Part shown: piece after piece, positions 1 to 64,000 of the stretch
Layout of the letters: each line of letters opens with the position of its first letter
Numbering within the stretch: position 1 is the stretch's first letter
Assembly (NCBI RefSeq): GCF_007970185.1
Contig: NZ_CP042431.1
Location: forward strand, 7,485,342 to 7,549,341
Length of the DNA: 64,000 nucleotides
Direction of reading: 5' to 3'
Source of the DNA: Pseudobacter ginsenosidimutans
Lineage (GTDB): Bacteria; Bacteroidota; Bacteroidia; Chitinophagales; Chitinophagaceae
The notes under the pieces: model-generated
Seen by the model: only the letters and a program-made list of their open reading frames with translations
What the model was told of the DNA's origin: nothing
Databases searched by the model: none
Program-made: the position numbers and the translations under genes

Positions 1-45
1 GCTCATAATATTTTTGACGATTCAGGAGAGTGCTCCGGACCTTTG

Positions 46-615
46 TTATTTGCCAAACAATCCGGCCAGGTTATCCAGGATCCCGCCTTCTTTATTTGAA
101 TCGTTGTTTCCTTCGGTTTTGTTTCCACCGATGGCAGCAGTCAGATCATTGAAGTCTGTTTTTCCATCTTTATTGATATCCAGGCTGGATGCGATATTAC
201 CCAGATCGAAACCACCGCCGCCCTGGCCGCCGGTCAAACTACCAAGGATAGACGAAAGATCAAATCCGCCGCCGCCGGACTTATTGAACAATTTGCTGAT
301 GATCATGGGCAGGATTGAGCTGGCGAGACCACTGGCCTGAGCTCCGCTGATGCCCATCTTGCTGGAAAGATTGCCGGTCAGATCAGACATTACATTTTGC
401 ACTACCGGGTTGTTTTCTTTAGCAGCATCGTTTCCGGAAAACATGCTCATGATATTGGCCATTCCGCCATTGCTCATGAGGTTTTGGATGCTTCCAACAA
501 TGGATTCACTGGCAATATTGCTGACTACTTCGTTCTGATCATTGGGAACATCGGGGTTTTGCTCAACAACTTCCTGGGATGTTGATTTGATCATTGACAT
601 TAATTGCTCCATCAT
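46..615 (-). CDS. DUF937-like glycine-rich protein with one EF-hand/dockerin-like calcium loop
   Basis: The 189-residue product has no signal peptide or membrane segment. A helical, Met/Ser/Asn-rich first half (about 1-110) resembles DUF937-type proteins, whose function is unknown. It is followed by two copies of a GGGGFDL repeat (about 114-120 and 132-138) and then the sequence DINKDGKTDFND (146-157), which has the acidic spacing of an EF-hand or dockerin calcium loop. The C-terminus ends in a short GGILDNLAGLFG helix. ATG at 615 is followed at once by a second Met at 612, so the start is uncertain by one codon. It is read in the same direction as the train to its right but lies 127 nt beyond the end of that train. 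The calcium binding is inferred from the motif only. Confidence 0.7.
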   Translation of the reverse strand: MMEQLMSMIKSTSQEVVEQNPDVPNDQNEVVSNIASESIVGSIQNLMSNGGMANIMSMFSGNDAAKENNPVVQNVMSDLTGNLSSKMGISGAQASGLASSILPMIISKLFNKSGGGGFDLSSILGSLTGGQGGGGFDLGNIASSLDINKDGKTDFNDLTAAIGGNKTEGNNDSNKEGGILDNLAGLFGK

Positions 616-705
616 AGACGTACTTTTTAGTGAAATGATGGTGTATGTTAAGCTAAATTTCCGGAATTGAAGTTAAATTTTTTGTTACGTGTAAGTTCAT
701 TTATG

Positions 706-738
706 CCAATAATCCGGCAGAACTGTCAGAATTATTGG
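706..738 (-). terminator. Weak stem-loop after the MutS-like gene
   Basis: Eight-base arms CCAATAAT (706-713) and ATTATTGG (731-738) can pair just downstream of the last gene of the ABC-MutS train. There is no good U-run, so this is at best a weak terminator or a 3' stabilising hairpin. Confidence 0.3.
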
Positions 739-742
739 GTAT

Positions 743-2059
743 TTACTGTTCCAGCAATTCCAAAACCCCTTCATTCCTGATGATCATCATCCCCTGCCTG
801 TCTTCCGTTACCCCTTCTTTCAGCTGATAAGGATACTGAGGTCGATGCCCATCCATAATGGTTGGCATGTACCGGAATTGAATATTATGCAGGCCTTCAA
901 GAGAGGCCCCCACTTCAATAATATGTGTTGAAACGATGAATAAACATTGCGTATAATCCGCAAATCCTTCTATAACTGCGAGAGTTCCATCATAAGCATC
1001 CTTCACATTGGTGCCTTTGAACAATTCATCGAACATCAATAACAAACTTTTGCCGCTGGCGGCGGCTTCGGCAGCTTGTTTCACGCGAACCACCTCTGCA
1101 TAAAAATGGCTATAGCCCAGACCAATATTATCCGCCACATTGATACTGGAATACATGCCTTCCCTCACTGAAAACTCCAACCGCGAAGCAGCTACCGGAA
1201 AACCCATATGCGCCAGGTACATGCCGATCCCTACTGATTTCATCAGGGTAGACTTACCTGCCATATTTGCTCCCGTCAAAAAGATCATATTGCTGTTTTT
1301 ATCCAGCAGCAGGTTATTACCCACAGCTCCATCCAGATTGGGATGACGCAGTCCTTCAGCCATAAAAACATTCTCTGGTGCCGACAGAGCTTTCGCATAT
1401 CCGAATCCTTTGTCGAGGGCCACTTCACTCACTGCGATATGAACATCCGATTCATAAATGAATGCTAAGATATCTTCCAGTTGCTCATGCAGCCTGCCTT
1501 TAAGCAAATGATCATACATAGCGAGCAGCTGTAAAGGCAGTGCCTGGTAAATATCGGTATTGTATAAGCGCTCAATCAACTTATCTGATAGTATTGCTTT
1601 AATAGCTGACACCCTTTCTGCATATGGAAATTCCGGATGCGGCATTGAATTCACGAATATATAGCACTTATTAAGCGTTACGATGGTGGCCTGCAACCCC
1701 TGCACCATTTTTTTATAACGTTCATCGCGTGTAAGAGAGCTCAATAACTTTTTCAGCACCGTTCTTCCCCATACAAGCACAGTATTCCGGCTGGTTCCGG
1801 AGTCGAGGTACTCTTGCATGAGATTCACCTGCTGTACATCAAAAGGAAAAGCAAGGCGTGCATTTTGATGGAATCTGAATATGCTGCTTCGATCATTGAT
1901 AGCAACAGCATCCGTCAACGGATAACGGAACATATTATCCAGCAACTGCTCTCCTCCTCTTGTTCTCACACGATTGAACAAATGATATACGGAACCCTGC
2001 CTGAATTTTGCCAGCAGGTTCAGTTCTTCTATTGTTTGTTTGTCTGTATTGAATTGCAT
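743..2059 (-). CDS. MutS-like ATPase (second of a tandem pair), lacking the mismatch-recognition domain
   Basis: The 438-residue protein has the MutS core and C-terminal ATPase only. The Walker A motif is TGANMAGKST (about 263-271), Walker B is LLLMFDE (about 340-346), and a conserved STHIIE switch region follows. The helical lever/core domain precedes these, but the N-terminal mismatch-binding domain I and connector II of true MutS (about 800 residues) are absent, and so is the Smr nuclease domain of MutS2. It is therefore a MutS-related ATPase of unknown role, and a clamp-like DNA- or protein-binding function is inference. The start ATG at 2059 lies 31 nt inside the upstream paralogue, which suggests translational coupling. 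It is the last gene of a co-directional train that also encodes an ABC transporter and SusC/SusD. Confidence 0.85.
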   Translation of the reverse strand: MQFNTDKQTIEELNLLAKFRQGSVYHLFNRVRTRGGEQLLDNMFRYPLTDAVAINDRSSIFRFHQNARLAFPFDVQQVNLMQEYLDSGTSRNTVLVWGRTVLKKLLSSLTRDERYKKMVQGLQATIVTLNKCYIFVNSMPHPEFPYAERVSAIKAILSDKLIERLYNTDIYQALPLQLLAMYDHLLKGRLHEQLEDILAFIYESDVHIAVSEVALDKGFGYAKALSAPENVFMAEGLRHPNLDGAVGNNLLLDKNSNMIFLTGANMAGKSTLMKSVGIGMYLAHMGFPVAASRLEFSVREGMYSSINVADNIGLGYSHFYAEVVRVKQAAEAAASGKSLLLMFDELFKGTNVKDAYDGTLAVIEGFADYTQCLFIVSTHIIEVGASLEGLHNIQFRYMPTIMDGHRPQYPYQLKEGVTEDRQGMMIIRNEGVLELLEQ

Positions 2060-3408
2060 GATGATGATTGATGGTGTACCTGTTTTGATAGCAGCCGGGT
2101 CTCCGATCCTGCATTTTTCTTTCCATGTTTCAAGATCTCGAGAATGCCTTCATTCCGGATAATGATCATGCCATGCCGATCATCGGTAATGCCCTTTTCC
2201 AACCGATAGGTATACTCAGGGGTATGTCCATTCATCCGGGTGGGCAGGTACAGGAATCCTATATTTTTCTGAGACGCAAGGTCCTCTCCTGCTTCCACAA
2301 TATGAGAGGAAATGATGCAGAGACTTTTATTATGCCTGGCAAACCCTTTGATCACAGCCACTGTAGCTTCATGTGCATCTTTTACATTGGTGCCCCGAAA
2401 CAGTTCATCAAATAAAATGAAGAATGATCTGCCGGTACTCAATTCCATTGCCATCTTCTTCACCCGTAACACTTCAGCATAGAAATGACTGGCGCCAATG
2501 CCCAGGTTATCCGGCAGGTTGATAGTGGTATAGATTCCATCCATCACCGAAAACTCCATCAAACCTGCTGCTACCGGAAAACCCATATGGGCAATATAAA
2601 GAGCTGTGCTCAATGCTCTCAAAAAAGTGGATTTCCCTGCCATATTCGCACCGGTCAAAAAGACAAGGTTACGTGATGCATTCATGGTAATATTATTACC
2701 CACCGGCTCTTTCAGTGATGGATGATATACATTTTCCAACCTGAGTATTGCGCTGCCTTTATCAAGCGCCTTTGGAAAAATGAACTTTCTCTCTTTCGCT
2801 GTTTGAGCCACCGACACATACATATCGAGATAGTAGATATGACCCAATAGTTTTTCCAATGCTGCTTTTGCAGTAGCACGGAATAAACCATCATAGGCCG
2901 TAACAGCTGCATAAGACAGCTTACTACCCTGCTGCTCCCTGAGCACAGGCGCAAATGCAGGATCGGCCAATAGTTCAGCAATCTTTTCCCTTTCGTTTGA
3001 ATAAGCTATGATTCCCTTTATCTCGCTGCGCTCAATAAACTGTTTCGAAAGCCGGATGATCCCGATAATCGCCGCAACACCATTCCTGATCTCCTTCTCA
3101 CCCGGAGCCACACGGTGATGACCCGATTTTCCATTGTCTTCACTGAGCGCCAAATATTTTTCTGTAGTATCGAATAAAGAAGCATGCCAGGGGAAACGGA
3201 TATCAAGCCGTGCAAATGCTTCAATAATATTACTGCGCCGGTTGATCGCTTCTTTTTCTGAAAGCGGATTGCGGAACAACTCTTCCAATACAATTTCTCC
3301 TCCACGGGTATGAGCATGATTGTAGATATCGTAAATACCCTTACCATTTTTTCTCCCGAAAATGCCAAGGTCATCGATGGTCTGCTCATCTGTTCTTAAT
3401 ACATTCAT
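2029..3408 (-). CDS. MutS-like ATPase (first of a tandem pair)
   Basis: This 459-residue paralogue of the next gene has the same architecture: helical core, Walker A TGANMAGKST (about 252-261), Walker B FILFDE (about 330-335), and an SSHIVE motif. It also lacks the mismatch-recognition and connector domains. The last 30 or so residues after EGILEILK have no counterpart in the paralogue, which ends at EGVLELLEQ. They run 31 nt into the downstream gene, so the tail may be real overlap or the result of an indel. The gene starts 7 nt after the stop of the GldFG-like permease, so the two are almost certainly co-transcribed. Family assignment is solid; cellular role is unknown. Confidence 0.85.
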   Translation of the reverse strand: MNVLRTDEQTIDDLGIFGRKNGKGIYDIYNHAHTRGGEIVLEELFRNPLSEKEAINRRSNIIEAFARLDIRFPWHASLFDTTEKYLALSEDNGKSGHHRVAPGEKEIRNGVAAIIGIIRLSKQFIERSEIKGIIAYSNEREKIAELLADPAFAPVLREQQGSKLSYAAVTAYDGLFRATAKAALEKLLGHIYYLDMYVSVAQTAKERKFIFPKALDKGSAILRLENVYHPSLKEPVGNNITMNASRNLVFLTGANMAGKSTFLRALSTALYIAHMGFPVAAGLMEFSVMDGIYTTINLPDNLGIGASHFYAEVLRVKKMAMELSTGRSFFILFDELFRGTNVKDAHEATVAVIKGFARHNKSLCIISSHIVEAGEDLASQKNIGFLYLPTRMNGHTPEYTYRLEKGITDDRHGMIIIRNEGILEILKHGKKNAGSETRLLSKQVHHQSSSCNSIQTNKQ

Positions 3409-3415
3409 GTAATGA

Positions 3416-5754
3416 TTATTTTCGCTTTCTTCTGATCAATAAAATGGTCCCGGCCAGCAGTAATAATCCGGGCAGCACCCATTTCAGTACGATCTGCTGT
3501 TTTTTTGCAGCAGATTCTGAAAGTCGCAGCAGTTTGTCCTCAGCCGGTATTTTAGTCATGTAAACAGGAAATTCATTATGCCCCAACCAACTGTACACCG
3601 ACATCAAAAAGCCCGCATTGAATACAGCACCCAAACGCAGGTTACTGGCATAATCGGCATCGCTTGTTACAACGATCCGCTGGTCTTTATCATTTATTTT
3701 CCTCGTTAGTTGAAGCCCTGTGACAAAACTATTCTCCCTGATATCTCCTTCGGCCGGACTTAACGGCGGAAGTGTGGAATCGATGATCAGCTCTCCTGCC
3801 TTCAGCCAGGTTTTACCCGGGCTTGTAGCCAATAATACCCGGGCCTTGAATACACTGTCCTGCCTATGTGAAATAGCGGTTACCCCCGGCATCAGCGTCC
3901 TGATCGTATCTCTTCCCGGTGTGAGGGATTTCATTACCTGCTCCAATCCCTTGTATAGCTTACTACTCTCAGATGTGATATAGGGGTTTACTTTATCAGG
4001 TGTTTCATCAAAGGAGGGCTGTACCAGCTGGCCATTCATCAATTGCACACCCAACTGCTGCAATACAGGGTTCAGTACATATTGCTTGCCAGGCTTGCCC
4101 ATAAAAAACATATTGCCACCCGCATCTATATAGTTCCTGGTCTTCTGTTGCACCACTTCACTCAATTCCATTCTGGGATCTGCCAGCACAAGAGCAGTAC
4201 AATTCGCCGGAACATCCTGCAGTGAAAGATTTACGGTATCCACATCATATCCTGTGTTCACCAATGAACCACGACTAATTTTTGCAGCCGAATGAAAGTC
4301 GAATTCCCGCTGACCTGTTTTGCGAATGCTGCGCTCCAGTTCTCCTGCAACAAAATAAACAGCAGGGATTTTCTCCGGTTCCAGCAATCGTTTGAACGCA
4401 GCGGCAAAATTGCCGGCATCAGGCCAGAATTCAGGATCAGGAAAAGTCCTGAGGAATTCCTTTCTGCCGCGGTATTTCAGTTGCATCACCAGCCTGTAGC
4501 CTTCGGAGCGAAGATCGATGAGCTGATGCATTTGCTCAGGAGATTTGTAGCGCGACAAATCATCATCCAATGACTCAGCTTTGATACCTGCTATCTTTTC
4601 AAGAGAAAATCCAGGTGGATATATTTTATACAAACCACTGTCTGTGGCTATCGCATCATTGTCGTAGTAATACTCATAACGGAACTGAATATTTGGTTTG
4701 AACCGTATAATAGGTTCCCATAATGCGAGGTACTGATCATTGCGGGCTTCGGGCATTCCTTGTTCAAGCCCCTCTCCCAGCAGATTGGCGTACAAAGTTA
4801 CCTCCAGTGTACTATCGCCCATGCCTTTGATCAACTCCTGCAGCTGTTTGGATATCGTATTGCGTTTGGTAGCTGTAGTATCGAACCAGGCCGTCAATAC
4901 AGGACGTGAACTACAATAACCAATCACGAGAGAAACGGCCATTACAGTCAGATATCTTCCCCATTTTACATACCAGGCACGGCTTTCTCTTTCCGACCTC
5001 AATCTTATCAACGTAAAACCAACAAACATACCACTCACCACTAAAAAATAGATCAGGTCCCTGGTAACGATCAGTCCACCCAATAATTTGTATACTCTGT
5101 TCTGCAGCGATAGAAAATAAGTGAGATCCCTGATCAGATCATACCGTTGCCACAAACTGCCAATGTAAGTCAGAAAGAAAATAACGATGAATGTTCCAAG
5201 CGCGGATATAACCTGATAACTGCTCAGGGAAGACATGAATAAACCAATAGCTGAGTAAGCACAAAGCAACAGGTAAAAGCCCAATGCTGCAGATAACAAT
5301 AGTCCATAATCCACCTGTTCTATCGTGAAAGCTCCTATTAGCATGAAGAACACCAGTGTACCCACCAGCATAAGGTTGAACAACATGATCCCCATGTATT
5401 TTCCCAGCACGATCTGCCGGAGGCCAACAGGCGAAGAGTGCAGTAATTTTGCCGAACCTGAAAGGGCATCGCGACTGATCAATCCCATCGTTAAAATGGG
5501 GATGTACAGATATAGATTTCTAACTGAAGTGGTGAAAAGTCCGGACTTAACAAACATGCCCCAGGTCAATCCCCCTCTCCTTTATAGTTCGGACTATTCT
5601 TCATCATGATCTCCTGCCAGTTGGCTGTTCCATAAACAGCTTCTGCATATAGGATGGCAGATTGCACAAAAAATACCACTAATACAAACCAGGCTATCGG
5701 AGAGAAGAACAGATAACGCCATTCGTTCTTCGCAATTTTATATATGATCCTCAC
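3416..5754 (-). pseudogene. GldFG-like ABC permease/periplasmic fusion, interrupted by a one-base frameshift
   Basis: The gene is a paralogue of its upstream neighbour. An ABC-2 type permease with about six membrane segments is fused to a GldG-like extracytoplasmic domain and ends in a C-terminal membrane helix plus an RRKRK anchor. Translation from GTG at 5754 gives VRIIYKIAKNEWRYLF, which matches the paralogue's start MRTVLKIAINELRDLF, but runs into TGA at 5566. The rest continues in another frame from 5569 to 3416. The junction is a C5 run at 5571-5575 (G5 on the coding strand). One extra base there would give a continuous 779-residue protein, against 784 for the paralogue. Explanations are a base-calling error, a true mutation, a -1 frameshift event, or coupled restart at the TTG overlapping the stop. 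The gap to the upstream gene is only 11 nt. Confidence 0.8.
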
Positions 5755-5765
5755 GGTGATTAAGT

Positions 5766-8120
5766 TTATTTTCTTTTTCTTCTTACCAATAATATCGTTC
5801 CTGCAATCAGCATCATGCCAGGCAGTATCCACACATACAATTTCTTTTGAAGGGTAGCCCATGGAAGACTGGCCTTTATATCATTGTCTGGTGGGGGCGC
5901 CGGAATGGGTGTATAAACAGGAAATTGTTGATAGGTCAACCAGCTAAAAAAATATTCGCTGAGCTCAGACATACCTGAATTGCTGATTATATCAGCATCC
6001 CCGCTTACAATGATGCGTTGCTCATTTCCACTTAGCTGTCTTGTCAACTTGATTGCAGTGGCTAATGAATCGAATCTGAGATCACCTTCGCTTGCATTGA
6101 AAACAGGAGCAGCAGAATCAGTAACCAGCTTACCTGCCTTCAACCAGTTGTTTTTAGGACTGGCCCTGGTAAAGGGTTTGGTTAGGAATAATGGAGCTGC
6201 AGTGAAACCACTATCGCTGATAACAGCTACAGGAGTTGAACCAGCCATTCCGATCACAGACATATCTTCGGGATAAAAATTATTCTTCCATAATAGTTTT
6301 AGCTCCCTGAGAAAATGATGATTGGCCAGATCGAAAAAATATGGAGTTGAGTACAATGTTATCTTATCTGCAGTTTCATTGGGATCAACCTGCACCAGTT
6401 GCCCTGGCATCAATTGCACACCCAATGATTGCAACAATGGATTCAATACATATTGTTTCTTTGGCTCTCCCAGGATCAGCATATTGCCGCCATTATCCAG
6501 GTACTTTCGTAGTTTGGAAAGCACCACAGCACTCAGGTCCATTTTAGGATCTGCCAGGATCACAACAGATATATCGGCAGGAAGATCATGTGTTGACAAG
6601 TTGGTGGTGTCAAAATCAAAACCAAGGTTCACAAGATGATATTGCCCTGAATATTCCCGCTCCCCTTTTTTAACAAGGCTGCGTTCCAGCTCTCCTGTAA
6701 TATAAGAGAGCTTCGGCATCTTCGTTCCCAGCACCCGTTTGAATGCTGCATTGAAATAGGTTTGATTGAGGACATATTCCATCTCATTCAATTCAGCGGG
6801 CAATACGCGCAGAAAAGTTTTTCTCCCCCGGTAATTCAATTGCATCACCGATCTGTAACCCTCGCTCTTCAGGTCGATTATTTTTTTGATCTCATCGGGA
6901 GATTTAAAAAGAGCACTGTCCAGTCTCAACCCTTTTGCCAGGAGTCCGGCAATCTGTTGTTCTGTTTTTCCAGGGAACCGCCTGTACAATCCACTGTCAC
7001 CGGGAATCATGTGATAATAATATTCATAGCGGAATTTGATATCCGGCTTGAAACGGGTGTACTGTTCCCATGTATCCAGGAAAGCATTCCGGCGGGCAGG
7101 TACTACACCAATCGATCCCGAGTTGATGAGATCGAACAGGTTGGTATACATCGTTACCTCCAGGGCACTGTCTTTCATTGCATGAACGATCGCCTGAGTT
7201 TCGGGCCGGATCGTATTCACCTTCCGGGCTGAGGTATCCAGATAAGCGGTTATACCTGTACGTGATCCAACATATCCTATCAATAACCCAGCTGCGATAA
7301 CGCCCAGATACCGGGCCACCCGCACATACCACACCCTCCTTTTCACACCATCACTTAATTTCAGTATGGTGAACACAACAAACAGGGTGATGATCACCAG
7401 GTAGTAGAGCAGGTCCTTGCTCCTGATCAATCCTTTTATCAGCCAGTCGATGCGGTTATTGATGGAAAGGAAATAAGTGAGGTCGCGCCAAAAATCATAT
7501 TCCTGCCACAGAGTACCGATTATTCTCAACCCGTAGAGTACGGTAAAACTGGCGATGGCCGCTACGATCTGGTAACTGGTTAGTGCCGACATGAAGAAGC
7601 CGATAGCGCTCAGCGCACACAGCAAGAGATAAATACCCAGTATGGCAGATAATAGCGGACCATAATCCAGCGATACGATATCTGCAAAGCCTTCCACCAC
7701 AAAAATGCCCATGATCAATACAAAGAACAGGTTGAAGAACATAATCCCCAGGTATTTGCCCAATACGATCTGGCGAATGCTCACAGGCGACGAGTACATC
7801 AGCCTGATTGTACCGCTATTGAACTCCTTATTGATAATTCCCATGGTAATCAGTGGCACATAGAGGTAGAGGTATTGCAGTATATTGGTAAAAACATCAG
7901 GAAATACCTGTCCGGTCAGCGATAAAACCCTCACGTTTGCCAGCAAATAGAAATAAGGATTATAGAGCATATCGTAATGGAAGCTCTGCGTCAATATAAA
8001 AAGTGAGCTTGTATAAAAGAACCCACACATCACCATGAACACGATCAGCGTAACCCATGCCACCGGAGAGTAGAACAGATCACGCAGCTCATTAATTGCT
8101 ATTTTAAGAACAGTCCTCAT
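5766..8120 (-). CDS. GldFG-like ABC transporter permease fused to GldG-type extracytoplasmic domain
   Basis: The intact 784-residue protein has an N-terminal ABC-2 permease portion (about 1-260, roughly six hydrophobic helices, with the loop SSPVSIRQIVLGKYLG after the second). This is followed by a long soluble region (about 280-745) like GldG, and a C-terminal helix with the positively charged end VRRKRK. GldF and GldG are separate permease and substrate-binding-like proteins of the gliding/ABC complex of Bacteroidota; here they are fused. The ATP-binding partner is encoded 43 nt upstream. The transported substrate cannot be told from sequence. Being next to SusC/SusD genes suggests a role connected with the cell envelope, which is inference. 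Confidence 0.85.
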   Translation of the reverse strand: MRTVLKIAINELRDLFYSPVAWVTLIVFMVMCGFFYTSSLFILTQSFHYDMLYNPYFYLLANVRVLSLTGQVFPDVFTNILQYLYLYVPLITMGIINKEFNSGTIRLMYSSPVSIRQIVLGKYLGIMFFNLFFVLIMGIFVVEGFADIVSLDYGPLLSAILGIYLLLCALSAIGFFMSALTSYQIVAAIASFTVLYGLRIIGTLWQEYDFWRDLTYFLSINNRIDWLIKGLIRSKDLLYYLVIITLFVVFTILKLSDGVKRRVWYVRVARYLGVIAAGLLIGYVGSRTGITAYLDTSARKVNTIRPETQAIVHAMKDSALEVTMYTNLFDLINSGSIGVVPARRNAFLDTWEQYTRFKPDIKFRYEYYYHMIPGDSGLYRRFPGKTEQQIAGLLAKGLRLDSALFKSPDEIKKIIDLKSEGYRSVMQLNYRGRKTFLRVLPAELNEMEYVLNQTYFNAAFKRVLGTKMPKLSYITGELERSLVKKGEREYSGQYHLVNLGFDFDTTNLSTHDLPADISVVILADPKMDLSAVVLSKLRKYLDNGGNMLILGEPKKQYVLNPLLQSLGVQLMPGQLVQVDPNETADKITLYSTPYFFDLANHHFLRELKLLWKNNFYPEDMSVIGMAGSTPVAVISDSGFTAAPLFLTKPFTRASPKNNWLKAGKLVTDSAAPVFNASEGDLRFDSLATAIKLTRQLSGNEQRIIVSGDADIISNSGMSELSEYFFSWLTYQQFPVYTPIPAPPPDNDIKASLPWATLQKKLYVWILPGMMLIAGTILLVRRKRK

Positions 8121-8163
8121 TCAAGTAGTTTTGAAAATTATTCGGGAAACATTTCAAGTGGAT

Positions 8164-9087
8164 TTACCTGCTTACCTTATCTGATAATTGTTTGAAAATA
8201 TCATCCAGCAAGCCCTTGTCCGGATTGATCTCTTTGATCTTCCATCCCGCAGAAACGCTGGTTGCGATTAACCTCTCTGTCAATTCATCTGCATTCCCCT
8301 CGAAATAAATCTTTAATTGTTCATTGGTCACGAACTCCACTTTAGACACACCCGGAACATTCATCAGTTCTTCACGGGGAGGAGGGTTACCCATACGGAT
8401 CAACAATGCATGTGATTGCGCATAATTATTGAAAGCATCCATCGAATCGGAAAACACCACCCTGCCAGATTCTATCATGATGATCTCACGGCAGAGGATA
8501 TTGATCTCCGATAAAATATGCGATGACAACAGCACCGTATGTTCCTCTGCAATCTCCCTGATCAGTTTCCTGGCTTCGATCAGCTGGTTGGGATCAAGCC
8601 CATTGGTTGGCTCATCCAGCACCACCAGACTCGGTTTGTGGATGATAGCCTGTGCAATACCAACGCGCTGCCGGTAGCCTCCGGAGAGATTTTTGATCAA
8701 TCGTGAACTGAAATGCTGAATGCCGCATCGTTCCTTGGCTTCATCCACGGCAGACCTGATCAGGTGTTTATTGATCTTTCGCAACTCTGCACTGAAAACA
8801 AGGTATTCATCGATTGTAAGATCAGTGTACAAAGGAGGTGTTTGTGGTAAGAAGCCAATTTCCTTTTTGGCTTCTTTTGGATATTTACCCATATCGATAT
8901 CGTTGATGAATACCTTTCCCTCCGTTTGATTCAATGCGCCACAAATAATATTCATAGTGGTGGATTTACCAGCACCATTGGATCCAAGAAGGCCAATGAT
9001 ACCGGCATCCCCGATTTGAATATTGATATCGCGGATTGCCCAGTTACTGGAATATTTATGCGATAAGCGCTCTGTTCTCAGGATCAT
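8164..9087 (-). CDS. ABC transporter ATP-binding protein (GldA/CcmA-type)
   Basis: The 307-residue ATPase has Walker A GSNGAGKST (about 35-43), the Q-loop LPQTPP, the ABC signature LSGGYRQRVG (about 134-143), Walker B LVVLDEP (about 155-161) and the H-loop SSH. The C-terminal 80 residues form the accessory domain usual in GldA-like and other ABC-2 exporter ATPases. It should power the two fused permeases encoded immediately downstream, giving either a heteromeric or two alternative transporters. It starts 38 nt after the SusD stop, so it probably shares the SusCD transcript. Confidence 0.9.
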   Translation of the reverse strand: MILRTERLSHKYSSNWAIRDINIQIGDAGIIGLLGSNGAGKSTTMNIICGALNQTEGKVFINDIDMGKYPKEAKKEIGFLPQTPPLYTDLTIDEYLVFSAELRKINKHLIRSAVDEAKERCGIQHFSSRLIKNLSGGYRQRVGIAQAIIHKPSLVVLDEPTNGLDPNQLIEARKLIREIAEEHTVLLSSHILSEINILCREIIMIESGRVVFSDSMDAFNNYAQSHALLIRMGNPPPREELMNVPGVSKVEFVTNEQLKIYFEGNADELTERLIATSVSAGWKIKEINPDKGLLDDIFKQLSDKVSR

Positions 9088-9125
9088 GTCAGCTAATTAT
9101 GTGGTAATAAAAAAGGGGTGATTAT

Positions 9126-10505
9126 TTACCGGTTATTGGGAACTATATTGGGATTATTGGCAATGATGATCGGAGAAAACTGCATCAGGTAGCGTGGCGA
9201 ACCAGGCGCCAGGGTTGAAAGAACGGTAGTATTATCATCATTCATCCTTTCAGGCGTTTGTGCATAAGCCGCTTCCCGGTTCAGTCTTTTGAGGTCGAAT
9301 AACCTGAGCCCTCCGTGAAAGAATAATTCCCTTCTTCTTTCTTCCAGTACTATTTTCAAAACATCATCGTGATTGTCAGGGGTTGAATTACCGGGCAGGC
9401 GATTCTGACGCAAGCGGTTAATCCAGCTCAAGGCCCCATCTGTATCAGCTTTCCTGGCGAGACATTCAGCTTTTATCAGCACTAGTTCCGGCACAGCCAC
9501 GCTGTAGTTGAATACCTGCCACCCATACTGATAAGTGTTATAATTTCCATCAGCTCCAAAATTCACTGTAAGTCTTGTATCTGTATCTTCAAACAGATCC
9601 CTTAGCGCCGGACTGATGAGAAAGGAAGCACCTGAATATTTGGCAAGAAATGAATTATCACTGCAAAGCCGGCCCAGCAATGTTTCAGGGTTTTTAGACA
9701 GATCGATCAGAACACCTGGCATAGTGTAGGCTGTATTGTAGTTCAGCAAAGTACTTCTAAGCTCCAATGCCGCGCCGGCAGCGGTTTCTGCAGCTGCATA
9801 GTTACCCATAAAGAGATAAGTGCGGGCAAGCAAAGCATAACCGGCAGCCTTTCCGGGCTGGACAATGGTTTGCCCCATCGCAGGGAGGTCTGCACTGTTC
9901 ACTGCAGCTGTCAGGTCTTTAATGATCTGATCATACACCTGTTGAACAGTAGCCCTGGCAGGAAGAACATTGGCATCAGGCAGCAGGACCAGTGGAACAG
10001 CCAATGCTGTAGCCGCTGTTGCCGTCTGATAATGGTCTCCATACAAATTGGCAAGTTGCAGGTAGTACCAGGCACGGTTGATCTGCGCCTGTGCCCTCAG
10101 CAGATTTTTTTGTTTTGTATCCCCTTGTGCTTCATCGATCTTGCTGAGTATGATATTCATTTGAAGTATACGGGAATAAGCATTGTTGTACATAAAATCC
10201 TGGTCGCCCATATTCCATACATCCTTTGCCCACAGATAATCATGAGCGAAAAAAGAAGAAGTGTCGCTTTGCAGCATGGCATCAGTCATACGTACATCAT
10301 CACTCATCAGGTCTGCCAGTATGAAATTGCAAAGGGCCAGCGAATCATGATTGAGCATTTCTTTAAAATCAGTAACTGTTGTGGGATTCACCACAGTCTC
10401 ACTCAGACGTACGCCCAGAAATTTCTTACAGCCCATCAATAGCAGCATGACTAATATGCACAGACCAGGTATTTTTCCATTCAGTGTATGGTTCATACAA
10501 TTCAT
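9126..10505 (-). CDS. RagB/SusD-family outer-membrane nutrient-binding lipoprotein
   Basis: The 459-residue protein starts at ATG 10505 (or 10496). A further upstream in-frame start would overlap the preceding gene. A lipoprotein signal is visible, a hydrophobic stretch ending LLMGC with the acylated Cys followed by KKFLG. The body has the SusD tetratricopeptide-like pattern (AQINRAWYYLQLANLYG; ALLARTYLFMGNYAAAETAA) and the C-terminal motif VLEERRRELFFHGGLRLFDLKRLNR typical of the family. SusD lids close over the SusC pore and capture substrate at the cell surface. The substrate class is not identifiable, as no glycan-degrading enzyme is encoded nearby. Confidence 0.93.
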   Translation of the reverse strand: MNCMNHTLNGKIPGLCILVMLLLMGCKKFLGVRLSETVVNPTTVTDFKEMLNHDSLALCNFILADLMSDDVRMTDAMLQSDTSSFFAHDYLWAKDVWNMGDQDFMYNNAYSRILQMNIILSKIDEAQGDTKQKNLLRAQAQINRAWYYLQLANLYGDHYQTATAATALAVPLVLLPDANVLPARATVQQVYDQIIKDLTAAVNSADLPAMGQTIVQPGKAAGYALLARTYLFMGNYAAAETAAGAALELRSTLLNYNTAYTMPGVLIDLSKNPETLLGRLCSDNSFLAKYSGASFLISPALRDLFEDTDTRLTVNFGADGNYNTYQYGWQVFNYSVAVPELVLIKAECLARKADTDGALSWINRLRQNRLPGNSTPDNHDDVLKIVLEERRRELFFHGGLRLFDLKRLNREAAYAQTPERMNDDNTTVLSTLAPGSPRYLMQFSPIIIANNPNIVPNNR

Positions 10506-10512
10506 TTTTGGT

Positions 10513-11952
10513 TTAAGGTTGATTGCCATACACACCAAATTCGTTGAAGGAAACCTGGTCCGGCGCTTCCCCTTGTGTTGCTACAACTTCGAACTTCAGG
10601 TAACGTGTTGCTACAGGTGTGGGCAGATCGATAAAAAGATTTTCATTGAATACAGATGGCGAAGGGATATTCATCATCTGTGCTGCACTCCAATTAATAT
10701 TATCGGCACTGGTATACAGTTTTGCCTGTTTCGGATGCCAGGGTCCTTCATTCCCCGCATGCCTGATCATGATACCTTTTACAGTATTCATTTGCCCCAT
10801 ATCGGCGATAAACCATTGCGGCAATAGAGGAACAGCGTCTATAGCAGACCTCCATTGTGTGGCATAATCTCCATCCAGCAGATTGGAGGCGATTTCTCCT
10901 GTTGCCTGGCTTTCTGAAGAGGCGGAAAGAATTGTCCAACCCGAACGGGAATAGATCGTATGTGCATCAACGTTCACTCCTATGAATACTGTGCTGTTAG
11001 GTGCCGGGGGCACAAAGGCATCATCTTTTATCTTCAGTGGGATGAGATAGTTATTACCGGCAGCAGGTAGGAACTGGCTGGTGAATTCCAGGTTAAAAAG
11101 ATTCGAGTTCAATAATCCTGCCCCGATCGTATTGGTGGGTGGCACTATATTGTAATATGCTCCGGGCATTGTGACGTAAGACGATTGATGAGCTTCATTG
11201 AAACCAGCTGTAAGCTCGGGTGCAGCTACCACGTTAACCTGTAAAGGTTTTCCAAGAAAGCTGTTGACAAAAGCCATAACCCCCACATTAGCGCTGATAA
11301 AATCATTATGCGGTATATAATTCCCGTCTGACTGTTTAACCAGTTGAAGGTTGAATATATTCACCTGCTCACCTCCGGCAAAACTCACGAGAGTAGTAGT
11401 CACATCCGTAGCCGATACTTTCAGGAACATGGTTTGCCGAAGGGTATCTGCGGGAGGTGTAAGATGGTCATTATCTGTGCCCACCCTTACCGGTAAAATG
11501 TATGTTTTACCAGTTTCAATTTTGGAGAAATCCGGAATGATCTGTATTGAATCACCCGACACCAACATCCCTGCTTTAATGGTAATATCAGTATGAGCAA
11601 GCTGGAATGCACCTTCCGGCAAAGCAGGCGAGGGCATTTGGGAATTAGTCAGCCGGTCGTAAACAGGGATCAGCTCTGGGTCTATTTTTGCTGAGAGCAC
11701 AATATCCTGCTCAAAAGCATTCAGAATCCTTACCGGGAATACCATTTTATTGAGCAAAACGACGCTATCCCGGAACAAAAGTGCATTTACCGGCAATAGA
11801 TTATAGGTGGTTGGCCCATCCGGCTGCGGATCTACATAAACGATATACCTTCCCTGCTCGATAAAACTATTGTCTTTTACGCAGGAAGTGCAGAAGATCA
11901 ATAACACCTGTATACAGATGAGTGGTGATTGTATCAAATATTTTCTACGCAT
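10513..11952 (-). CDS. DUF1735 (BT_3987-like) lipoprotein with C-terminal F5/8-type (discoidin) domain
   Basis: The 479-residue secreted lipoprotein has a signal peptide ending FCTSC. Residues about 35-330 contain two repeats of a beta-sandwich region resembling DUF1735 (BT_3987-like, usually found in surface lipoproteins next to SusC/SusD). Residues about 335-479 match the F5/8 type C/discoidin fold: the ATGEIASNLLDGDYATQWRS start, the central QWFIADMG, and the ending VSFNEFGVYG. Discoidin domains bind carbohydrate or other surface ligands, so this is probably an accessory ligand-binding lipoprotein. It lies between susC (20 nt gap) and susD (7 nt gap), whereas accessory lipoproteins normally follow susD. 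Confidence 0.85.
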   Translation of the reverse strand: MRRKYLIQSPLICIQVLLIFCTSCVKDNSFIEQGRYIVYVDPQPDGPTTYNLLPVNALLFRDSVVLLNKMVFPVRILNAFEQDIVLSAKIDPELIPVYDRLTNSQMPSPALPEGAFQLAHTDITIKAGMLVSGDSIQIIPDFSKIETGKTYILPVRVGTDNDHLTPPADTLRQTMFLKVSATDVTTTLVSFAGGEQVNIFNLQLVKQSDGNYIPHNDFISANVGVMAFVNSFLGKPLQVNVVAAPELTAGFNEAHQSSYVTMPGAYYNIVPPTNTIGAGLLNSNLFNLEFTSQFLPAAGNNYLIPLKIKDDAFVPPAPNSTVFIGVNVDAHTIYSRSGWTILSASSESQATGEIASNLLDGDYATQWRSAIDAVPLLPQWFIADMGQMNTVKGIMIRHAGNEGPWHPKQAKLYTSADNINWSAAQMMNIPSPSVFNENLFIDLPTPVATRYLKFEVVATQGEAPDQVSFNEFGVYGNQP

Positions 11953-11972
11953 GAGTTGTTGCCATTATTGGT

Positions 11973-14900
11973 TTAGAAATTCACTTCCATCGTGAACGAA
12001 TAGAGCCTGGGAATGGCTAATCCGATCTGTCCGCCTGTTGAAACAGTTTCCGGGTCAACATGCAATCTGTTTCTTGTGATCACGAATGCATTCTGCACCT
12101 GTACCGACAAAGTCATTTCTTTGGCAGCTATTTTTTTCAGCCAGTTTTTAGGAGGATGCCAGCCTATCTGCATTTCCTGTAACCGGATATTATCTGCAGA
12201 CATTATGCTATTGCTTGCATTTTGAATGATGAAAGTTCTGCTTGAATTGTCATTTGTATTGGCCATAGCAGCAATATCAGTATGAGCTTCATCACCGGGC
12301 TGTCTCCAGCGGTCACGAATGAGTATACTCCTCTCTGTTGTTCCGGATGGAGAAGGAATATATTCCCTCATTACATGCCCCCAATTGCACATTACTGTTA
12401 TGCCGGCAAAAAAGGCTTTATAATCCCAGCGTTGGATCAGACCCACTGAAAAAGGGGCACGTATTACGCCGCTGTATATGAGCGCCGAAGCCAGGGTGGC
12501 ACTGTCTGGTGTAGCTGTTTTTTGTCCGTTCTGATCGTAGATCTGTGGCCTGCCCTGGTTATCGAGGCCTGCCCATCGATAACTCCAGATATTATCTGTA
12601 CTGTAGCCATTCCGGAAAGCGTTGAGAAAAGCTGATGTCTGGGAAAAATTAACAAGCGGTACATTTCTGGCAATCGTATTATTATAAGAACCATTCAATG
12701 TAATGAGGTATTTCAATGCTGTTCTGCGGATCACTTCCAGTTCCAGTTTTAGTTCAACACCACTGCTCACCAGTTCACTGTATGACACCTGTGCTCCCAA
12801 TCCTGTGGAAGGGTCAGTAGGAACAGGAATATTGTTATTGAGTCCACTGGTCCTTTTCTGATAATACCGGATATCTGCGAGATACCTTTCCTGTAAGAAT
12901 CCGATCGAAGCATGTGCTTCGAGTATTTTGGTATCGGGTTGTAAGAATCCGAAATTATTGTTCACCACCATGGAATATCCACCGCTGCCATCAGGCGTAT
13001 TTGTTTCCATCATGAGCGCCATTCCCTGAAAAGGGCTGATATGCTGCAGGGTAAAATCCGCGAGGAGACTACTGATGGAAATTGAATTGAACCAGGTTTC
13101 ACGTCCGATATCGTAACCCGCACGCATATTGAATTGCGGCCGTCCTTCAGGGGATTTTCCAATACCGCCCGCAATATTCAATAAGTTGTTCCTAAGCCGC
13201 AATTTTGCATTGGCGCCAAAATAGCTGAGTGAAGAGGAAGGAGTTTTATTAATGGTATTGTCTTCAATCTGAAGTTTGTTGAAAGTAAGGTCGAACACCA
13301 AACGATTATTCAATATCCCAACAGTCAGTTTCTCATACTTATTGCGTGTATTCTGTCCGGTTTGCTGAGCCACATTATAGCTGTTCACCCATATTCCGAA
13401 ATTGTTCCAGTTAGTTTGCTGGCTGCGGTCAGCAGTGATCTGTACGGGCAGGCGTGGCATTTCAATACCTGTAATACCGGAAGAAACGCTGATATCACTG
13501 ATCCATTCAGGTAGTTCCAGAAATTTATACCTGCTGATACGCCAGGCAGCTTCTCCATTGTAACTGGAAAATGAAACATAGGGAGGATCATATCCATAAT
13601 TAGGGCTTAGTACGGTATTATATCTTCCACTCAGCATGATCGTTTGATCGAAAGCATAGCGAACACTGGCATTCCAGCCAAGCTGACGCGTTATATTATT
13701 AAATCCGGCATTCGGCGTAAGCAAAGTATAAGGATAGGTAGTAGTTACAGGAAAAAAAGTATTGGGGTCCATATCACCAAAGAGGCCAACCACTCCACGC
13801 AGCTGATAGTAATTACCAATGGCTCCAAGCGGATTCAATGGCAACAGGATGTTCTGACCTTTCCCGGTCCCGGGGTCATACCCATAGATCGTTGAATAGG
13901 TGGGCATGCTCACAACATTGGAAGAGCCGCCACCGCCGGCCACCGCATTGATCTCATGCTTCCCTGCTTTTTTATTGAAAACAAGGCCTGACCGCAGATC
14001 CCAGTTCCTGCTTTTGGTAAAAGACCTGCGCAGTACATCTCCCTTTGGTACATATCTGAAAAGACCTGTTACTATCCGATCAGGATCAGATACATTGGTA
14101 TTGAAAATAGGTGTTGCATAATCATTCAGTAATTGTCTGGTCTGACTGCTTGCTGCTCCCTGTAACATATTCAGTTCGGAATTCCCTATTGAAGTTTGTA
14201 CAGCACTGGTCCACAACAAACCAGGCAGCAGTTCCCATTCCATCATCAGCCTGGAGTCCAGGTTCATGTTCTTTTGGATATTGCTATTGACCCTTGCATC
14301 CTGCAGGAGATTAATGCCATGATTTTCGTAACCGGCATTCATGAGTACGGCATTGGCATCCGGACTGAATCGTGAATAATCGTATACATAATCCCCTTGC
14401 CCGTTGAGCAATAACTGATAAGGCATCAGGGAAGTATTGGTTGGGTCGAAGCCGAATCCCTTATCTGCTTTGCTATGCGTAACAATCACTTGCCAGTCAG
14501 CCCTGAGTTTGCTGTTGAAAAAATTGAACCGGTTGGAAAGATTCAATCCAACACTACTGTTTTTACTTTTATAAGCTGTATTACGACTTGTACTCAGATT
14601 TCCCGTAGCAGAAAACTGCCAGTGTTTTTTACCACCTGCAATACGCAGCGTATGTCTTTGCTGGAAGATATCCTGTTGCAATAGCTTTAGCTGAGTTTGA
14701 TTGGATAACCTGCTCAATGAGTCCCATGATACATCGAATGCCTGTTGTGAAATAGCGCCCGACTTCAATTTGAACAATAGCAGTTCTGCAGGATTACGAT
14801 TGAATGCGAATGCTCCATTATCAGTGCCGCTATAATACAAGAATCCTGAATCGGAAGCTGCTTTCAAGTAATCCAGCAGATCGGCAGAAGAAGCCAGTCT

Positions 14901-16214
14901 TTGCTTGTTCCGGTTAAGATGCGGAGATGCAGCGTAATAAAAGTTCGTATTGTAATCAATATCCAGTTTGCCTTCCACTCCTTTTCTGGTAGTAATCAGA
15001 ATGATGCCACCTGCTGCCCTGGGTCCCCATCTGGCAAGCTCTTCAGGGTTCTTGATCACCTTTACCGACTCCACATTGTTCATGGGATAGTCTGACTGAA
15101 AACCGTTTTGCACAAAACCATCGATCACAATGAGCATACCGGAAACATTTCCGTTAAAACCACTTACACCTCTTAATTGTGGAATCAAACCATTATTATT
15201 GACAGAAGTTGAATTATTGATTTTGTAGCCGACCTTTTTGAATTCTTCTAGCATATCCTGAAAACTTCTTCCGGGCGCAGTACTCTTCCAATAATTATTG
15301 TAATAAGTCATCAGATCGTTATAGGATACTACATTCATTCCATTGATGGAAGACGATGCGAGGTCAATCGATTCGAGTACCGTCTGACTTTGAGAGGAGG
15401 ATTGCAGTGTAAGGCCCGGGATGGTCCCCTGCAATACCTGACCCAGGGTCATATGGCGGCGATTGGTCATGCTGATGGTATCGGTCCAGGGGATTTTTTT
15501 CTTAAAGAAATCCTGATTGCTCACCTGCACGGTACCAAGAGATACTGCTTCCTCTTTCATAACAATTTCCAGATTGGCTTCTCCATTGTATCTGATCTCT
15601 TCCTTTCCGTAACCTACAGAGGTAAACTGCAATTTGTCTCCTCTTCTTGCCGGAATTTCAAATCGTCCGTCACCATTGGTGATCGAATTCAATTTTTTAT
15701 TTCCATTTTTTGGGATACTTGTTACCGTTACACCGATCAAAGGAATGCCCAGGGGATTTCTGACCCTTCCCTGTGCGAGCGTATCTTTCATCACTGTGAT
15801 CCGGAGAAGGTCAGTCTGTGGTGATTCGGTAGACTTTTTTTCTACTATCTGGTGCAGGAAGATGATCTTTCCTTCAATTGAATACGTGAAAGGCTGGTCT
15901 TTGCAGATCAGGTCCAGTACTGCTTTCAGGGGAGCGCTCTTTACATTCAGGGAAACTTTTTTTCCCTTTTCCAGCAGGTCTGCATCGAAAAAGAAAGTGT
16001 AGCCTGTTTGCTTTTTGATTTCGGCAAAGATCTTTTTGAGCGGCAGATCATCGCCTTTCAAAGTAATCTCCTGTGCTGCACCTCTTGCGGATATCATCAT
16101 CAGGAGTATGATCAATAAAGGGATCGGTTTCCCCTTCCTCCTACGGATATCTTTAAAATGACCAATAGCAGTGTAGTAAATCGTAAGCATGGTAAGTTTG
16201 GTTAGCTTGATCAA
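11973..16214 (-). CDS. SusC/RagA-family TonB-dependent outer-membrane receptor with STN domain
   Basis: The 1413-residue protein starts at 16214 (another Met lies eight codons on). A signal segment (PIPLLIILLMMISARGAAQ) is followed by an STN domain (about 48-120), which talks to the FecR anti-sigma factor in Fec-type signalling. Then come a carboxypeptidase-regulatory-like beta domain (about 148-220), a plug (about 235-385; RWGPRAAGGIILITTRKG) and a large beta barrel ending in an aromatic-rich strand with terminal Phe (SFTMEVNF). The STN domain and the sigma/FecR pair upstream indicate ligand-dependent transcriptional autoregulation. With SusD it should import an oligomer too large for porins; the substrate is unknown. 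Confidence 0.93.
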   Translation of the reverse strand: MIKLTKLTMLTIYYTAIGHFKDIRRRKGKPIPLLIILLMMISARGAAQEITLKGDDLPLKKIFAEIKKQTGYTFFFDADLLEKGKKVSLNVKSAPLKAVLDLICKDQPFTYSIEGKIIFLHQIVEKKSTESPQTDLLRITVMKDTLAQGRVRNPLGIPLIGVTVTSIPKNGNKKLNSITNGDGRFEIPARRGDKLQFTSVGYGKEEIRYNGEANLEIVMKEEAVSLGTVQVSNQDFFKKKIPWTDTISMTNRRHMTLGQVLQGTIPGLTLQSSSQSQTVLESIDLASSSINGMNVVSYNDLMTYYNNYWKSTAPGRSFQDMLEEFKKVGYKINNSTSVNNNGLIPQLRGVSGFNGNVSGMLIVIDGFVQNGFQSDYPMNNVESVKVIKNPEELARWGPRAAGGIILITTRKGVEGKLDIDYNTNFYYAASPHLNRNKQRLASSADLLDYLKAASDSGFLYYSGTDNGAFAFNRNPAELLLFKLKSGAISQQAFDVSWDSLSRLSNQTQLKLLQQDIFQQRHTLRIAGGKKHWQFSATGNLSTSRNTAYKSKNSSVGLNLSNRFNFFNSKLRADWQVIVTHSKADKGFGFDPTNTSLMPYQLLLNGQGDYVYDYSRFSPDANAVLMNAGYENHGINLLQDARVNSNIQKNMNLDSRLMMEWELLPGLLWTSAVQTSIGNSELNMLQGAASSQTRQLLNDYATPIFNTNVSDPDRIVTGLFRYVPKGDVLRRSFTKSRNWDLRSGLVFNKKAGKHEINAVAGGGGSSNVVSMPTYSTIYGYDPGTGKGQNILLPLNPLGAIGNYYQLRGVVGLFGDMDPNTFFPVTTTYPYTLLTPNAGFNNITRQLGWNASVRYAFDQTIMLSGRYNTVLSPNYGYDPPYVSFSSYNGEAAWRISRYKFLELPEWISDISVSSGITGIEMPRLPVQITADRSQQTNWNNFGIWVNSYNVAQQTGQNTRNKYEKLTVGILNNRLVFDLTFNKLQIEDNTINKTPSSSLSYFGANAKLRLRNNLLNIAGGIGKSPEGRPQFNMRAGYDIGRETWFNSISISSLLADFTLQHISPFQGMALMMETNTPDGSGGYSMVVNNNFGFLQPDTKILEAHASIGFLQERYLADIRYYQKRTSGLNNNIPVPTDPSTGLGAQVSYSELVSSGVELKLELEVIRRTALKYLITLNGSYNNTIARNVPLVNFSQTSAFLNAFRNGYSTDNIWSYRWAGLDNQGRPQIYDQNGQKTATPDSATLASALIYSGVIRAPFSVGLIQRWDYKAFFAGITVMCNWGHVMREYIPSPSGTTERSILIRDRWRQPGDEAHTDIAAMANTNDNSSRTFIIQNASNSIMSADNIRLQEMQIGWHPPKNWLKKIAAKEMTLSVQVQNAFVITRNRLHVDPETVSTGGQIGLAIPRLYSFTMEVNF

Positions 16215-16268
16215 TAGAAGTCAATTCCTGGCCGGCGAGCCAGGATAGGAACAGGTTGGGAGAAGGTA

Positions 16269-17417
16269 TTATGGTTGTACAGTCAATTGTTTTCCTTCGA
16301 TCTTGAAATGGACGCCATTCTTTTCGAGACCACGTAGTATCTGCGATAACATGGCATCCATCGGGATCTCTCCTTCGAAGTGTTTATTAAGTGGAACACC
16401 GGCAGCATACACAATGTCTAAGTCATACCATCGCGCCAGTTGTCGCATCACGGCTTTCAGATCAGCTTGTTTGAAAAAGAACAGATTGTTTTTCCAGGCC
16501 ATCGCCTGTTCGATATCTGCATCGATCAGTTTGATATTGTTGTTATGATCGATTTGCGCCTGTTGGCCTGGCGTCAACAGTTGTTGGTTTTTATCTTTCA
16601 ATACTTTTACCGATCCCTGCAACAGGGTTGTTTTGACAAGTTCTTCATCGGTATAGGCGTTAATGTTGAAATGCGTTCCAAGTACTTCCACTTTCATTCC
16701 ATTAGCTGTTACATGGAAAGGCTTGCGGGCATTTTTTGCAACTTCAAAATAAACTTCACCTGTGACGGTAACGGCTCTTTCGTTACCGGAGAAAGCAGTG
16801 GGAAAAGTAACAGAGGAAGCAGCATTCAGCCATACCTGTGTGCCATCAGACAGGGTGAGCTGGTACTTACGGCCACGCGGTGTACTCATTGTGTTGAAGG
16901 ATATTGCAGTATGGGTGAGGTTGTCTTTATTGTAGGTCACCTGCCCGTCTTTGTATTCAACTTTTGCACCGTTCTGTTTGGCGATGATTCCATTGCTGAG
17001 ACTGTCCAAGACCATCTGGGTTCCATCTGCAAGTGTGAGGATGGCTCCGCTTTTTCCCGGTGCCACGTCTTGTTTCACTGTAGCTGGCATTGTAGCTGTA
17101 TCAGGCTTCAATAATAAGAACCACACACCACAACCAAGCAACAGCAATACACAGGCAACAGCAATACCTCTGACCCGGCGAATACGACGCGTAACGGATG
17201 GCAATTGCATGATGATGGCTGATTCAGATGTATGACTTTTGATGATTTCCTGCCAGGCTTTTTCACGTAATTGCTCCAATAATTCCGGGTCTTTCAATCG
17301 AGTACGATCCCACTCGAAGGAAGTATACCATTGTTCCAGAAAATCGATTTCCCCGGCACTGGCCTGGCCCGCATTGTATTTTCTGATCAGTGATTCCAAT
17401 TGGTTTCTTTCCATCAT
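16269..17417 (-). CDS. FecR-family anti-sigma factor
   Basis: The 382-residue protein has a cytoplasmic N-terminal sigma-binding region (about 1-80), one membrane helix (about 84-103, GIAVACVLLLLGCGVWFLLL) and a periplasmic FecR domain (TLADGTQMVLDSLS; RKYQLTLSDGTQVWLNAASS; EVYFEVAKNARKPFHV; VEVLGTHFNINAY). A C-terminal DUF4974-like end (ADLKAVMRQLARWYDLDIVY) is also present. It holds the adjacent ECF sigma factor inactive until the STN domain of the SusC receptor signals substrate binding. It lies 76 nt after the sigma gene and 54 nt before susC. Starts ATG ATG at 17417/17414. Confidence 0.93.
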   Translation of the reverse strand: MMERNQLESLIRKYNAGQASAGEIDFLEQWYTSFEWDRTRLKDPELLEQLREKAWQEIIKSHTSESAIIMQLPSVTRRIRRVRGIAVACVLLLLGCGVWFLLLKPDTATMPATVKQDVAPGKSGAILTLADGTQMVLDSLSNGIIAKQNGAKVEYKDGQVTYNKDNLTHTAISFNTMSTPRGRKYQLTLSDGTQVWLNAASSVTFPTAFSGNERAVTVTGEVYFEVAKNARKPFHVTANGMKVEVLGTHFNINAYTDEELVKTTLLQGSVKVLKDKNQQLLTPGQQAQIDHNNNIKLIDADIEQAMAWKNNLFFFKQADLKAVMRQLARWYDLDIVYAAGVPLNKHFEGEIPMDAMLSQILRGLEKNGVHFKIEGKQLTVQP

Positions 17418-17493
17418 GGTTGTTATTGTGCTCTATCTACAAGAAGAAGAACAGATGAGCCAGGAGAAAGTACCAAAGGAGGAAAAAAAATTC

Positions 17494-18072
17494 TTAAATA
17501 AGGAAAATAAAACGAGCGAGATCATTCCTCCGGAGTTGTTCCCGGATACGTTCCATAGCCAGATAGAGCTGGTTTTTAATGGTCTGTGGCGATAACTCGA
17601 GCTGTGTAGCGATCTCCTGCATAGTAAGCTGTTGCTCTTTGGCGAGCCGGTAAATGGTTTTCATTTTTTCCGGCATCACCAGAACAGCAGCAGCCACACA
17701 GGCCTGTATCTCTTTGGCCCTGATGCCTGCAAGGATCAGGTCTTCCGAGCTTACAGGTTCCAGTGGTTGCTGAAGAATATGATGCAACCTCACAGATTGT
17801 TTCTCATAGTAGTTGAAGATCCTGTGCCGCAGGGCCACGTAGAGATAAGCGCCGATATTATCGGTTACATGGATATTGTCGAGATTATTCCAGAGAGCGA
17901 TAAAAAGTTCCTGGATGATATCGGAGGAATCATCTTTGCTACGGGTTCTTTTGAATGCCATCTGGAAAAGATCGTCGTGGTATTTCTCGTAGATAAGTCG
18001 GAATGCCTGTTCATCGCCCTGTCGGGCGGCAGCAATAAGTATAGGGTCGGTATGTTCTGAATAAGATGGCAA
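17494..18072 (-). CDS. ECF RNA polymerase sigma factor (sigma-70 family, FecI-like)
   Basis: The 192-residue protein has sigma region 2 (about 20-90; DEQAFRLIYEKYHDDLFQMA, SSDIIQELFIALW) and region 4 (about 130-180; the helix-turn-helix TMQEIATQLELSPQTIKNQL). There is no in-frame ATG near the 5' end; the reading frame begins at TTG 18072, a weak start. It heads the train FecR-SusC-DUF1735-SusD-ABC-permeases-MutS and probably transcribes it when FecR is released. Confidence 0.92.
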   Translation of the reverse strand: MPSYSEHTDPILIAAARQGDEQAFRLIYEKYHDDLFQMAFKRTRSKDDSSDIIQELFIALWNNLDNIHVTDNIGAYLYVALRHRIFNYYEKQSVRLHHILQQPLEPVSSEDLILAGIRAKEIQACVAAAVLVMPEKMKTIYRLAKEQQLTMQEIATQLELSPQTIKNQLYLAMERIREQLRRNDLARFIFLI

Positions 18073-18314
18073 CAGGGATTGATTGAAATAAAAGCCTGTA
18101 GGGAAGGTTTATAGTGAAGGTGGACGAAACAAAAATGATGTTTTTTGGGGGATTGAGCAAATAAAGAACCTTTGATTGTTTTTTTTGAACTTCATTATGA
18201 TTTTCAAATCCATTCATGCCGGCGTTTCCCGAACCACTACTTTGTTTATTATCCGTTAAGATATTCACTTAATTTGCTAATAAGTTCTGTATAAGAATGC
18301 GATCCGCTGAATGC

Positions 18315-18340
18315 AAAAAAGACACTCAAATGAGTGTCTC
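18315..18340 (-). terminator. Intrinsic terminator of tRNA-Val
   Basis: On the minus strand a nine-base perfect stem (18320-18328 with 18331-18339, two-base loop) is followed by a run of six U, directly downstream of the tRNA 3' end. Confidence 0.85.
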
Positions 18341-18344
18341 TTTG

Positions 18345-18419
18345 TGGATCGTGTCAGGCTCGAACTGACGACCCTCGCCTTGTCGAGGCGATACTCTAAA
18401 CCAACTGAGCTAACGATCC
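18345..18419 (-). tRNA. tRNA-Val (GAC), with C at position 33
   Basis: The 75-nt cloverleaf reads on the minus strand. The acceptor stem GGATCGT/ACGATCC is seven perfect pairs, the D-arm is GCTC...GAGT, the anticodon stem TCGCC/GGCGA, the variable loop five bases, and the T-arm GTCAG TTCGAGC CTGAC. The discriminator is A73 and no CCA is encoded. The anticodon loop is TCGACAA, so the anticodon is GAC (valine), and A73, A35 and C36 suit tRNA-Val. Position 33, nearly always U, is C. T32 and A38 could also pair, which would leave a five-base loop. Confidence 0.85.
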
Positions 18420-18528
18420 TGATCAGGCATGCAATATACAACACGCAAACAAATTCCCTATGATCAAAGCGGAGTTTTGTTAACTTTAGTTGATACCATT
18501 CCATTCTTCACTACATCAAACCACCTGT

Positions 18529-19386
18529 ATGGACCAGCAGATCATCAACCTATTTGATGAATACACGCACAAACCATTGAAGCGCGATGATTTCATCAAA
18601 CGCCTTGTGCTGCTCACCGGCAGCCTGACCGCCGCCATGACCGCCCTTGCCCAACTGGAAGTCAAATACGATTCCGCAGCAACCGTTGCTGAAAACAATA
18701 AAGAGATCATCACTGAACGCATCAATTATCCTACTGACGATATCACCATGAAAGGTTACCTGGCAAGGCCTTCTGCCGCCGGCAAATACGGAGCTGTTGT
18801 GGTGATCCACGAGAACCGCGGTCTCAACCCGCACATCGAAGATGTGACCAGGCGTGTTGCCCAGGCTGGTTTCATTGCACTGGCGCCGGATGCGCTTTCA
18901 GAATCCGGAGGCACTCCATCAGATGCAGATCAGGCCCGTGATCTTATTGGAAAACTGGACATGCCGAAGACCGTCAATCATTATATAAAAGCATTCGATT
19001 ACCTGAGATCGAGGTCAGACAGCAATGGTCATTTCGGATGTTTGGGGTTCTGCTGGGGCGGCGCCATGGCCAACCAGCTGGCAGTGCATGTTCCTTCACT
19101 GAATGCCGCTGTGGCCTTTTATGGCCGCCAGCCGGATGCAGCCGATGTACCAAAGATCAAAGCCGCCGTGCAACTGCATTATGCTGGAATGGACGAACGC
19201 GTGAATGCAGGCATCGCTGCTTATGAAGAAGCGCTCAAAAAAGCCGGGACTGTATACGAGCTTTACATGTACGATGGAGCCCAGCACGCTTTCCATAACG
19301 ATACCGCCGGACCGCGATACAATGAAGCAGCCGCCAAACTTGCCTGGGAAAGGACTATCAGATTCTTCAATGAAAAACTGAAATAA
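18529..19386 (+). CDS. Dienelactone hydrolase family protein
   Basis: The 285-residue alpha/beta hydrolase starts at ATG 18529; an upstream in-frame Met at 18490 is less likely. The N-terminus has the EYTHKPLKRDDFIKRL motif and a hydrophobic segment ending ALAQL seen in a subgroup of dienelactone hydrolases, probably an export or membrane signal. The catalytic triad is visible: Cys in GCLGFCWGG (about 180), an Asp in the MDERVNAG region, and His in GAQHAFHND (about 256). The family hydrolyses cyclic esters such as dienelactone, but most members in Bacteroidota are uncharacterised, so the substrate is not assigned. It stands alone between a tRNA and a convergent lipoprotein gene. Confidence 0.88.
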   Translation: MDQQIINLFDEYTHKPLKRDDFIKRLVLLTGSLTAAMTALAQLEVKYDSAATVAENNKEIITERINYPTDDITMKGYLARPSAAGKYGAVVVIHENRGLNPHIEDVTRRVAQAGFIALAPDALSESGGTPSDADQARDLIGKLDMPKTVNHYIKAFDYLRSRSDSNGHFGCLGFCWGGAMANQLAVHVPSLNAAVAFYGRQPDAADVPKIKAAVQLHYAGMDERVNAGIAAYEEALKKAGTVYELYMYDGAQHAFHNDTAGPRYNEAAAKLAWERTIRFFNEKLK

Positions 19387-19394
19387 TGTAATAA

Positions 19395-19431
19395 TGAAAA
19401 AGAACCGCTGCTGGTCAGTGGCTCTTTTTCA
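19395..19431. terminator. Bidirectional terminator between convergent genes
   Basis: An imperfect stem (about 19396-19410 with 19416-19429) has A-rich and T-rich flanks on both sides, fitting a shared terminator for the dienelactone hydrolase gene (+) and the lipoprotein gene (-). Confidence 0.7.
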
Positions 19432-19444
19432 TTTCAGCTTAATA

Positions 19445-19954
19445 TTACAATCCCTCAATCTTTGATGGATCAATTGCAGTTGCAATATCCCTTGTCAACA
19501 CATTGTTCAGAGCTCCTGCATTAGCCGTATTCTCAATCAATACCACCCTCACCTTGTTATGCCATGACTGCGTTGAGGGATAACCGTTCTGGTCTTTTTT
19601 CAATCTTACTTTACCAACACCTACTTCGGCCGTTACCCTGATATTCCTTTCAGTCTGATAAGGCACAATGCCCCAGCCCTGAAAATCGGAAGTATAAACA
19701 TACACCAGGATCGTATTCTTCTCCAGCACTGCGGATGTCAACACATTGGGAGCATTTACATCCAGCCAGAGATAATGGCCGGCGCCTGCTCCGGAAGCAG
19801 TCCAGGTAGAAGTGGAAATATCTTTTTCGTAAATTTTCACATTTGCATTGCCGTTAGTTCCTGGTTGTCCTTCCGGGCCCGCAGGTCCTTCTTTCTTGGA
19901 ACAGGCAGTCATTGAAATTGTAGCCATCAGTACGGGAAAAAGTAATCGTTTCAT
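19445..19954 (-). CDS. Lipoprotein with short collagen-like segment
   Basis: The 169-residue protein has a lipoprotein signal (MKRLLFPVLMATISMTAC, acylated Cys 18) followed by KKEGPAGPEGQPGTNG, three Gly-x-y collagen-like triplets and more. A beta-rich domain of about 130 residues follows. Such collagen-like linkers are common at the N-terminus of small surface lipoproteins in Chitinophagaceae and probably act as a stiff spacer. I do not recognise the C-terminal domain. Monocistronic. Confidence 0.75.
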   Translation of the reverse strand: MKRLLFPVLMATISMTACSKKEGPAGPEGQPGTNGNANVKIYEKDISTSTWTASGAGAGHYLWLDVNAPNVLTSAVLEKNTILVYVYTSDFQGWGIVPYQTERNIRVTAEVGVGKVRLKKDQNGYPSTQSWHNKVRVVLIENTANAGALNNVLTRDIATAIDPSKIEGL

Positions 19955-20302
19955 GTTTCAAAGATTTAATTGGTATGGAAAAAATATAGCGAATAGTCTT
20001 TCGAAAAGACGTACCGGTATTTGCAATAAGTACATGCAACAAGCTGCTCTGATGCTACTAACAACAGCCCGGATAATTCAAATGGAACACTATGGATCGC
20101 CAGAAGGTGGGGAGAAAAGGCAGGTCCAATAACAGTTATGGATTCCAGGAACAATGAAGCCATCACTAATTATGATGCAATGTAGGATTATTACCGGTTA
20201 TCACATCACCCGCGAAGCAAAACTACCACAAAGTAGTAGGCGCTGAAATGCAGATCGCCCGCAGGATTGCGGGCGATCGATTCATGTAGTTATGATTTCG
20301 CG
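19955..20302. other. 348-nt intergenic stretch with a hairpin after proline dehydrogenase
   Basis: No plausible gene is present. The only clear structure is an 11-bp perfect hairpin (20253-20263 with 20268-20278, loop GGAT) 24 nt after the proline dehydrogenase stop. It lacks a U-run, so it may be a weak terminator or a 3'-end stabiliser. The remainder should hold the promoter of the lipoprotein gene. Confidence 0.5.
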
Positions 20303-21526
20303 TTATTGCAGTTTTCGTCTTTCCACTTCTTTTTTGATCAGTCCCAGTTCACGCCCGGTCTGACCAGCCACAGAAGAATTCTCCTGCGCCCTGCGCATGA
20401 GATACGGCACCACATCTCCGATAGGTCCGAATGGCAGGTACTTGCTCACTGCAAATCCGGCCCTGGCCAGGTTGAAAGTGATATTGTCGCTCATGCCATA
20501 CAGTTGGGAAAAATGTACATGCGGATGATTGTGCGGAATTTTCTTTTCATCCAGCAACTGCGTTGCGCGCAGGTTACTGTATTCGTTATGTGATGCAACG
20601 ATCAGGGCTATCTGATCGATATGATTGAGACAGAATTCAACGCCGGCATTGTAATCGCGGTCGCTGCTGGCTTTGTCTGGTTGGATGGGAGAAGCATAGC
20701 TCATCTCTTCTGCACGGCGGCGTTCCTTTTCCATGTAAGCGCCGCGCACCAGTTTGGCGCCAAGAATGAACTCCTTCGTTTGTGCCTCAGCGAAACTATC
20801 CTTCAGGAACTGCAGCCTGTCGTGACGATACAACTGAATTGTATTATATACCACTACCCTGTTGCGATTATATTTTTCCATCATCTGCATGGTGAGAGCA
20901 TCCACGGGATCCTGGATCCAGGTTTCTTCCGCATCCACCAGTACGCCGATCTTATGGTCGGCAGCAGCGCTGATGATCCTTTCCATTCGTTTCACCACAC
21001 GGTCCCATTCCGCTTTCTCTGCATCGTTCAACACTTCCGTATGCACAGTTCCCTGGTATCCGCTTCGGTCAGTAGCTGCTGCATCCAGTTTCCCGAGCAG
21101 GGCAAAACGGGCGAAGCCTGTCACCTTGATACTCATGAAGGGCATCGTACGCTGAGTGGAAGCATATTTGATCACACGGATGAACTCGTCAGTGGCATGA
21201 TCGAAATTATCTTCTCCTTCCTTTCCTTCCACACCATAATCGAGGATCACCTGCACATTGAATTCGCCAAGCTTATTGGCAACAAGTGCCGTTTGCTCCA
21301 GCGTTTCACCGCCAACGAACTGGCGGAAAATAGTATTGCGGATGATGCCTTTGATGGGAAGGCCCACTTTGATGGCCCAGGGCGTAAGACGGGTGCCGAT
21401 TTTCACCAGGCTCCCGATGCCCATACTGGAAAACAGGAATTTCGCTTTCTTTAATTCTTTGTCGCTCTTGTAAGCAAATGCATACTCTGTGTTATCAAAA
21501 GATATTACCGGTGCGGGATTATCCAT
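20303..21526 (-). CDS. Proline dehydrogenase family protein
   Basis: The 407-residue TIM-barrel flavoenzyme carries the proline dehydrogenase signatures KLVRGAYMEKER (about 269-280), ASHNEYSN (about 323-330) and the C-terminal YLPFGPIGDVVPYLMRRAQEN, whose arginines bind the substrate carboxylate and FAD. It oxidises L-proline to pyrroline-5-carboxylate and passes electrons to quinone. Unlike PutA it is not fused to P5C dehydrogenase. The start ATG at 21526 lies seven nt from a palindrome (21533-21546) and about 24 nt from a -7 element, so the leader is very short and probably regulated. Confidence 0.92.
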   Translation of the reverse strand: MDNPAPVISFDNTEYAFAYKSDKELKKAKFLFSSMGIGSLVKIGTRLTPWAIKVGLPIKGIIRNTIFRQFVGGETLEQTALVANKLGEFNVQVILDYGVEGKEGEDNFDHATDEFIRVIKYASTQRTMPFMSIKVTGFARFALLGKLDAAATDRSGYQGTVHTEVLNDAEKAEWDRVVKRMERIISAAADHKIGVLVDAEETWIQDPVDALTMQMMEKYNRNRVVVYNTIQLYRHDRLQFLKDSFAEAQTKEFILGAKLVRGAYMEKERRRAEEMSYASPIQPDKASSDRDYNAGVEFCLNHIDQIALIVASHNEYSNLRATQLLDEKKIPHNHPHVHFSQLYGMSDNITFNLARAGFAVSKYLPFGPIGDVVPYLMRRAQENSSVAGQTGRELGLIKKEVERRKLQ

Positions 21527-21532
21527 AAACTA

Positions 21533-21557
21533 CTAACGAATGTTAGGCGCAAAAGTA
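21533..21557 (-). promoter_or_regulatory. Promoter -7 element and overlapping palindromic operator of the proline dehydrogenase gene
   Basis: Minus-strand TACTTTTG (21550-21557) matches the TAnnTTTG -7 box. The palindrome CTAACGAATGTTAG (21533-21546) covers the expected transcription start, the place for a repressor. A near-identical palindrome lies upstream of ilvE at 59812-59825. A TetR-type repressor is a guess from the site's form. Confidence 0.6.
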
Positions 21558-21656
21558 AGGGAAAGAAACTGAACAAAATATGTGCACACTATCCATTCTC
21601 TGACAGGAAGTTAAACAGGACAATTTTTGTTACCTTTCAGCCCATTTCATACTATT

Positions 21657-22754
21657 ATGCTCATCACCAACACCCAAATCTGGAAGTACAGTATCCCTAT
21701 GCACCCCTTCACTATTGCTACGGGTACAATGCATTACGCGCAAAATATTTTTATCAGGGTCCATACGGACGAAGGCTTTTACGGCGTGGGCGAATGTTCG
21801 GCTTTCCCCATGATCGTGGGCGAAACGCAGGCCACCTGTTTTGAGATGGCAAAGGACTTTGCTGCTCTCTGGAAAAACAAGGATGCCTCCGACATCGAAG
21901 GGCGAATGGCGGAACTGCATTTGTTCACTGCTTTCAATGCCACAATCAAGAGTGCATTCGATATGGCCCTGTATGATCTTGCCGGCAAAAAGGCCAACAA
22001 ATCCGTAACCGATCTGCTCGGCGGCGGCAGCAAAGTGCTGGAAACCGATCTCACCATCGGGATCGATACACCAGAAGCCATGGCAGCCAAAGCGGTGGAC
22101 TATGTGCAGCGCGGTGTACGTATCATAAAAGTGAAACTCGGGAAAAATGCAAAAGACGATGTGGAAAGGATCCGCCGCATCCGCGAAGCAGTTGGACCAG
22201 ACACTGGTCTCCGCATCGATGCCAACCAGGGATGGTCCTGCGACGATGCCCTCTACGCACTCACAGAGCTCGGCAAATACGATATCCAGTTCTGCGAGCA
22301 ACCTATGCGCACCTGGAACGACCACCTGCTCCCAGAGCTCCGGAAAGCCTCTCCCGTGAAGATCATGGCGGACGAGAGTGTTTTCAATCACCATGATGCA
22401 CTCCGGCTCACCAAGGCGGAAGCCTGTGATTATGTCAACATCAAATTCGCCAAATCAGGCGGCATCCTCGAAGCCCTTAAGATCAACAAGGTTTGTGAGG
22501 AAGCCGGCATCCCCTGCATGATGGGCGGAATGCTGGAAAGCCGCGTTGCACTTTCCGCTTTTGCACATTTCGCCAAATCACAAAAGAATGTGATCTTCTA
22601 TGATATGGACACCTGCCTGATCGGCCACCAGGAAGATCCCGTGAAAGGCGGTATCAAATACAACGGATTCTTCGTGGAAACACCCGATACACCCGGTCTT
22701 GGCGTGGATGCAGACGATGAATTCCTTAAAAAACTAACAAACGTTATTATCTAA
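21657..22754 (+). CDS. Enolase-superfamily dipeptide (L-Ala-D/L-Glu) epimerase
   Basis: The 365-residue protein starts at ATG 21657 (MLITNTQIWKY), preferred to an in-frame Met ten codons earlier because it aligns with the family. The N-terminal capping domain is followed by the barrel with the catalytic KVKLGK (about 160-165) and the metal ligands in RIDANQGW (Asp), CEQP (Glu) and MADES (Asp). The second base Lys is in NIKFAKSGG. The pattern matches muconate-lactonising-type enzymes and, most closely, L-Ala-D/L-Glu epimerases used in recycling murein peptides. Epimerase specificity is inferred. It is divergent from proline dehydrogenase and followed 35 nt later by a thioesterase gene with its own -7 box. 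Confidence 0.85.
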   Translation: MLITNTQIWKYSIPMHPFTIATGTMHYAQNIFIRVHTDEGFYGVGECSAFPMIVGETQATCFEMAKDFAALWKNKDASDIEGRMAELHLFTAFNATIKSAFDMALYDLAGKKANKSVTDLLGGGSKVLETDLTIGIDTPEAMAAKAVDYVQRGVRIIKVKLGKNAKDDVERIRRIREAVGPDTGLRIDANQGWSCDDALYALTELGKYDIQFCEQPMRTWNDHLLPELRKASPVKIMADESVFNHHDALRLTKAEACDYVNIKFAKSGGILEALKINKVCEEAGIPCMMGGMLESRVALSAFAHFAKSQKNVIFYDMDTCLIGHQEDPVKGGIKYNGFFVETPDTPGLGVDADDEFLKKLTNVII

Positions 22755-22767
22755 GCACCGGAGATAA

Positions 22768-22775
22768 TATCTTTG
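22768..22775 (+). promoter_or_regulatory. -7 promoter element (TATCTTTG) of the thioesterase gene
   Basis: TATCTTTG matches the Bacteroidota TAnnTTTG box and lies 14 nt before the ATG at 22790. No good -33 TTTG is seen at the right spacing. Confidence 0.5.
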
Positions 22776-22789
22776 CCAAAATTTTAGAA

Positions 22790-23317
22790 ATGGAACGAAA
22801 AGCGAAAACCGCTAAGGAATCGTACGTAGTGATGACGGAACTGGTGTTGCCCAACGATACGAATATGTTCGGCAACCTGATGGGTGGACGACTGATGTAC
22901 TGGATGGATATTGCCGCCGCACTGGCCGCTATGAAGCATTGCGCAGCTCCTGTTGTAACAGCATCGGTAGATAATATCTCTTTCGAAAATCCGATCAAGC
23001 TCGGCAACGTTGTACATATCGAAGCAAGGGTATCGCGCGCTTTCAATTCCTCCATGGAAGTGCATATGCGCGTATGGGGAGAAGACGCGATCCAGCAATA
23101 CAAATACAAAAGCAATGAAGCCTATTACACTTTTGTAGCATTGGACCCCAATGGAAAATCACGTCCCGTACCTCAACTCATTCCTGAAACGGAAGAAGAA
23201 AAATTCCTCTTCGAAGGAGCGCTGAGAAGAAGACAGCTCCGCCTCATCCTCGGCGGAAAAATGAAACCAGATGACGCCACAGAATTGAAAGCGCTTTTCC
23301 AGCAAGGATTGAAATAA
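22790..23317 (+). CDS. Hotdog-fold acyl-CoA thioesterase (YciA/BACH-type)
   Basis: The 175-residue protein is a single hotdog domain. The NLMGGRLMYWMDIAAALAAMKH segment (about 23-45) contains the helix and catalytic Asp of the YciA/BFIT group, and VTASVDNISFENPIKLGNVV and VWGEDA follow. It hydrolyses acyl-CoA thioesters in the cytoplasm; chain-length preference is unknown. The C-terminal 40 residues (from about 135) are charged and extend beyond the usual domain of about 130 residues. Confidence 0.88.
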   Translation: MERKAKTAKESYVVMTELVLPNDTNMFGNLMGGRLMYWMDIAAALAAMKHCAAPVVTASVDNISFENPIKLGNVVHIEARVSRAFNSSMEVHMRVWGEDAIQQYKYKSNEAYYTFVALDPNGKSRPVPQLIPETEEEKFLFEGALRRRQLRLILGGKMKPDDATELKALFQQGLK

Positions 23318-23321
23318 ATAG

Positions 23322-23357
23322 AAAACTCCGCAGCGATGATCACTGCGGAGTTTTTTT
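23322..23357 (+). terminator. Strong intrinsic terminator, shared by convergent genes
   Basis: A nine-base perfect stem (23325-23333 with 23343-23351) is followed by T7. The opposite side has a shorter A-run, so it may also serve the minus-strand acyltransferase gene, whose stop codon lies within the T-run. Confidence 0.88.
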
Positions 23358-24123
23358 ATAGATTGCTTTGTTCCTGTTTGGGATTCCTGAATTGCCGTTC
23401 CCTGTTCTGTTCAATCGCTTCCATTACCTGCGCCAGGATCTCTTCGGCCGGTGCTTCGTAATCTATTTTCATCGGCTCCTTGAATTTCACGGTGAGTATG
23501 GTGCCTTTCTTTTTGAACTTCAGTCCTTTTTTATCGAATGCCCGCCAGAAGCCATTGATCACAACAGGGATCACCACAGGCTTTGCCATCTTGATGATCA
23601 GCGCTGTTCCCTTTCTGCCCGGTGCAAATGGTTTGGTGGTGCCCTGCGGGAAAGTGATCACCCAGTTATTCTTCAGCGCATTGGTGATCTTTCTCGTGTC
23701 TGACACATCCAGCCCTTTTTGTGCTTCCGTTACTGCATTCTTATTCCAGGTGCGCTTTACCGTTATAGCGCCTGCCACCGTGAATAGTTTACTGACGAAG
23801 CTGGCGCGCATCGTTTCTTCAGCCGCTACATAATAAACATTTGAAAAGGGATTGAGCAGGTAATAGGGAACACCAAGCTTGTTCTTCTTCCTCCATTTCA
23901 CTGCACAGAAAATATGCAGGAAAGTGATCACGTCCGCGAAGTAGGTCTGGTGATTGCTCACGAACAGCACATTTTTTCGTGGCAGTTTGGAAAAATTTTC
24001 CGTTCCGCTGATGCGGATCCTGTTCACTATGGCAATCCCGGGATAAGTTACCACTCCCACTATCATATAAATGATCTTGCGGATAATACTGATATGCTTT
24101 ATCTTTTCCCAGAATGGACTCAT
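23356..24123 (-). CDS. 1-acyl-sn-glycerol-3-phosphate acyltransferase (PlsC-family)
   Basis: The 255-residue protein has an N-terminal hydrophobic anchor (about 12-30) and a PlsC acyltransferase domain. Motif I is VSNHQTYFADV (about 55-65); here His and Asp are separated by five residues, whereas the textbook motif HX4D has four. The motif III-like segment is FPQGTTKPF (about 155-163). The enzyme acylates lysophosphatidic acid or a related lipid acceptor at the inner membrane, and several paralogues with different acceptors usually exist, so the acceptor is not certain. Divergently transcribed from the SIMPL gene. Confidence 0.82.
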   Translation of the reverse strand: MSPFWEKIKHISIIRKIIYMIVGVVTYPGIAIVNRIRISGTENFSKLPRKNVLFVSNHQTYFADVITFLHIFCAVKWRKKNKLGVPYYLLNPFSNVYYVAAEETMRASFVSKLFTVAGAITVKRTWNKNAVTEAQKGLDVSDTRKITNALKNNWVITFPQGTTKPFAPGRKGTALIIKMAKPVVIPVVINGFWRAFDKKGLKFKKKGTILTVKFKEPMKIDYEAPAEEILAQVMEAIEQNRERQFRNPKQEQSNL

Positions 24124-24254
24124 CGATGTATCTTATTTGGGGTCAGAGCCGAAATTAATGAATTGTTAAGAAAGAAGATATATACGCATAAAAAGCATCT
24201 TTCGTATGTAATCCATTTTATTTTCACATCAGGTAGGTAATAAAATCAAAGTAT

Positions 24255-24980
24255 ATGAAAAGGATAATCGCAATCAGTGCATTAATGATCACAACGATGG
24301 GAGTATTTGCGCAAAGCCCTGTAGTAAATCCATTCCCTAAAACCATTACAGTAAACGGGAGCGCAGAAATGGAAATTGTTCCTGATGAAATATACGTACA
24401 GGTGGAACTGAAGGAATATGAAAAGAAAGGAACGGGAAAAGTGGATCTGGAAAAGATCAAATCCGAATTCCTTCAGAAAGTGAAGAGCGTGGGCATTCCT
24501 GATTCCATGGTTACGATTGCCAGTTATGATGGTTACACAGACTACTACTGGCACAGGAAACAACTGAAAAAAAGGAATGACCTGCTGGCATCTATCGCTT
24601 ACCAGATCAAGTTCACCAGCAGCAGCAAGATGGATGAGCTGGTAAATAAACTGGATGATGAAGCCACTCAGAACTTCACCGTAGTGAGAACATCCCACAG
24701 CAAAATGCAGGAGTTCAGGAAGCAACTCAAGATCAGCGCTGTGAAAGCCGCAAAGGAAAAAGCTCAATACCTGGCTGCAGCCGTTGATGAGCAGGTAGGC
24801 GCCGCAGTAAGTATCATTGAAAATGATAACTCATTCGAGCCAGTGCCTGTTTACAGGAGTTCACAAGCTTATTTGTCCAATGCAGTAGCCAAAGACGGTA
24901 TCGGTGGCGTTGCTTCGGGTGTTGATTTCAAAAAGATCAAACTCAGATTTGAGATAAATGCAGTGTTTGCATTGAAATAA
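24255..24980 (+). CDS. SIMPL-domain (DUF541) periplasmic protein
   Basis: The 241-residue protein has a cleavable signal peptide (MKRIIAISALMITTMGVFAQ) and one SIMPL domain from about 30 to 238: TITVNGSAEMEIVPDEIYVQVEL at the start and KAAKEKAQYLAAAVDEQVGAAVSI in the second half. SIMPL proteins such as E. coli YggE are oligomeric periplasmic proteins linked to oxidative-stress resistance; the mechanism is unknown. Followed by a strong terminator, so monocistronic. Confidence 0.88.
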   Translation: MKRIIAISALMITTMGVFAQSPVVNPFPKTITVNGSAEMEIVPDEIYVQVELKEYEKKGTGKVDLEKIKSEFLQKVKSVGIPDSMVTIASYDGYTDYYWHRKQLKKRNDLLASIAYQIKFTSSSKMDELVNKLDDEATQNFTVVRTSHSKMQEFRKQLKISAVKAAKEKAQYLAAAVDEQVGAAVSIIENDNSFEPVPVYRSSQAYLSNAVAKDGIGGVASGVDFKKIKLRFEINAVFALK

Positions 24981-25005
24981 CTCTACACAATTAGTTTGTT
25001 AATAC

Positions 25006-25038
25006 GCAACAGGCCGCCATCCGCGGCCTGTTGCTTTT
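25006..25038 (+). terminator. Intrinsic terminator of the SIMPL gene, 12-bp stem
   Basis: Perfect 12-base arms (25006-25017 and 25023-25034, five-base loop) are followed by TTTT. The 3' arm overlaps the likely -33 region of the next gene. Confidence 0.88.
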
Positions 25039-25058
25039 GATATGCTTTAGTATCTTTG
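25031..25058 (+). promoter_or_regulatory. Promoter of the HAD-phosphatase gene
   Basis: The TTGC at 25031-25034, which is the end of the preceding terminator stem, and TATCTTTG at 25051-25058 form a -33/-7 pair with about 17-19 nt between. The -7 box ends only six nt before the ATG at 25065, so the mRNA is leaderless or nearly so. Confidence 0.6.
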
Positions 25059-25064
25059 CGGCCT

Positions 25065-25721
25065 ATGAAACCTACAGCAGTAATTTTCGACATGGATGGG
25101 CTCTTGATCGATTCCGAACCTTATTGGGAAGAAGCAGGAAAAGAAACCCTGGCAGAATATGGTGTAACGCTTGAAAACGAGCAATACCATGTAACCACAG
25201 GTCTCAGGACCAAAGAGTGGGTACAATACTGGTTCGCCTATTTCGATATCAACATGAAGCATGTGGAGGCTGCCGAGGCCACCATCGTTGGAAAAGCTAT
25301 CGATAAGATCCGCACTAATGGACAGCCGATGCCGGGCGTTCAATATATTTTTGATTTCTTCAAGAACCAGGGATGCAAGATCGGGATTGCCACATCCTCT
25401 CCCCTGGCGCTGGTGAATGTGGTAGTGGAAAAACTGGGTATTGGCCAATACCTCGATGCTATCAGATCGGCGGAATTCCTTCCTTACGGCAAGCCACACC
25501 CGCAGGTGTACCTTGACTGCGCACAGGCATTGGGTGTATCCCAGTTGCAGTGTATCTGTTTTGAAGATTCTTTCAACGGAATGATTGCCGTAAAAGCAGC
25601 CAGGATGAAATGTATCGTAATCCCTGCTCCGGAACAGCATGCGGAGACTCGCTGGGATGCTGCGGATATTAAACTGCGGTCACTCGAAGAAGTGAACGCT
25701 TCCATGATCGAAGCCTTGTAG
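25065..25721 (+). CDS. HAD-superfamily phosphatase (HxpB/beta-phosphoglucomutase-like)
   Basis: The 218-residue protein starts at ATG 25065; the TTG three codons earlier lies in the -7 promoter box. HAD motif I is VIFDMDGLLIDSEP (about 5-18, nucleophile Asp and acid Asp), motif II is IATSSP (about 107-112), motif III Lys is in YGKPHP, and motif IV is CFEDSFNG (about 165-172). The helical cap between motifs I and II is the subfamily I type seen in hexitol and sugar phosphatases such as HxpB (YniC). It dephosphorylates small phosphosugars in the cytoplasm. The exact substrate is unknown. Confidence 0.87.
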   Translation: MKPTAVIFDMDGLLIDSEPYWEEAGKETLAEYGVTLENEQYHVTTGLRTKEWVQYWFAYFDINMKHVEAAEATIVGKAIDKIRTNGQPMPGVQYIFDFFKNQGCKIGIATSSPLALVNVVVEKLGIGQYLDAIRSAEFLPYGKPHPQVYLDCAQALGVSQLQCICFEDSFNGMIAVKAARMKCIVIPAPEQHAETRWDAADIKLRSLEEVNASMIEAL

Positions 25722-25838
25722 TTAATGTGTGCTGCCGCAATAGTGGAAAAAGAAAATAATGATCAGGATTGCAATAAACAGGTAAAATGGTTTTACAGGA
25801 CTCTGTTCTTTTGTGGTTTCTGTGCTTTCGTCTTTCAT
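25722..25838 (-). CDS. Small single-pass membrane protein, 38 residues
   Basis: A short minus-strand frame begins at ATG 25838 and ends with TAA directly against the stop of the convergent HAD gene. The product starts MKDESTETTKEQSPVKPFY, a charged cytoplasmic-type segment, followed by a strongly hydrophobic helix (LFIAILIIIFFF, about residues 20-31) and the tail HYCGSTH. The layout of a polar N-terminus, one transmembrane helix and no wasted sequence makes it a credible microprotein. I do not recognise a family. Confidence 0.5.
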   Translation of the reverse strand: MKDESTETTKEQSPVKPFYLFIAILIIIFFFHYCGSTH

Positions 25839-26049
25839 AACAATGGTTTTAGCATGATCAATCTTCGGATGGCGCCGGAGACCAGGCATGAGGTAATGTG
25901 CTAATCAGACTTAACCGGAATTTACTACAATTTGGGAGGGGGATAAGGGAACGATGTGCTTTGGGAGATCTAAGGTACTATGTTCCGGTAATATGTAACA
26001 ATAATTTACTGTAAACAAAAGCAGGGTTCCCGGAAAGGAACTAACTGAA

Positions 26050-26082
26050 AATAGAAAGAGGGGCCAAACCATGGTCCCTCTT
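26050..26082 (-). terminator. Probable terminator of the ferritin gene
   Basis: Ten-base arms with one G-U pair (26056-26065 with 26073-26082) are followed on the minus strand by a T-rich tail, 18 nt after the ferritin stop. Confidence 0.55.
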
Positions 26083-26100
26083 ATGTTTGAATACATTTTC

Positions 26101-26622
26101 CTAGTGTTTGCCGTGGCCGCCTTTGCCGCCTTCTCCGGGCATATTGCCAAGATCGCGGTCGAAGAGGTACATACCGCCCTTGTCTTCCCCGATCAGGTTG
26201 AGTTTATCAATCACGGTACGCGCCAGGCTCTCCTCTTCGATCTGTTCGGTTACATACCACTGAAGGAAGTTATGGGTAGTGTAATCTTTTTCCTGGATGC
26301 AAAGTTCTACGAGTGCATTGATCTCGTTAGATACTTTTACCTCATGTGAAAGCACGATATCAAATATTTCGCGGATGTTCTGGAAATCTTTCTGGGGAGC
26401 TGCAAATGCAGGCACAATAGCATGGCCACCCCGGTCATTGATATAGCTTACAAGTTTCAGCATGTGCATGCGCTCTTCATCGGAGTGATGATAGAGGAAC
26501 TGCGCCACACCTTTATAACCTTTTACTTCAGCCCATGATGCCATTGCCAGGTAATAGTTGGAGGAAAAACCTTCGAGATCTATCTGGCGGTTGAGCGCTG
26601 CTTCAATTTTGCTGGATATCAT
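26101..26622 (-). CDS. ftnA: Ferritin (non-haem iron storage)
   Basis: The 173-residue protein is a full-length four-helix ferritin. Ferroxidase-centre residues are visible in the first helix (Glu in LEGFSSNYYLAMASWAEVKG), in YHHSDEERMHM (Glu and His, about 49-58) and in QWYVTEQIEEE (about 120-130). It oxidises ferrous iron and stores it as a mineral in a 24-subunit shell. The C-terminus is extended by a Gly/His-rich tail (GEGGKGGHGKH), which could bind metal. Gene stands alone with its own terminator. Confidence 0.93.
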   Translation of the reverse strand: MISSKIEAALNRQIDLEGFSSNYYLAMASWAEVKGYKGVAQFLYHHSDEERMHMLKLVSYINDRGGHAIVPAFAAPQKDFQNIREIFDIVLSHEVKVSNEINALVELCIQEKDYTTHNFLQWYVTEQIEEESLARTVIDKLNLIGEDKGGMYLFDRDLGNMPGEGGKGGHGKH

Positions 26623-26673
26623 ACGTTAAGAGGTTTTATTGGTTCAATTTACAAAATATGCACATCCGGGAAC

Positions 26674-26704
26674 AAAAAAAAGGCCGTTACTTTCGTAACG
26701 GCCT
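26674..26704 (-). terminator. Intrinsic terminator of rpsA
   Basis: A ten-base perfect stem (26681-26690 with 26695-26704, loop TTTC) is followed on the minus strand by seven U (26674-26680). Confidence 0.92.
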
Positions 26705-26725
26705 GGTATAATTGAATGATTTCAA

Positions 26726-28645
26726 TTACTGTTGAGGAGCGTCGCCGCCTTGTTTTTCTTCCTGCTTCAGCTTTTCTTTGATTTCAGCCAGAGCGCCGAG
26801 GTCACCCAGTGTAGCTTTTTCTACTTTATTCTGGATATTCTTCACAGCTTTCTTGGTTGTATCGGATGCAGCTTTAGCTTCTTTGCGTGCAGCTTCTTTC
26901 TCTTCTACTTTGGATTGTTCCCAGAGACGTGTGTGAGAAACAACGATGCGTTTTTCATTGCGATCGAATTCGATCACCATGAACTGACCTGCTTCATCAG
27001 CTACCATGCCTTTGCCATCTTCTTTCTGAAGGTGACGGTTGGGAGCAAATCCTTCGAGACCGTAAGGCAGTTGAACGATACCACCTTTGTCGTCACGGCG
27101 GATGATAGTTCCTTCGTGCACTGAGCCTACAGCGAATGTATCCTGCAGTGCATTCCAGGGATCTTCTTCCAGTTGTTTGTGTCCGAGTTGGAGCTTGCGG
27201 TTCTCTTTATCGATTCCGAGGATCACCACGTCGATATGTTCACCAACTTTAGTGTACTCAGAAGGATGGTTGAAGCGTTTCAGCCAGCTGAGGTCGGAGA
27301 TATGGATCATACCGCCGATGCCGGGAGCCAGTTCAACAAACACACCGTAAGGAGTGATGTTCTTAACGAGACCGTTGTGACGGCTTCCTTCAGGGAATTT
27401 GGTTTCGATGGTAGTCCAGGGATCTTCGCTCATTTGCTTGATAGACAGGCTCATTTTGCGATTGTCCTTGTCCAGGGTAACCACTTTCGCTTCATACTCA
27501 TCGCCCAGTTTGAAGAACTCTTTGGCGTTGATTGGTGTGTTAGCCCATGTGATCTCACTTACGTGAACGAGGCCTTCAACGCCAGGCATGATTTCGAGGA
27601 ATGCACCGTAATCTTCGATGTTCACCACTTTGCCTTTCACTACTGCACCTTCATGCACAGATTCTGGCAGGATATCCCATGGGTGAGGAGTCAGTTGTTT
27701 CAGACCGAGGCTGATACGTTTCTTCTCATCGTCGAAGTCGAGAACCACCACCTTCAGTTTCTGATCCAGCTTCAGCACCTCGCTCGGATGGCTGATACGT
27801 CCCCAGCTGATATCTGTGATATACAGCAGACCGTCCAGACCACCGAGGTCCATGAATGCACCGAAGTCGGTAATATTCTTGATAGTTCCTTCCAGAACCT
27901 GACCTCTTTCGAGTTTGCTCATGATCTCTGCACGTTGTGCTTCGATATCGCTTTCGATGAGGGCTTTGTGAGATACTACAGCGTTCTTGATAGCCTCGTT
28001 GATCTTAACCACTTTGAACTCCATAGTTTTACCCACGAACTGATCGTAATCAGTAACAGGCTTAACGTCGATCTGAGATCCGGGCAGGAAGGTTTCCATT
28101 CCGAATACGTCAACGATAAGACCGCCTTTGGTTTTAGAAGTAACAGTACCGGTGATAACTTCGCCAGTTTTGTGTACTTCCACGATGCGCTCCCATGCAC
28201 GTGTGATACGGGCTTGTTTGCGGCTGAGGTTGAGGTGACCTTCCCTGTCTTCTTTCTCTACAACCATCACTTCTACTTCATCACCTGTTTTCAGGTTAGG
28301 CAGATCGCGGAATTCGTTGAAAGAAACCAGACCATCGGATTTGAAACCGATGTTGATCACAACATCTGTTTTGGTCAGCGCCACTACGAGACCTTTCACC
28401 AGTTCACCATCGGAAACGGCTTTGAAAGTTCCTTCGTAAACAGTGTCGTACTTCTCTTTTTCTTCTTTGCTGTAAGTAGCAACATTGCGTTTGTCGATAC
28501 TCCAGTCAAAATCATCATGCGCACCTGCATCTTCCAATACAGGCTGCGTTTGCGCAGGTACAGTTGTTGTCGCTGCAGCTTCTGCGGAAGCAGAAGACTC
28601 CTGTGCATCAGCGTTAAGTTGTTTAACAATGAAATTCTGAAACAT
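26726..28645 (-). CDS. rpsA: 30S ribosomal protein S1
   Basis: The 639-residue protein starts at ATG 28645 (MFQNFIVKQLNADAQ). An acidic N-terminal extension of about 65 residues precedes six S1 RNA-binding motifs (near 70, 155, 240, 325, 410 and 500), recognisable by repeated GxVxxIxxyGaFveL-type strands such as GTIKNITDFGAFMDLGGLDG and GLVKNITPYGVFVELAPGIG. The C-terminal tail is rich in Lys, Glu and Ala. S1 helps recruit mRNA to the 30S subunit, which matters in Bacteroidota because most of their genes lack strong Shine-Dalgarno sequences. A -7 box lies about 35 nt upstream and a strong terminator follows, so it is monocistronic. Confidence 0.96.
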   Translation of the reverse strand: MFQNFIVKQLNADAQESSASAEAAATTTVPAQTQPVLEDAGAHDDFDWSIDKRNVATYSKEEKEKYDTVYEGTFKAVSDGELVKGLVVALTKTDVVINIGFKSDGLVSFNEFRDLPNLKTGDEVEVMVVEKEDREGHLNLSRKQARITRAWERIVEVHKTGEVITGTVTSKTKGGLIVDVFGMETFLPGSQIDVKPVTDYDQFVGKTMEFKVVKINEAIKNAVVSHKALIESDIEAQRAEIMSKLERGQVLEGTIKNITDFGAFMDLGGLDGLLYITDISWGRISHPSEVLKLDQKLKVVVLDFDDEKKRISLGLKQLTPHPWDILPESVHEGAVVKGKVVNIEDYGAFLEIMPGVEGLVHVSEITWANTPINAKEFFKLGDEYEAKVVTLDKDNRKMSLSIKQMSEDPWTTIETKFPEGSRHNGLVKNITPYGVFVELAPGIGGMIHISDLSWLKRFNHPSEYTKVGEHIDVVILGIDKENRKLQLGHKQLEEDPWNALQDTFAVGSVHEGTIIRRDDKGGIVQLPYGLEGFAPNRHLQKEDGKGMVADEAGQFMVIEFDRNEKRIVVSHTRLWEQSKVEEKEAARKEAKAASDTTKKAVKNIQNKVEKATLGDLGALAEIKEKLKQEEKQGGDAPQQ

Positions 28646-28679
28646 GATAAATACCCGAAGGATTTTGATTTCGGGGGAG

Positions 28680-28687
28680 CAAAGATA
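28680..28687 (-). promoter_or_regulatory. -7 promoter element (TATCTTTG) of rpsA
   Basis: Minus-strand TATCTTTG lies 34 nt upstream of the rpsA ATG. A -33 TTTG is not clear at the usual spacing. Confidence 0.55.
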
Positions 28688-28875
28688 CGCCAAAATATGG
28701 GAAAATACAGGATTTCAGGCCGTTTTTTACCCCTGCAAAAGGTTGATTTTCAAGTGCCCGACAGGATTTTTTTTTAGCGATGTTGAAAAATATGCAGTAT
28801 TATTTTTACAAAAATACTACCACGTAAAAGTCTTTTCTCACTACTTTTAGGCGAATTTTCTAATCAACAATTGTT

Positions 28876-29343
28876 ATGATCACACCGATCTTGATTCAAC
28901 TCTTTGAAGAAGGACTTACGAAACTCGCAGATGAAATCAATCAGTATCCCGATGATGCCAGCCTATGGATCCCGTTGGAAGGAATCAGCAATCCCGGTGG
29001 AAATCTTTGCTTACACCTGAATGGCAACCTGCAGCATTTTCTGGGCGCTGTGCTGAATGATTCCGGTTATGTGAGGAACCGCGACGCAGAATTTTCATTG
29101 AAGAATATCTCCAAAAAGAAATTACTCGATGAAGTGGAAGCAACTAAAATGAATGTTCGTGACACGCTGGAACAACTGAGCAAGAAAACACTCGAAAAAG
29201 ATTATCCGATCCAGGTATTGGGTGAACCCAGGTCAACCGAACATTTCCTGGTATACCTGCTGGCGCATCTGAACTATCATATCGGACAGATCAATTACCA
29301 CAGGAGACTGGCAACAACAAAAGTAGCAGCTCCGCAGGCATAA
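28876..29343 (+). CDS. DinB-superfamily protein (DUF1572-like)
   Basis: The 155-residue protein is a four-helix-bundle DinB-like protein. The three metal-binding histidines expected in this fold are seen in CLHLNGN (about His 47) and in HLNYHIGQINYHRR (about His 132 and 136). The family includes metal-dependent thiol-conjugating enzymes such as bacillithiol transferases and many members of unknown function, so no substrate is assigned. It is monocistronic and followed by a terminator. Confidence 0.8.
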   Translation: MITPILIQLFEEGLTKLADEINQYPDDASLWIPLEGISNPGGNLCLHLNGNLQHFLGAVLNDSGYVRNRDAEFSLKNISKKKLLDEVEATKMNVRDTLEQLSKKTLEKDYPIQVLGEPRSTEHFLVYLLAHLNYHIGQINYHRRLATTKVAAPQA

Positions 29344-29358
29344 GATCATGCCGGGAAG

Positions 29359-29391
29359 GTGAACGGGGCTAAGGCTTCGTTCACTTTTTTT
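29359..29391 (+). terminator. Intrinsic terminator of the DinB-like gene
   Basis: GTGAACG (29359-29365) pairs with CGTTCAC (29378-29384), followed by T6-7. Confidence 0.85.
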
Positions 29392-29469
29392 ATTGCTGTT
29401 TTGCGGTTGATGCTTTTCGGCTCTTTGTCTCTTTGGCTGTTCGGCAGATTTGGCTGATTGGGCTGTAAC

Positions 29470-29542
29470 GGCGAAGGGGATATAAAAGACGGGCTGTGAA
29501 ATGTACCGCCGCGGAAGCCCGGCTTTTATATCGCGCATCGCC
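29470..29542. repeat. Imperfect inverted-repeat element, copy A
   Basis: Outer arms GGCGA (29470-29474) and TCGCC (29538-29542) enclose 17-base arms (29479-29495 and 29516-29532) that match at 16 of 17 positions, around a 20-nt centre. The left half, continuing through GGGCTGTGAAATG, is the same sequence family as the reverse complement of the right arm of the element at 31455-31612. No gene overlaps. The 29344-29656 gap otherwise holds only the terminator listed above. Confidence 0.7.
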
Positions 29543-29656
29543 TCCTGGTTGAAGGTGCAACAACTTAACAACAGCCGTTGCGGAGAAGAATGGTTGCTCC
29601 TTTTCAAATCAATTCAGAAGGATCGCACAGTTCCGATTTTGATTATTTGATGAAAC

Positions 29657-29863
29657 TTAATTGCAACAGGATTTACTCATTTGTATTGGAGGGCACTTGA
29701 CTGTTCCATAACTGCAAAACACACAGCAGTCGCCATGTTTGGGTTTCAGATGAGCTTCACAGTTGGTGCAGGAGTAAAAATACTGGCAGGCATCTGTTGG
29801 CATCTGTTCTGCTTTTTGATGGCCGCAATGTGGACAGGTTATAATCGATTCAGGTATCAGCAT
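29657..29863 (-). CDS. GDCCVxC-domain small metal-binding protein
   Basis: The 68-residue protein starts at ATG 29863 (MLIPESIITCPHCGHQK); an upstream in-frame Met is too far. CPHCG (about 10-14) and a later YSCTNCE pair form a zinc-ribbon-like Cys set. They are followed by the diagnostic GDCCVFCSYGTVKCPPIQ segment of the GDCCVxC family, some members of which have selenocysteine at one of the Cys positions. All positions here are Cys. Family function is unknown; the gene is often found near metal or arsenic genes, but here stands alone. Confidence 0.82.
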   Translation of the reverse strand: MLIPESIITCPHCGHQKAEQMPTDACQYFYSCTNCEAHLKPKHGDCCVFCSYGTVKCPPIQMSKSCCN

Positions 29864-30044
29864 TGTTTCATTTTTTTGGTACTGTATACACCTTAGTTGA
29901 CTCACTGGAATTCCGAACTTCTTCACTTTTCTTCTCTTCCTGTCTCATCTCATCTTTTCTTTTCTCATCTCAGCTTGCTTTCCCCTGCCTTCCTGCGTTT
30001 TGTAGTTTTGTTTTATCAATTGCAAGCGTGAATCTGGATTGTAT

Positions 30045-31282
30045 TCATTTCAATTGAGCAGCGATAAATCCGCTGGTCCAGGCATGTTGGAAATTGAAGC
30101 CGCCGGTAATGCCGTCTACGTCAAGGATCTCACCTGCGAAATACAGTCCCGGCACCAGTTTGCTTTGCATGGTGCTGGCATCTATTTCGGATAAGCGTAT
30201 ACCCCCGCCGTTACGAACTCTTCTTTGAAGGTGGTTTTGCCACTTACAGCATGTTCCTGCGCACAACAGTTTTTGATCAGTTTGTTCTGCTCTTTTGCAG
30301 GAAGGTCTGCCCATCGCAGGTCAGGTTTTATGTCAGATTGTTGAAGAAGATATTCCCATAATCTTTGCGGCAACTGGAAGGGATTCTTCTGACCGATTTT
30401 CTGTGCAGCCAGTTCAAAACGGTGGTATTGCAATTCTTCTCGGAAGCTGTTCTCATTGAACTGTGGTAACCAGTTCAACATCACCGTGAATTTGTAATCT
30501 TTTTCAGCCAGTTCTCTGGCACCCCAGGCGGAAAGTTTCAGTACGGCCGGACCACTCATTCCCCAGTGCGTGATCAGCAGGGGACCTGATGAGCTCAGCT
30601 TACTACCGGTGATCCTTAGTTGCGCATCGGGAACAGATACGCCCATCAGTTCCACGATCGGATTTCCCGGCATGTTGAAAGTAAATAAAGAAGGCACGGG
30701 TTCCTCGATAGTATGACCAAGCTGCTGCAACCAGGCAAACATGCTGATCTTTGGAAAGCCGCCACAGGCAATGCATACAGCATCGGCCTCAAAGATCTTT
30801 CCATCGGCGGATCTCAACCGGAACCTGTTGCTTTTTCTCTCATCAGTATCTTTATTCACTTCTATCTCTTTCACATCAGTATTCATCCACAGCTCCACTT
30901 CATAGCGATTGAGCTCCGCAATCAGGCAGTCGATGATCGTCTGCGAAGAGTCAGTAACGGGAAACATCCTGTTATCTGCTTCAGCCTTGAGTTCCACGCC
31001 TCTCTCCTTAAACCATGCAATAGTATCCATGGTAAAAAAATGATGAAAAGCCTTCTTCACAAAATTGCCTCCGCGCGGATACTTCTTCACCATCTCGCTG
31101 ATAGAATCACATTGGTGTGTAACATTACATCTTCCACCACCAGACACTTTCACTTTCGATAAAACTTTGGAACTTTTCTCCATCAGTATCACCTTCCATC
31201 CCGGATTCAATCTCGCAGCATTCACTGCGCAGAAAAAACCTGCAGCACCTCCTCCAATTACGATCAGTTGTTTAGCGCTCAA
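30045..31282 (-). pseudogene. BaiN/HI0933-type FAD-dependent oxidoreductase, interrupted by a one-base frameshift
   Basis: The N-terminal part (31282 to about 30210) has the dinucleotide-binding motif IVIGGGAAGFFCAVNAAR (about 7-24) and the family motif KVKVSGGGRCNVTH (about 42-55). The frame then ends at 30182 with an unrelated tail. The expected C-terminus, [16 protein letters not shown] through [18 protein letters not shown] to AAQLK, lies in another frame down to 30045. The break is at a C5 run, 30202-30206 (G5 on the coding strand); one more base restores a 412-residue protein, the normal length. The family includes RdsA/BaiN-like flavoproteins of uncertain substrate. It is probably intact in the living cell if the indel is a base-calling error. 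Confidence 0.85.
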
Positions 31283-31454
31283 TTCTTCTCAGTATTTACA
31301 AACAGAAAAAATAGAATTCAGAAAAATCAAAAAAAGAGAATTCAAAAATTTATCAGAGGTACAAATCCACAAGCACCGCAGTACCCATTCATCGCGCTGA
31401 CGCACCCGTTCCCCTCTCCTTCCCCCAGTCTGGTGAAGCATCATCTCAGGGTGC

Positions 31455-31612
31455 CCGGGGCGAAGCGGAATATGAAAGAAGGGCCTTGCAAACGCAAGCG
31501 AAAAAGTCCAACCCTGCTCCACAGCCCCATCCCACCAACCAACAGCTCATTAAACAAAACGGTAGCGCCGGTGCATTTCACAGCCCACCTTTCATATTCC
31601 GCTTCGCCCCGG
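31455..31612. repeat. Long inverted-repeat element, copy B, with perfect 24-bp arms
   Basis: The arms 31455-31478 and 31589-31612 are exact reverse complements over 24 bases and enclose a 110-nt centre with no open frame of note. The inner part of the right arm, continuing through CAGCCC and CATTTCAC, matches the left half of copy A at 29470-29510 in reverse orientation. The form (terminal inverted repeats, 158 bp, no gene, related second copy 2 kb away) suggests a MITE- or REP-like element, or the template of a strong RNA hairpin. Confidence 0.75.
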
Positions 31613-31628
31613 CCCCGCAACAAGAAAT

Positions 31629-31654
31629 ACAAAAGGCGCCGAAACCAGCGCCTT
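31629..31654 (-). terminator. Terminator of map
   Basis: AAGGCGC (31633-31639) pairs with GCGCCTT (31648-31654), with a minus-strand TTTTGT tail, nine nt after the map stop. Confidence 0.65.
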
Positions 31655-31662
31655 CCAATATC

Positions 31663-32475
31663 TTAAGAAACCACTACTCTATCTTTCTTCAACTCCGCAT
31701 TCGCATTCTCCGCTGCTTCAATGATGCTGTAATCAGACAATATATCCGCCTTTCCTTTCATTACGGCTACATCGTGCTCAAAATGCACAGAGCATTTCTT
31801 ATCCTGCGTGCGAATAGTCCATCCATCATCTTCGGTATAAACTTCTTTCACACCGAGATTGATCATGGGCTCGATAGCGATCACAGTTCCTTCCTTGAGT
31901 TTGGATCCGGTTCCGCGTTTACCGTAGTTGGGCACTTGCGGATCTTCGTGCATTTTTCTGCCGAGACCATGCCCCACGAGTTCGCGCACTACGCCGTATC
32001 CGTATTGTTTTTCGGTATGTTCCTGGATTGCATTGCCGATATCACCCACACGATTTCCTGCAATTGCTTTCTCGATCCCTTTGTAGAGCGACTCCTTGGT
32101 TACACGGATGAGTTGCATCAGTTCTTCACGAACGTCGCCGATAGCGAAGGTATATGCGTGATCTCCGTGAAATCCATTCTTGTATACGCCAACATCCACG
32201 GAAATGATATCGCCGTCTCTCAGTTCTGTTTTATTGGGGAAGCCGTGTACCACCACATCATTCACCGAAGTACAGCTATTGAAAGGGTAGCCATGAAATC
32301 CGAGGAATGAGGGAACTGCATCGAAACTGCGAATGATCTCTCCTACTTTCTGATCGATCTGCAGGGTGGTAATGCCGGGTCTGAGCATGGAAGCCACTTC
32401 CGTAAGGGTTTGACTTACCAGGCGGGCGCTGATGCGCATCAGCTCAATTTCTTCCCGTGACTTGATATGGACCAT
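31663..32475 (-). CDS. map: Type I methionine aminopeptidase
   Basis: The 270-residue pita-bread-fold metalloprotease has the five metal ligands in place: Asp in ISVDVGV (about 106), Asp in FHGDHAYTFA (about 117), His in LVGHGLGRKMHEDP (about 180), Glu in AIEPMI (about 215) and Glu in SVHFEHDV (about 246). It removes the initiator Met from nascent proteins. It follows secY as in many spc operons but is separated from it by a strong terminator (32514-32547), so it may need its own promoter. infA, rpmJ and the alpha operon do not follow. Confidence 0.95.
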   Translation of the reverse strand: MVHIKSREEIELMRISARLVSQTLTEVASMLRPGITTLQIDQKVGEIIRSFDAVPSFLGFHGYPFNSCTSVNDVVVHGFPNKTELRDGDIISVDVGVYKNGFHGDHAYTFAIGDVREELMQLIRVTKESLYKGIEKAIAGNRVGDIGNAIQEHTEKQYGYGVVRELVGHGLGRKMHEDPQVPNYGKRGTGSKLKEGTVIAIEPMINLGVKEVYTEDDGWTIRTQDKKCSVHFEHDVAVMKGKADILSDYSIIEAAENANAELKKDRVVVS

Positions 32476-32501
32476 ATTATTGAACTTCTTTTTGATATTA
32501 T

Positions 32502-32547
32502 TCTTTTAAAACAAAACCTGACAACTGATGGTTCAGTTGTCAGGTTT
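32502..32547 (-). terminator. Intrinsic terminator at the end of secY
   Basis: Perfect 15-base arms (32514-32528 and 32533-32547, loop TGGT) are followed on the minus strand by TTGTTTT. It lies between secY and map and should end most transcripts of the ribosomal cluster. Confidence 0.88.
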
Positions 32548-32568
32548 GCTATGCGAAAATAGAATATT

Positions 32569-33900
32569 TTACATAGATGATGCCGGAGAAACGGTTTGAC
32601 GTCCCTGGATACGGCCACTTTTCATCAGACCATCATACTGACGCATCAGCAGCTGGGTCTCGATTTGCTGGAGGGTATCGAGGATAACGCCTACCATGAT
32701 CAGCAGAGATGTTCCACCGAAGAAGGTAGAGAATCCTGGCTGAATACCGAGGCGTTGCGCGAAACCGGGGAGGATACCTACCACGGCCAGCAGAACTGCG
32801 CCAGGGAGGGTGATCTTATCCATTACGGCACCGATATAATCGGCTGTAGGCTGACCAGGTTTAACACCGGGGATGAAACCGTTGTTACGCTTGAGGTCAT
32901 CAGCAATTTGTTTCGGGTTGAAGATAAGTGCTGTGTACAGGAAGGTAAAACCAATCACCATTACAGCGTATACCAGCATGTACCAGTAGTTGCTGTGATC
33001 GCTGAATACCTTGGCCACGCCCTTGGTGGTTTCGAAGCCACTGAGAAGTGTGGGAAGGAACATGATCGCCTGGGCAAAGATGATGGGCATTACACCGGCG
33101 CTGTTCACCTTCATGGGAAGGAACTGGCGGGCGCCACCGAACTGACGGTTACCAACAATCTGTTTTGCATATTGAACAGGGATCTTGCGAACGCCCTGGA
33201 TAAGGACGATCAGCCCCATGATGATAGCAACGAGCACAGCGAGCATGATCACAAAATACAGCAGACCGGCGCCGCCTTTGGCTGATTGTGCTCCCCACTC
33301 CTGCCAGATGGATTGTGGCAGACGGGCGAGGATACCAACCATGATCACAACAGAAGAACCGTTTCCAAGTCCTTTATCAGTGATCCTTTCAGACAGCCAC
33401 ATTACGAACAATGTGCCACCGGTAAGGATAACGGTAGTGGATATGCGGAACAGATCCCTGAATGCGGGGATCATAGCCGGACCGTTTGTTTGATACAGGT
33501 AAGACACGTATGCGTTTGCCTGCAGGATGGTCACAAATACGGCGAGGTAACGAGTGTATTGGTTGATCTTCTTTCTTCCGCTTTCTCCTTCTTTCTGTAA
33601 TTTCTGGAAAGGCGGATAGAGAATGGTCATCAGCTGCATGAAGATAGATGCAGAGATATAGGGCATGATACCCAGTGCAAGGATAGAAGCTTGAGAGAAG
33701 GCGCCACCGGCAAATGCATCGATCAGACCGATGATGCCAGTTCCGCTACCTGCAGTATTGATCAGAGTAGGGTTCATACCCGGCAATACGATATGCGTAC
33801 CCAGGCGATAAACGGCAACCAGGGTAAGAGTCACCAGAATTTTACTCCTCAGTTCCTCAATACTCCAGATATTCTTAAGGGTTTGTATGAACTTTTTCAC
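32569..33900 (-). CDS. secY: Preprotein translocase subunit SecY
   Basis: The 443-residue membrane protein has ten hydrophobic helices. The start is taken as GTG 33900 (VKKFIQTLKNIWSIEELRSKI), which aligns with the usual SecY N-terminus; the in-frame ATG at 33975 would add 25 unlikely residues inside the hairpin-rich leader. SecY is the channel of the Sec translocon, with the plug after the first helix and the cytosolic loops IPVQYAKQIVG and QIADDLKRNNGFIPGVKPG. It follows rplO, but with a 163-nt gap containing a terminator, so its expression can be set apart from that of the ribosomal proteins. Confidence 0.95.
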   Translation of the reverse strand: MKKFIQTLKNIWSIEELRSKILVTLTLVAVYRLGTHIVLPGMNPTLINTAGSGTGIIGLIDAFAGGAFSQASILALGIMPYISASIFMQLMTILYPPFQKLQKEGESGRKKINQYTRYLAVFVTILQANAYVSYLYQTNGPAMIPAFRDLFRISTTVILTGGTLFVMWLSERITDKGLGNGSSVVIMVGILARLPQSIWQEWGAQSAKGGAGLLYFVIMLAVLVAIIMGLIVLIQGVRKIPVQYAKQIVGNRQFGGARQFLPMKVNSAGVMPIIFAQAIMFLPTLLSGFETTKGVAKVFSDHSNYWYMLVYAVMVIGFTFLYTALIFNPKQIADDLKRNNGFIPGVKPGQPTADYIGAVMDKITLPGAVLLAVVGILPGFAQRLGIQPGFSTFFGGTSLLIMVGVILDTLQQIETQLLMRQYDGLMKSGRIQGRQTVSPASSM

Positions 33901-33944
33901 GAAACGCAGATGTTTAAGATGATGCCTTTTGTTGAAAACCAGAA

Positions 33945-33990
33945 ACAGGTTTGCCAAAAAGATCTTTAGTTGCAAACCTGTCTCTTTTTT
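33945..33990. promoter_or_regulatory. Stem-loop in the secY leader
   Basis: ACAGGTTTGC (33945-33954) pairs perfectly with GCAAACCTGT (33972-33981). On the plus strand it is followed by CTCTTTTTT, so it looks like a plus-strand terminator with no plus-strand gene. On the minus strand it lies in the secY 5' leader, where it could be regulatory. Confidence 0.45.
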
Positions 33991-34024
33991 GAGCGATCAA
34001 TTTAAGTGAATAAAATCGATCCAC

Positions 34025-34050
34025 AAAAAAGACGCATGATAAATGCGTCT
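34025..34050 (-). terminator. Terminator or attenuator between rplO and secY
   Basis: AGACGCAT (34030-34037) pairs with ATGCGTCT (34043-34050), followed on the minus strand by six U. It is inside the spc operon, 14 nt after the rplO stop. Confidence 0.8.
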
Positions 34051-34063
34051 TGCAATTTACGAA

Positions 34064-34513
34064 TTACTTTAAAACTTCCACGGTTCCGCCTGCAGCTTCG
34101 ATGGCAGCTTTGGCTTTTTCGCTTACGGCATTCACCTTGAAATGCACTTTGGTCTTGATTTCACCATTACCGAGGATCTTAACGAGATCGGTACGGCTAA
34201 CGAGACCATTTATGTACAGGTTCTCCATAGAGAACTCTTGCAGTTCATATTTCTCAACCAGGGTTTCAACCTGACCGAGGTTAAACACTTTGTATTCAAC
34301 ACGGTTGATATTGTTGAATCCGCGTTTGGGGATACGGCGCTGGATCGGCATCTGGCCACCTTCGTGGGCATTTTTACGTTGGTAACCTGCGCGGCTCTGA
34401 CCACCCTTGTTACCTTTGGTAGAAGTACCACCTTTACCGGAAGCTTCACCACGACCTAATCTTTTTTCTCTATGCGTAGCCCCTTTTGCGGGCCTGATTT
34501 CATGTAATTTCAT
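34064..34513 (-). CDS. rplO: 50S ribosomal protein L15
   Basis: The 149-residue protein has the basic, Gly-rich N-terminus typical of L15 (RLGRGEASGKGGTSTKGNKGG) followed by the globular C-terminal domain. It is a late-assembly large-subunit protein that contacts 23S rRNA through the extended tail. It has the usual spc position after rpmD and is followed by an intrinsic terminator rather than running directly into secY. Confidence 0.96.
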   Translation of the reverse strand: MKLHEIRPAKGATHREKRLGRGEASGKGGTSTKGNKGGQSRAGYQRKNAHEGGQMPIQRRIPKRGFNNINRVEYKVFNLGQVETLVEKYELQEFSMENLYINGLVSRTDLVKILGNGEIKTKVHFKVNAVSEKAKAAIEAAGGTVEVLK

Positions 34514-34570
34514 TGTAATTGATTTTAACTCAACGGGGAATCTCCCCTCGCTTTATAGAATTCAGAAAAT

Positions 34571-34750
34571 TTATGCTTCTTCCACTTTCAGCAGGTGGGT
34601 AACCTTGCGGATCATACCCAGGATCTGTGGAGTAGCTTCTACTTCTTTGGTAACATTGAGCTTGTTCAGTCCCAGTGCTTTCAGAGTCAGTTTCTGACGC
34701 TCGGGCCTGTCAATCGCACTCTTTACCTGTGTTATTTTCAACTTTGCCAT
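34571..34750 (-). CDS. rpmD: 50S ribosomal protein L30
   Basis: The 59-residue protein starts at ATG 34750 (MAKLKITQVKSAIDRPERQK), with the normal length for L30; the upstream in-frame Met is rejected. The conserved LTLKALGLNKLN segment is present. It is a large-subunit protein in the spc operon, 26 nt after rpsE. Acidic C-terminal end (LLKVEEA). Confidence 0.95.
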   Translation of the reverse strand: MAKLKITQVKSAIDRPERQKLTLKALGLNKLNVTKEVEATPQILGMIRKVTHLLKVEEA

Positions 34751-34776
34751 TGTTATAAGAATTTCAGGATGCAAAA

Positions 34777-35295
34777 TTAACCATTAAAAACCTTCTTCAG
34801 GTTCAGCCTGCGGGTTTTAGCCACAGTGATCGGCTCACGGAGCATGGCAAGGGCCAGCACAGTGGCTTTAACCACGTTGTGAGGATTGGCAGAACCGAGA
34901 GATTTGGCCAGAACGTCGGTAATACCGGCGCTTTCCAGCACAGCACGCATGCTACCTCCGGCGATCACACCAGTACCGTGGGCGGCTGGTTTGATCAGCA
35001 CTTTCGCAGCGCCATCTTTAGCCAGCTGGTCGTGGGGAATAGTACCTTTCATTACAGGCACTTTGATCAGGTTTTTCTTGGCATCCTCAATACCCTTGGT
35101 GATTGCCTCCTGAACTTCCTTGGCTTTACCCAGACCATGACCTACCACACCATTTTCGTTACCAACTACAACCAGGGCAGAAAAGCTGAATGCGCGACCG
35201 CCTTTAGTAGTTTTTACAACACGGTTAATGGCTACTACCTTTTCTTTCAACTCAAGGTCACCGGCTTTAACTCTGTTTAAATTAACTTTTGCCAT
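34777..35295 (-). CDS. rpsE: 30S ribosomal protein S5
   Basis: The 172-residue protein has the double-stranded RNA-binding-like N-terminal domain ([27 protein letters not shown]) and the C-terminal ribosomal fold domain ([34 protein letters not shown]). S5 shapes the mRNA entry region and decoding accuracy. Normal position between rplR and rpmD. Confidence 0.97.
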
Positions 35296-35329
35296 TATTG
35301 CTATTTGAGATATGAAGTTTGAATGTTAA

Positions 35330-35683
35330 TTAGAATTGTAAACCACCTTCGCGGGCGCCGTCAGCTACATTCTTCACACGGCCATGGTAGAGGTTTCCAC
35401 CGCGGTCGAATACCACTTTGCTGATTCCCAATTCTGTTGCTTTGCGTGCAATTGCCTGACCTACCAGCTTGCTCTTTTCAGATTTAGTACCTTTTTGAGC
35501 AGCGATGTCTTTATCTTTTGAAGAAGCAGATGCCAGTGTTTTACCTTCGTTGTCGTCGATCAGTTGAACGTAGATGTCTGCGTTACTTCTGAAAACTGAC
35601 AGTCTGGGTTTAGCAGCAACACCAGAAACCTTTTTACGGATCCTGTAACGGATCTTTTGCTTCTTTTCAGCTTTAATGTTCAT
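35330..35683 (-). CDS. rplR: 50S ribosomal protein L18
   Basis: The 117-residue protein has the L18 signature: [31 protein letters not shown] and the C-terminal [26 protein letters not shown]. It binds 5S rRNA in the central protuberance. Short spacing to rplF and rpsE; part of the spc transcript. Confidence 0.97.
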
Positions 35684-35734
35684 GACTTTTATTTTATATC
35701 CCCCGATACTGCCGGGGGATCTTTTTATTTCAAA

Positions 35735-36289
35735 TTATTTACCAGCAGCTTTACCAGCCTTACGACGGATAACTTCACCAACATACTTAACACCTTTTCC
35801 TTTGTAAGGCTCAGGCTTACGGAGGCTGCGGAGTTTGGCAGCTACCTGTCCGAGCAGTTGTTTGTCGATACCCTCGATCGTGATGATGGGGTTCTGACCT
35901 TTTTCCTGCTGGGTAGCAACTTTGAGTTCGCTGGGAATTTCAAAGATGATATTGTGAGAGTAACCGAGAGACAGGTCAAGCAGGTTACCCTGGTTGGAGG
36001 CTTTATAACCTACACCCACCAGTTCCAGCTTTTTAGTGAATCCTTCAGTTACACCTTTTACCAGGTTGGCCACGAGTGCGCGGTACAGACCGTGCATAGC
36101 GCGGTGACGGATCTGGTCGGTAGGACGTGCGAAATTAACCTCACCATCCTTTACCTCAACAGTGATATCCCTGTCGATCGCTTGTTTCAGTTCGCCTTTA
36201 GGGCCTTTCACGGTGAGCACATTATCCTTACCTAAGGTAGCAGTAACACCTGCGGGAAGCGTTACCGGTTGTTTACCTATACGAGACAT
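35735..36289 (-). CDS. rplF: 50S ribosomal protein L6
   Basis: The 184-residue protein has two tandem L6 domains (about 1-80 and 85-175), with the C-terminal EPYKGKGVKYVGEVIRRKAGK signature. It binds near the sarcin-ricin loop and the factor-binding site. The 168-nt gap between it and rpsH is longer than most spacings here and contains no recognisable gene. Confidence 0.97.
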   Translation of the reverse strand: MSRIGKQPVTLPAGVTATLGKDNVLTVKGPKGELKQAIDRDITVEVKDGEVNFARPTDQIRHRAMHGLYRALVANLVKGVTEGFTKKLELVGVGYKASNQGNLLDLSLGYSHNIIFEIPSELKVATQQEKGQNPIITIEGIDKQLLGQVAAKLRSLRKPEPYKGKGVKYVGEVIRRKAGKAAGK

Positions 36290-36457
36290 AGTTGATTTTT
36301 TTAATAGTTGTTTAAATCCCGGGATAAAAGTGTTCAGTTCCGTATAGAAAACTTAATTGTCAGTCATCCCTCTTGCCCCCACCTACTGGTTTGGGGCTGC
36401 AAATATAGAAAAATATAGAAAGGGAGCGGCATAATCTGGCACTCCCCTGAAAATTGT

Positions 36458-36856
36458 CTAGTAAACGTAGCAGAGAACTTCTCCACCAACGTTCTGCAGT
36501 TTAGCCTGCTTGTCTGTCATCACACCGCGGCTGGTGCTCACGATAGCGATACCGAGACCATTCTTCACACGCTTGAATTCAGCAGGGCTGGCGTACTGAC
36601 GCAGACCAGGGCGGCTGATTCTTTCCAGTGATTTGATAGCTGGCTCTTTGCTGTTGGGATCATACTTCAGGGCGATCTTGATCACGCCTTGTTTGTTATC
36701 ATCCTCAAATTTATATTTCAGGATATAGCCTTGATCGTACAGGATCTCGGTCATACGCTTTTTCAGATTAGAGGCGGGAATCTCCACGATCCTGTGGCCT
36801 GCCATCTGCGCATTACGGATTCTGGTCAGAAAATCTGCTATAGGATCAGTTACCAT
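36458..36856 (-). CDS. rpsH: 30S ribosomal protein S8
   Basis: The 132-residue protein starts [21 protein letters not shown] and ends with the conserved [23 protein letters not shown]8 binds helix 21 of 16S rRNA and, in E. coli, represses the spc operon by binding its mRNA. Whether that holds here is not known. Confidence 0.97.
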
Positions 36857-36945
36857 TTGTATTTGAATTAAACTGTTCTAAATTTTGTTAATAGGATCAT
36901 ACCGGCAAGGGATAGTTGCCCAACCCGGCAGATATCTTATTGTAA

Positions 36946-37215
36946 TTACCAGGAAGCTTTTGTAACTCCCGGAATTTTGCCATTTAAAGCCATCTCACGG
37001 AAAGTCACCCTGGAAATACCGAAGTAGCGCATGTAGCCTTTAGGACGGCCGGTTAACTGACAACGGTTTTTCAGACGAACTTTAGAAGAGTTCTTTGGGA
37101 GCTCATCCAGCTTCTGCCACTCACCGGCAGCTTTCAGTTCAGCACGTTTTTCAGCGTACTGAGCTACCATGCGTTCTCTCTTTCTTTGTCTGGCTTTTAC
37201 TGACTCTTTTGCCAT
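36946..37215 (-). CDS. rpsN: 30S ribosomal protein S14 (zinc-independent long form)
   Basis: The 89-residue protein has the S14 motif [18 protein letters not shown] and ends in ASW. The paired CxxC zinc ligands of the short form are missing, so this is the long, zinc-independent form. Starts [16 protein letters not shown]. Normal position between rplE and rpsH. Confidence 0.96.
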
Positions 37216-37237
37216 AATTGAATTATTTCGAATTTAA

Positions 37238-37813
37238 TTACTGATTGTCTTTTCTGATATTCTTGAACGGCATGCCCAGTTCTTTCAGGAGCTCGTAAGC
37301 TTCTTCGTTGGTGCCTGCAGTTGTAACGAATGTGATATCCAGACCTGTGATCTTGTTTACCTTGTCGATATCGATCTCAGGGAAGATGATCTGTTCAGTA
37401 ACACCCAGTGTGTAGTTACCACGGCCGTCGAATGCTTTATCATTCACGCCCTTGAAGTCACGTACACGTGGGAGCGCAGTGGCGATCAGCCTGTCCAGGA
37501 ATTCATACATCTTCACACCACGGAGGGTAACTCTGGCGCCGATGGGCATAGCCTTACGGAGTTTGAAGTTGGAGATGTCTTTCTTGGAAAGGGTAGCCAC
37601 GGCTTTCTGACCAGTGATATTGCTCAGTTCGTCGATGGCGATATCCACCAGTTTCTTATCGGTAACAGCGCCGTTCACACCGCGGTTCAGGCAGATCTTC
37701 TCCAGTTTGGGAACCTGCATAACCGTGCCGTAGCTGAAACGTTTCATGAGGGCAGGTACAACATCTTTTTTGTACTTGTCTGCTAACCTCGGAGTATATT
37801 TTGTTGTGCTCAT
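37238..37813 (-). CDS. rplE: 50S ribosomal protein L5
   Basis: The 191-residue protein has the L5 hallmarks: [39 protein letters not shown] and [28 protein letters not shown]. It binds 5S rRNA in the central protuberance and contacts P-site tRNA. 22 nt before rpsN. Confidence 0.97.
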
Positions 37814-37902
37814 GATCTGTAAAGTTTATCCTTTATGTATCGGCCCTGCCCGGACTTTTGCCATCAGCCCTTGCAGGGGATGAGAGCCGGCGGACAGATT
37901 AA

Positions 37903-38241
37903 TTATTTAATGACTTCACCGGATTTTTTGGTAACGCGAACGAGTTTACCGTTTTCGCGTGTACGTTTGATTCGGCTACCCTCACCTTTTTTAGCGTCCC
38001 ACAGCATCACATTGGAGATGTGGATAGCAGCTTCGCGCTTAACGATACCGCCTTTGGTATTACGCGCAGAAGGCTTGGTGTGTCTGGTAACGATGTTAAC
38101 GCCTTCAACCAGTACGCGCTCTTTGTCTGGAAAAACTTCCAGCACTTTGCGGGGCTTGGTAGCATCTTTATCGTCGCCGGCAATCACAACCACTGTGTCG
38201 CCTTTTTTGATATTAAACTTAGGTTTGAATCTGTTGCTCAT
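37903..38241 (-). CDS. rplX: 50S ribosomal protein L24
   Basis: The 112-residue protein has a KOW motif (KKGDTVVVIAGDDKDATKPRKV, about 12-33) and the conserved EGVNIVTRHTKPSARNTKGGI. L24 starts assembly of the large subunit near the exit tunnel. It follows rplN. Confidence 0.96.
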   Translation of the reverse strand: MSNRFKPKFNIKKGDTVVVIAGDDKDATKPRKVLEVFPDKERVLVEGVNIVTRHTKPSARNTKGGIVKREAAIHISNVMLWDAKKGEGSRIKRTRENGKLVRVTKKSGEVIK

Positions 38242-38252
38242 TTTCTTATGCT

Positions 38253-38684
38253 TTATCTCGTATGAGAATATTGTTCATCAGGATCGGCATCACACGGGTG
38301 ATGGCGAAAACTCTGCTTAGAGTACTTCGGGGCCAGTGAAATGATCTTCATGTAACCCTTGTCGCGCAGCTCACGGGCAACGGGTCCGAAGATACGGGTA
38401 CCGCGTGGCTCGTCTGAAGCGTTGAGAAGTACAACAGCATTGTCGTCGAAACGGATATAAGAACCATCTTTACGACGGAGTTTATTTTTGGTACGAACGA
38501 TAACCGCTTTAACAACAGTACCTTTTTTGATACCGCCTGCAGGGATCGCGTCCTTCACCGTTACTACGATCTTATCGCCGATCTTTGCATAGTCCTGTCC
38601 GCTGTTACCCAGCACACGAATGCACAATACTTCTTTGGCGCCACTATTATCAGCTACGTTTAATCTGCTTTCTTGCTGAATCAT
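38253..38684 (-). CDS. rplN: 50S ribosomal protein L14 with frameshifted C-terminus
   Basis: Residues 1-118 are a normal L14 ([19 protein letters not shown] to [15 protein letters not shown]). After that the frame as given continues with an unrelated 24-residue tail, running to 38253. The universal ending of L14 is APEVL. Adding one base in the G4 run at 38329-38332 (C4 on the coding strand) gives exactly APEVL and a stop at 38317, for a 122-residue protein, the canonical length. Because L14 is essential and highly conserved, a one-base sequencing error is the likely explanation. The true gene end is then 38317. Confidence 0.93.
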
Positions 38685-38791
38685 TGTTTTAGCTTTTAGC
38701 TTCTAGCTATACGGCATTGCCGCCAACAGCTAATGATAAAATTATTATTGAAGGTGTCAGCTACGCTAATCGCCAATAGCTAACTGCTTTA

Positions 38792-39049
38792 CTACTTCGC
38801 TTTCTCCACCACTTCTACCAGTCTCCAGCGCTTTGTTTTGCTCAGGGGGCGGGTTTCCATGATTACCACTACATCCCCTACTGTGCACTCCTGCTTTTCG
38901 TCGTGTGCGTGGAACTTCGTAGTTTTCTTTACGAACTTACCGTAAATAGGGTGTTTTACTTTTCTTTCTACGGCAACAGTGATAGTCTTTACCATTTTAT
39001 TGCTGGTAACTACTCCTGTTCTTGTTTTCCGCAAATTTCTTTCAGTCAT
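38792..39049 (-). CDS. rpsQ: 30S ribosomal protein S17
   Basis: The 85-residue protein starts at ATG 39049 ([19 protein letters not shown]), giving the normal S17 length; the in-frame Met 15 codons earlier is rejected. The OB-fold motif [24 protein letters not shown] is complete. The 107-nt gap after it, before rplN, is AT-rich with no clear signal. Confidence 0.96.
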
Positions 39050-39135
39050 CTTGATAATTTGAAAGTTTGATTGTTTTGAATTTGAAAACCTCACAGATCC
39101 CTCTCTCCGATCACTTTTTCAAATCACACATATTA

Positions 39136-39345
39136 TTATGCCTGTTGTGACTTCTGGGTCAGCAGGGTCTTCAGGCGTGCAATATCCTTACGGAGACTGC
39201 GGATGCTCATGGGATTCTCCAGGGGAGAAATAGCGTGAGCGAATTCCAGCTTTTTCAGACGAAGTTCGTCTTCCTGGATCCTGGCTTTCAGATCTGATGC
39301 GCTCAGGTCCTGCAGGCTTTTTACGAATTCTATTTTCTTAGACAT
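39136..39345 (-). CDS. rpmC: 50S ribosomal protein L29
   Basis: The 69-residue helical protein has the L29 pattern: SASDLKARIQEDELRLKKLEFAHAISPLENP and the RSLRKDIARLKTLL helix. It sits at the tunnel exit and helps dock SRP and trigger factor. Between rplP and rpsQ as usual. Confidence 0.95.
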   Translation of the reverse strand: MSKKIEFVKSLQDLSASDLKARIQEDELRLKKLEFAHAISPLENPMSIRSLRKDIARLKTLLTQKSQQA

Positions 39346-39415
39346 GATACTCGGTTTGAGAATTTGAAGATTTGATTTCTGAAGCAGTTGCTATTTGCAA
39401 CACCCAATAATCAAA

Positions 39416-39835
39416 TTATGCTTGATAGTCTCTGCGAACAATGAACTTGGTCTTGATCGGCAGTTTTTGTGCCGCCAGTTCCAGTGCATCTTTTGCAACC
39501 TGGAGGCTAACGCCATCAGCTTCGAACAGGATACGACCTGGTTCAACTACAGCAGCCCAGAATTCAGGGTTACCTTTACCTTTACCCATTCTCACTTCAA
39601 GTGGTTTGCGGGTAACAGGTTTATCAGGGAAAATACGGATCCACACATTACCCTCACGCTTCATGGCACGTGTCATTGCCTGACGGGCGGCTTCGATCTG
39701 ACGGTTGGTTAACCAGATAGGTTCGAGGGCCTTCAAAGCGAATGAACCAAAAGCGATGGAAGAACCACGTTTGGCCACTTCCCGGATGCGTCCTTTCTGC
39801 GCTTTCCTGTGTTTCGTTCTTTTAGGCTGTAACAT
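39416..39835 (-). CDS. rplP: 50S ribosomal protein L16
   Basis: The 139-residue protein starts [20 protein letters not shown], with conserved [21 protein letters not shown] and [21 protein letters not shown]16 organises the A-site tRNA region of 23S rRNA. Position after rpsC is standard. Confidence 0.97.
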
Positions 39836-39918
39836 TTATAAACAATTTGAAAATTTGTGAATTGGTTATCTGAAGGTCCCGTTTGCAGGGCATCCTTCAA
39901 ATTGCCCTTTTGCTAAGA

Positions 39919-40740
39919 TTATCCTTTCCTGTTATCACGGCGTTGTCCACCACCACCGCCACCGCGGTTATCTCTTCTGTCTCCACCACCGCGACGGTCA
40001 CCACCTCCACGACGATCGTCACGACGATCACCATGATGTGAACGGCCACCTTCCTGGCGATTGTCACCTTCACCTTTCGCTCCAACGAAGTTGGGGTTCA
40101 GGTCTCTCTTACCAAGTACTTCACCTTTACAGATCCATACTTTGATACCGATCTTTCCGTAAACAGTCAGTGCAAATACATTAGCATAGTCGATGTCCAT
40201 ACGCAGTGTATGCAAAGGAGTACGACCTTGTTTGATCTCTTCCGTACGGGCGATCTCAGAACCACCCAAACGGCCGCCAACTTTGATCTTGATACCTTCA
40301 GCACCCATGCGGAGAGCAGAAGCGATCGCCATCTTGATAGCTCTTTTATAGTTGATACGGTTTTCGATCTGACGGGCAATGGTATCGCCAACGATCATGG
40401 CATCGAGCTCAGGGCGACGGATCTCGAGGATGTTGATCTGAACATCATCTTTACCTGTCAGCTTTTTCAGCTCTTCCTTGATACGGTCTACTTCGCCACC
40501 GCCTTTACCTATGATGATACCGGGCTTGGAGGTATGGATCGTTACGATCAGCTTGTTCAGCGTACGCTCGATCACGATCTTGGAAATTCCTCCCTTGTTG
40601 ATACGGGCATTCAGATAAGTTCTGATCTTGTTATCCTCGATCAACTTGGTAGAAAAATCTTTTTTGTTACCATACCAGTTAGATTCCCAACCACGGATGA
40701 TTCCTAACCTGGCACCAATAGGATTTGTTTTCTGACCCAT
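39919..40740 (-). CDS. rpsC: 30S ribosomal protein S3 with RGG-like C-terminal tail
   Basis: Residues 1-225 are a standard S3: the KH domain with [10 protein letters not shown] (about 76-85) and the C-terminal S3 domain ([22 protein letters not shown]). Residues about 228-273 form an Arg/Gly/Asp tail with repeats such as [19 protein letters not shown]. Such a tail is not needed for the fold and resembles RNA-binding RGG segments. S3 lines the mRNA entry tunnel, so the tail could reach the mRNA or the partner subunit; that role is inference. Confidence 0.96.
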
Positions 40741-40821
40741 TTATTAGAATTTGAAAATTTGATAATTTGTTGACCTGTATTCCACCGCTCTCTCAGCACT
40801 GACCCTACAGATCATTTTTTG

Positions 40822-41166
40822 TTAGTTTTTAGCATCTACAATGATCGTCACGTGATTGCTGCGCTTGCGAAGGCGGTAAGCTCTTCCCTGCGGAGCAGGT
40901 AACATCCTTTTCAGGGTGCGGGCGCCATCAACGAAGATTGTTTTTACTACCAGGTTGGCATCTGCTGCACTTTTTCCTTCATTCTTCTGCTCCCAGTTGT
41001 TCACAGCACTTTTCAGCAATTTGTATAATGGCGTAGAAGAGTGTTGCGGATGATGCTCCAGCAATGCCAGTGCTTTTTCTGCTGCCATGCCACGGATCTC
41101 GTCTGCGAGCAAACGCATTCTGCGAGGAGATGTGGGATAATTTCTAAGTTTAGCTACTGCTTCCAT
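40822..41166 (-). CDS. rplV: 50S ribosomal protein L22
   Basis: The 114-residue protein shows the L22 motifs [19 protein letters not shown] and the beta-hairpin [22 protein letters not shown] that lines the exit tunnel. Between rpsS and rpsC. No resistance-type change is apparent in the loop from this reading alone. Confidence 0.96.
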
Positions 41167-41243
41167 TGTAATTCTTGTTTCTGGTTCCCGGTTACCGGTT
41201 TCCTGTTATTCACCAGGTAACCTGCAACCAGTAACTATTTTGA

Positions 41244-41516
41244 TTAAGCTACTTTTTTACTTGAGTGTCCTTTGAAGTTGCGCGTTGGTGCAAACTCACC
41301 CAGTTTGTGACCTACCATGAACTCAGTCACGTATACAGGGATGAACTTGTTACCATTGTGCACAGCCAGTGTGTGTCCTACAAAATCAGGAGTGATGGTA
41401 GAACGGCGGCTCCAAGTCTTGAGCACACCTTTTTTGGCTTTACCTTCATTGATCGCCAGAACTTTTTGTTCCAGCCTGGCAGCAACATAAGGACCTTTTT
41501 TTATCGAACGAGCCAT
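41244..41516 (-). CDS. rpsS: 30S ribosomal protein S19
   Basis: The 90-residue protein has the S19 core [23 protein letters not shown] and [18 protein letters not shown]. It sits in the 30S head and contacts the A site and the B1a bridge. Starts [11 protein letters not shown], 26 nt after rplB. Confidence 0.97.
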
Positions 41517-41542
41517 AGTGCGTTAATTTGAATTTGAGAATT

Positions 41543-42382
41543 TTACTTTGCTAATTTTTTACCGTTTTTGCGTTGGATGATCAGCTTATCGCTACCCTTT
41601 CCACGTGTACGGGTTTTCAGACCCTTAGCATATTTGCCGGTTCTGCTACGTGGGTGTCCACCGGAAGCGCGGCCCTCACCACCACCCATCGGGTGATCAA
41701 CAGGGTTCATCGCTACACCACGGTTTCTTGGGCGGATGCCTTTCCAACGGTTACGACCAGCCTTACCCATCATCTCGAGGTTGTGATCGCCATTGCTCAC
41801 GATACCTACGGTAGCGTAGCAATTGATCAGCACCTTTCTCAGTTCACCGGAAGGCATTTTCAAAACTGCATATTTCTCTTCCTTGTTGGCCAGTTGTGCA
41901 GAAGTACCTGCAGAACGAACCAGTTTACCACCCTGACCAGGTTGCATCTCGATATTGTGGATGTTGGTACCGAGTGGCATGTTCTTCATCTGAAGCGCAT
42001 TTCCAACCTCAGGAGTAACAGCGTCTCCGCTAACTACGGTTGCGCCTACCTGTAAGCCCTGGGGAGCCAGGATATATCTTTTCTCACCATCTGCATAGTT
42101 CAGCAGGGCGATGAAAGCTGTGCGGTTTGGATCATACTCGATAGAAGCTACAGTGGCAGGAACGCCATTCTTGTTTCTTTTGAAGTCGATCTTACGATAC
42201 ATCTTTTTGTTACCACCACCCATATAGCGCATAGACCTGCGGCCTTGCACGTTACGTCCGCCTGTATTCTTGGCAGATTCCAGGAGAGACTTTTCAGGTT
42301 CGTTGGTAGTGATCTCAGCATACGCATTCCCAATTCTCCAACGGGTACCTGCGGTGATCGGTTTGTATTTCTTAAGTGCCAT
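41543..42382 (-). CDS. rplB: 50S ribosomal protein L2
   Basis: The 279-residue protein has the N-terminal OB fold (about 60-130), the SH3-like domain and the conserved [20 protein letters not shown] segment, whose His is near the peptidyl-transferase centre. Lys/Arg-rich C-terminus. Between rplW and rpsS. Confidence 0.97.
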
Positions 42383-42460
42383 TTGTTGTTACTTATAACA
42401 GTTTAAAAATCTTTGTCAATACTTTGCGGCGTTTGACGCGCCATTCCTGATACTATATAA

Positions 42461-42760
42461 TTAGATATTACCGTACAGGTCGATTGCCTCACCTTCAGCT
42501 ACAGTGATGTAAGCTTTCTTGTAAGCAGGTTTTACACCAGAGATGAAACCAGCTTTCGTGAAGCGGTTCTTTGCTTTTCCGGGAACTACGATGGTGTTCA
42601 CATCAATCACGTTCACGCCGTAGAAATCCTGGATCGCTTTCTTGATCTCCAGTTTATTGGCCTTACGATTTACACGAAAAGCATAAGTTCTCCTGGCATC
42701 AGTGAGCTTATTGCTCTTTTCGGTAACGATCGGTTTTATCAACACTTCTGAGAGTTTCAT
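42461..42760 (-). CDS. rplW: 50S ribosomal protein L23
   Basis: The 99-residue protein starts at ATG 42760 (MKLSEVLIKPIVTEKSNKL), the normal start; the in-frame Met 16 codons upstream overlaps the spacer. Conserved NKLEIKKAIQDFYGVNV is present. L23 is the docking site for SRP and trigger factor at the tunnel exit. Confidence 0.96.
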   Translation of the reverse strand: MKLSEVLIKPIVTEKSNKLTDARRTYAFRVNRKANKLEIKKAIQDFYGVNVIDVNTIVVPGKAKNRFTKAGFISGVKPAYKKAYITVAEGEAIDLYGNI

Positions 42761-42818
42761 ATAACTCAAATTTGTAATAATTAGACAATTGGTGAAATCC
42801 GGAAACAACCGGTTTTCA

Positions 42819-43457
42819 TTAAGCTTCTGCTACTGCTTCTTCTTCGCTGAAGAGTTTGGCAGTGGTTTCAGTCATAACCAGTACGCCCGCATTCACGAGA
42901 TCGTAAGTGTTCATGTCTGAGATCAGTGTACCTTCCACCCTTGGCAGATTGCGCAGGCTCAGGTATACGTTATCGTTATACTCAGGCAGAATAACCAGGG
43001 CTTTCTTGCCATCGATATTCAGCGCTTTCAGAGCGTCAACGAAAGTTTTTGTTTTGGGAGCGTCGAAGTTCAGGTCTTCAACAATCACAATGGCATTTTC
43101 CTTTGCTTTGTAAGCGAGTGCACTTACTTTGGCCAGGTCCTTCACTTTACGGTTCAGTTTGAAATCGTAATCGCGGGGCTTGGGTCCGAAGATAGTACCA
43201 CCACCTTTATACAGCGGGTTACGGAGGTTACCTTTACGGGAACCACCAGTTCCTTTTTGACGGTGCAGCTTCTTGCTGGAACCTTTCACTTCCAGACGGG
43301 TTTTCACTTTGTGTGTACCCTGACGCTGAGCAGCCAGGAATTGTTTAACGGCCAGGTAGATAACGTGATCGTTCGGCTCGATTCCGAAGATATCATCGGG
43401 GAGCTCAACTGAGCGACCTGTTTTCTGACCTTTTATGCTTAATACATCTAATTGCAT
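42819..43457 (-). CDS. rplD: 50S ribosomal protein L4
   Basis: The 212-residue protein has the extended tunnel loop with [20 protein letters not shown] and the globular domain ([24 protein letters not shown]). In E. coli L4 also represses its own operon by binding the S10 leader. Here the long structured gap lies between rpsJ and rplC, which makes a similar loop conceivable but unproven. Ends in EEEAVAEA. Confidence 0.96.
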
Positions 43458-43504
43458 CTTACTCTTGTTTTGTGACCCTCACTGGGTCTGTTCAACAGTT
43501 AATG

Positions 43505-44122
43505 TTATTTCTGAACAAATACAACGGCTCCAATATGACCGGGAACTGATCCGCTCACGAGGATATAATTCTTTTCAGGGAAAATCTTAACCACTTTCAG
43601 TCCTTTCACTTTCACCCTGTCGCCACCCATACGGCCTGCCATGCGCATGCCTTTGAATACGCGTGAAGCGTCAGAAGAGTTACCGATAGAACCCGGAGCG
43701 CGCTGGCGGTCGTGCTGACCGTGTGATTGTTCACCAACACCACTGAATCCATGACGTTTAACTACCCCCTGAAAACCTTTACCTTTTGAAGTACCAACCA
43801 CGTCAACGGTTTCACCTTCAGTAAAGATCTCTACAGAGATAGTTTCACCTAATGTTTTTTCGAGAGAATAGTCGCGGAATTCTTTAACGACCTTTTTGGC
43901 GGGAGTGTTTGCCTTAGCGAAGTGATTTTTTTCGGCGAGAATAGTGTGCTTCTCTTTTTTGTCGCCGTAAGCTATTTGCACTGCACTGTACCCATCGGTT
44001 TCTTTTGTCTTAACCTGGGTAACTACGCAGGGACCAGCTTCAATGATGGTGCAAGAAGTTTGCTTACCATCAGGACTGAAGATGCTGGTCATCCCGACCT
44101 TTTTTCCAATAATTCCTTTCAT
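43505..44122 (-). CDS. rplC: 50S ribosomal protein L3
   Basis: The 205-residue protein starts [20 protein letters not shown]. The central loop [36 protein letters not shown] reaches the peptidyl-transferase centre. It is the first gene after the 420-nt spacer from rpsJ, so its expression depends on reading through the rpsJ terminator or on an unseen promoter in that spacer. Confidence 0.97.
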
Positions 44123-44494
44123 CGTTTTTAATTTATGCCTTCGAAAGGTTGAAGAGACAGTTGATGACGGATGACCATCAGGACTTCAATCCCCGTTTGC
44201 TACCGACCTTTTCCGTTGTTCACCGAAGCTGCCTGATCCGGAGATCTGCCGTTTGCTTCGTTCATCCCTTCCGGGATGCCCGCTGTTGCCTTTCTGTTAG
44301 GAAGCCTCTCTGAGGCATATGGCTCGGCGGGTGATGGAAGTACCGATAGTAAACTAACCTCGAAGGGCTAGTTCATATTTAAATGTTTTCACTCGAACGA
44401 TTCCCGGAGGAACCGTAATTTTTTTATTTACCCAGCGCTGCTTTATCAGCCGTTTTACCGGCCAGGTTTGCAGAATAGGTTGGAAAGAGCTATG
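44123..44494 (-). promoter_or_regulatory. Long non-coding spacer upstream of rplC, possible structured leader
   Basis: No gene is supported in these 370 nt. Several stem-loops can be drawn, for example CATCCC-TTCC-GGGATG near 44263-44280 and GCCTC-TCT-GAGGC near 44306-44318. The length and position, inside the S10 cluster and after a terminator, suggest a leader RNA for ribosomal-protein autoregulation. No tRNA-like or known riboswitch pattern is recognised. Confidence 0.4.
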
Positions 44495-44531
44495 AAAAAA
44501 CCTTGTCAGGATCCTGGAACCCAGACAAGGT
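44495..44531 (-). terminator. Intrinsic terminator or attenuator after rpsJ
   Basis: ACCTTGTC (44500-44507) pairs with GACAAGGT (44524-44531) with a 16-nt loop that can fold further, followed on the minus strand by six U. It lies 12 nt after the rpsJ stop. Confidence 0.8.
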
Positions 44532-44542
44532 CTCTTAAAATT

Positions 44543-44848
44543 TTACGCTTTGATCTCAACTTCTACGCCGGAGGGCAGATCGAGTTTGCTGAGCGCATCT
44601 ACTGTACGGCTGCTGGAAGTATAAATATCCAGGAGACGTTTGTGCGTGCAGAGCTGGAATTGCTCACGGCTCTTCTTATTCACGTGTGGTGAACGCAGAA
44701 CTGTAAAGATCTTTTTCCTTGTAGGTAAAGGAATAGGGCCTGTTACTACAGCGCCGGTGCTACGCACAGTCTTCACGATCTTCTCTGCTGATTTGTCAAC
44801 CAGGTTGTGATCGTATGATTGCAATTTGATTCTGATTCGTTGAGACAT
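44543..44848 (-). CDS. rpsJ: 30S ribosomal protein S10
   Basis: The 101-residue protein starts at ATG 44848 ([20 protein letters not shown]), the canonical length and start; a frame extension upstream runs through the promoter. Conserved [29 protein letters not shown] is present. S10 is in the 30S head and also pairs with NusB in antitermination. It heads the S10 cluster with its own promoter, but is followed by a terminator. Confidence 0.96.
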
Positions 44849-44877
44849 ATTCCAAAACCCATTTTTCGATGGGGATG

Positions 44878-44909
44878 CAAAGGTAAGGGCTAGTTTCTTT
44901 TCTAACAAA
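44878..44909 (-). promoter_or_regulatory. Consensus promoter of rpsJ
   Basis: On the minus strand TTTG (44906-44909) and TACCTTTG (44878-44885) are 20 nt apart, matching the Bacteroidota -33/-7 consensus. The -7 box lies 29 nt before the ATG. Confidence 0.75.
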
Positions 44910-44941
44910 AGATTTCCCAAAAACTTTTGATCCCATCCATT

Positions 44942-44985
44942 AAAAAAGAGCGGCAAAGCTAGTCATTTTAACCAACTTTGCCGCT
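44942..44985 (-). terminator. Intrinsic terminator with no gene directly upstream
   Basis: AGCGGCAAAG (44949-44958) pairs with CTTTGCCGCT (44976-44985), followed on the minus strand by CTTTTTT. The nearest minus-strand gene ends at 45803, over 800 nt away. Confidence 0.8.
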
Positions 44986-45802
44986 ATTATCTTCCTATTT
45001 GCCTGGAATTCAGGAAATAACCCTTAGGCGCTTCAATTACCAGAAACCATTACAAAAGCTAATTTTTTTTATCTTTTTTCTTCGAAGTCATTCGCAATTC
45101 CCACTATCACAGGCCCCAAGCCCCTACTCTTCCTCCCCTAACATATATATGGAGGAACCGGCGTACAAAGTCAGATGACCTCTTCCATACCACAAGTATT
45201 TGATTATGCAGCTTCCAGCAGTTGTCAGTTTTCATTTCCGGGATGGCAAGATCCAGACACCGCAATCATATAACCCACACAACAGGCCCCACCGGATATA
45301 CGATTAATATCACCCCATTTACAATTCGTTTATTGTGCACATCCGCTCAGGAAATTTTGAACCGGGTGCCAGACTACTTCAACAAAACCCAGGGTATTCA
45401 CAGCTGGATCGCATTGCTTCCGGCAGCGGCAGCAAATGCTGAAATTATTCGCGATGCAAACCTCTTCAAATCAGTGCTTCCCGGGTGACTTCAATTACTG
45501 AAAATCTCCCTCGGGCCTCCAACACAGAACTTCATCTTTAATTCGAATAAATAATTGTCACACAATGATAAATAATGCCTTACGATGTTTATTGACAATT
45601 TTTGTAATGCTTTTCTTCAACTCTAAGCTCACTTATAAGACTGTTTGTACCCAGACAATAAGTTACAATGCAGTCTCAACAAAACAGATTAATCCAGGCT
45701 GATTAAAGTGGGGAATTTTATCGTTTGTGGCTTACTGTTAGTCAAATGTGGCTAGCAAATGCATTATACATATATAAAACAAATAGTTACGCTTGATTAC
45801 TT
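44986..45802. other. 817-nt stretch without a supported gene
   Basis: Only weak, low-complexity open frames are present: a plus-strand frame of 88 codons at 45222-45488 without a recognisable domain, and a 10-residue minus-strand frame MTSKKKDKKN about 90 nt before the 44942 terminator. A small RNA or a decayed gene transcribed towards that terminator is possible. The AT-rich right part may hold regulatory sequence. I see no repeats. Confidence 0.4.
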
Positions 45803-46606
45803 CTATTTTCCTTCAGACATAGAAGTGAGCGCCGCCGCAGTGCCAACAATCGCTGCTCCGGCCACTACTCCAAAGCCGGTTCCGAAGGCCGTTGTCTTCT
45901 TTACATAGGCCCGGCCCAGGGCCAGGTCCGAAGGCTTCACCATCGAATTGGTAATATTGGAGGCATAAAAAGCATGCTCAAACACAACCGGACTGATACT
46001 GCCATTCCCTTCGGTTAGCACTGTCAGGTAGCTCCGGAATTTCAAAGGAGAATTCTCCTCTGTAAACCTGGCTTCCTTCACCACCAGCTCCGTTCCATCA
46101 GGCAATACTTTCTTCGAGCTTACAAATGTGTTCTTATCTCTGCTATCAACAAAAGCATTGGTTACTCCCAGGGGAGTCTTCTCAATAAAAGATTTTGGTG
46201 GGATCATCTGCCAATCCACCGGCAATGGGGTTACTGCACTGAACGTAGTGAAGGAGGTGGAGAAATCCCGGTTCCAGTTCACGCTGTTGGTAACAGCAGT
46301 ACCGGTGGTCTTCAATTCATCGATCATATAACTGATAGCCTTATCATTCACGATCAGGGCTGACCGCTTCCAGTCGATGGCTATGGGCCGGTCCAGCTTG
46401 TTCATGACCCTGATATGCACGGGAGCATTCTCACCCTGGAAATTATAGGTGATCTGAAGACTGTCGTTCTCAATCACAAATTCCCTCGACTCTCCTCCGG
46501 CCTGTTTGAGATTGTTATTGTTGCTGTTGATGGTAAGATACTGATACCTGTTGCAACCGGTGGCCGCCAGGATAATACAAATGAAAAGGGGTAGACTATT
46601 TTTCAT
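45803..46606 (-). CDS. Lipoprotein of unknown function with C-terminal hydrophobic segment
   Basis: The 267-residue protein has a lipoprotein signal (MKNSLPLFICIILAATGC, Cys 18), a beta-rich middle region (about 25-230), and a Gly/Ala-rich hydrophobic stretch at the end (GTGFGVVAGAAIVGTAAALTS, about 243-263). An Asn tract (INSNNNN) follows the signal. I do not recognise the family. A membrane-spanning C-terminus on a lipoprotein would give two membrane attachments. Monocistronic, between rpsJ and the dipeptidyl peptidase gene. Confidence 0.7.
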   Translation of the reverse strand: MKNSLPLFICIILAATGCNRYQYLTINSNNNNLKQAGGESREFVIENDSLQITYNFQGENAPVHIRVMNKLDRPIAIDWKRSALIVNDKAISYMIDELKTTGTAVTNSVNWNRDFSTSFTTFSAVTPLPVDWQMIPPKSFIEKTPLGVTNAFVDSRDKNTFVSSKKVLPDGTELVVKEARFTEENSPLKFRSYLTVLTEGNGSISPVVFEHAFYASNITNSMVKPSDLALGRAYVKKTTAFGTGFGVVAGAAIVGTAAALTSMSEGK

Positions 46607-46710
46607 GGTAAGGCTCTTTCAGAACCATTAAATTAACCATTAAAATTGTCTACCCCTGTTAAGGAATAACGAATTTAATATTTTCACTAACTGTATTCCG
46701 GGCGTCCGTT

Positions 46711-48897
46711 CTAGCGGGCTCCGGGCGGACAGTACTGCTTCAGGAAGTTGGTATACATCGTTGCCAGGTGCATGAATGTGCCCTCTCCTTCCGCAAGGCT
46801 ATGCGTGCGGTTGGGATAGCTCATCAACTGGAATTGTTTATTGTGTTTCACCAGCTCATTGATCAGCATTTCGGCATTGTTGTAATGCACATTGTCGTCA
46901 GCAGTGCCGTGGATGTACAGCAGGTGCCCTTTCAGGTTCTTTGCATAAGTGAGCGGTGAACCGGCCAGGTAATCCTGTTTATTCTCTTCAGGCAGGCCCA
47001 TATATCTTTCTTCATAGATATTGTCATACGTATGCAGGTTGGAAATAGCCGCCACAGAGATGCCTGTTTTGTAGATATCCGGATACTGGAACATCAGGTT
47101 GAGGGTGGCTGAACCACCGCCACTCCAGCCCCATACTGCTACGCGACTGGTATCAATGAAATTCCATTTCAACACTTCGCGGGCTGCTGCGGCCTGGTCG
47201 CTGATATTCAGTTGTCCGATTTTGCGGTAAAGGGATTTTCTCCATTCGCGTCCTTTCGGAACAGGAGTGCCGCGGTTATCGATGGAGATATAGATATAGC
47301 CATCACTGGTCATATCACCGGCATAGAGGAAGTTGCGGCCTACGCCCCACTGGTCTTTCACGTTCTGTCCCCACGGTTCAGTATAAACGTAGAATACAAC
47401 GGGGTATTTTTTATTGGCATCGAAGTTCTGCGGCTTCACCATCCAGCCATCCATTTCAACGCCTTCGGCAATTTTCAGTTTGAAGAACTCGAGTTTGGAT
47501 TTGCTTTTATCGGCCTTTGCCATATTGCTTTCGATCTTCGAAGTTCCATCCACAGGTTTATGGTCCTGCAGTGTGATCATTTCGGAAGTACCGGGTGTGT
47601 AGTAATTGGAGAACCCGTGAACAGCGTACCTCGCATTGGGACTCACATCGTAGGAATGCATGCCCTGCTGGCTTGCGGGTGAAAGTCTTTCAGCAGTACC
47701 CTTTCCATCGATGGCAATGCGATACAGGTATTTCTGCGTGCCGTTATCGGGAGAAGCCATGAAATAAACGTAGCCTCCTTTTTCATCGATACAAACAATA
47801 TCCATCACATCGTAGTTGCCTGCTGTGATGAGGGTTTCTTTTCCATCGCGGCTTACCCTGTAGAGATGGCGCCAGCCGTCCTTTTCAGAAGGCCAGATGA
47901 ATTCCTTTCCGTTATTGATCCAGTCCCATCCACCCCAGATATAGTCTTCATCCCAGAGCTGGATCACATCTATCCAGGCGGCATCCTTTTCATTATAGAT
48001 GCTTTTGGAAACGCCGGTCCTGGTATCGCAGAGCAGGATATTGCTTTCATTTTGCCTGCGATTCATATGCTGCATGATCAGTTCATTGTTGCCGGCCCAT
48101 TCCAGGCGGGTAACATAGCTTTGCAGTACTTTATCGTTGGGCACTTTCATCCAGCTGGTTTTGGCGGAAGCAATATCCACCACACCGATCTTAAATGGAG
48201 AAGGCGCATCGCCTGCAATGGGATATTCCACAGGCACAGCCACCGGATAGATAGAATCGGTATTGTTGATCATCAGGTAGTCCTTCGTGTTCTTGGCATC
48301 GATCTGCCAGAAAGCGATCTGACGGCTATCTGGGCTCCACCTGAAACCATCGCGACAGAAGAACTCTTCTTCATACACCCAGTCGAAAGTTCCGTTGATC
48401 AGTTTGCGGCTGCCATCTGTTGTAAGCTTTTTGATGGCTCCGGTGGCGAGGTCTTCCACATAGATATTGAATTCGCTTACATATGCCACTTTCTTTCCGT
48501 CCGGGGAGAATTTTGCGAACATGAGGCTCGAAGCGGGACGGCCCTTGCCGATCTGTTTGAGGCTGGCGGCTTTCTTATCGTACACCCAATAATTACCTTT
48601 TGTATTCAGCCTCCATACCTTACGTGTATCGGTAAAGAGCAGGATCTTCTGATCATCCTCTGAGAAACTGAAGCTGGCAACATCCAGCACATTCTTTTGA
48701 TTGGCCGGCGTGAGCTGCGTCTTGCTCATCACTACCACGGAAGGACTCTGGGGCGCTATCTGAACGATACCCTGCTTTTGGTCCAGCTCATAGTAGCTGT
48801 TCCCGTCCTTTGCCCATTGCAGTTCCTGGGCCATGATGGCATTCATACTCAAAACGCCAACAGCTAAAACTATCAGACTTTTAAAGGTTCTTTTCAT
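46711..48897 (-). CDS. Dipeptidyl peptidase IV-type S9 serine peptidase
   Basis: The 728-residue secreted protein starts at ATG 48897 with a signal peptide (MKRTFKSLIVLAVGVLSMNAIMA). An N-terminal beta-propeller (about 40-460) carries the DWVYEEEFFCRDGF double-Glu motif that binds the substrate N-terminus and defines DPP IV. The C-terminal alpha/beta-hydrolase domain has the Ser in VWGWSGGGSATL (about 605), Asp in HGTADDNVHY (about 680) and His in PNRTHSLAEG (about 712). It removes X-Pro dipeptides in the periplasm, feeding on peptides. Starts about 86 nt after a GC-rich hairpin that may regulate it. Confidence 0.92.
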   Translation of the reverse strand: MKRTFKSLIVLAVGVLSMNAIMAQELQWAKDGNSYYELDQKQGIVQIAPQSPSVVVMSKTQLTPANQKNVLDVASFSFSEDDQKILLFTDTRKVWRLNTKGNYWVYDKKAASLKQIGKGRPASSLMFAKFSPDGKKVAYVSEFNIYVEDLATGAIKKLTTDGSRKLINGTFDWVYEEEFFCRDGFRWSPDSRQIAFWQIDAKNTKDYLMINNTDSIYPVAVPVEYPIAGDAPSPFKIGVVDIASAKTSWMKVPNDKVLQSYVTRLEWAGNNELIMQHMNRRQNESNILLCDTRTGVSKSIYNEKDAAWIDVIQLWDEDYIWGGWDWINNGKEFIWPSEKDGWRHLYRVSRDGKETLITAGNYDVMDIVCIDEKGGYVYFMASPDNGTQKYLYRIAIDGKGTAERLSPASQQGMHSYDVSPNARYAVHGFSNYYTPGTSEMITLQDHKPVDGTSKIESNMAKADKSKSKLEFFKLKIAEGVEMDGWMVKPQNFDANKKYPVVFYVYTEPWGQNVKDQWGVGRNFLYAGDMTSDGYIYISIDNRGTPVPKGREWRKSLYRKIGQLNISDQAAAAREVLKWNFIDTSRVAVWGWSGGGSATLNLMFQYPDIYKTGISVAAISNLHTYDNIYEERYMGLPEENKQDYLAGSPLTYAKNLKGHLLYIHGTADDNVHYNNAEMLINELVKHNKQFQLMSYPNRTHSLAEGEGTFMHLATMYTNFLKQYCPPGAR

Positions 48898-48982
48898 ATG
48901 CATTACCGGCAAAATTTTAGGGCTGGAAATTAAGACAAAAACCATCAGGCCATTAAAAAGAATGATAAATGGGAATAAAGAA

Positions 48983-49084
48983 GGCCTCCTGCCGGTGCAG
49001 GAGGCCCGATACTTTGGAGGTTTAGTTCCAGGTATTAGCTACTAACTTCGAGCCGGTTTGGTGCGTTTCCGGTCGCACCAAAGG
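48983..49084 (-). ncRNA. Candidate structured RNA or leader upstream of the dipeptidyl peptidase gene
   Basis: Two strong hairpins lie here: TTTGGTGCG/CGCACCAAA near 49059-49083, and a ten-base perfect stem (48983-48992 with 48997-49006, loop CGGT) followed on the minus strand by TTCTTTATT. Reading leftward, this looks like a short RNA ending in a terminator, or an attenuated leader of the peptidase gene. No known family is recognised. The rest of the 48898-49256 gap is featureless. Confidence 0.4.
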
Positions 49085-49257
49085 CGTAGTTAAGGATACA
49101 AAGGAAATCAAATATGTGATGCCGCATCACTAGCTGTTTGCAGGTGTAAGGATTGAATGGATAACTGTGCAGAAAACAGTCATATCCGCTAAATTGAAAA
49201 GCTGACCGGAACAGATCATCTTTCGATCCCCATTATTTCATAATTTCGTGTCCGATT

Positions 49258-49355
49258 CAAGAGGGGGTGCCTTTCAGGCTGAGAATATACCCTTTGAAGA
49301 AAACTGCCCAACTGTTTTCTTCATCCACCTGATCCGGGTAATGCCGGCGTAGGGA
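49258..49355 (+). promoter_or_regulatory. Thiamine pyrophosphate (TPP, THI-box) riboswitch
   Basis: The stretch contains the conserved elements of the TPP riboswitch in order: GGGGTGCC (49264-49271), the CTGAGA of the pyrimidine-sensing loop (49279-49284), ACCC, a variable P3 hairpin, and then CCTGATCCGGGTAATGCCGG with CGTAGGGA at the end. It ends 13 nt before the ATG of the PnuC-family gene, so it probably acts on translation start or as a short terminator. This predicts that the two genes downstream are repressed when thiamine pyrophosphate is plentiful. Confidence 0.93.
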
Positions 49356-49368
49356 AAAAACACAAACT

Positions 49369-50010
49369 ATGAACATACAAGAATGGATCCGTCTGCTCTG
49401 GCAGCAGATCGGAGAAACGCCGCTGTTGCAATGGATTGCCGTATCACTGGGCGTTGCTGAAGTATTACTGGCCCGCGCCAATAAGATCTGGCTCTATCCT
49501 GCCGGCATCGGGGCCACCACACTTTCCGTTTTCATCCTCTTCGAAGCGGGGCTCTATGCGGAATGCCTCCTCAACGGATATTATATCGTAATGAGCATTT
49601 ATGGCTGGTGGTATTGGGTGAAGAAAAAAGATAAGCCAGCCGTGAAAGTGAGCTTCAGTAATTCGCAGGACTGGCTTACTGTGCTGCTGATTGCAGGGAT
49701 CGGTTTTGCAGGATTGTATTTGTGCCTGCGGTACTTTACACCCAGTACTGTTCCCGTGGCCGATGCTTTTGTGAGCGCTACTGCCTGGGCAGGCATGTGG
49801 TTACTCGCCCGTAGAAAAGTGGAAAACTGGATATTGCTGAATATCTCCAATGCAGTGGCAGTCCCTCTCCTCTTCCATAAACAATTGCCACTGTATGCAG
49901 GGCTTACGATATTTTTGTTCGTCATTGCCGTACAGGGATATTTCAAATGGCGGAAAACAGCCAGACAAAATGAGAAAGAAGATAATTTCCTGATGCCATC
50001 AATCGAGTGA
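49369..50010 (+). CDS. pnuT: PnuC-family transporter, probably thiamine transporter PnuT
   Basis: The 213-residue membrane protein has about seven hydrophobic helices and the PnuC motifs WIAVSLGVAEVLLARANKIWLYP (about 22-44), LNGYYIVMSIYGWWYW (about 67-82) and the later RKVENWILLNISNAV. PnuC proteins are facilitators of nicotinamide riboside. The close relatives under TPP-riboswitch control are thiamine importers (PnuT), and the riboswitch directly upstream supports that substrate here. It is separated by only two nt from the acyl-CoA-dehydrogenase-like gene, so they form one transcription and probably one translation unit. Confidence 0.88.
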   Translation: MNIQEWIRLLWQQIGETPLLQWIAVSLGVAEVLLARANKIWLYPAGIGATTLSVFILFEAGLYAECLLNGYYIVMSIYGWWYWVKKKDKPAVKVSFSNSQDWLTVLLIAGIGFAGLYLCLRYFTPSTVPVADAFVSATAWAGMWLLARRKVENWILLNISNAVAVPLLFHKQLPLYAGLTIFLFVIAVQGYFKWRKTARQNEKEDNFLMPSIE

Positions 50011-50012
50011 GT

Positions 50013-51068
50013 ATGAATATTCCATTTTCTGAGTTGATTGCAACGGAAGCAGCAGAAATGATCCGCAATACTGCTGCAGCATCCGAACAGTTCAATCAAC
50101 TGCATCCTGCACAGCTGGAGCTGATCTACCGCAACAACTGGTTCAATCTCTTTGTACCGAAAGCCAGTGGTGGACTTGAATTATCATTTCCGGAAGCACT
50201 GCAACTGGAAGAAGCCCTGGCCTGGGTGGATGGCAGTTTCGGCTGGACCATCACGTTATGCAGTGGCGCCAATTTCTTCATCGGCTTCCTGGAGCCGGCC
50301 ATTGCTGGTGAATTATTCAGCAATCCCAAAGTTTGTTTCGCCGGCAGCGGCGCAGCAACGGGAACAGCCGAGCTGAAAGCCGATGGCTACCATATCGCCG
50401 GTCACTGGAAATATGCAACCGGCGCTCCACACGCCACTGTTTTCACCTGCGTGTGTAATCTGAAAGAGAATGGAGCGATATTGAAAGATGGGAATGGCAT
50501 TGCCGCCGCAGCCGCTTTCTGGTTATATCCATCCGAGGTAAAACTGCAACAGGACTGGAACATGATGGGCATGCGCGCCACAGCCAGCCTCAGTTTTGAA
50601 GCAGGCCCGCTGATCGTTCCCACCAATCGCAGGTTTGAAATCGATCCCGCCTATGCTGTGTTATCACAAGCAGTTTATCGTTTTCCATTTTTACAATTCG
50701 CGGAAGCCACCCTCTGTGCAAACTTCTCAGGCATGGCCATGCGATTCCTGGAATTATATTTCCATCATGCGGCAGAGCCTGACAAAGCCGCTCTCAAACT
50801 GCAACAGGAATTGATGCAGGCCAGGGATATTTTTTATGAGAAGATCAACAGCAGCTGGACCAGCCTTCTTCAGCAATCACATATTCCTGATGGCCTGCTA
50901 ACGGAGATCAGTAAGTGTAGTCGTGAATTGTATGCCGTTTGTGGTAAACTGATGCAGGTATTGTATCCGGCAATGGGTATGCATGCAGCAGAAAGCAATA
51001 CGGAAGCGAACAGGATCTGGCGAAATTTTTACACAGCCAGTCAGCATAAATTGTTGCGGGAGATCTGA
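50013..51068 (+). CDS. Acyl-CoA-dehydrogenase-like flavoprotein in a TPP-controlled operon
   Basis: The 351-residue protein starts at ATG 50013, two nt after the pnuT stop; an upstream GTG in frame would overlap. The N-terminal helical domain and middle beta domain of acyl-CoA dehydrogenases are seen: FVPKASGGLELSFPEALQLEEALAWVDGSFGWT and MGMRATASLSFEAG. The C-terminal helix bundle is short, and no active-site Glu is obvious in this reading, so it may be of the flavin-monooxygenase branch of the fold. Being under a TPP riboswitch suggests a role in thiamine or thiazole/pyrimidine salvage, which is inference; the family is otherwise used for acyl-CoA or aromatic oxidation. Confidence 0.75.
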   Translation: MNIPFSELIATEAAEMIRNTAAASEQFNQLHPAQLELIYRNNWFNLFVPKASGGLELSFPEALQLEEALAWVDGSFGWTITLCSGANFFIGFLEPAIAGELFSNPKVCFAGSGAATGTAELKADGYHIAGHWKYATGAPHATVFTCVCNLKENGAILKDGNGIAAAAAFWLYPSEVKLQQDWNMMGMRATASLSFEAGPLIVPTNRRFEIDPAYAVLSQAVYRFPFLQFAEATLCANFSGMAMRFLELYFHHAAEPDKAALKLQQELMQARDIFYEKINSSWTSLLQQSHIPDGLLTEISKCSRELYAVCGKLMQVLYPAMGMHAAESNTEANRIWRNFYTASQHKLLREI

Positions 51069-51281
51069 GTTATCAATTTGTTAGAAGTCCCGAATTGTAC
51101 ATTAGTTGCCCGCTAATTGGGGATTAGTTGCCTGTTGGTTGTACTCAGAGGTATGCGGAGGCTATGAAGGGGCTATGCGGGACAGTAGTCCGATAGTATG
51201 ATCCTACCGGGTAAAAAAGGCCTGATAGTTCTGGGATAGTATTAAGACAGTACTGAGACGGTAATCAAACGCGCACAAGTG

Positions 51282-51310
51282 AAAAAGGGCCGACCTTTCA
51301 GGTCAGCCCT
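51282..51310 (-). terminator. Intrinsic terminator of fusA
   Basis: Arms of 11 bases with one mismatch (51286-51296 with 51300-51310) are followed on the minus strand by five U, 23 nt after the fusA stop. Confidence 0.82.
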
Positions 51311-51333
51311 ATAATATCTGAAGCAAAATGCTA

Positions 51334-53484
51334 TTAATCTTCAACTTTTGCTTTTCCTTTCACCTTCGCGATCACTTCTTCAGCGATGTTGTTAGGTGCA
51401 GGAGAGTAGTGAGAGAACTCCATGGTAGAAGTAGCACGGCCGGAGCTCAGTGAACGTAACTGTGTTACGTAACCGAACATTTCAGACAGGGGAACTTTTG
51501 CCTTGATCACCTGTGCACCAGCACGGCTGTCCATACCTTCGAGCATGCCACGACGACGGTTCAGGTCACCGGTAACATCACCCATGTACTGATCAGGAGT
51601 GATCACTTCCACTTTCATGATAGGCTCCAGGAGAACGGGCTGTGCTTTACGGGCTGCCTCACGGAAACCTGCTTTTGCACAAAGCTCGAAGCTCATTGAG
51701 TCAGAGTCAACCGCGTGGAAGCTACCGTCGAATACACGAACCTTCATGTTCTCAACAGGGTAGTTTGCCAGAACACCTGTACCCATAGAAGCCTGGAAGC
51801 CTTTCTGGATAGCTGGAACGAACTCACGGGGGATAGATCCACCGAAGATATCGTTCACGAATTGGAAATGTTCTCCGTCGTTTGCTTTCAGCCATTCTTC
51901 ATCGGCAGGACCGAATTCGAAGATGATGTCGGCAAACTTACCACGACCACCAGACTGCTTCTTCAGCACCTCACGGTGTTCGATGGATTTGCGGAACGCT
52001 TCTTTATAAGCAACCTGGGGAGCACCCTGGTTTACTTCTACTTTGAACTCACGACGCATACGGTCGATGATGATCTCCAGGTGCAGCTCACCCATACCAC
52101 GGAGGATGGTTTGACCGGTATCTTCATCAGTATTTACGCGGAGTGTAGGATCTTCTTCCACCAGTTTGGCGATAGCCATACCCATTTTGTCAACGTCAGC
52201 CTGAGTTTTAGGCTCAACCGCGATCGCGATCACAGGCTCAGGGATGAACATGTTCTCGAGAACGATCGGATGGTTTTCGTCGCAAAGGGTATCACCGGTT
52301 TTGATCTCCTTGAAACCAACAGCCGCACCGATATCACCTGCTTCGATGAAGTCGATAGGGTTTTGCTTGTTGGCAAACATCTTCATGATACGGCTGATAC
52401 GCTCGTTCTTGCCAGAACGCATGTTCTTAACATAAGAACCGGCATCGAGGTGGCCGCTATAACACCTGAAGAACGCGAGACGACCTACGAAAGGATCGGT
52501 CATGATCTTAAAGGCCAGTGCAGCGAAAGGAGCTTTAGGATCAGCTTTACGCGTTTCCTCTTCACCGGTATCAGGGTTGATACCTTTGGTGTCTTCGATA
52601 TCCACAGGAGAAGGCAGGTAGCGGCAAACGGCATCCAGTGCAGTTTGTACACCTTTGTTCTTGAATGAAGAACCACACATCATCGGAACGATGCTGAGGT
52701 CGATGGTAGCCTTGCGGATAGCCTCGTGTACTTCAGCTTCAGTGATGCTGTTGGGATCATCGAAGAATTTCTCCATCAGTTTATCGTCATACTCTGCAAC
52801 AGCCTCGATCAGCTGGGCTCTCCAGAGTTCTGCTTCTTCCTTCATGTCGTCAGGAACAGGAATGGTAGTGAAGGTCATACCTTCAGTAGCCATATCCCAG
52901 ATAACACCTTTCATGGTGATCAGGTCAACCACGCCTTTGAAATCGTCTTCTGCACCGATAGGGAGCTGAAGAGGAACGGCTTTGGCTCCGAGCATTTCCT
53001 TCACTTGTTTTACCACGTTCAGGAAGTCTGCACCGGAACGGTCCATCTTGTTCACGAAACCGATACGGGGAACCTTGTAACGGTTAGCCTGACGCCATAC
53101 AGTCTCAGACTGAGGCTCAACACCGTCAACGGCAGAGAACAGCGCGATCAGACCATCCAGTACGCGCATGGAACGTTCAACCTCTACGGTGAAGTCCACG
53201 TGGCCCGGAGTATCGATGATATTGAAGTAGTATTTCTTGGTGTTTGCATCAGCCTTACCGTTAACGGTAGGGAATTGCCACTGGCAGCTAACAGCAGCAG
53301 AAGTAATGGTAATACCCCTCTCCTTTTCCTGTTCCATCCAGTCAGTGGTAGCGCCACCGTCGTGTACTTCACCAATCTTGTGGATCATACCGGTATACCT
53401 CAGGATACGCTCTGTGGTAGTGGTTTTGCCGGCATCGATGTGAGCCGCAATACCAAAATTTCTTTGTAGTCTTAAGTCTGCCAT
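51334..53484 (-). CDS. fusA: Elongation factor G
   Basis: The 716-residue GTPase starts at ATG 53484 ([21 protein letters not shown]). G1 is [10 protein letters not shown]2 RGITIT, G3 DTPGH, and G4 NKMD; domains II-V follow with the GMGELHLEI and LNRRRGM signatures. EF-G drives translocation and, with RRF, ribosome recycling. In most bacteria it follows rpsG in the str operon. Here it is about 4 kb away from rpsG, with an inserted group of genes between, and has its own -7 box and terminator. Confidence 0.97.
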
Positions 53485-53545
53485 GACTTGTTTTTGTTTG
53501 CTTTTTAATGTGAACAGGGAACAATGCTCCCTGAAATTTGGTGCG

Positions 53546-53553
53546 CAAAGGTA
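53546..53553 (-). promoter_or_regulatory. -7 promoter element (TACCTTTG) of fusA
   Basis: The minus-strand TACCTTTG is identical to the -7 boxes of rpsJ and rpsL and lies 61 nt before the fusA start. A small GGGA/TCCC hairpin follows in the leader near 53517-53533. Confidence 0.6.
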
Positions 53554-53651
53554 ATCAAAATACCCGGAAAAATACGTGTGGCAGCCGCAAAATTTATGTG
53601 GCCAGCGGGCAGTCACAAATATTTAACTTTAAGAACAGCGCCGCCTGAATC

Positions 53652-56263
53652 ATGAGAAAATTCTACCTGCTGCTCGCCTTATCCGGATGGCTGCCTGCCG
53701 CAACCGCCCAGGAACCAGGCCCTGTCCCCTCAGGCAGGTTCAGTCCGGCCACTGTCAAAAATTCAACTGACAATCAACCCACTATATGGTGGATCTTTTG
53801 CAAAGATACTTCCCTCCTCAGGAAACAGCTCATTAAAATCGGGCCCAATCCCATAACGAGACATGATCCCCGCACGGGCCTCACAGTCCTGAACGCCTCC
53901 TGGCGGGAACTGCTGCCCCTGGTCCGCAACGGCCTTATCCGCTATGCCGATCAGCCCCGCATTCCAAAGGAAGAACTCACCATCATAACCTTCGATGCCA
54001 GCGCCAATCAGCTCAATACCATCCACCACCTGCAGCCCTCCCTCGATGGCCGTAACCTCGTGCTCAGCCTCAAGGAGCGCAGGCCCGATACCGCCGATAT
54101 CGATTTCCGCGGCCGCTTCCTCTCAACATCGCTTGCCGATGCAGGTACTTCCACACACGCCACTATCATGGGCACCATGGCCGCAGGTGCAGGCAACTCC
54201 CATATTACCGGCAAAGGAGCTGCCAGTGGTGCTACCATCAGCTCCGCCAGCTTCATCAATCTCCTTCCTGAAAAAGAGGAAGACTACCAGCGTTACAATA
54301 TCAGCGTGCAAAACCATTCCTATGGCACAGCCATCGAGAATTATTACGGGGCCGATGCACTCGCCTATGATGCAAGCCTCATCGCCAATCCGGCGCTTGT
54401 ACACGTTTTCAGTGCAGGCAATGAAGGACTGGCAACAGCTGAAAGCGGCGCCTACGCCAATATTCCCGGCTTCGCCAATCTCACCGGCAGTTTCAAGATG
54501 GCGAAGAACATCATTACCGTTGGCGCTATCGATTCTTTCTACAATATCGCTCCCCTGAGCTCACGGGGACCCGCATACGACGGAAGACTGAAACCCGAGC
54601 TCATGGCATATGGACAGGATGGAAGCTCCGGTTCCGCGGCTATCGTTTCCGGCATTGCATTGCTGCTGCAGCAATGCTTCCGGCTCAACCGGGGCAACAA
54701 TGACCTTCCCCTGCCTCTCTGGTAAAAGCCATTCTCATCAACAGCGCTGATGATCTGTGGAACGAAGGGCCGGATTACGCTTCAGGTTATGGCAATGCCA
54801 ATGCCGCCAATGCCGTACTAACGATGCACAACAACCGATTTTTCACCGGCGCTGTGCAGAACAGTGAAACCATCATTTACGATCTGAACATCGGGCCTGG
54901 CATCAGTCGATTCAAGGCCACCCTCTGCTGGACCGATCCGCCTGCTGATCCCGGCGATAACAAAGCACTTCTGCATGACCTCGATCTGCAATTGAAACAT
55001 ACCGGATCAGGCGCTGTTGTTTATCCCTGGGTGCTTTCACAGGCTGCGCATGCAGATTCTTTGAGCAAGCCTGCGCATCGCAGTATCGATACGATCAACA
55101 ACACAGAACAGGTTTCACTTAACTTTCCTGAGCCCGGACAATACCAGTTGATCATCAAAGGCAGCAGGGTCAGCGGATCGCAGGATTTTTCCATCGCCTG
55201 GCAGGCAGACACAGCAGACAGGTTTCATTGGTATGCGCCTGCCGGTTCCGATCCATTGAGAGGAGGTGCAGCCTATGTTGTACGCTGGGCATCCACTTTT
55301 GCTGAAAGCAATGGCATACTTGAATATTCAACAGATGGAGATAATTGGCAGATGATCGCGCATGTGGATCTCGCAAAAAGATGTTACCGCTGGGCAGTAC
55401 CGGACATTAATTCACTTGTTCGATTGCGCATTACCGTTGGATCGAAAATTATTCAGTCGGATGAATTCATCGTCAGCTCCCGCATTACGGGGTTCACCGG
55501 ATTCAATTGCACAGATAGTTTCCTGGTCGGCTGGAACAAATCTCCCGGCGTTCCGCAATATTCACTGTTTACGCTGGGAAACGATGACCAGTACCTTCGT
55601 TCTGTAATCTCTACCACAGCCGGCACTCACGCTGTTTTCAAAAAGGACCGGCAGCCCTCACTGCTCTATGCCATCGCGCCGGTGATCGGAGGAAAGACCG
55701 GGCAAAAAAGTTTCACTTTCGATTATACCACACAGGGAGTAGGCTGTTATATCAAAAACTTTCTCGCTTTCTTACAGGAAACAGACCGGGCCTCTATCAC
55801 AGCTGAGCTGGGTTCCTTGTATCAGGTAAAACAACTCGTACTGGAAAAGCTGGGATCAGGATCTGCGCGATCATTACAGACTATTGATTTCCCATCCGTC
55901 AATTCATATCAATGGGAAGATGACCAGCTCTTACAGGGAGAGAACAATTACCGGCTCAGGATCGAACTGGCAACCGGACAATTCATCTACAGTGAACCTG
56001 AGAAAATACTGGTAGTGAAGGATGGCAACTATCTCGTTTGGCCCAACCCTGTTGCCACCAACAGCGGCGTATGGGTACATGCAAAGGATTTCAGTGAAGC
56101 CGTTATCGGGTTGTACAACGCACATGGGCAACTGCTGAAACAACAGGCCCTGGTGAATTTTCCGCAATGGCTGCCGGTAGCGGGTTTGAAGAGCGGTTTG
56201 TATTACGTGATCATCAGGAAGGAAGGTAAAACGGTTGGCAGGTCATCGGTACTGGTCAAATAA
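53652..56263 (+). pseudogene. Secreted S8 (subtilisin-like) protease with type IX sorting domain, interrupted by a one-base frameshift
   Basis: The signal peptide (MRKFYLLLALSGWLPAATAQ) is followed by an S8 domain. Asp is expected in RRPDTADIDFRGR, His is in TSTHATIMGTMAAG, the oxyanion Asn in VFSAGNEG, and the Ser in GSSGSAAIVSG. The frame ends at 54725 just after the Ser region. It resumes after the break as LVKAILINSADDLWN and continues to a C-terminal type IX secretion sorting domain (about 785-870: LVWPNPVATNSG...GLKSGLYYVIIRKEG). One more base in the C4 run at 54709-54712 yields NDLPPASLVKAILINSADD, a proper S8 sequence, and an 870-residue protein. Probably intact in the cell and exported to the surface by the type IX system. 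Confidence 0.85.
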
Positions 56264-56309
56264 TATCCTGCACGCTAAATAAAATTGAGAGCATTGTCGA
56301 TTCCTTGGT

Positions 56310-56317
56310 TATTTTTG
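56310..56317 (+). promoter_or_regulatory. Possible -7 element (TATTTTTG) of the glycosyltransferase gene
   Basis: TATTTTTG lies 20 nt before the ATG at 56338 and fits TAnnTTTG. No convincing -33 box. Confidence 0.4.
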
Positions 56318-56337
56318 GCCCCAAAGAACAGAACCCG

Positions 56338-57186
56338 ATGAACCATTCCACCCGCTTTTCGATCCTCATTCCCACCTGGAACAACCTGGCCTATCTCAGG
56401 TGCTGTGTTGAAAGTATCAGGAAGAATTCCATCATTCCCCACGAGATCATTGTTCACGTGAATGATGGCAGCGATGGCACACTGGAGTGGGTGAAACAAC
56501 AACCCGACATCAAATTCAATCACAGCGATACCAATATCGGCATCTGCCTGGCGATGAACCTGGCCAGGCCATTGGCAACAGCAGATTATATCCTGTACAT
56601 CAACGATGATATGTACACCTGCCCCGGCTGGGATACAGAACTGATGAAGGAGATCCAGCAGATCGGGCATAAGAACTTCCTGCTCTCAGGCACATTGATT
56701 GAGCCCGACAGCCATAATGTATGCACCATCAGCAAAGACTACGGAAAAGATATCAGCAGCTTCCGCGAAGAAGAATTGCTGCGCACTTTCAAAGACCTGC
56801 CGATGAAAGACTGGCAGGGCACAACCTGGCCTCCGAATATCATGCACAAGGACCTCTGGGACATGATCGGTGGCTACAGCATCGAGTTCTCCCCCGGCTT
56901 TTACTCCGATCCGGACCTCTGTATGAAACTATGGTTACTCGGTGTAAGGATCTTCAAAGGAGTAGCGGCCAGTCGCGTGTATCATTTCGGAACAAAATCC
57001 ACAGGCCGTGTAGTAGCGAATAATGGTTACCGTACGTTCCTGCGCAAATGGGGGATCACACCTAGCACCTTCACTGAATATTATCTGAAAAGAGGAAAGG
57101 CATACGATGGCCTGTTGACCGAACCACAGATACCGGGCAAAGTCAAATTCAAGAATTTCATCAAGAAACTGGGACAGCTTTCCTGA
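56338..57186 (+). CDS. Family 2 glycosyltransferase
   Basis: The 282-residue GT-A fold protein starts at ATG 56338 (MNHSTRFSILIPTWNNLAYL). The nucleotide-binding first motif FSILIPTWNN and VNDGSDG (about 42-48) are present, the DxD-like motif is INDDMY (about 89-94), and the acceptor-side DPDLCMKLWLLG (about 187-198) matches the ED-like motif of GT2. The product is soluble with no membrane helix. The sugar and acceptor are unknown; surface polysaccharide or protein glycan synthesis is likely for this clade. It is 75 nt downstream of the protease gene on the same strand. Confidence 0.85.
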   Translation: MNHSTRFSILIPTWNNLAYLRCCVESIRKNSIIPHEIIVHVNDGSDGTLEWVKQQPDIKFNHSDTNIGICLAMNLARPLATADYILYINDDMYTCPGWDTELMKEIQQIGHKNFLLSGTLIEPDSHNVCTISKDYGKDISSFREEELLRTFKDLPMKDWQGTTWPPNIMHKDLWDMIGGYSIEFSPGFYSDPDLCMKLWLLGVRIFKGVAASRVYHFGTKSTGRVVANNGYRTFLRKWGITPSTFTEYYLKRGKAYDGLLTEPQIPGKVKFKNFIKKLGQLS

Positions 57187-57201
57187 GCTGGCACAATCTG
57201 T

Positions 57202-57599
57202 TTACTTCAACCTGTAATAAAAATGGGATTGCGCAGTATCTACAATGATCTCCAGCGTATCATTTGATCTGATCTTCCAGCCAAAATCATTTACATATCC
57301 ATCCATGTAGAAATGGATACTGTCCTGCGTGGCCTTGTACAGGAATCCATCATCATTGTTGGGATAATAGAGCGAGTCTTTACTGAGACGAAAACTCATA
57401 TGCGATTCTCCGGTCATAGCCCAGGTCCTATCAACGGGCGGATGGCGAGTGATTCAGCGGATTGTCCGCTGGAATCGTCAATGGGTGCGATGGTAGCGGA
57501 ATCGTGTTTGGCTCGTGATTCCGTGCCATTGGCTCCCTGTTCATGACAGGCGAGTACCACGATAGTGAGCAGTAACAGATGGGCAAGTGTTCTGATCAT
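57202..57599 (-). pseudogene. Small lipoprotein, apparently split by a one-base frameshift
   Basis: The first part begins at ATG 57599 with a lipoprotein signal (MIRTLAHLLLLTIVVLAC) and ends at the stop near 57414. The second part continues in the next frame from an ATG overlapping that stop: MTGESHMSFRLSKDSLYY, with repeated DS(I/L) strands and a final FYYRLK. One base more at or next to the C3 run 57420-57422 joins them into a single 132-residue lipoprotein with a beta-barrel-like, lipocalin-type strand pattern. Alternatively they are two coupled genes with an ATGA overlap. No family is recognised. Confidence 0.6.
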
Positions 57600-57624
57600 A
57601 AGGTGCAGGCATTACGGTATAAAC

Positions 57625-57651
57625 AAAAAGCCCCCACCTGGGTGAGGGCTC
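57625..57651 (-). terminator. Intrinsic terminator after rpsG
   Basis: An imperfect ten-base GC-rich stem (about 57629-57639 with 57641-57650) is followed on the minus strand by TTTTT. It ends the short rpsL-rpsG transcript. Confidence 0.8.
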
Positions 57652-57673
57652 AGTTATATGGATCAAAGTGACA

Positions 57674-58141
57674 TTAAACTTTGAAGTGAGAGAAGGCTTT
57701 GTTTGCCTCAGCCATACGGTGAGTGTCTTCTTTCTTTTTGAAAGCAGCGCCTTCACCTTTAGCGGCAGCAACGATCTCATTAGCCAGCTTCTCAGCCATG
57801 CTACGACCGTTCCTCTCGCGGCTGTAGCGGATCAGCCATTTGATGCTGAGGGAGATCTTCCTGTCCGGGCGAACCTCGGTAGGAATCTGGAAGGTAGCAC
57901 CACCGATACGACGGCTGCGAACTTCAACAGCTGGTGTAACGTTGCTCAACGCCTTTTTCCAAATTTCATAACCGTTTTCATTGGTTGTCTTTGACACGCG
58001 ATCCATCGCATCATAGAAAATGGTGAAGGCAGTGTTCTTCTTACCTTCCCACATCAGGTTGTTCACGAAGCGCGTAACCAGAGCGTCATTATATTTAGAA
58101 TCAGGCGCCGGGGCGATCTTCTTGGCTTTTGTCTTCCTCAT
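57674..58141 (-). CDS. rpsG: 30S ribosomal protein S7
   Basis: The 155-residue protein starts [30 protein letters not shown]. The conserved [25 protein letters not shown] is present. S7 begins assembly of the 30S head and contacts E-site tRNA. It lies 32 nt after rpsL; fusA, its usual next neighbour, is displaced. Confidence 0.97.
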
Positions 58142-58173
58142 TTATGAATTATTTATAAATGCGTACTGTTTGA

Positions 58174-58554
58174 TTATTTTTTAGCTTTTTCCTTTTTAGT
58201 ACCGTATTTAGAACGGCTCTTCTTTCTGTCCTTCACACCGGCAGTATCCAGGCTACCACGTACGATGTGGTAACGAACACCTGGCAGGTCCTTCACACGA
58301 CCACCCCTTACCAGCACGATTGAGTGCTCCTGCAGGTTGTGACCTTCACCCGGAATATAAGCGATCACCTCTACTTTGTTTGTCAGACGCACTTTGGCAA
58401 CCTTACGCAAAGCGGAGTTAGGCTTCTTCGGAGTAGTTGTATAAACACGGGTACATACGCCGCGACGGAATGGTGAGGAATCCAGAGCTCTTGATTTGCT
58501 CTTTGCCTTGATGATCTCTCTTCCTTTTCTTACCAGTTGTTGAATTGTAGGCAT
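58174..58554 (-). CDS. rpsL: 30S ribosomal protein S12
   Basis: The 126-residue protein has the decoding-site signature [20 protein letters not shown], with Lys where streptomycin-sensitive strains have Lys43, and [14 protein letters not shown]. It is therefore expected to be streptomycin-sensitive at this locus. It is the first gene of the truncated str operon, with a consensus promoter upstream. Confidence 0.97.
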
Positions 58555-58580
58555 TCTAAACCTTTTGATTTTTGGGACGG

Positions 58581-58612
58581 CAAAGGTAACCCCCTACCTG
58601 TTATTTACCAAA
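58581..58612 (-). promoter_or_regulatory. Consensus promoter of rpsL
   Basis: On the minus strand TTTG (58609-58612) and TACCTTTG (58581-58588) are 20 nt apart, and the -7 box lies 26 nt before the ATG. The layout is the same as for rpsJ. Confidence 0.75.
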
Positions 58613-58674
58613 TTTTGAAAATCTAATTTGTGAAATATTTTAACTGAGCGTTTTTTTCACTGTAAATGAGCCGT

Positions 58675-59739
58675 TTACACTTTGAATAACCATCCATGAT
58701 TATCAGCGGCCCTACCCTCCCGGATATCGGTCAGCCTTCTCTTCATTTCAGGAGCGGCCTTCCACTCTTCCACATTGAAGGTCATTACAAAGTCCTTGTA
58801 TTTCAGCTCACGGATCGGTGTGATAGTAGCCGCAGTACCTGTTCCAAACACTTCCTGCAACTGCCCCTTCTTGTACAGCCCGATCATTTCCTCGATACTC
58901 ACCTCACGCTCCTCTACCTTATACCCCATCTCCTTCATGATGGTGATGGCGCTGGACCTGGTTACACCATTCAGGATAGTGCCCTGCTCCAGGTCAGGAG
59001 TCAGTACAGTATTGCCGGTAACGAAGAATACATTCATGGTTCCAATCTCCTGCGCATATTTATGCTCGGCCGAATCGGTCCACAACACCTGGTCATACCC
59101 TTGTTTGCGGGCCTCTGCTGTCACCAGCATGCTGGCGCCATAGTTGCCTGCCGCCTTTACAAAGCCGATTCCACCGGGAGCGGCACGTGTATAGGTCTCT
59201 TCAACATAGATCCTTGCAGGTGTGCTATAGTAAGGCCCTGTGGGGCTCAGGATGATCATGAACTTGTAGGTCTCTGAGGCTTTCACACCAATCACTTCAT
59301 CAGTCGAGAACATGAAAGGACGGATATACAACGAATGATCGGCATAATCAGGGATCCATTTCTTATCGAGGCTGATCAGCTGGCGCATGCCTTCGATGAA
59401 GATCTCTTCAGGAACCTCAGGCATCTGCATGCGTTTTGCGCTGATATTGAAACGGCTCCAGTTATCATATGGACGGAAGATAAATGCCTCACCTGCAGCA
59501 TTCCTGTACGCCTTGATACCTTCGAAAATAGCCTGTCCGTAATGGATGGCAGCGAGAGACGGAGCCACAGAAAGGTTCTGATAAGGCTTGATCTCTACAT
59601 TCGTCCACTCACCATTGATATAATCCGCTACCAGCATATGGTCAGTAAAGAGCTTTCCGAAGGGGATATTCTCCAGGGGCGTGTCATTCAACTTGCTACG
59701 TTCAGTTTTTGTAACAGGAATGCTATAGGCATCAATCAT
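58675..59739 (-). CDS. ilvE: Branched-chain-amino-acid aminotransferase
   Basis: The 354-residue fold-type IV PLP enzyme starts at ATG 59739 (MIDAYSIPVTKTERSKLND); the in-frame Met eight codons earlier lies in the leader. The catalytic Lys is in GFVKAAGNYGASM (about 195), and GTGTAATITPIREL (about 305-318) forms the phosphate-binding part. It is of the longer eukaryote-like BCAT group. It interconverts Leu, Ile and Val with their 2-oxo acids. Its promoter carries a palindrome shared with the proline dehydrogenase gene. Confidence 0.94.
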   Translation of the reverse strand: MIDAYSIPVTKTERSKLNDTPLENIPFGKLFTDHMLVADYINGEWTNVEIKPYQNLSVAPSLAAIHYGQAIFEGIKAYRNAAGEAFIFRPYDNWSRFNISAKRMQMPEVPEEIFIEGMRQLISLDKKWIPDYADHSLYIRPFMFSTDEVIGVKASETYKFMIILSPTGPYYSTPARIYVEETYTRAAPGGIGFVKAAGNYGASMLVTAEARKQGYDQVLWTDSAEHKYAQEIGTMNVFFVTGNTVLTPDLEQGTILNGVTRSSAITIMKEMGYKVEEREVSIEEMIGLYKKGQLQEVFGTGTAATITPIRELKYKDFVMTFNVEEWKAAPEMKRRLTDIREGRAADNHGWLFKV

Positions 59740-59762
59740 AATTCCTTTTGTTTTTAGAACCA

Positions 59763-59793
59763 CAAAGAAACGAAGAAAGTAGGTGGCTGCAAA
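59763..59793 (-). promoter_or_regulatory. Promoter of ilvE
   Basis: On the minus strand TTTG (59790-59793) and TTTCTTTG (59763-59770) are 19 nt apart, and the start codon is 23 nt further on. Confidence 0.7.
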
Positions 59794-59811
59794 ATGAAGG
59801 CGATTAAATTA

Positions 59812-59825
59812 CTAACAAATGTTAG
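59812..59825. promoter_or_regulatory. Palindromic operator candidate upstream of ilvE
   Basis: CTAACAAATGTTAG has six-base perfect arms and differs at one base from the palindrome at 21533-21546. It lies about 20 nt upstream of the -33 box. It could act as an activator or repressor site. Confidence 0.5.
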
Positions 59826-59975
59826 CACATCAGCCTTTCACCATCTCCCCGCATCTGATCATATAAAAATTGAACTGCTCCGCAATAAAAATCCTAATTT
59901 GGAAAAAATTAACCCGGCCAAAAAACTGATCCGCATGCCCATCACACTGCTTCACCATCCCCTGCTGCATTCCTT

Positions 59976-60563
59976 TTGAACAATTATCAGACATATACGG
60001 ACCAACAACTGCTGGATTCCCTCAAACTCAATGAGGAAAAGGCTTTCACAGCAATTTACAACAGGTATTGGGAACAGTTGTACCGCTCGGCATACAGGAA
60101 GCTGACTGACAAGGCCGCAGCAAAGGAGATCGTGCACGATGTGCTCATCGATATCTGGAAAAGAAGGGAATCACTTTCAGTGAACCATCTTCCTGCCTAT
60201 CTTGAAAAAGCCATCCGCTTCCGCGTGATCAATTATATCAACAGGAATAAGTCTTCTCATTTCCTGGATGTTTTTCAAACCATTCTCTACTCTCCTTTCG
60301 AAGCAGACAGCCAGGTGAACATGCAGGAATTCCTCAAACTCCTCGATGCCTGGATTGCAGCGCTCCCGGAGAAACGCCGGCAGATCTTCGTCAAATATTA
60401 TTTCGAAAACCTTTCCGCCAGGGAGATCGCATCGGAATTGGACATATCCGCCAAAACCGTTCAGAACAATCTCAGCATTACCACGCAACAACTGAAAGCA
60501 TGGCTGACACAACTGATGGTGATCATGATGGTTGTTTCCGGTTCTTCCCATTTCAAAGCCTGA
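59976..60563 (+). CDS. ECF RNA polymerase sigma factor (FecI-like), second locus
   Basis: The 195-residue protein has sigma region 2 (about 20-90; EKAFTAIYNRYWEQLYRSA, AKEIVHDVLIDIWKRRE) and region 4 (about 125-180; FENLSAREIASELDISAKTVQNNL). The frame opens at TTG 59976 and has no in-frame ATG upstream after the nearest stop. The tail is hydrophobic (LMVIMMVVSGSS), as in several Bacteroidota ECF factors. It is followed 68 nt later by fecR and then susC. Confidence 0.92.
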   Translation: MNNYQTYTDQQLLDSLKLNEEKAFTAIYNRYWEQLYRSAYRKLTDKAAAKEIVHDVLIDIWKRRESLSVNHLPAYLEKAIRFRVINYINRNKSSHFLDVFQTILYSPFEADSQVNMQEFLKLLDAWIAALPEKRRQIFVKYYFENLSAREIASELDISAKTVQNNLSITTQQLKAWLTQLMVIMMVVSGSSHFKA

Positions 60564-60631
60564 AAAAAAAATTCCCGGTTCGTCGGGAAACAGGTTATTT
60601 TTTTGTGACTACAATTTAAACGGCCTATTGC

Positions 60632-61783
60632 ATGCTCAACAGCAGTGATCAGAAATATGTACAGGAATTATTGAAAAGATATGAGCTCGGAACGGCTACA
60701 GCGGAAGAAATTCTTTTCGTTGAAACGTACTTCGATTACCAGGATGCAATGAGCCCACGGCAGAATCCTTTCGCTTCTGATGAAGAAAAGACAATGCTGG
60801 AAAATGAAATGCAGGCAAGACTGCTTCGGGAGATCCGCGGAGAAGAAGTTCCTGTGATCCCGATGAAACGCAGGTTCCCGGTCAAATGGGCCGCAGCCGC
60901 TGTTCTGCTGATAGTCACCGGCATCACCGCTTATCTGTACTTTGGGAATACCCAATCAGATCAGCCTGTGATCGCAGCAACAGAACAAACAACACCTGTA
61001 TCCCGCGATCGCGCAGTATTGAAACTCGCCAACGGGCAGGAACTGCAGCTTGACAGCCTGCATGGAAAGATCCTGCAAGAGCAGCACCTGACCGTGAACA
61101 ACGATAGTGGCATGCTGCACTACAACAGCAATTCCACCAAACCGGAAAACCATACGCTCTATACCCGCAATGGCACACAATATGAATTGCAATTGCCGGA
61201 CGGAACACATGTATGGTTGAACGCAGCCTCGTCCATCACCTATCCTACCATATTCACCGGCAACAACAGAGATGTAACCATCACCGGTGAAGCCTACTTC
61301 GAAGTGGCCCGTAACAAGAACATGCCGTTCCGCGTAATGGCAAACGACATGCAGATCGAAGTTACCGGCACTCATTTCAATGTAAATACCTACACCAACG
61401 AACCTTTCCTCACAACAACACTGCTGGAAGGTGGCGTAAATGTCACCAGGAACAACAACACCGTGCAGTTAACTCCCGGACAGCAATCACGATCCGGCGC
61501 CGATGGAAAAATTTCCATCAGCAACAATGCCATCACAGCAGAAGTAATGGCCTGGAAGAACGGCTACTTTCACTTTGAAAGCGCCAGCCTTTCCACCATA
61601 CTTCGACAGGTTTCCAGATGGTACGATGTAAACATTGTTTATGATGGCGAAATTCCCGATGAAAAGTATTTCGTGATCATCAAAAGGAACAGCAGCCTGT
61701 CCGCCGTATTGAAAGCTTTGCAGGCAAACAATGTGGAGTTTACTATTGAAGGCAAAAAATTAACGGTTAAGGCCATTCAATAA
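60632..61783 (+). CDS. FecR-family anti-sigma factor, second locus
   Basis: The 383-residue protein has an N-terminal sigma-binding domain (about 1-80), a membrane helix (about 85-103, WAAAAVLLIVTGITAYLYF), and a periplasmic FecR domain (LKLANGQELQLDS; TQYELQLPDGTHVWLNAASS; GEAYFEVARNKNMPF; IEVTGTHFNVNTYT) with a DUF4974-like end (LSTILRQVSRWYDVNIVYDG). It should control the sigma factor encoded just upstream in response to the SusC receptor encoded downstream. A different sensor from the first locus: identity between the two FecRs is only moderate. Confidence 0.93.
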   Translation: MLNSSDQKYVQELLKRYELGTATAEEILFVETYFDYQDAMSPRQNPFASDEEKTMLENEMQARLLREIRGEEVPVIPMKRRFPVKWAAAAVLLIVTGITAYLYFGNTQSDQPVIAATEQTTPVSRDRAVLKLANGQELQLDSLHGKILQEQHLTVNNDSGMLHYNSNSTKPENHTLYTRNGTQYELQLPDGTHVWLNAASSITYPTIFTGNNRDVTITGEAYFEVARNKNMPFRVMANDMQIEVTGTHFNVNTYTNEPFLTTTLLEGGVNVTRNNNTVQLTPGQQSRSGADGKISISNNAITAEVMAWKNGYFHFESASLSTILRQVSRWYDVNIVYDGEIPDEKYFVIIKRNSSLSAVLKALQANNVEFTIEGKKLTVKAIQ

Positions 61784-61877
61784 TCACCAGATAAAATTTT
61801 CAGTATAGTGGTCCCGGTGCATGCATCCCGGGAAGGACTTCTATGCGCTAAAACGAACCAAAACAGAAAGCTTCAAA

Positions 61878-64000
61878 ATGAGAAAGCTCAAAAGACTAAT
61901 TGCATTGTTGCTGCTGCTCGGCCCTCTCGCGCTGATGGCACAGAACAAAAACCCGCTGGTCACTTTATCAGTAAAAGACCAGCCGCTCAAAGAAGTGTTC
62001 CGATCCATTCAATCGCAAACAGGATTGAATATCGCAGTCACGGAAAAGATATTGTCGGAAGCGAAAAAGATCAGTCTCCAGGTTAAGGATATGCCACTGG
62101 AAGAAGTGCTGGAGCAGTGTTTGAAGAACTCTGACCTTAGTTACAGCATCGTTGAAGGAACCATCATTGTAAAAAGAAACAAGTGCAGAGCAATCCCTCT
62201 CCTGCCAATGGTCCGGTCGCTTCCAGTCTGGTAGTGCAGGGTCGTGTGATGAACAGGTCGGGAGATCCTTTTGCGGGAGCCACGGTGAATGTAAGAGGAA
62301 AGAACCGTTCCACCGTTACCAATGAATCCGGCGCCTTCTCCATCCTGGCTGATGAGAATGACCATCTGCTGGTCTCCTTTGTGGATTACAAACCGCAACA
62401 GATAAAAGTGAATGGCCGCAACAACATCAGCATTGTTTTGGAAAGGATCGATAAATCCATGGATGAAGTCACTATCTCAAACGGTTTCCAGCGCATACAA
62501 CAGAAGTACCTCACAGGTTCTGTTACTTCACTGAATATGGATTCCATTATGCAACCGGGATTGAACACGGTTGATAAAATGCTGGAAGGGCGGGTGCCGG
62601 GTCTTATCTACATGCAGAATTCCGGACAGGCCGGCGCTGCGCCAAAACTCAGGATCCGTGGCACTTCCACTTATCTGGGTTCCCGTGAACCCTTGTGGGT
62701 GGTGGATGGCATCATCCGTACCAACCCCATCCCTATACCTGCGGACAGGATCAATGACCCGGATTTCGTGAATCTGTTGGGCAATGCGGTTTCCGGATTG
62801 AATCCCTACGACATCGAGCAGATCGATGTACTGAAAGATGCCACTGCGGCAGCACTGTACGGTGTAAGGGCCGCCAATGGCGTGATAGTGATCACTACCA
62901 AAAGAGGAAAGGCCGGCCCGCCAGTGATCAACTATAATGTAACAGGAACCTATACACGAAGACCGAGGTATACAGACAGGGATGTGTATATGATGGACTC
63001 CCGTGAGCGTGTGGATGTGTCCCGTGAAATAATCGAAAAGAAAATGCCCCTTCGTGGTTCCGGACTTGAAGCTTATGAACAAGCGATTGCCAACTACTAT
63101 GCTGGCCATATCGATTTCGCCACTTTCCAGCAACTGGTCAACAGAGCGGAGTCAGTCAATACAGACTGGCTGGCCCACACCATGCGGGATGTGTATACAT
63201 CCAATCATACGATCGGTATTTCAGGAGGTAATGCGTCTACAACCTATCGTGCTTCAGTAGGTTTTAACTCGGAACCGGGCGTGATCAAAAAAGAGAGCAA
63301 CAACCTGTATACAGGTTCTTTCAATGTTCAGCTCAAATACAGAAAATTCACAGCGGATTTCAATATTATACTAACAAAGGGAAAGCGCCGGTATACTCCC
63401 AGTGAGATCGGTGTAATGAATTATGCCTTTGGCACCAGCCGCGCGATTCCCTTCTACAACGAAGACGGCTCCCCTTACTTTTATTCAACACTTGGTTCTC
63501 AAACCATAATTGATCAATTCTATGATTTCAAAAAAATGAACATCCTTCATGAAATGGATCATACCGGAGAAACAGTGGAAAGCAATGAGTACACTGCCAG
63601 CGCCAACCTTCGCTACGAGATAGCCAGCGGCATACAGTTTAGCACCCTGCTGGCCCATACCGGAGGCAACACGGACCACAATACCTGGTTCGAAGAAAAT
63701 ACCGATTGGGCATACCGGATCAGGAGTCTGGCCTGGCATGGCTCCCAGCAAGTATTCCGTCCGAATATGGATCTGCTTCCTTTCGGCGGGGAACTTCGTC
63801 AGCAGATGGTCAGGAAACAAAACTATACTATCAATGGCCAGCTCGATTTCAGCAGGTACCTCGATTTGAGGAAGAAAAACCTGCTCACCGTAACCCTGGG
63901 CAGTGTACTGAATTCCAACCGCAACAGTATTACAGCGCGAACCAGCAGGGGCTACTACCCTGAGCGTGGTTTCAGCTTCGCCGATATCGATCTGGCAAAA
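61878..64000 (+). pseudogene. SusC/RagA-family TonB-dependent receptor, frameshifted and cut by the window end
   Basis: It starts at ATG 61878 (MRKLKRLIALLLLLGPLALMAQ). The signal peptide is followed by an STN domain (about 25-100). The frame then runs into a stop at 62234. Reading on from the A5 run at 62171-62175 with one more base gives KKKQVQSNPSPANGP and then an open frame to the end of the window. That frame holds the carboxypeptidase-regulatory-like domain (VVQGRVMNRSGDPFAGATVN), the plug (DIEQIDVLKDATAAALYGVRAANGVIVITTKRG) and the first half of the barrel. No stop occurs before 64000, so the 3' end lies outside. The indel is most likely a base-calling error. Confidence 0.85.

Follow-up and report, generated by a model that had tools for sequence, protein, structure and literature searches.

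In the soil Bacteroidota Pseudobacter ginsenosidimutans, SusCD loci of the ECF-sigma/FecR type are genetically tied to a GldA-like ABC ATPase, a GldF-GldG fusion permease and two MutS-like ATPases, in a module present in 56 copies in the 7.8-Mb genome. The module is apparently undescribed; literature on the module itself, on KamB/KamC and on protease-associated import yielded no description of it, and one tenth of the chromosome is given to its copies. The first-pass annotation had suspected an undescribed system here, and gene-order recurrence and matching sequence histories support a recurring one that unites the ABC and MutS parts. We infer, tentatively and at somewhat less than an even chance, that the module serves the uptake of peptides or small proteins and that its inner-membrane ABC machine is assisted by a MutS heterodimer with no part in repair. 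The module bears on how non-sugar SusCD cargo is handled at the Bacteroidota inner membrane.

Organization and recurrence of the module

The window, a 64-kb stretch of DNA, contains a train of ten genes, all on the minus strand between positions 743 and 18072, and ORF and Pfam analysis bore out the order and families first assigned to them. In order of transcription these encode an ECF sigma factor (17494–18072; PF04542, PF08281), a FecR anti-sigma factor (16269–17417; PF04773, PF16344), a SusC TonB-dependent transporter with STN, Plug and CarboxypepD_reg domains (11973–16214), a surface lipoprotein in which Pfam identified a BT_3987-like (DUF1735) N-terminus and an F5/8 discoidin domain (10513–11952), a SusD-like lipoprotein (9126–10538; PF14322, PF07980), a GldA-like ABC ATPase (8164–9087; PF00005), two GldF/GldG-like permease fusions, and the MutS-like ATPases MUTS1 (2029–3408, 459 aa) and MUTS2 (743–2059, 438 aa). 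SusC, SusD and a surface lipoprotein in one gene run mark this copy as a SusCD uptake locus. The first permease (5766–8120; PF12679, PF09822) has six hydrophobic segments by hydropathy and a large soluble middle part.

From sigma to MUTS2 the ORFs are separated by 76, 54, 20, −26, 38, 43, 196, 7 and −31 nt; the initial description of gaps of at most 76 nt or overlaps thus holds for all but the 196 nt between the two permease ORFs. Within this stretch, tblastn with homologues from other modules placed the N-terminal ~60 residues of the second permease in another frame (5754–5578 in frame −2, then 5569–3419 in frame −1), next to five consecutive G at about 5571–5575. The gene (main part 3416–5569, with PF09822 and ABC2_membrane_2; N-terminal part 5578–5754) therefore appears to be split by a frameshift in this assembly, whether through gene decay, slippage or an error of sequencing. 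Pfam found no substrate-degrading enzyme in the window copy, in agreement with the first-pass annotation, and no M16 protease is clustered with its TonB-dependent receptor. A search for a terminator between SusD and the ABC ATPase, proposed as a check on the train, found nothing terminator-like in the 38-nt gap. Promoter-like sites in the window equal those in shuffled sequence (38 vs 39.3), and Rfam gave no match in positions 1–20000. A second module of the same kind (L062) starts on the plus strand at 59976 (sigma 59976–60563, FecR 60632–61783, SusC from 61821) and runs off the window at 64000.

The genome has 117 MutS_V matches, comprising 56 tandem pairs and five singles. Independently of ORF calls, a permease, an ABC ATPase and SusD were found near the pair on the same strand in 55 of the 56 cases, 53 of them within strict distance limits and two just outside (L023 and L037); at the remaining pair (L012), which is rearranged, the ABC-permease genes lie about 11 kb away. 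The gene order of the train is far beyond chance. These 55 modules cover about 0.83 Mb, or 10.6% of the chromosome, a figure into which up to about 4.6 kb of sequence separating two modules was counted because one chain (L021) began in its neighbour. Two permease genes accompany 26 of the pairs, and one more has a single gene with both permease matches; in sister modules the lipoproteins are different ones (DUF4843, PKD_2 or of unknown family), mostly placed between SusD and the ABC ATPase. MutS1 and MutS2 are fused in a single frame in eight loci (L039, L054, L072, L083, L164, L172, L175, L178). Gene calls at loci were made by greedy ORF calling, in which opposite-strand ORFs hid some genes (SusD of L031 and L130; ABC of L078, L140 and L144) that the frame-free check recovered. 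Most SusD genes of the genome lie outside modules: the 150 candidates scored, out of 198, already give at least 150 SusD matches, compared to 56 modules. Two complete loci (L186, L187) have SusCD, ABC and permease genes and no MutS pair, and MutS is therefore not needed in every such locus.

The recurring order that the first-pass annotation proposed to look for, sigma–FecR–SusC–SusD–(lipoproteins)–GldA-like ABC–GldF/GldG fusion–MutS1–MutS2, was found in other Chitinophagaceae and also in Pedobacter, Mucilaginibacter and Sphingobacterium. By the frame-free check, 87 of 104 views of relatives (100 distinct loci) fall within limits and three just miss; 13 others are contig ends, incomplete views or rearranged, and one (L121) has ABC, permease and MutS genes but, over the 8.5 kb covered upstream, no SusCD on the same strand, the single such case among complete views. 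No MutS pair unlinked to ABC-permease was seen except in incomplete views. SusCD-ABC-permease without MutS occurs at four loci in two other families (L201–L204); at three loci of another family the order is sigma–FecR–SusC–SusD–ABC–permease–M16-like peptidase, the terminal M16 being assigned by Pfam in L201 and L202 and by a similar N-terminus in L204. As to whether the SusCD and ABC-MutS parts occur independently, which would have told against a single system, the comparison is mixed: SusCD-ABC-permease is also found without MutS (L186, L187, L201–L204), one MutS locus lacks SusCD (L121), and most SusD genes here stand apart from the modules.

Sequence histories of the parts

The ABC ATPase, permease (GLD) and MutS proteins have evolved together, as a unit separate from SusCD and sigma/FecR alike. 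Their pairwise identities in this genome are mutually correlated (r 0.73–0.92; MUTS1-MUTS2 0.92, ABC-GLD 0.85, ABC-MUTS1 0.84; modules with complete calls, 48–55 per part), and the partial correlation of MUTS2 with ABC given SusD is 0.78 in the 36 modules with all eight parts. SusC and SusD form a looser second unit (0.69), and the SusCD and ABC-MutS histories match loosely. The regulators correlate with the ABC and MutS proteins at about zero (FecR-ABC −0.03, sigma-ABC −0.02), and FecR correlates with SusC at only 0.15 although the two are neighbours. In 49 loci of relatives, chosen by MUTS2 similarity, the correlations are 0.92 for ABC-GLD, 0.91 for SusC-SusD, 0.85 for MUTS1-MUTS2 and 0.69 for ABC-MUTS1, and MUTS2 tracks SusD (0.48) almost as well as ABC (0.55).

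These values bear on whether the MutS pair and ABC genes are mere passengers, co-duplicated with SusCD and without joint function. Tandem modules exist (L024–L026), and duplication of the whole unit would match all trees. However, the match within the unit is uneven: FecR tracks neither SusC nor ABC, whereas the permease, whose divergence is about the same (mean identity 0.40 vs 0.37 for FecR), does track ABC. The gene set is moreover kept in rearranged orders (L065, and L181 and L184 as far as the view reaches), and we consider the passenger explanation improbable.

MutS-like ATPases and the ABC machine

Both MutS-like proteins carry the MutS domain V ATPase (PF00488, 90–93 bits vs a cut-off of 30.2; 3.3e-26 for MUTS1, 2.3e-25 for MUTS2), and in each alignment the Walker residues (Walker A and B in MUTS1) are invariant across all 23 rows. 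The predicted model of MUTS2 (438 aa, pLDDT 86.2), which matches the MutS fold in the PDB, would consist of lever/core and ATPase domains only; it is helical, with no strand between residues 6 and 222. In a fused MutS model (pTM 0.66, the relative position of its halves being uncertain), the MUTS1 half is also helical up to the ATPase domain. Neither predicted structure contains mismatch-binding domain I, connector II or clamp IV, and Pfam gave no match to C-terminal KOW or Smr domains, the protein ending after the ATPase domain. Scores fall below the cut-offs of the NCBIfam equivalogs for mismatch-repair MutS (105–123 vs 480 and 88–105 vs 641.7 bits), MutS2 (61–64 vs 400 bits) and the KamC reactivase (92–102 vs 300 bits). 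A ~440-aa singleton gene, which most members of the family have, was at first taken for a possible KamC-like reactivase, but four scanned singletons scored 91–103 vs 300 bits and the candidate was rejected; in L087 the neighbours are an amidohydrolase, an M1 peptidase and a Mg-chelatase-type (ComM-like) ATPase.

Because the predicted structures lack mismatch-binding, connector and clamp domains, a DNA role for the MutS-like proteins is unlikely. DNA had been among the cargoes first suggested, MutS-family ATPases classically act on DNA, and the best PDB sequence matches are MSH2 and MutS. Nevertheless, the accessory genes of relatives are peptidases and thioredoxins, with no nuclease family among those scanned, and it is hardly credible that the module imports DNA or some other nucleic acid on which the MutS-like ATPases act; the models without DNA-contact domains ruled out DNA uptake or repair as the main reading. 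The pair might instead stand outside the transport machine and control recombination, duplication or gene conversion of module copies, of which one genome holds 56 in parallel, and MutS homologues do limit recombination between diverged repeats. However, of the 18 genomes in the family sample that bear a MutS pair, 10 have just one, still beside module genes (the best 3–8 candidates per genome were scored, here as in the phylum searches). This explanation also conflicts with the models and would leave the tight MUTS1-ABC match unexplained; we judge it very improbable.

The transporter genes fall below the NCBIfam cut-offs for GldAFG (GldA 257 vs 402.6, GldF 75–81 vs 288.5, with 75.5 for the first permease of the window, and GldG 15 vs 389.85 bits), and separate GldF- and GldG-sized genes (240 and 565 aa, L188) lie elsewhere in the genome. 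Most ABC-2-type systems are thought to export, and the permease is of this type. The ABC-permease-MutS part could serve export or self-protection by expelling an antimicrobial peptide, lipopeptide or signal, with SusCD taking up a related molecule or acting as sensor; the 56 copies would then be the product of an arms race against numerous peptides. DrrA and lantibiotic-protection models also match the ATPase, with scores under their cut-offs, accessory peptidases and thioredoxins suit peptide antibiotics as well as nutrients, and FecR-type control allows external ligands to be sensed. Against export, module gaps hold no small ORF that recurs (the largest family among 63 short ORFs has three members), a result on which RiPP export was rejected; there is also no biosynthetic family among the scanned accessory genes, and no PADLOC match for the MutS-like proteins, the permease or three tested lipoproteins. 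Of eight proteins only the ABC ATPase has PADLOC matches; these cover part of it and are to models for defence proteins that contain an ATPase, and anti-phage defence was rejected on this otherwise negative result. We regard export as rather unlikely.

Cargo and comparison with known systems

The link to peptides comes from relatives because only 6 of the 56 loci here carry an M16 or S41-type peptidase or thioredoxin in the operon chain, compared to 43 of 100 distinct loci of relatives (32 with a peptidase). Matches to peptidase or thioredoxin references were found for 47 of 69 chain genes vs 7 of 290 genes outside, in a test that is partly circular, as references were drawn from modules, one (L085) is without a Pfam family and a few loci were counted twice. 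M16 is Pfam-confirmed in L201, L202, L152 and L014. In the relative L106 the S41 gene is followed by one for an MFS transporter, which might offer the product a different way in. The discoidin domain of the window lipoprotein is of a kind often linked to glycans.

Under the uptake reading, SusCD would deliver its cargo, a small protein or peptide, to the periplasm. There it would be unfolded and cleaved by secreted thioredoxins and peptidases of the M16 and S41 types, whose genes stand in the operon chain of many relatives and presumably at other places in the genome studied here. At the inner membrane the product would be handled by the ABC-permease complex with its large GldG-like part, and the MutS1-MutS2 heterodimer may act on this complex, and not on DNA, as a cytoplasmic ATP-driven switch or remodeller. 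Module copies would diversify by exchange of receptor and regulator around a conserved inner-membrane machine. A bolder version, possible but doubtful, is that the ABC ATPase, the GldF-GldG fusion and the MutS heterodimer are parts of a single envelope machine with two ATPases. MutS1-MutS2 would be its second motor, located in the cytoplasm, and the machine would work with SusCD to import whole peptides or proteins, in 56 differently specific copies. We know of no MutS-family ATPase previously found at work in transport, and this one would be the first; if the ABC-MutS link is physical, MutS-type ATPases gain a transport role outside DNA and ribosomes.

The module's MutS-like proteins share lever and ATPase domains and Walker motifs with MutS, MutS2 and KamC, but are without domains I, II and IV and the C-terminal extension, and score below every family cut-off. 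Like the GldA-GldF-GldG complex of gliding Bacteroidota, the module has an ATPase, a permease and a GldG-like part, but its GldF and GldG parts are fused in one protein and its scores are far under the NCBIfam cut-offs. With the SusCD polysaccharide- and peptide-utilisation loci of Bacteroidota it has SusC, SusD, surface lipoproteins and ECF sigma/FecR in common, while adding an inner-membrane ABC-GldFG-type transporter and a MutS-like heterodimer, and the window copy is without a degradative enzyme. Fus of Pectobacterium and YddB-PqqL of E. coli are protease-associated import systems (PMC6793856), in the main text of which SusD, MutS, GldG and Bacteroidetes are absent and SusC appears once, in a figure legend. 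As far as they are described there, such systems combine a TonB-dependent receptor with an M16 protease, and L201 and L202 likewise have receptor, ABC and M16 genes in one run; in the module, however, SusCD replaces FusA/YddB, and a GldFG-type ABC transporter and MutS-like ATPases are present.

Recurrence of the module within the genome

Ten co-directional genes lie on the minus strand at 743–18072, where the first-pass annotation had placed them, and both the ORF listing and Pfam bear this out. The accompanying statement that all gaps are 76 nt or less holds except for one ORF gap of 196 nt, within which the N-terminal ~60 residues of the second permease are encoded in a different frame, adjoining a run of five G. 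The second permease gene, a GldF/GldG-like fusion, is split by an apparent frameshift in the assembly as sequenced (window 5569–5754), the source of which may be sequencing error, decay or slippage. Of 56 views of such loci in the same genome, 17 contain split sites, 23 in total (one site appears twice, in L025 and L026), and 13 of the 23 have a homopolymer run within 60 bp, compared to a background of 0.187.

PF00488 gave 117 matches across the complete genome, a single contig of 7,797,595 bases, and these sort by position into 56 tandem pairs of MutS-like genes and five singles, the best single being a 910-aa frame (274.9 bits) that looks like an ordinary MutS. In the ORF calls, the chain upstream of the pairs includes SusC, SusD, the ABC ATPase and the permease at 55/56 loci each, with sigma then FecR at its head in 51/56; gaps within the chains are short (413/488 are ≤ 100 nt, median 22). 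By frame-free tblastn, 55/56 pairs have same-strand permease, ABC and SusD genes nearby. These 55 simple modules make up ~0.83 Mb, or 10.6% of the genome, and about half (26/55) have two permease genes. The 56th pair, L012, is rearranged (MUTS-MUTS-sigma-FecR), and ~3 kb past it on the same strand (L185) are pieces of SusC and SusD, both split, together with DUF4843-type, PKD-type, ABC and permease genes. The SusCD repertoire of the genome is very large: SusD_RagB was matched at least 150 times, a figure based on scoring 150 of 198 candidates.

Distribution in relatives and loci without the MutS pair

The profile of MUTS1, the first member of the pair, matched all 6 genomes searched in the genus at E ≤ 1e-95 (6 to 112 matches each). 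Pair-type matches (E ≤ 1e-150) were found in 18/195 genomes of the family sample, ten of these having exactly one pair, and in the phylum sample (n = 296) only in P. ginsenosidimutans itself and one genome of another family. The named relatives represented among the best 80 loci include Chitinophaga, Pseudoflavitalea, Niastella, Flavitalea, Pedobacter, Mucilaginibacter, Sphingobacterium, Puia and Longitalea. A single ~440-aa MutS-like gene (L087–L098, L104) is present in many family genomes, with a match at E ≤ 1e-70 in 167/195, pair-bearing ones included; in L087 it is flanked by amidohydrolase and peptidase M1/ComM-type genes.

Among 104 views of relatives' loci (100 distinct loci), 87 have same-strand permease, ABC and SusD inside the set limits, and in three more (L105, L110, L157) these lie slightly beyond. 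Of the remaining 14 views, nine come from the ends of contigs or from very short ones (L080/L161, which are one locus, L117, L119, L148, L164, L168, L172, L178) and four are rearranged (L065, L181 and L066/L184, the last two being one locus). In L065, L181 and L184 the MutS pair adjoins sigma at the opposite end of the set, which is thus retained despite the altered order. L121 has ABC-permease-MutS with no same-strand SusCD in the 8.5 kb upstream; a FecR gene lies on the opposite strand ~4 kb distant. Near another module, a 170-aa MutS-like fragment (L103:7787–8299) is perhaps the remnant of a pair.

Loci lacking the pair were also found. PF09822 matched 87 stretches of the P. ginsenosidimutans genome, five of them > 6 kb from any pair: a GldG-sized, GldG-like gene (L188), the rearranged module, a remnant, and L186 and L187, which are two complete sigma-FecR-SusC-SusD-ABC-permease loci without MutS. 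The permease profile matched 7/296 genomes of the phylum sample, five of which have no pair-type MutS. Three loci from another family, fetched in full (L201, L202, L204), read sigma-FecR-SusC-SusD-ABC-permease-M16-like peptidase, the M16 assignment being confirmed by Pfam in L201 and L202, while L203 reads sigma-FecR-SusC-SusD-DUF4843-type-PKD_2-permease-ABC-permease. The core may therefore be SusCD plus ABC-permease, with MutS added later.

Co-evolution of the parts and the MutS-like proteins

Co-evolution was measured as the correlation of pairwise identities between modules. Within the genome, ABC, permease, MUTS1 and MUTS2 correlate mutually at 0.73–0.92 and SusC with SusD at 0.69; against the ABC/permease/MUTS block, SusD reaches 0.41–0.48, SusC 0.22–0.27, and sigma and FecR only -0.11 to 0.00 (FecR-SusC 0.15, sigma-FecR 0.22). 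Mantel tests on the 36 modules possessing all parts gave p = 0.001 within the block and wherever SusD was tested against it, p = 0.003 for SusC-MUTS2, and p = 0.40–0.73 for the four pairings of sigma or FecR with the block that were tested. In the same 36, the partial correlation of MUTS2 with ABC given SusD is 0.78, and that of MUTS2 with SusD given ABC is 0.17. Loss of signal alone does not account for the missing match of FecR, since its divergence is close to that of the permease (mean identities 0.37 and 0.40); sigma (0.26), SusC (0.30) and SusD (0.31) are more diverged than either. In 49 relatives' loci, which were picked by MUTS2 similarity, the correlations are 0.92 for ABC-permease, 0.91 for SusC-SusD, 0.85 for MUTS1-MUTS2 and 0.69 for ABC-MUTS1, but MUTS2-ABC (0.55) is only slightly above MUTS2-SusD (0.48).

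Alignments divide the MutS-like proteins into two clear subtypes, MUTS1 and MUTS2. In eight loci the two form one single frame, which supports a putative MUTS1-MUTS2 heterodimer; the model of one such fusion, that of L175, is locally confident (pLDDT 86.6), but we claim no interface from it because its pTM is 0.66. The predicted model of MUTS2 (pLDDT 86.2) consists of helices to residue 217 and the ATPase domain thereafter, and the PDB entries that best match its fold are MutS and MutSbeta. The model leaves no space for MutS domains I and IV, which contact DNA, or for the connector, and shows no fold corresponding to them.

Accessory genes and a working model

Between SusD and ABC lie DUF4843, PKD_2, weak DUF4397 or unknown lipoproteins, and in nine modules (L010, L018, L036, L044, L048, L049, L058, L059, L062) the ABC gene is immediately preceded by that of a second ECF sigma, whose C-terminal segment is hydrophobic and resembles a membrane anchor. 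In relatives the chain is often joined by peptidases or thioredoxins, examples of which were run through Pfam: of the 100 distinct loci, 17 have S41 peptidases, 14 have M16 peptidases, 14 have thioredoxins and 1 has a Tricorn-type protease, with any of these in 43/100 compared to 6/56 loci of P. ginsenosidimutans. In the reordered locus L161, SusD is followed by an S9 peptidase, and in L106 an MFS transporter comes next to the S41 gene, on its downstream side. Among unassigned genes ≥ 250 aa long, 47/69 inside the chain and 7/290 outside matched the enzymes counted above (6/13 and 3/103 in the P. ginsenosidimutans subset), although this comparison leans towards a positive result because the reference proteins came from modules. 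Several of the accessory enzymes have signal-like N-termini, as judged by eye, which fits a periplasmic location.

We propose that the cargo may be a peptide or small protein, that the ABC-permease would handle it at the inner membrane, and that the MutS pair would serve as a switch of the ABC-permease complex. No description of the module was found in the open literature, most subscription papers and preprints being outside that coverage. The nearest working model is a protease-associated import system, the paper on which includes a section on Proteobacteria (PMC6793856).
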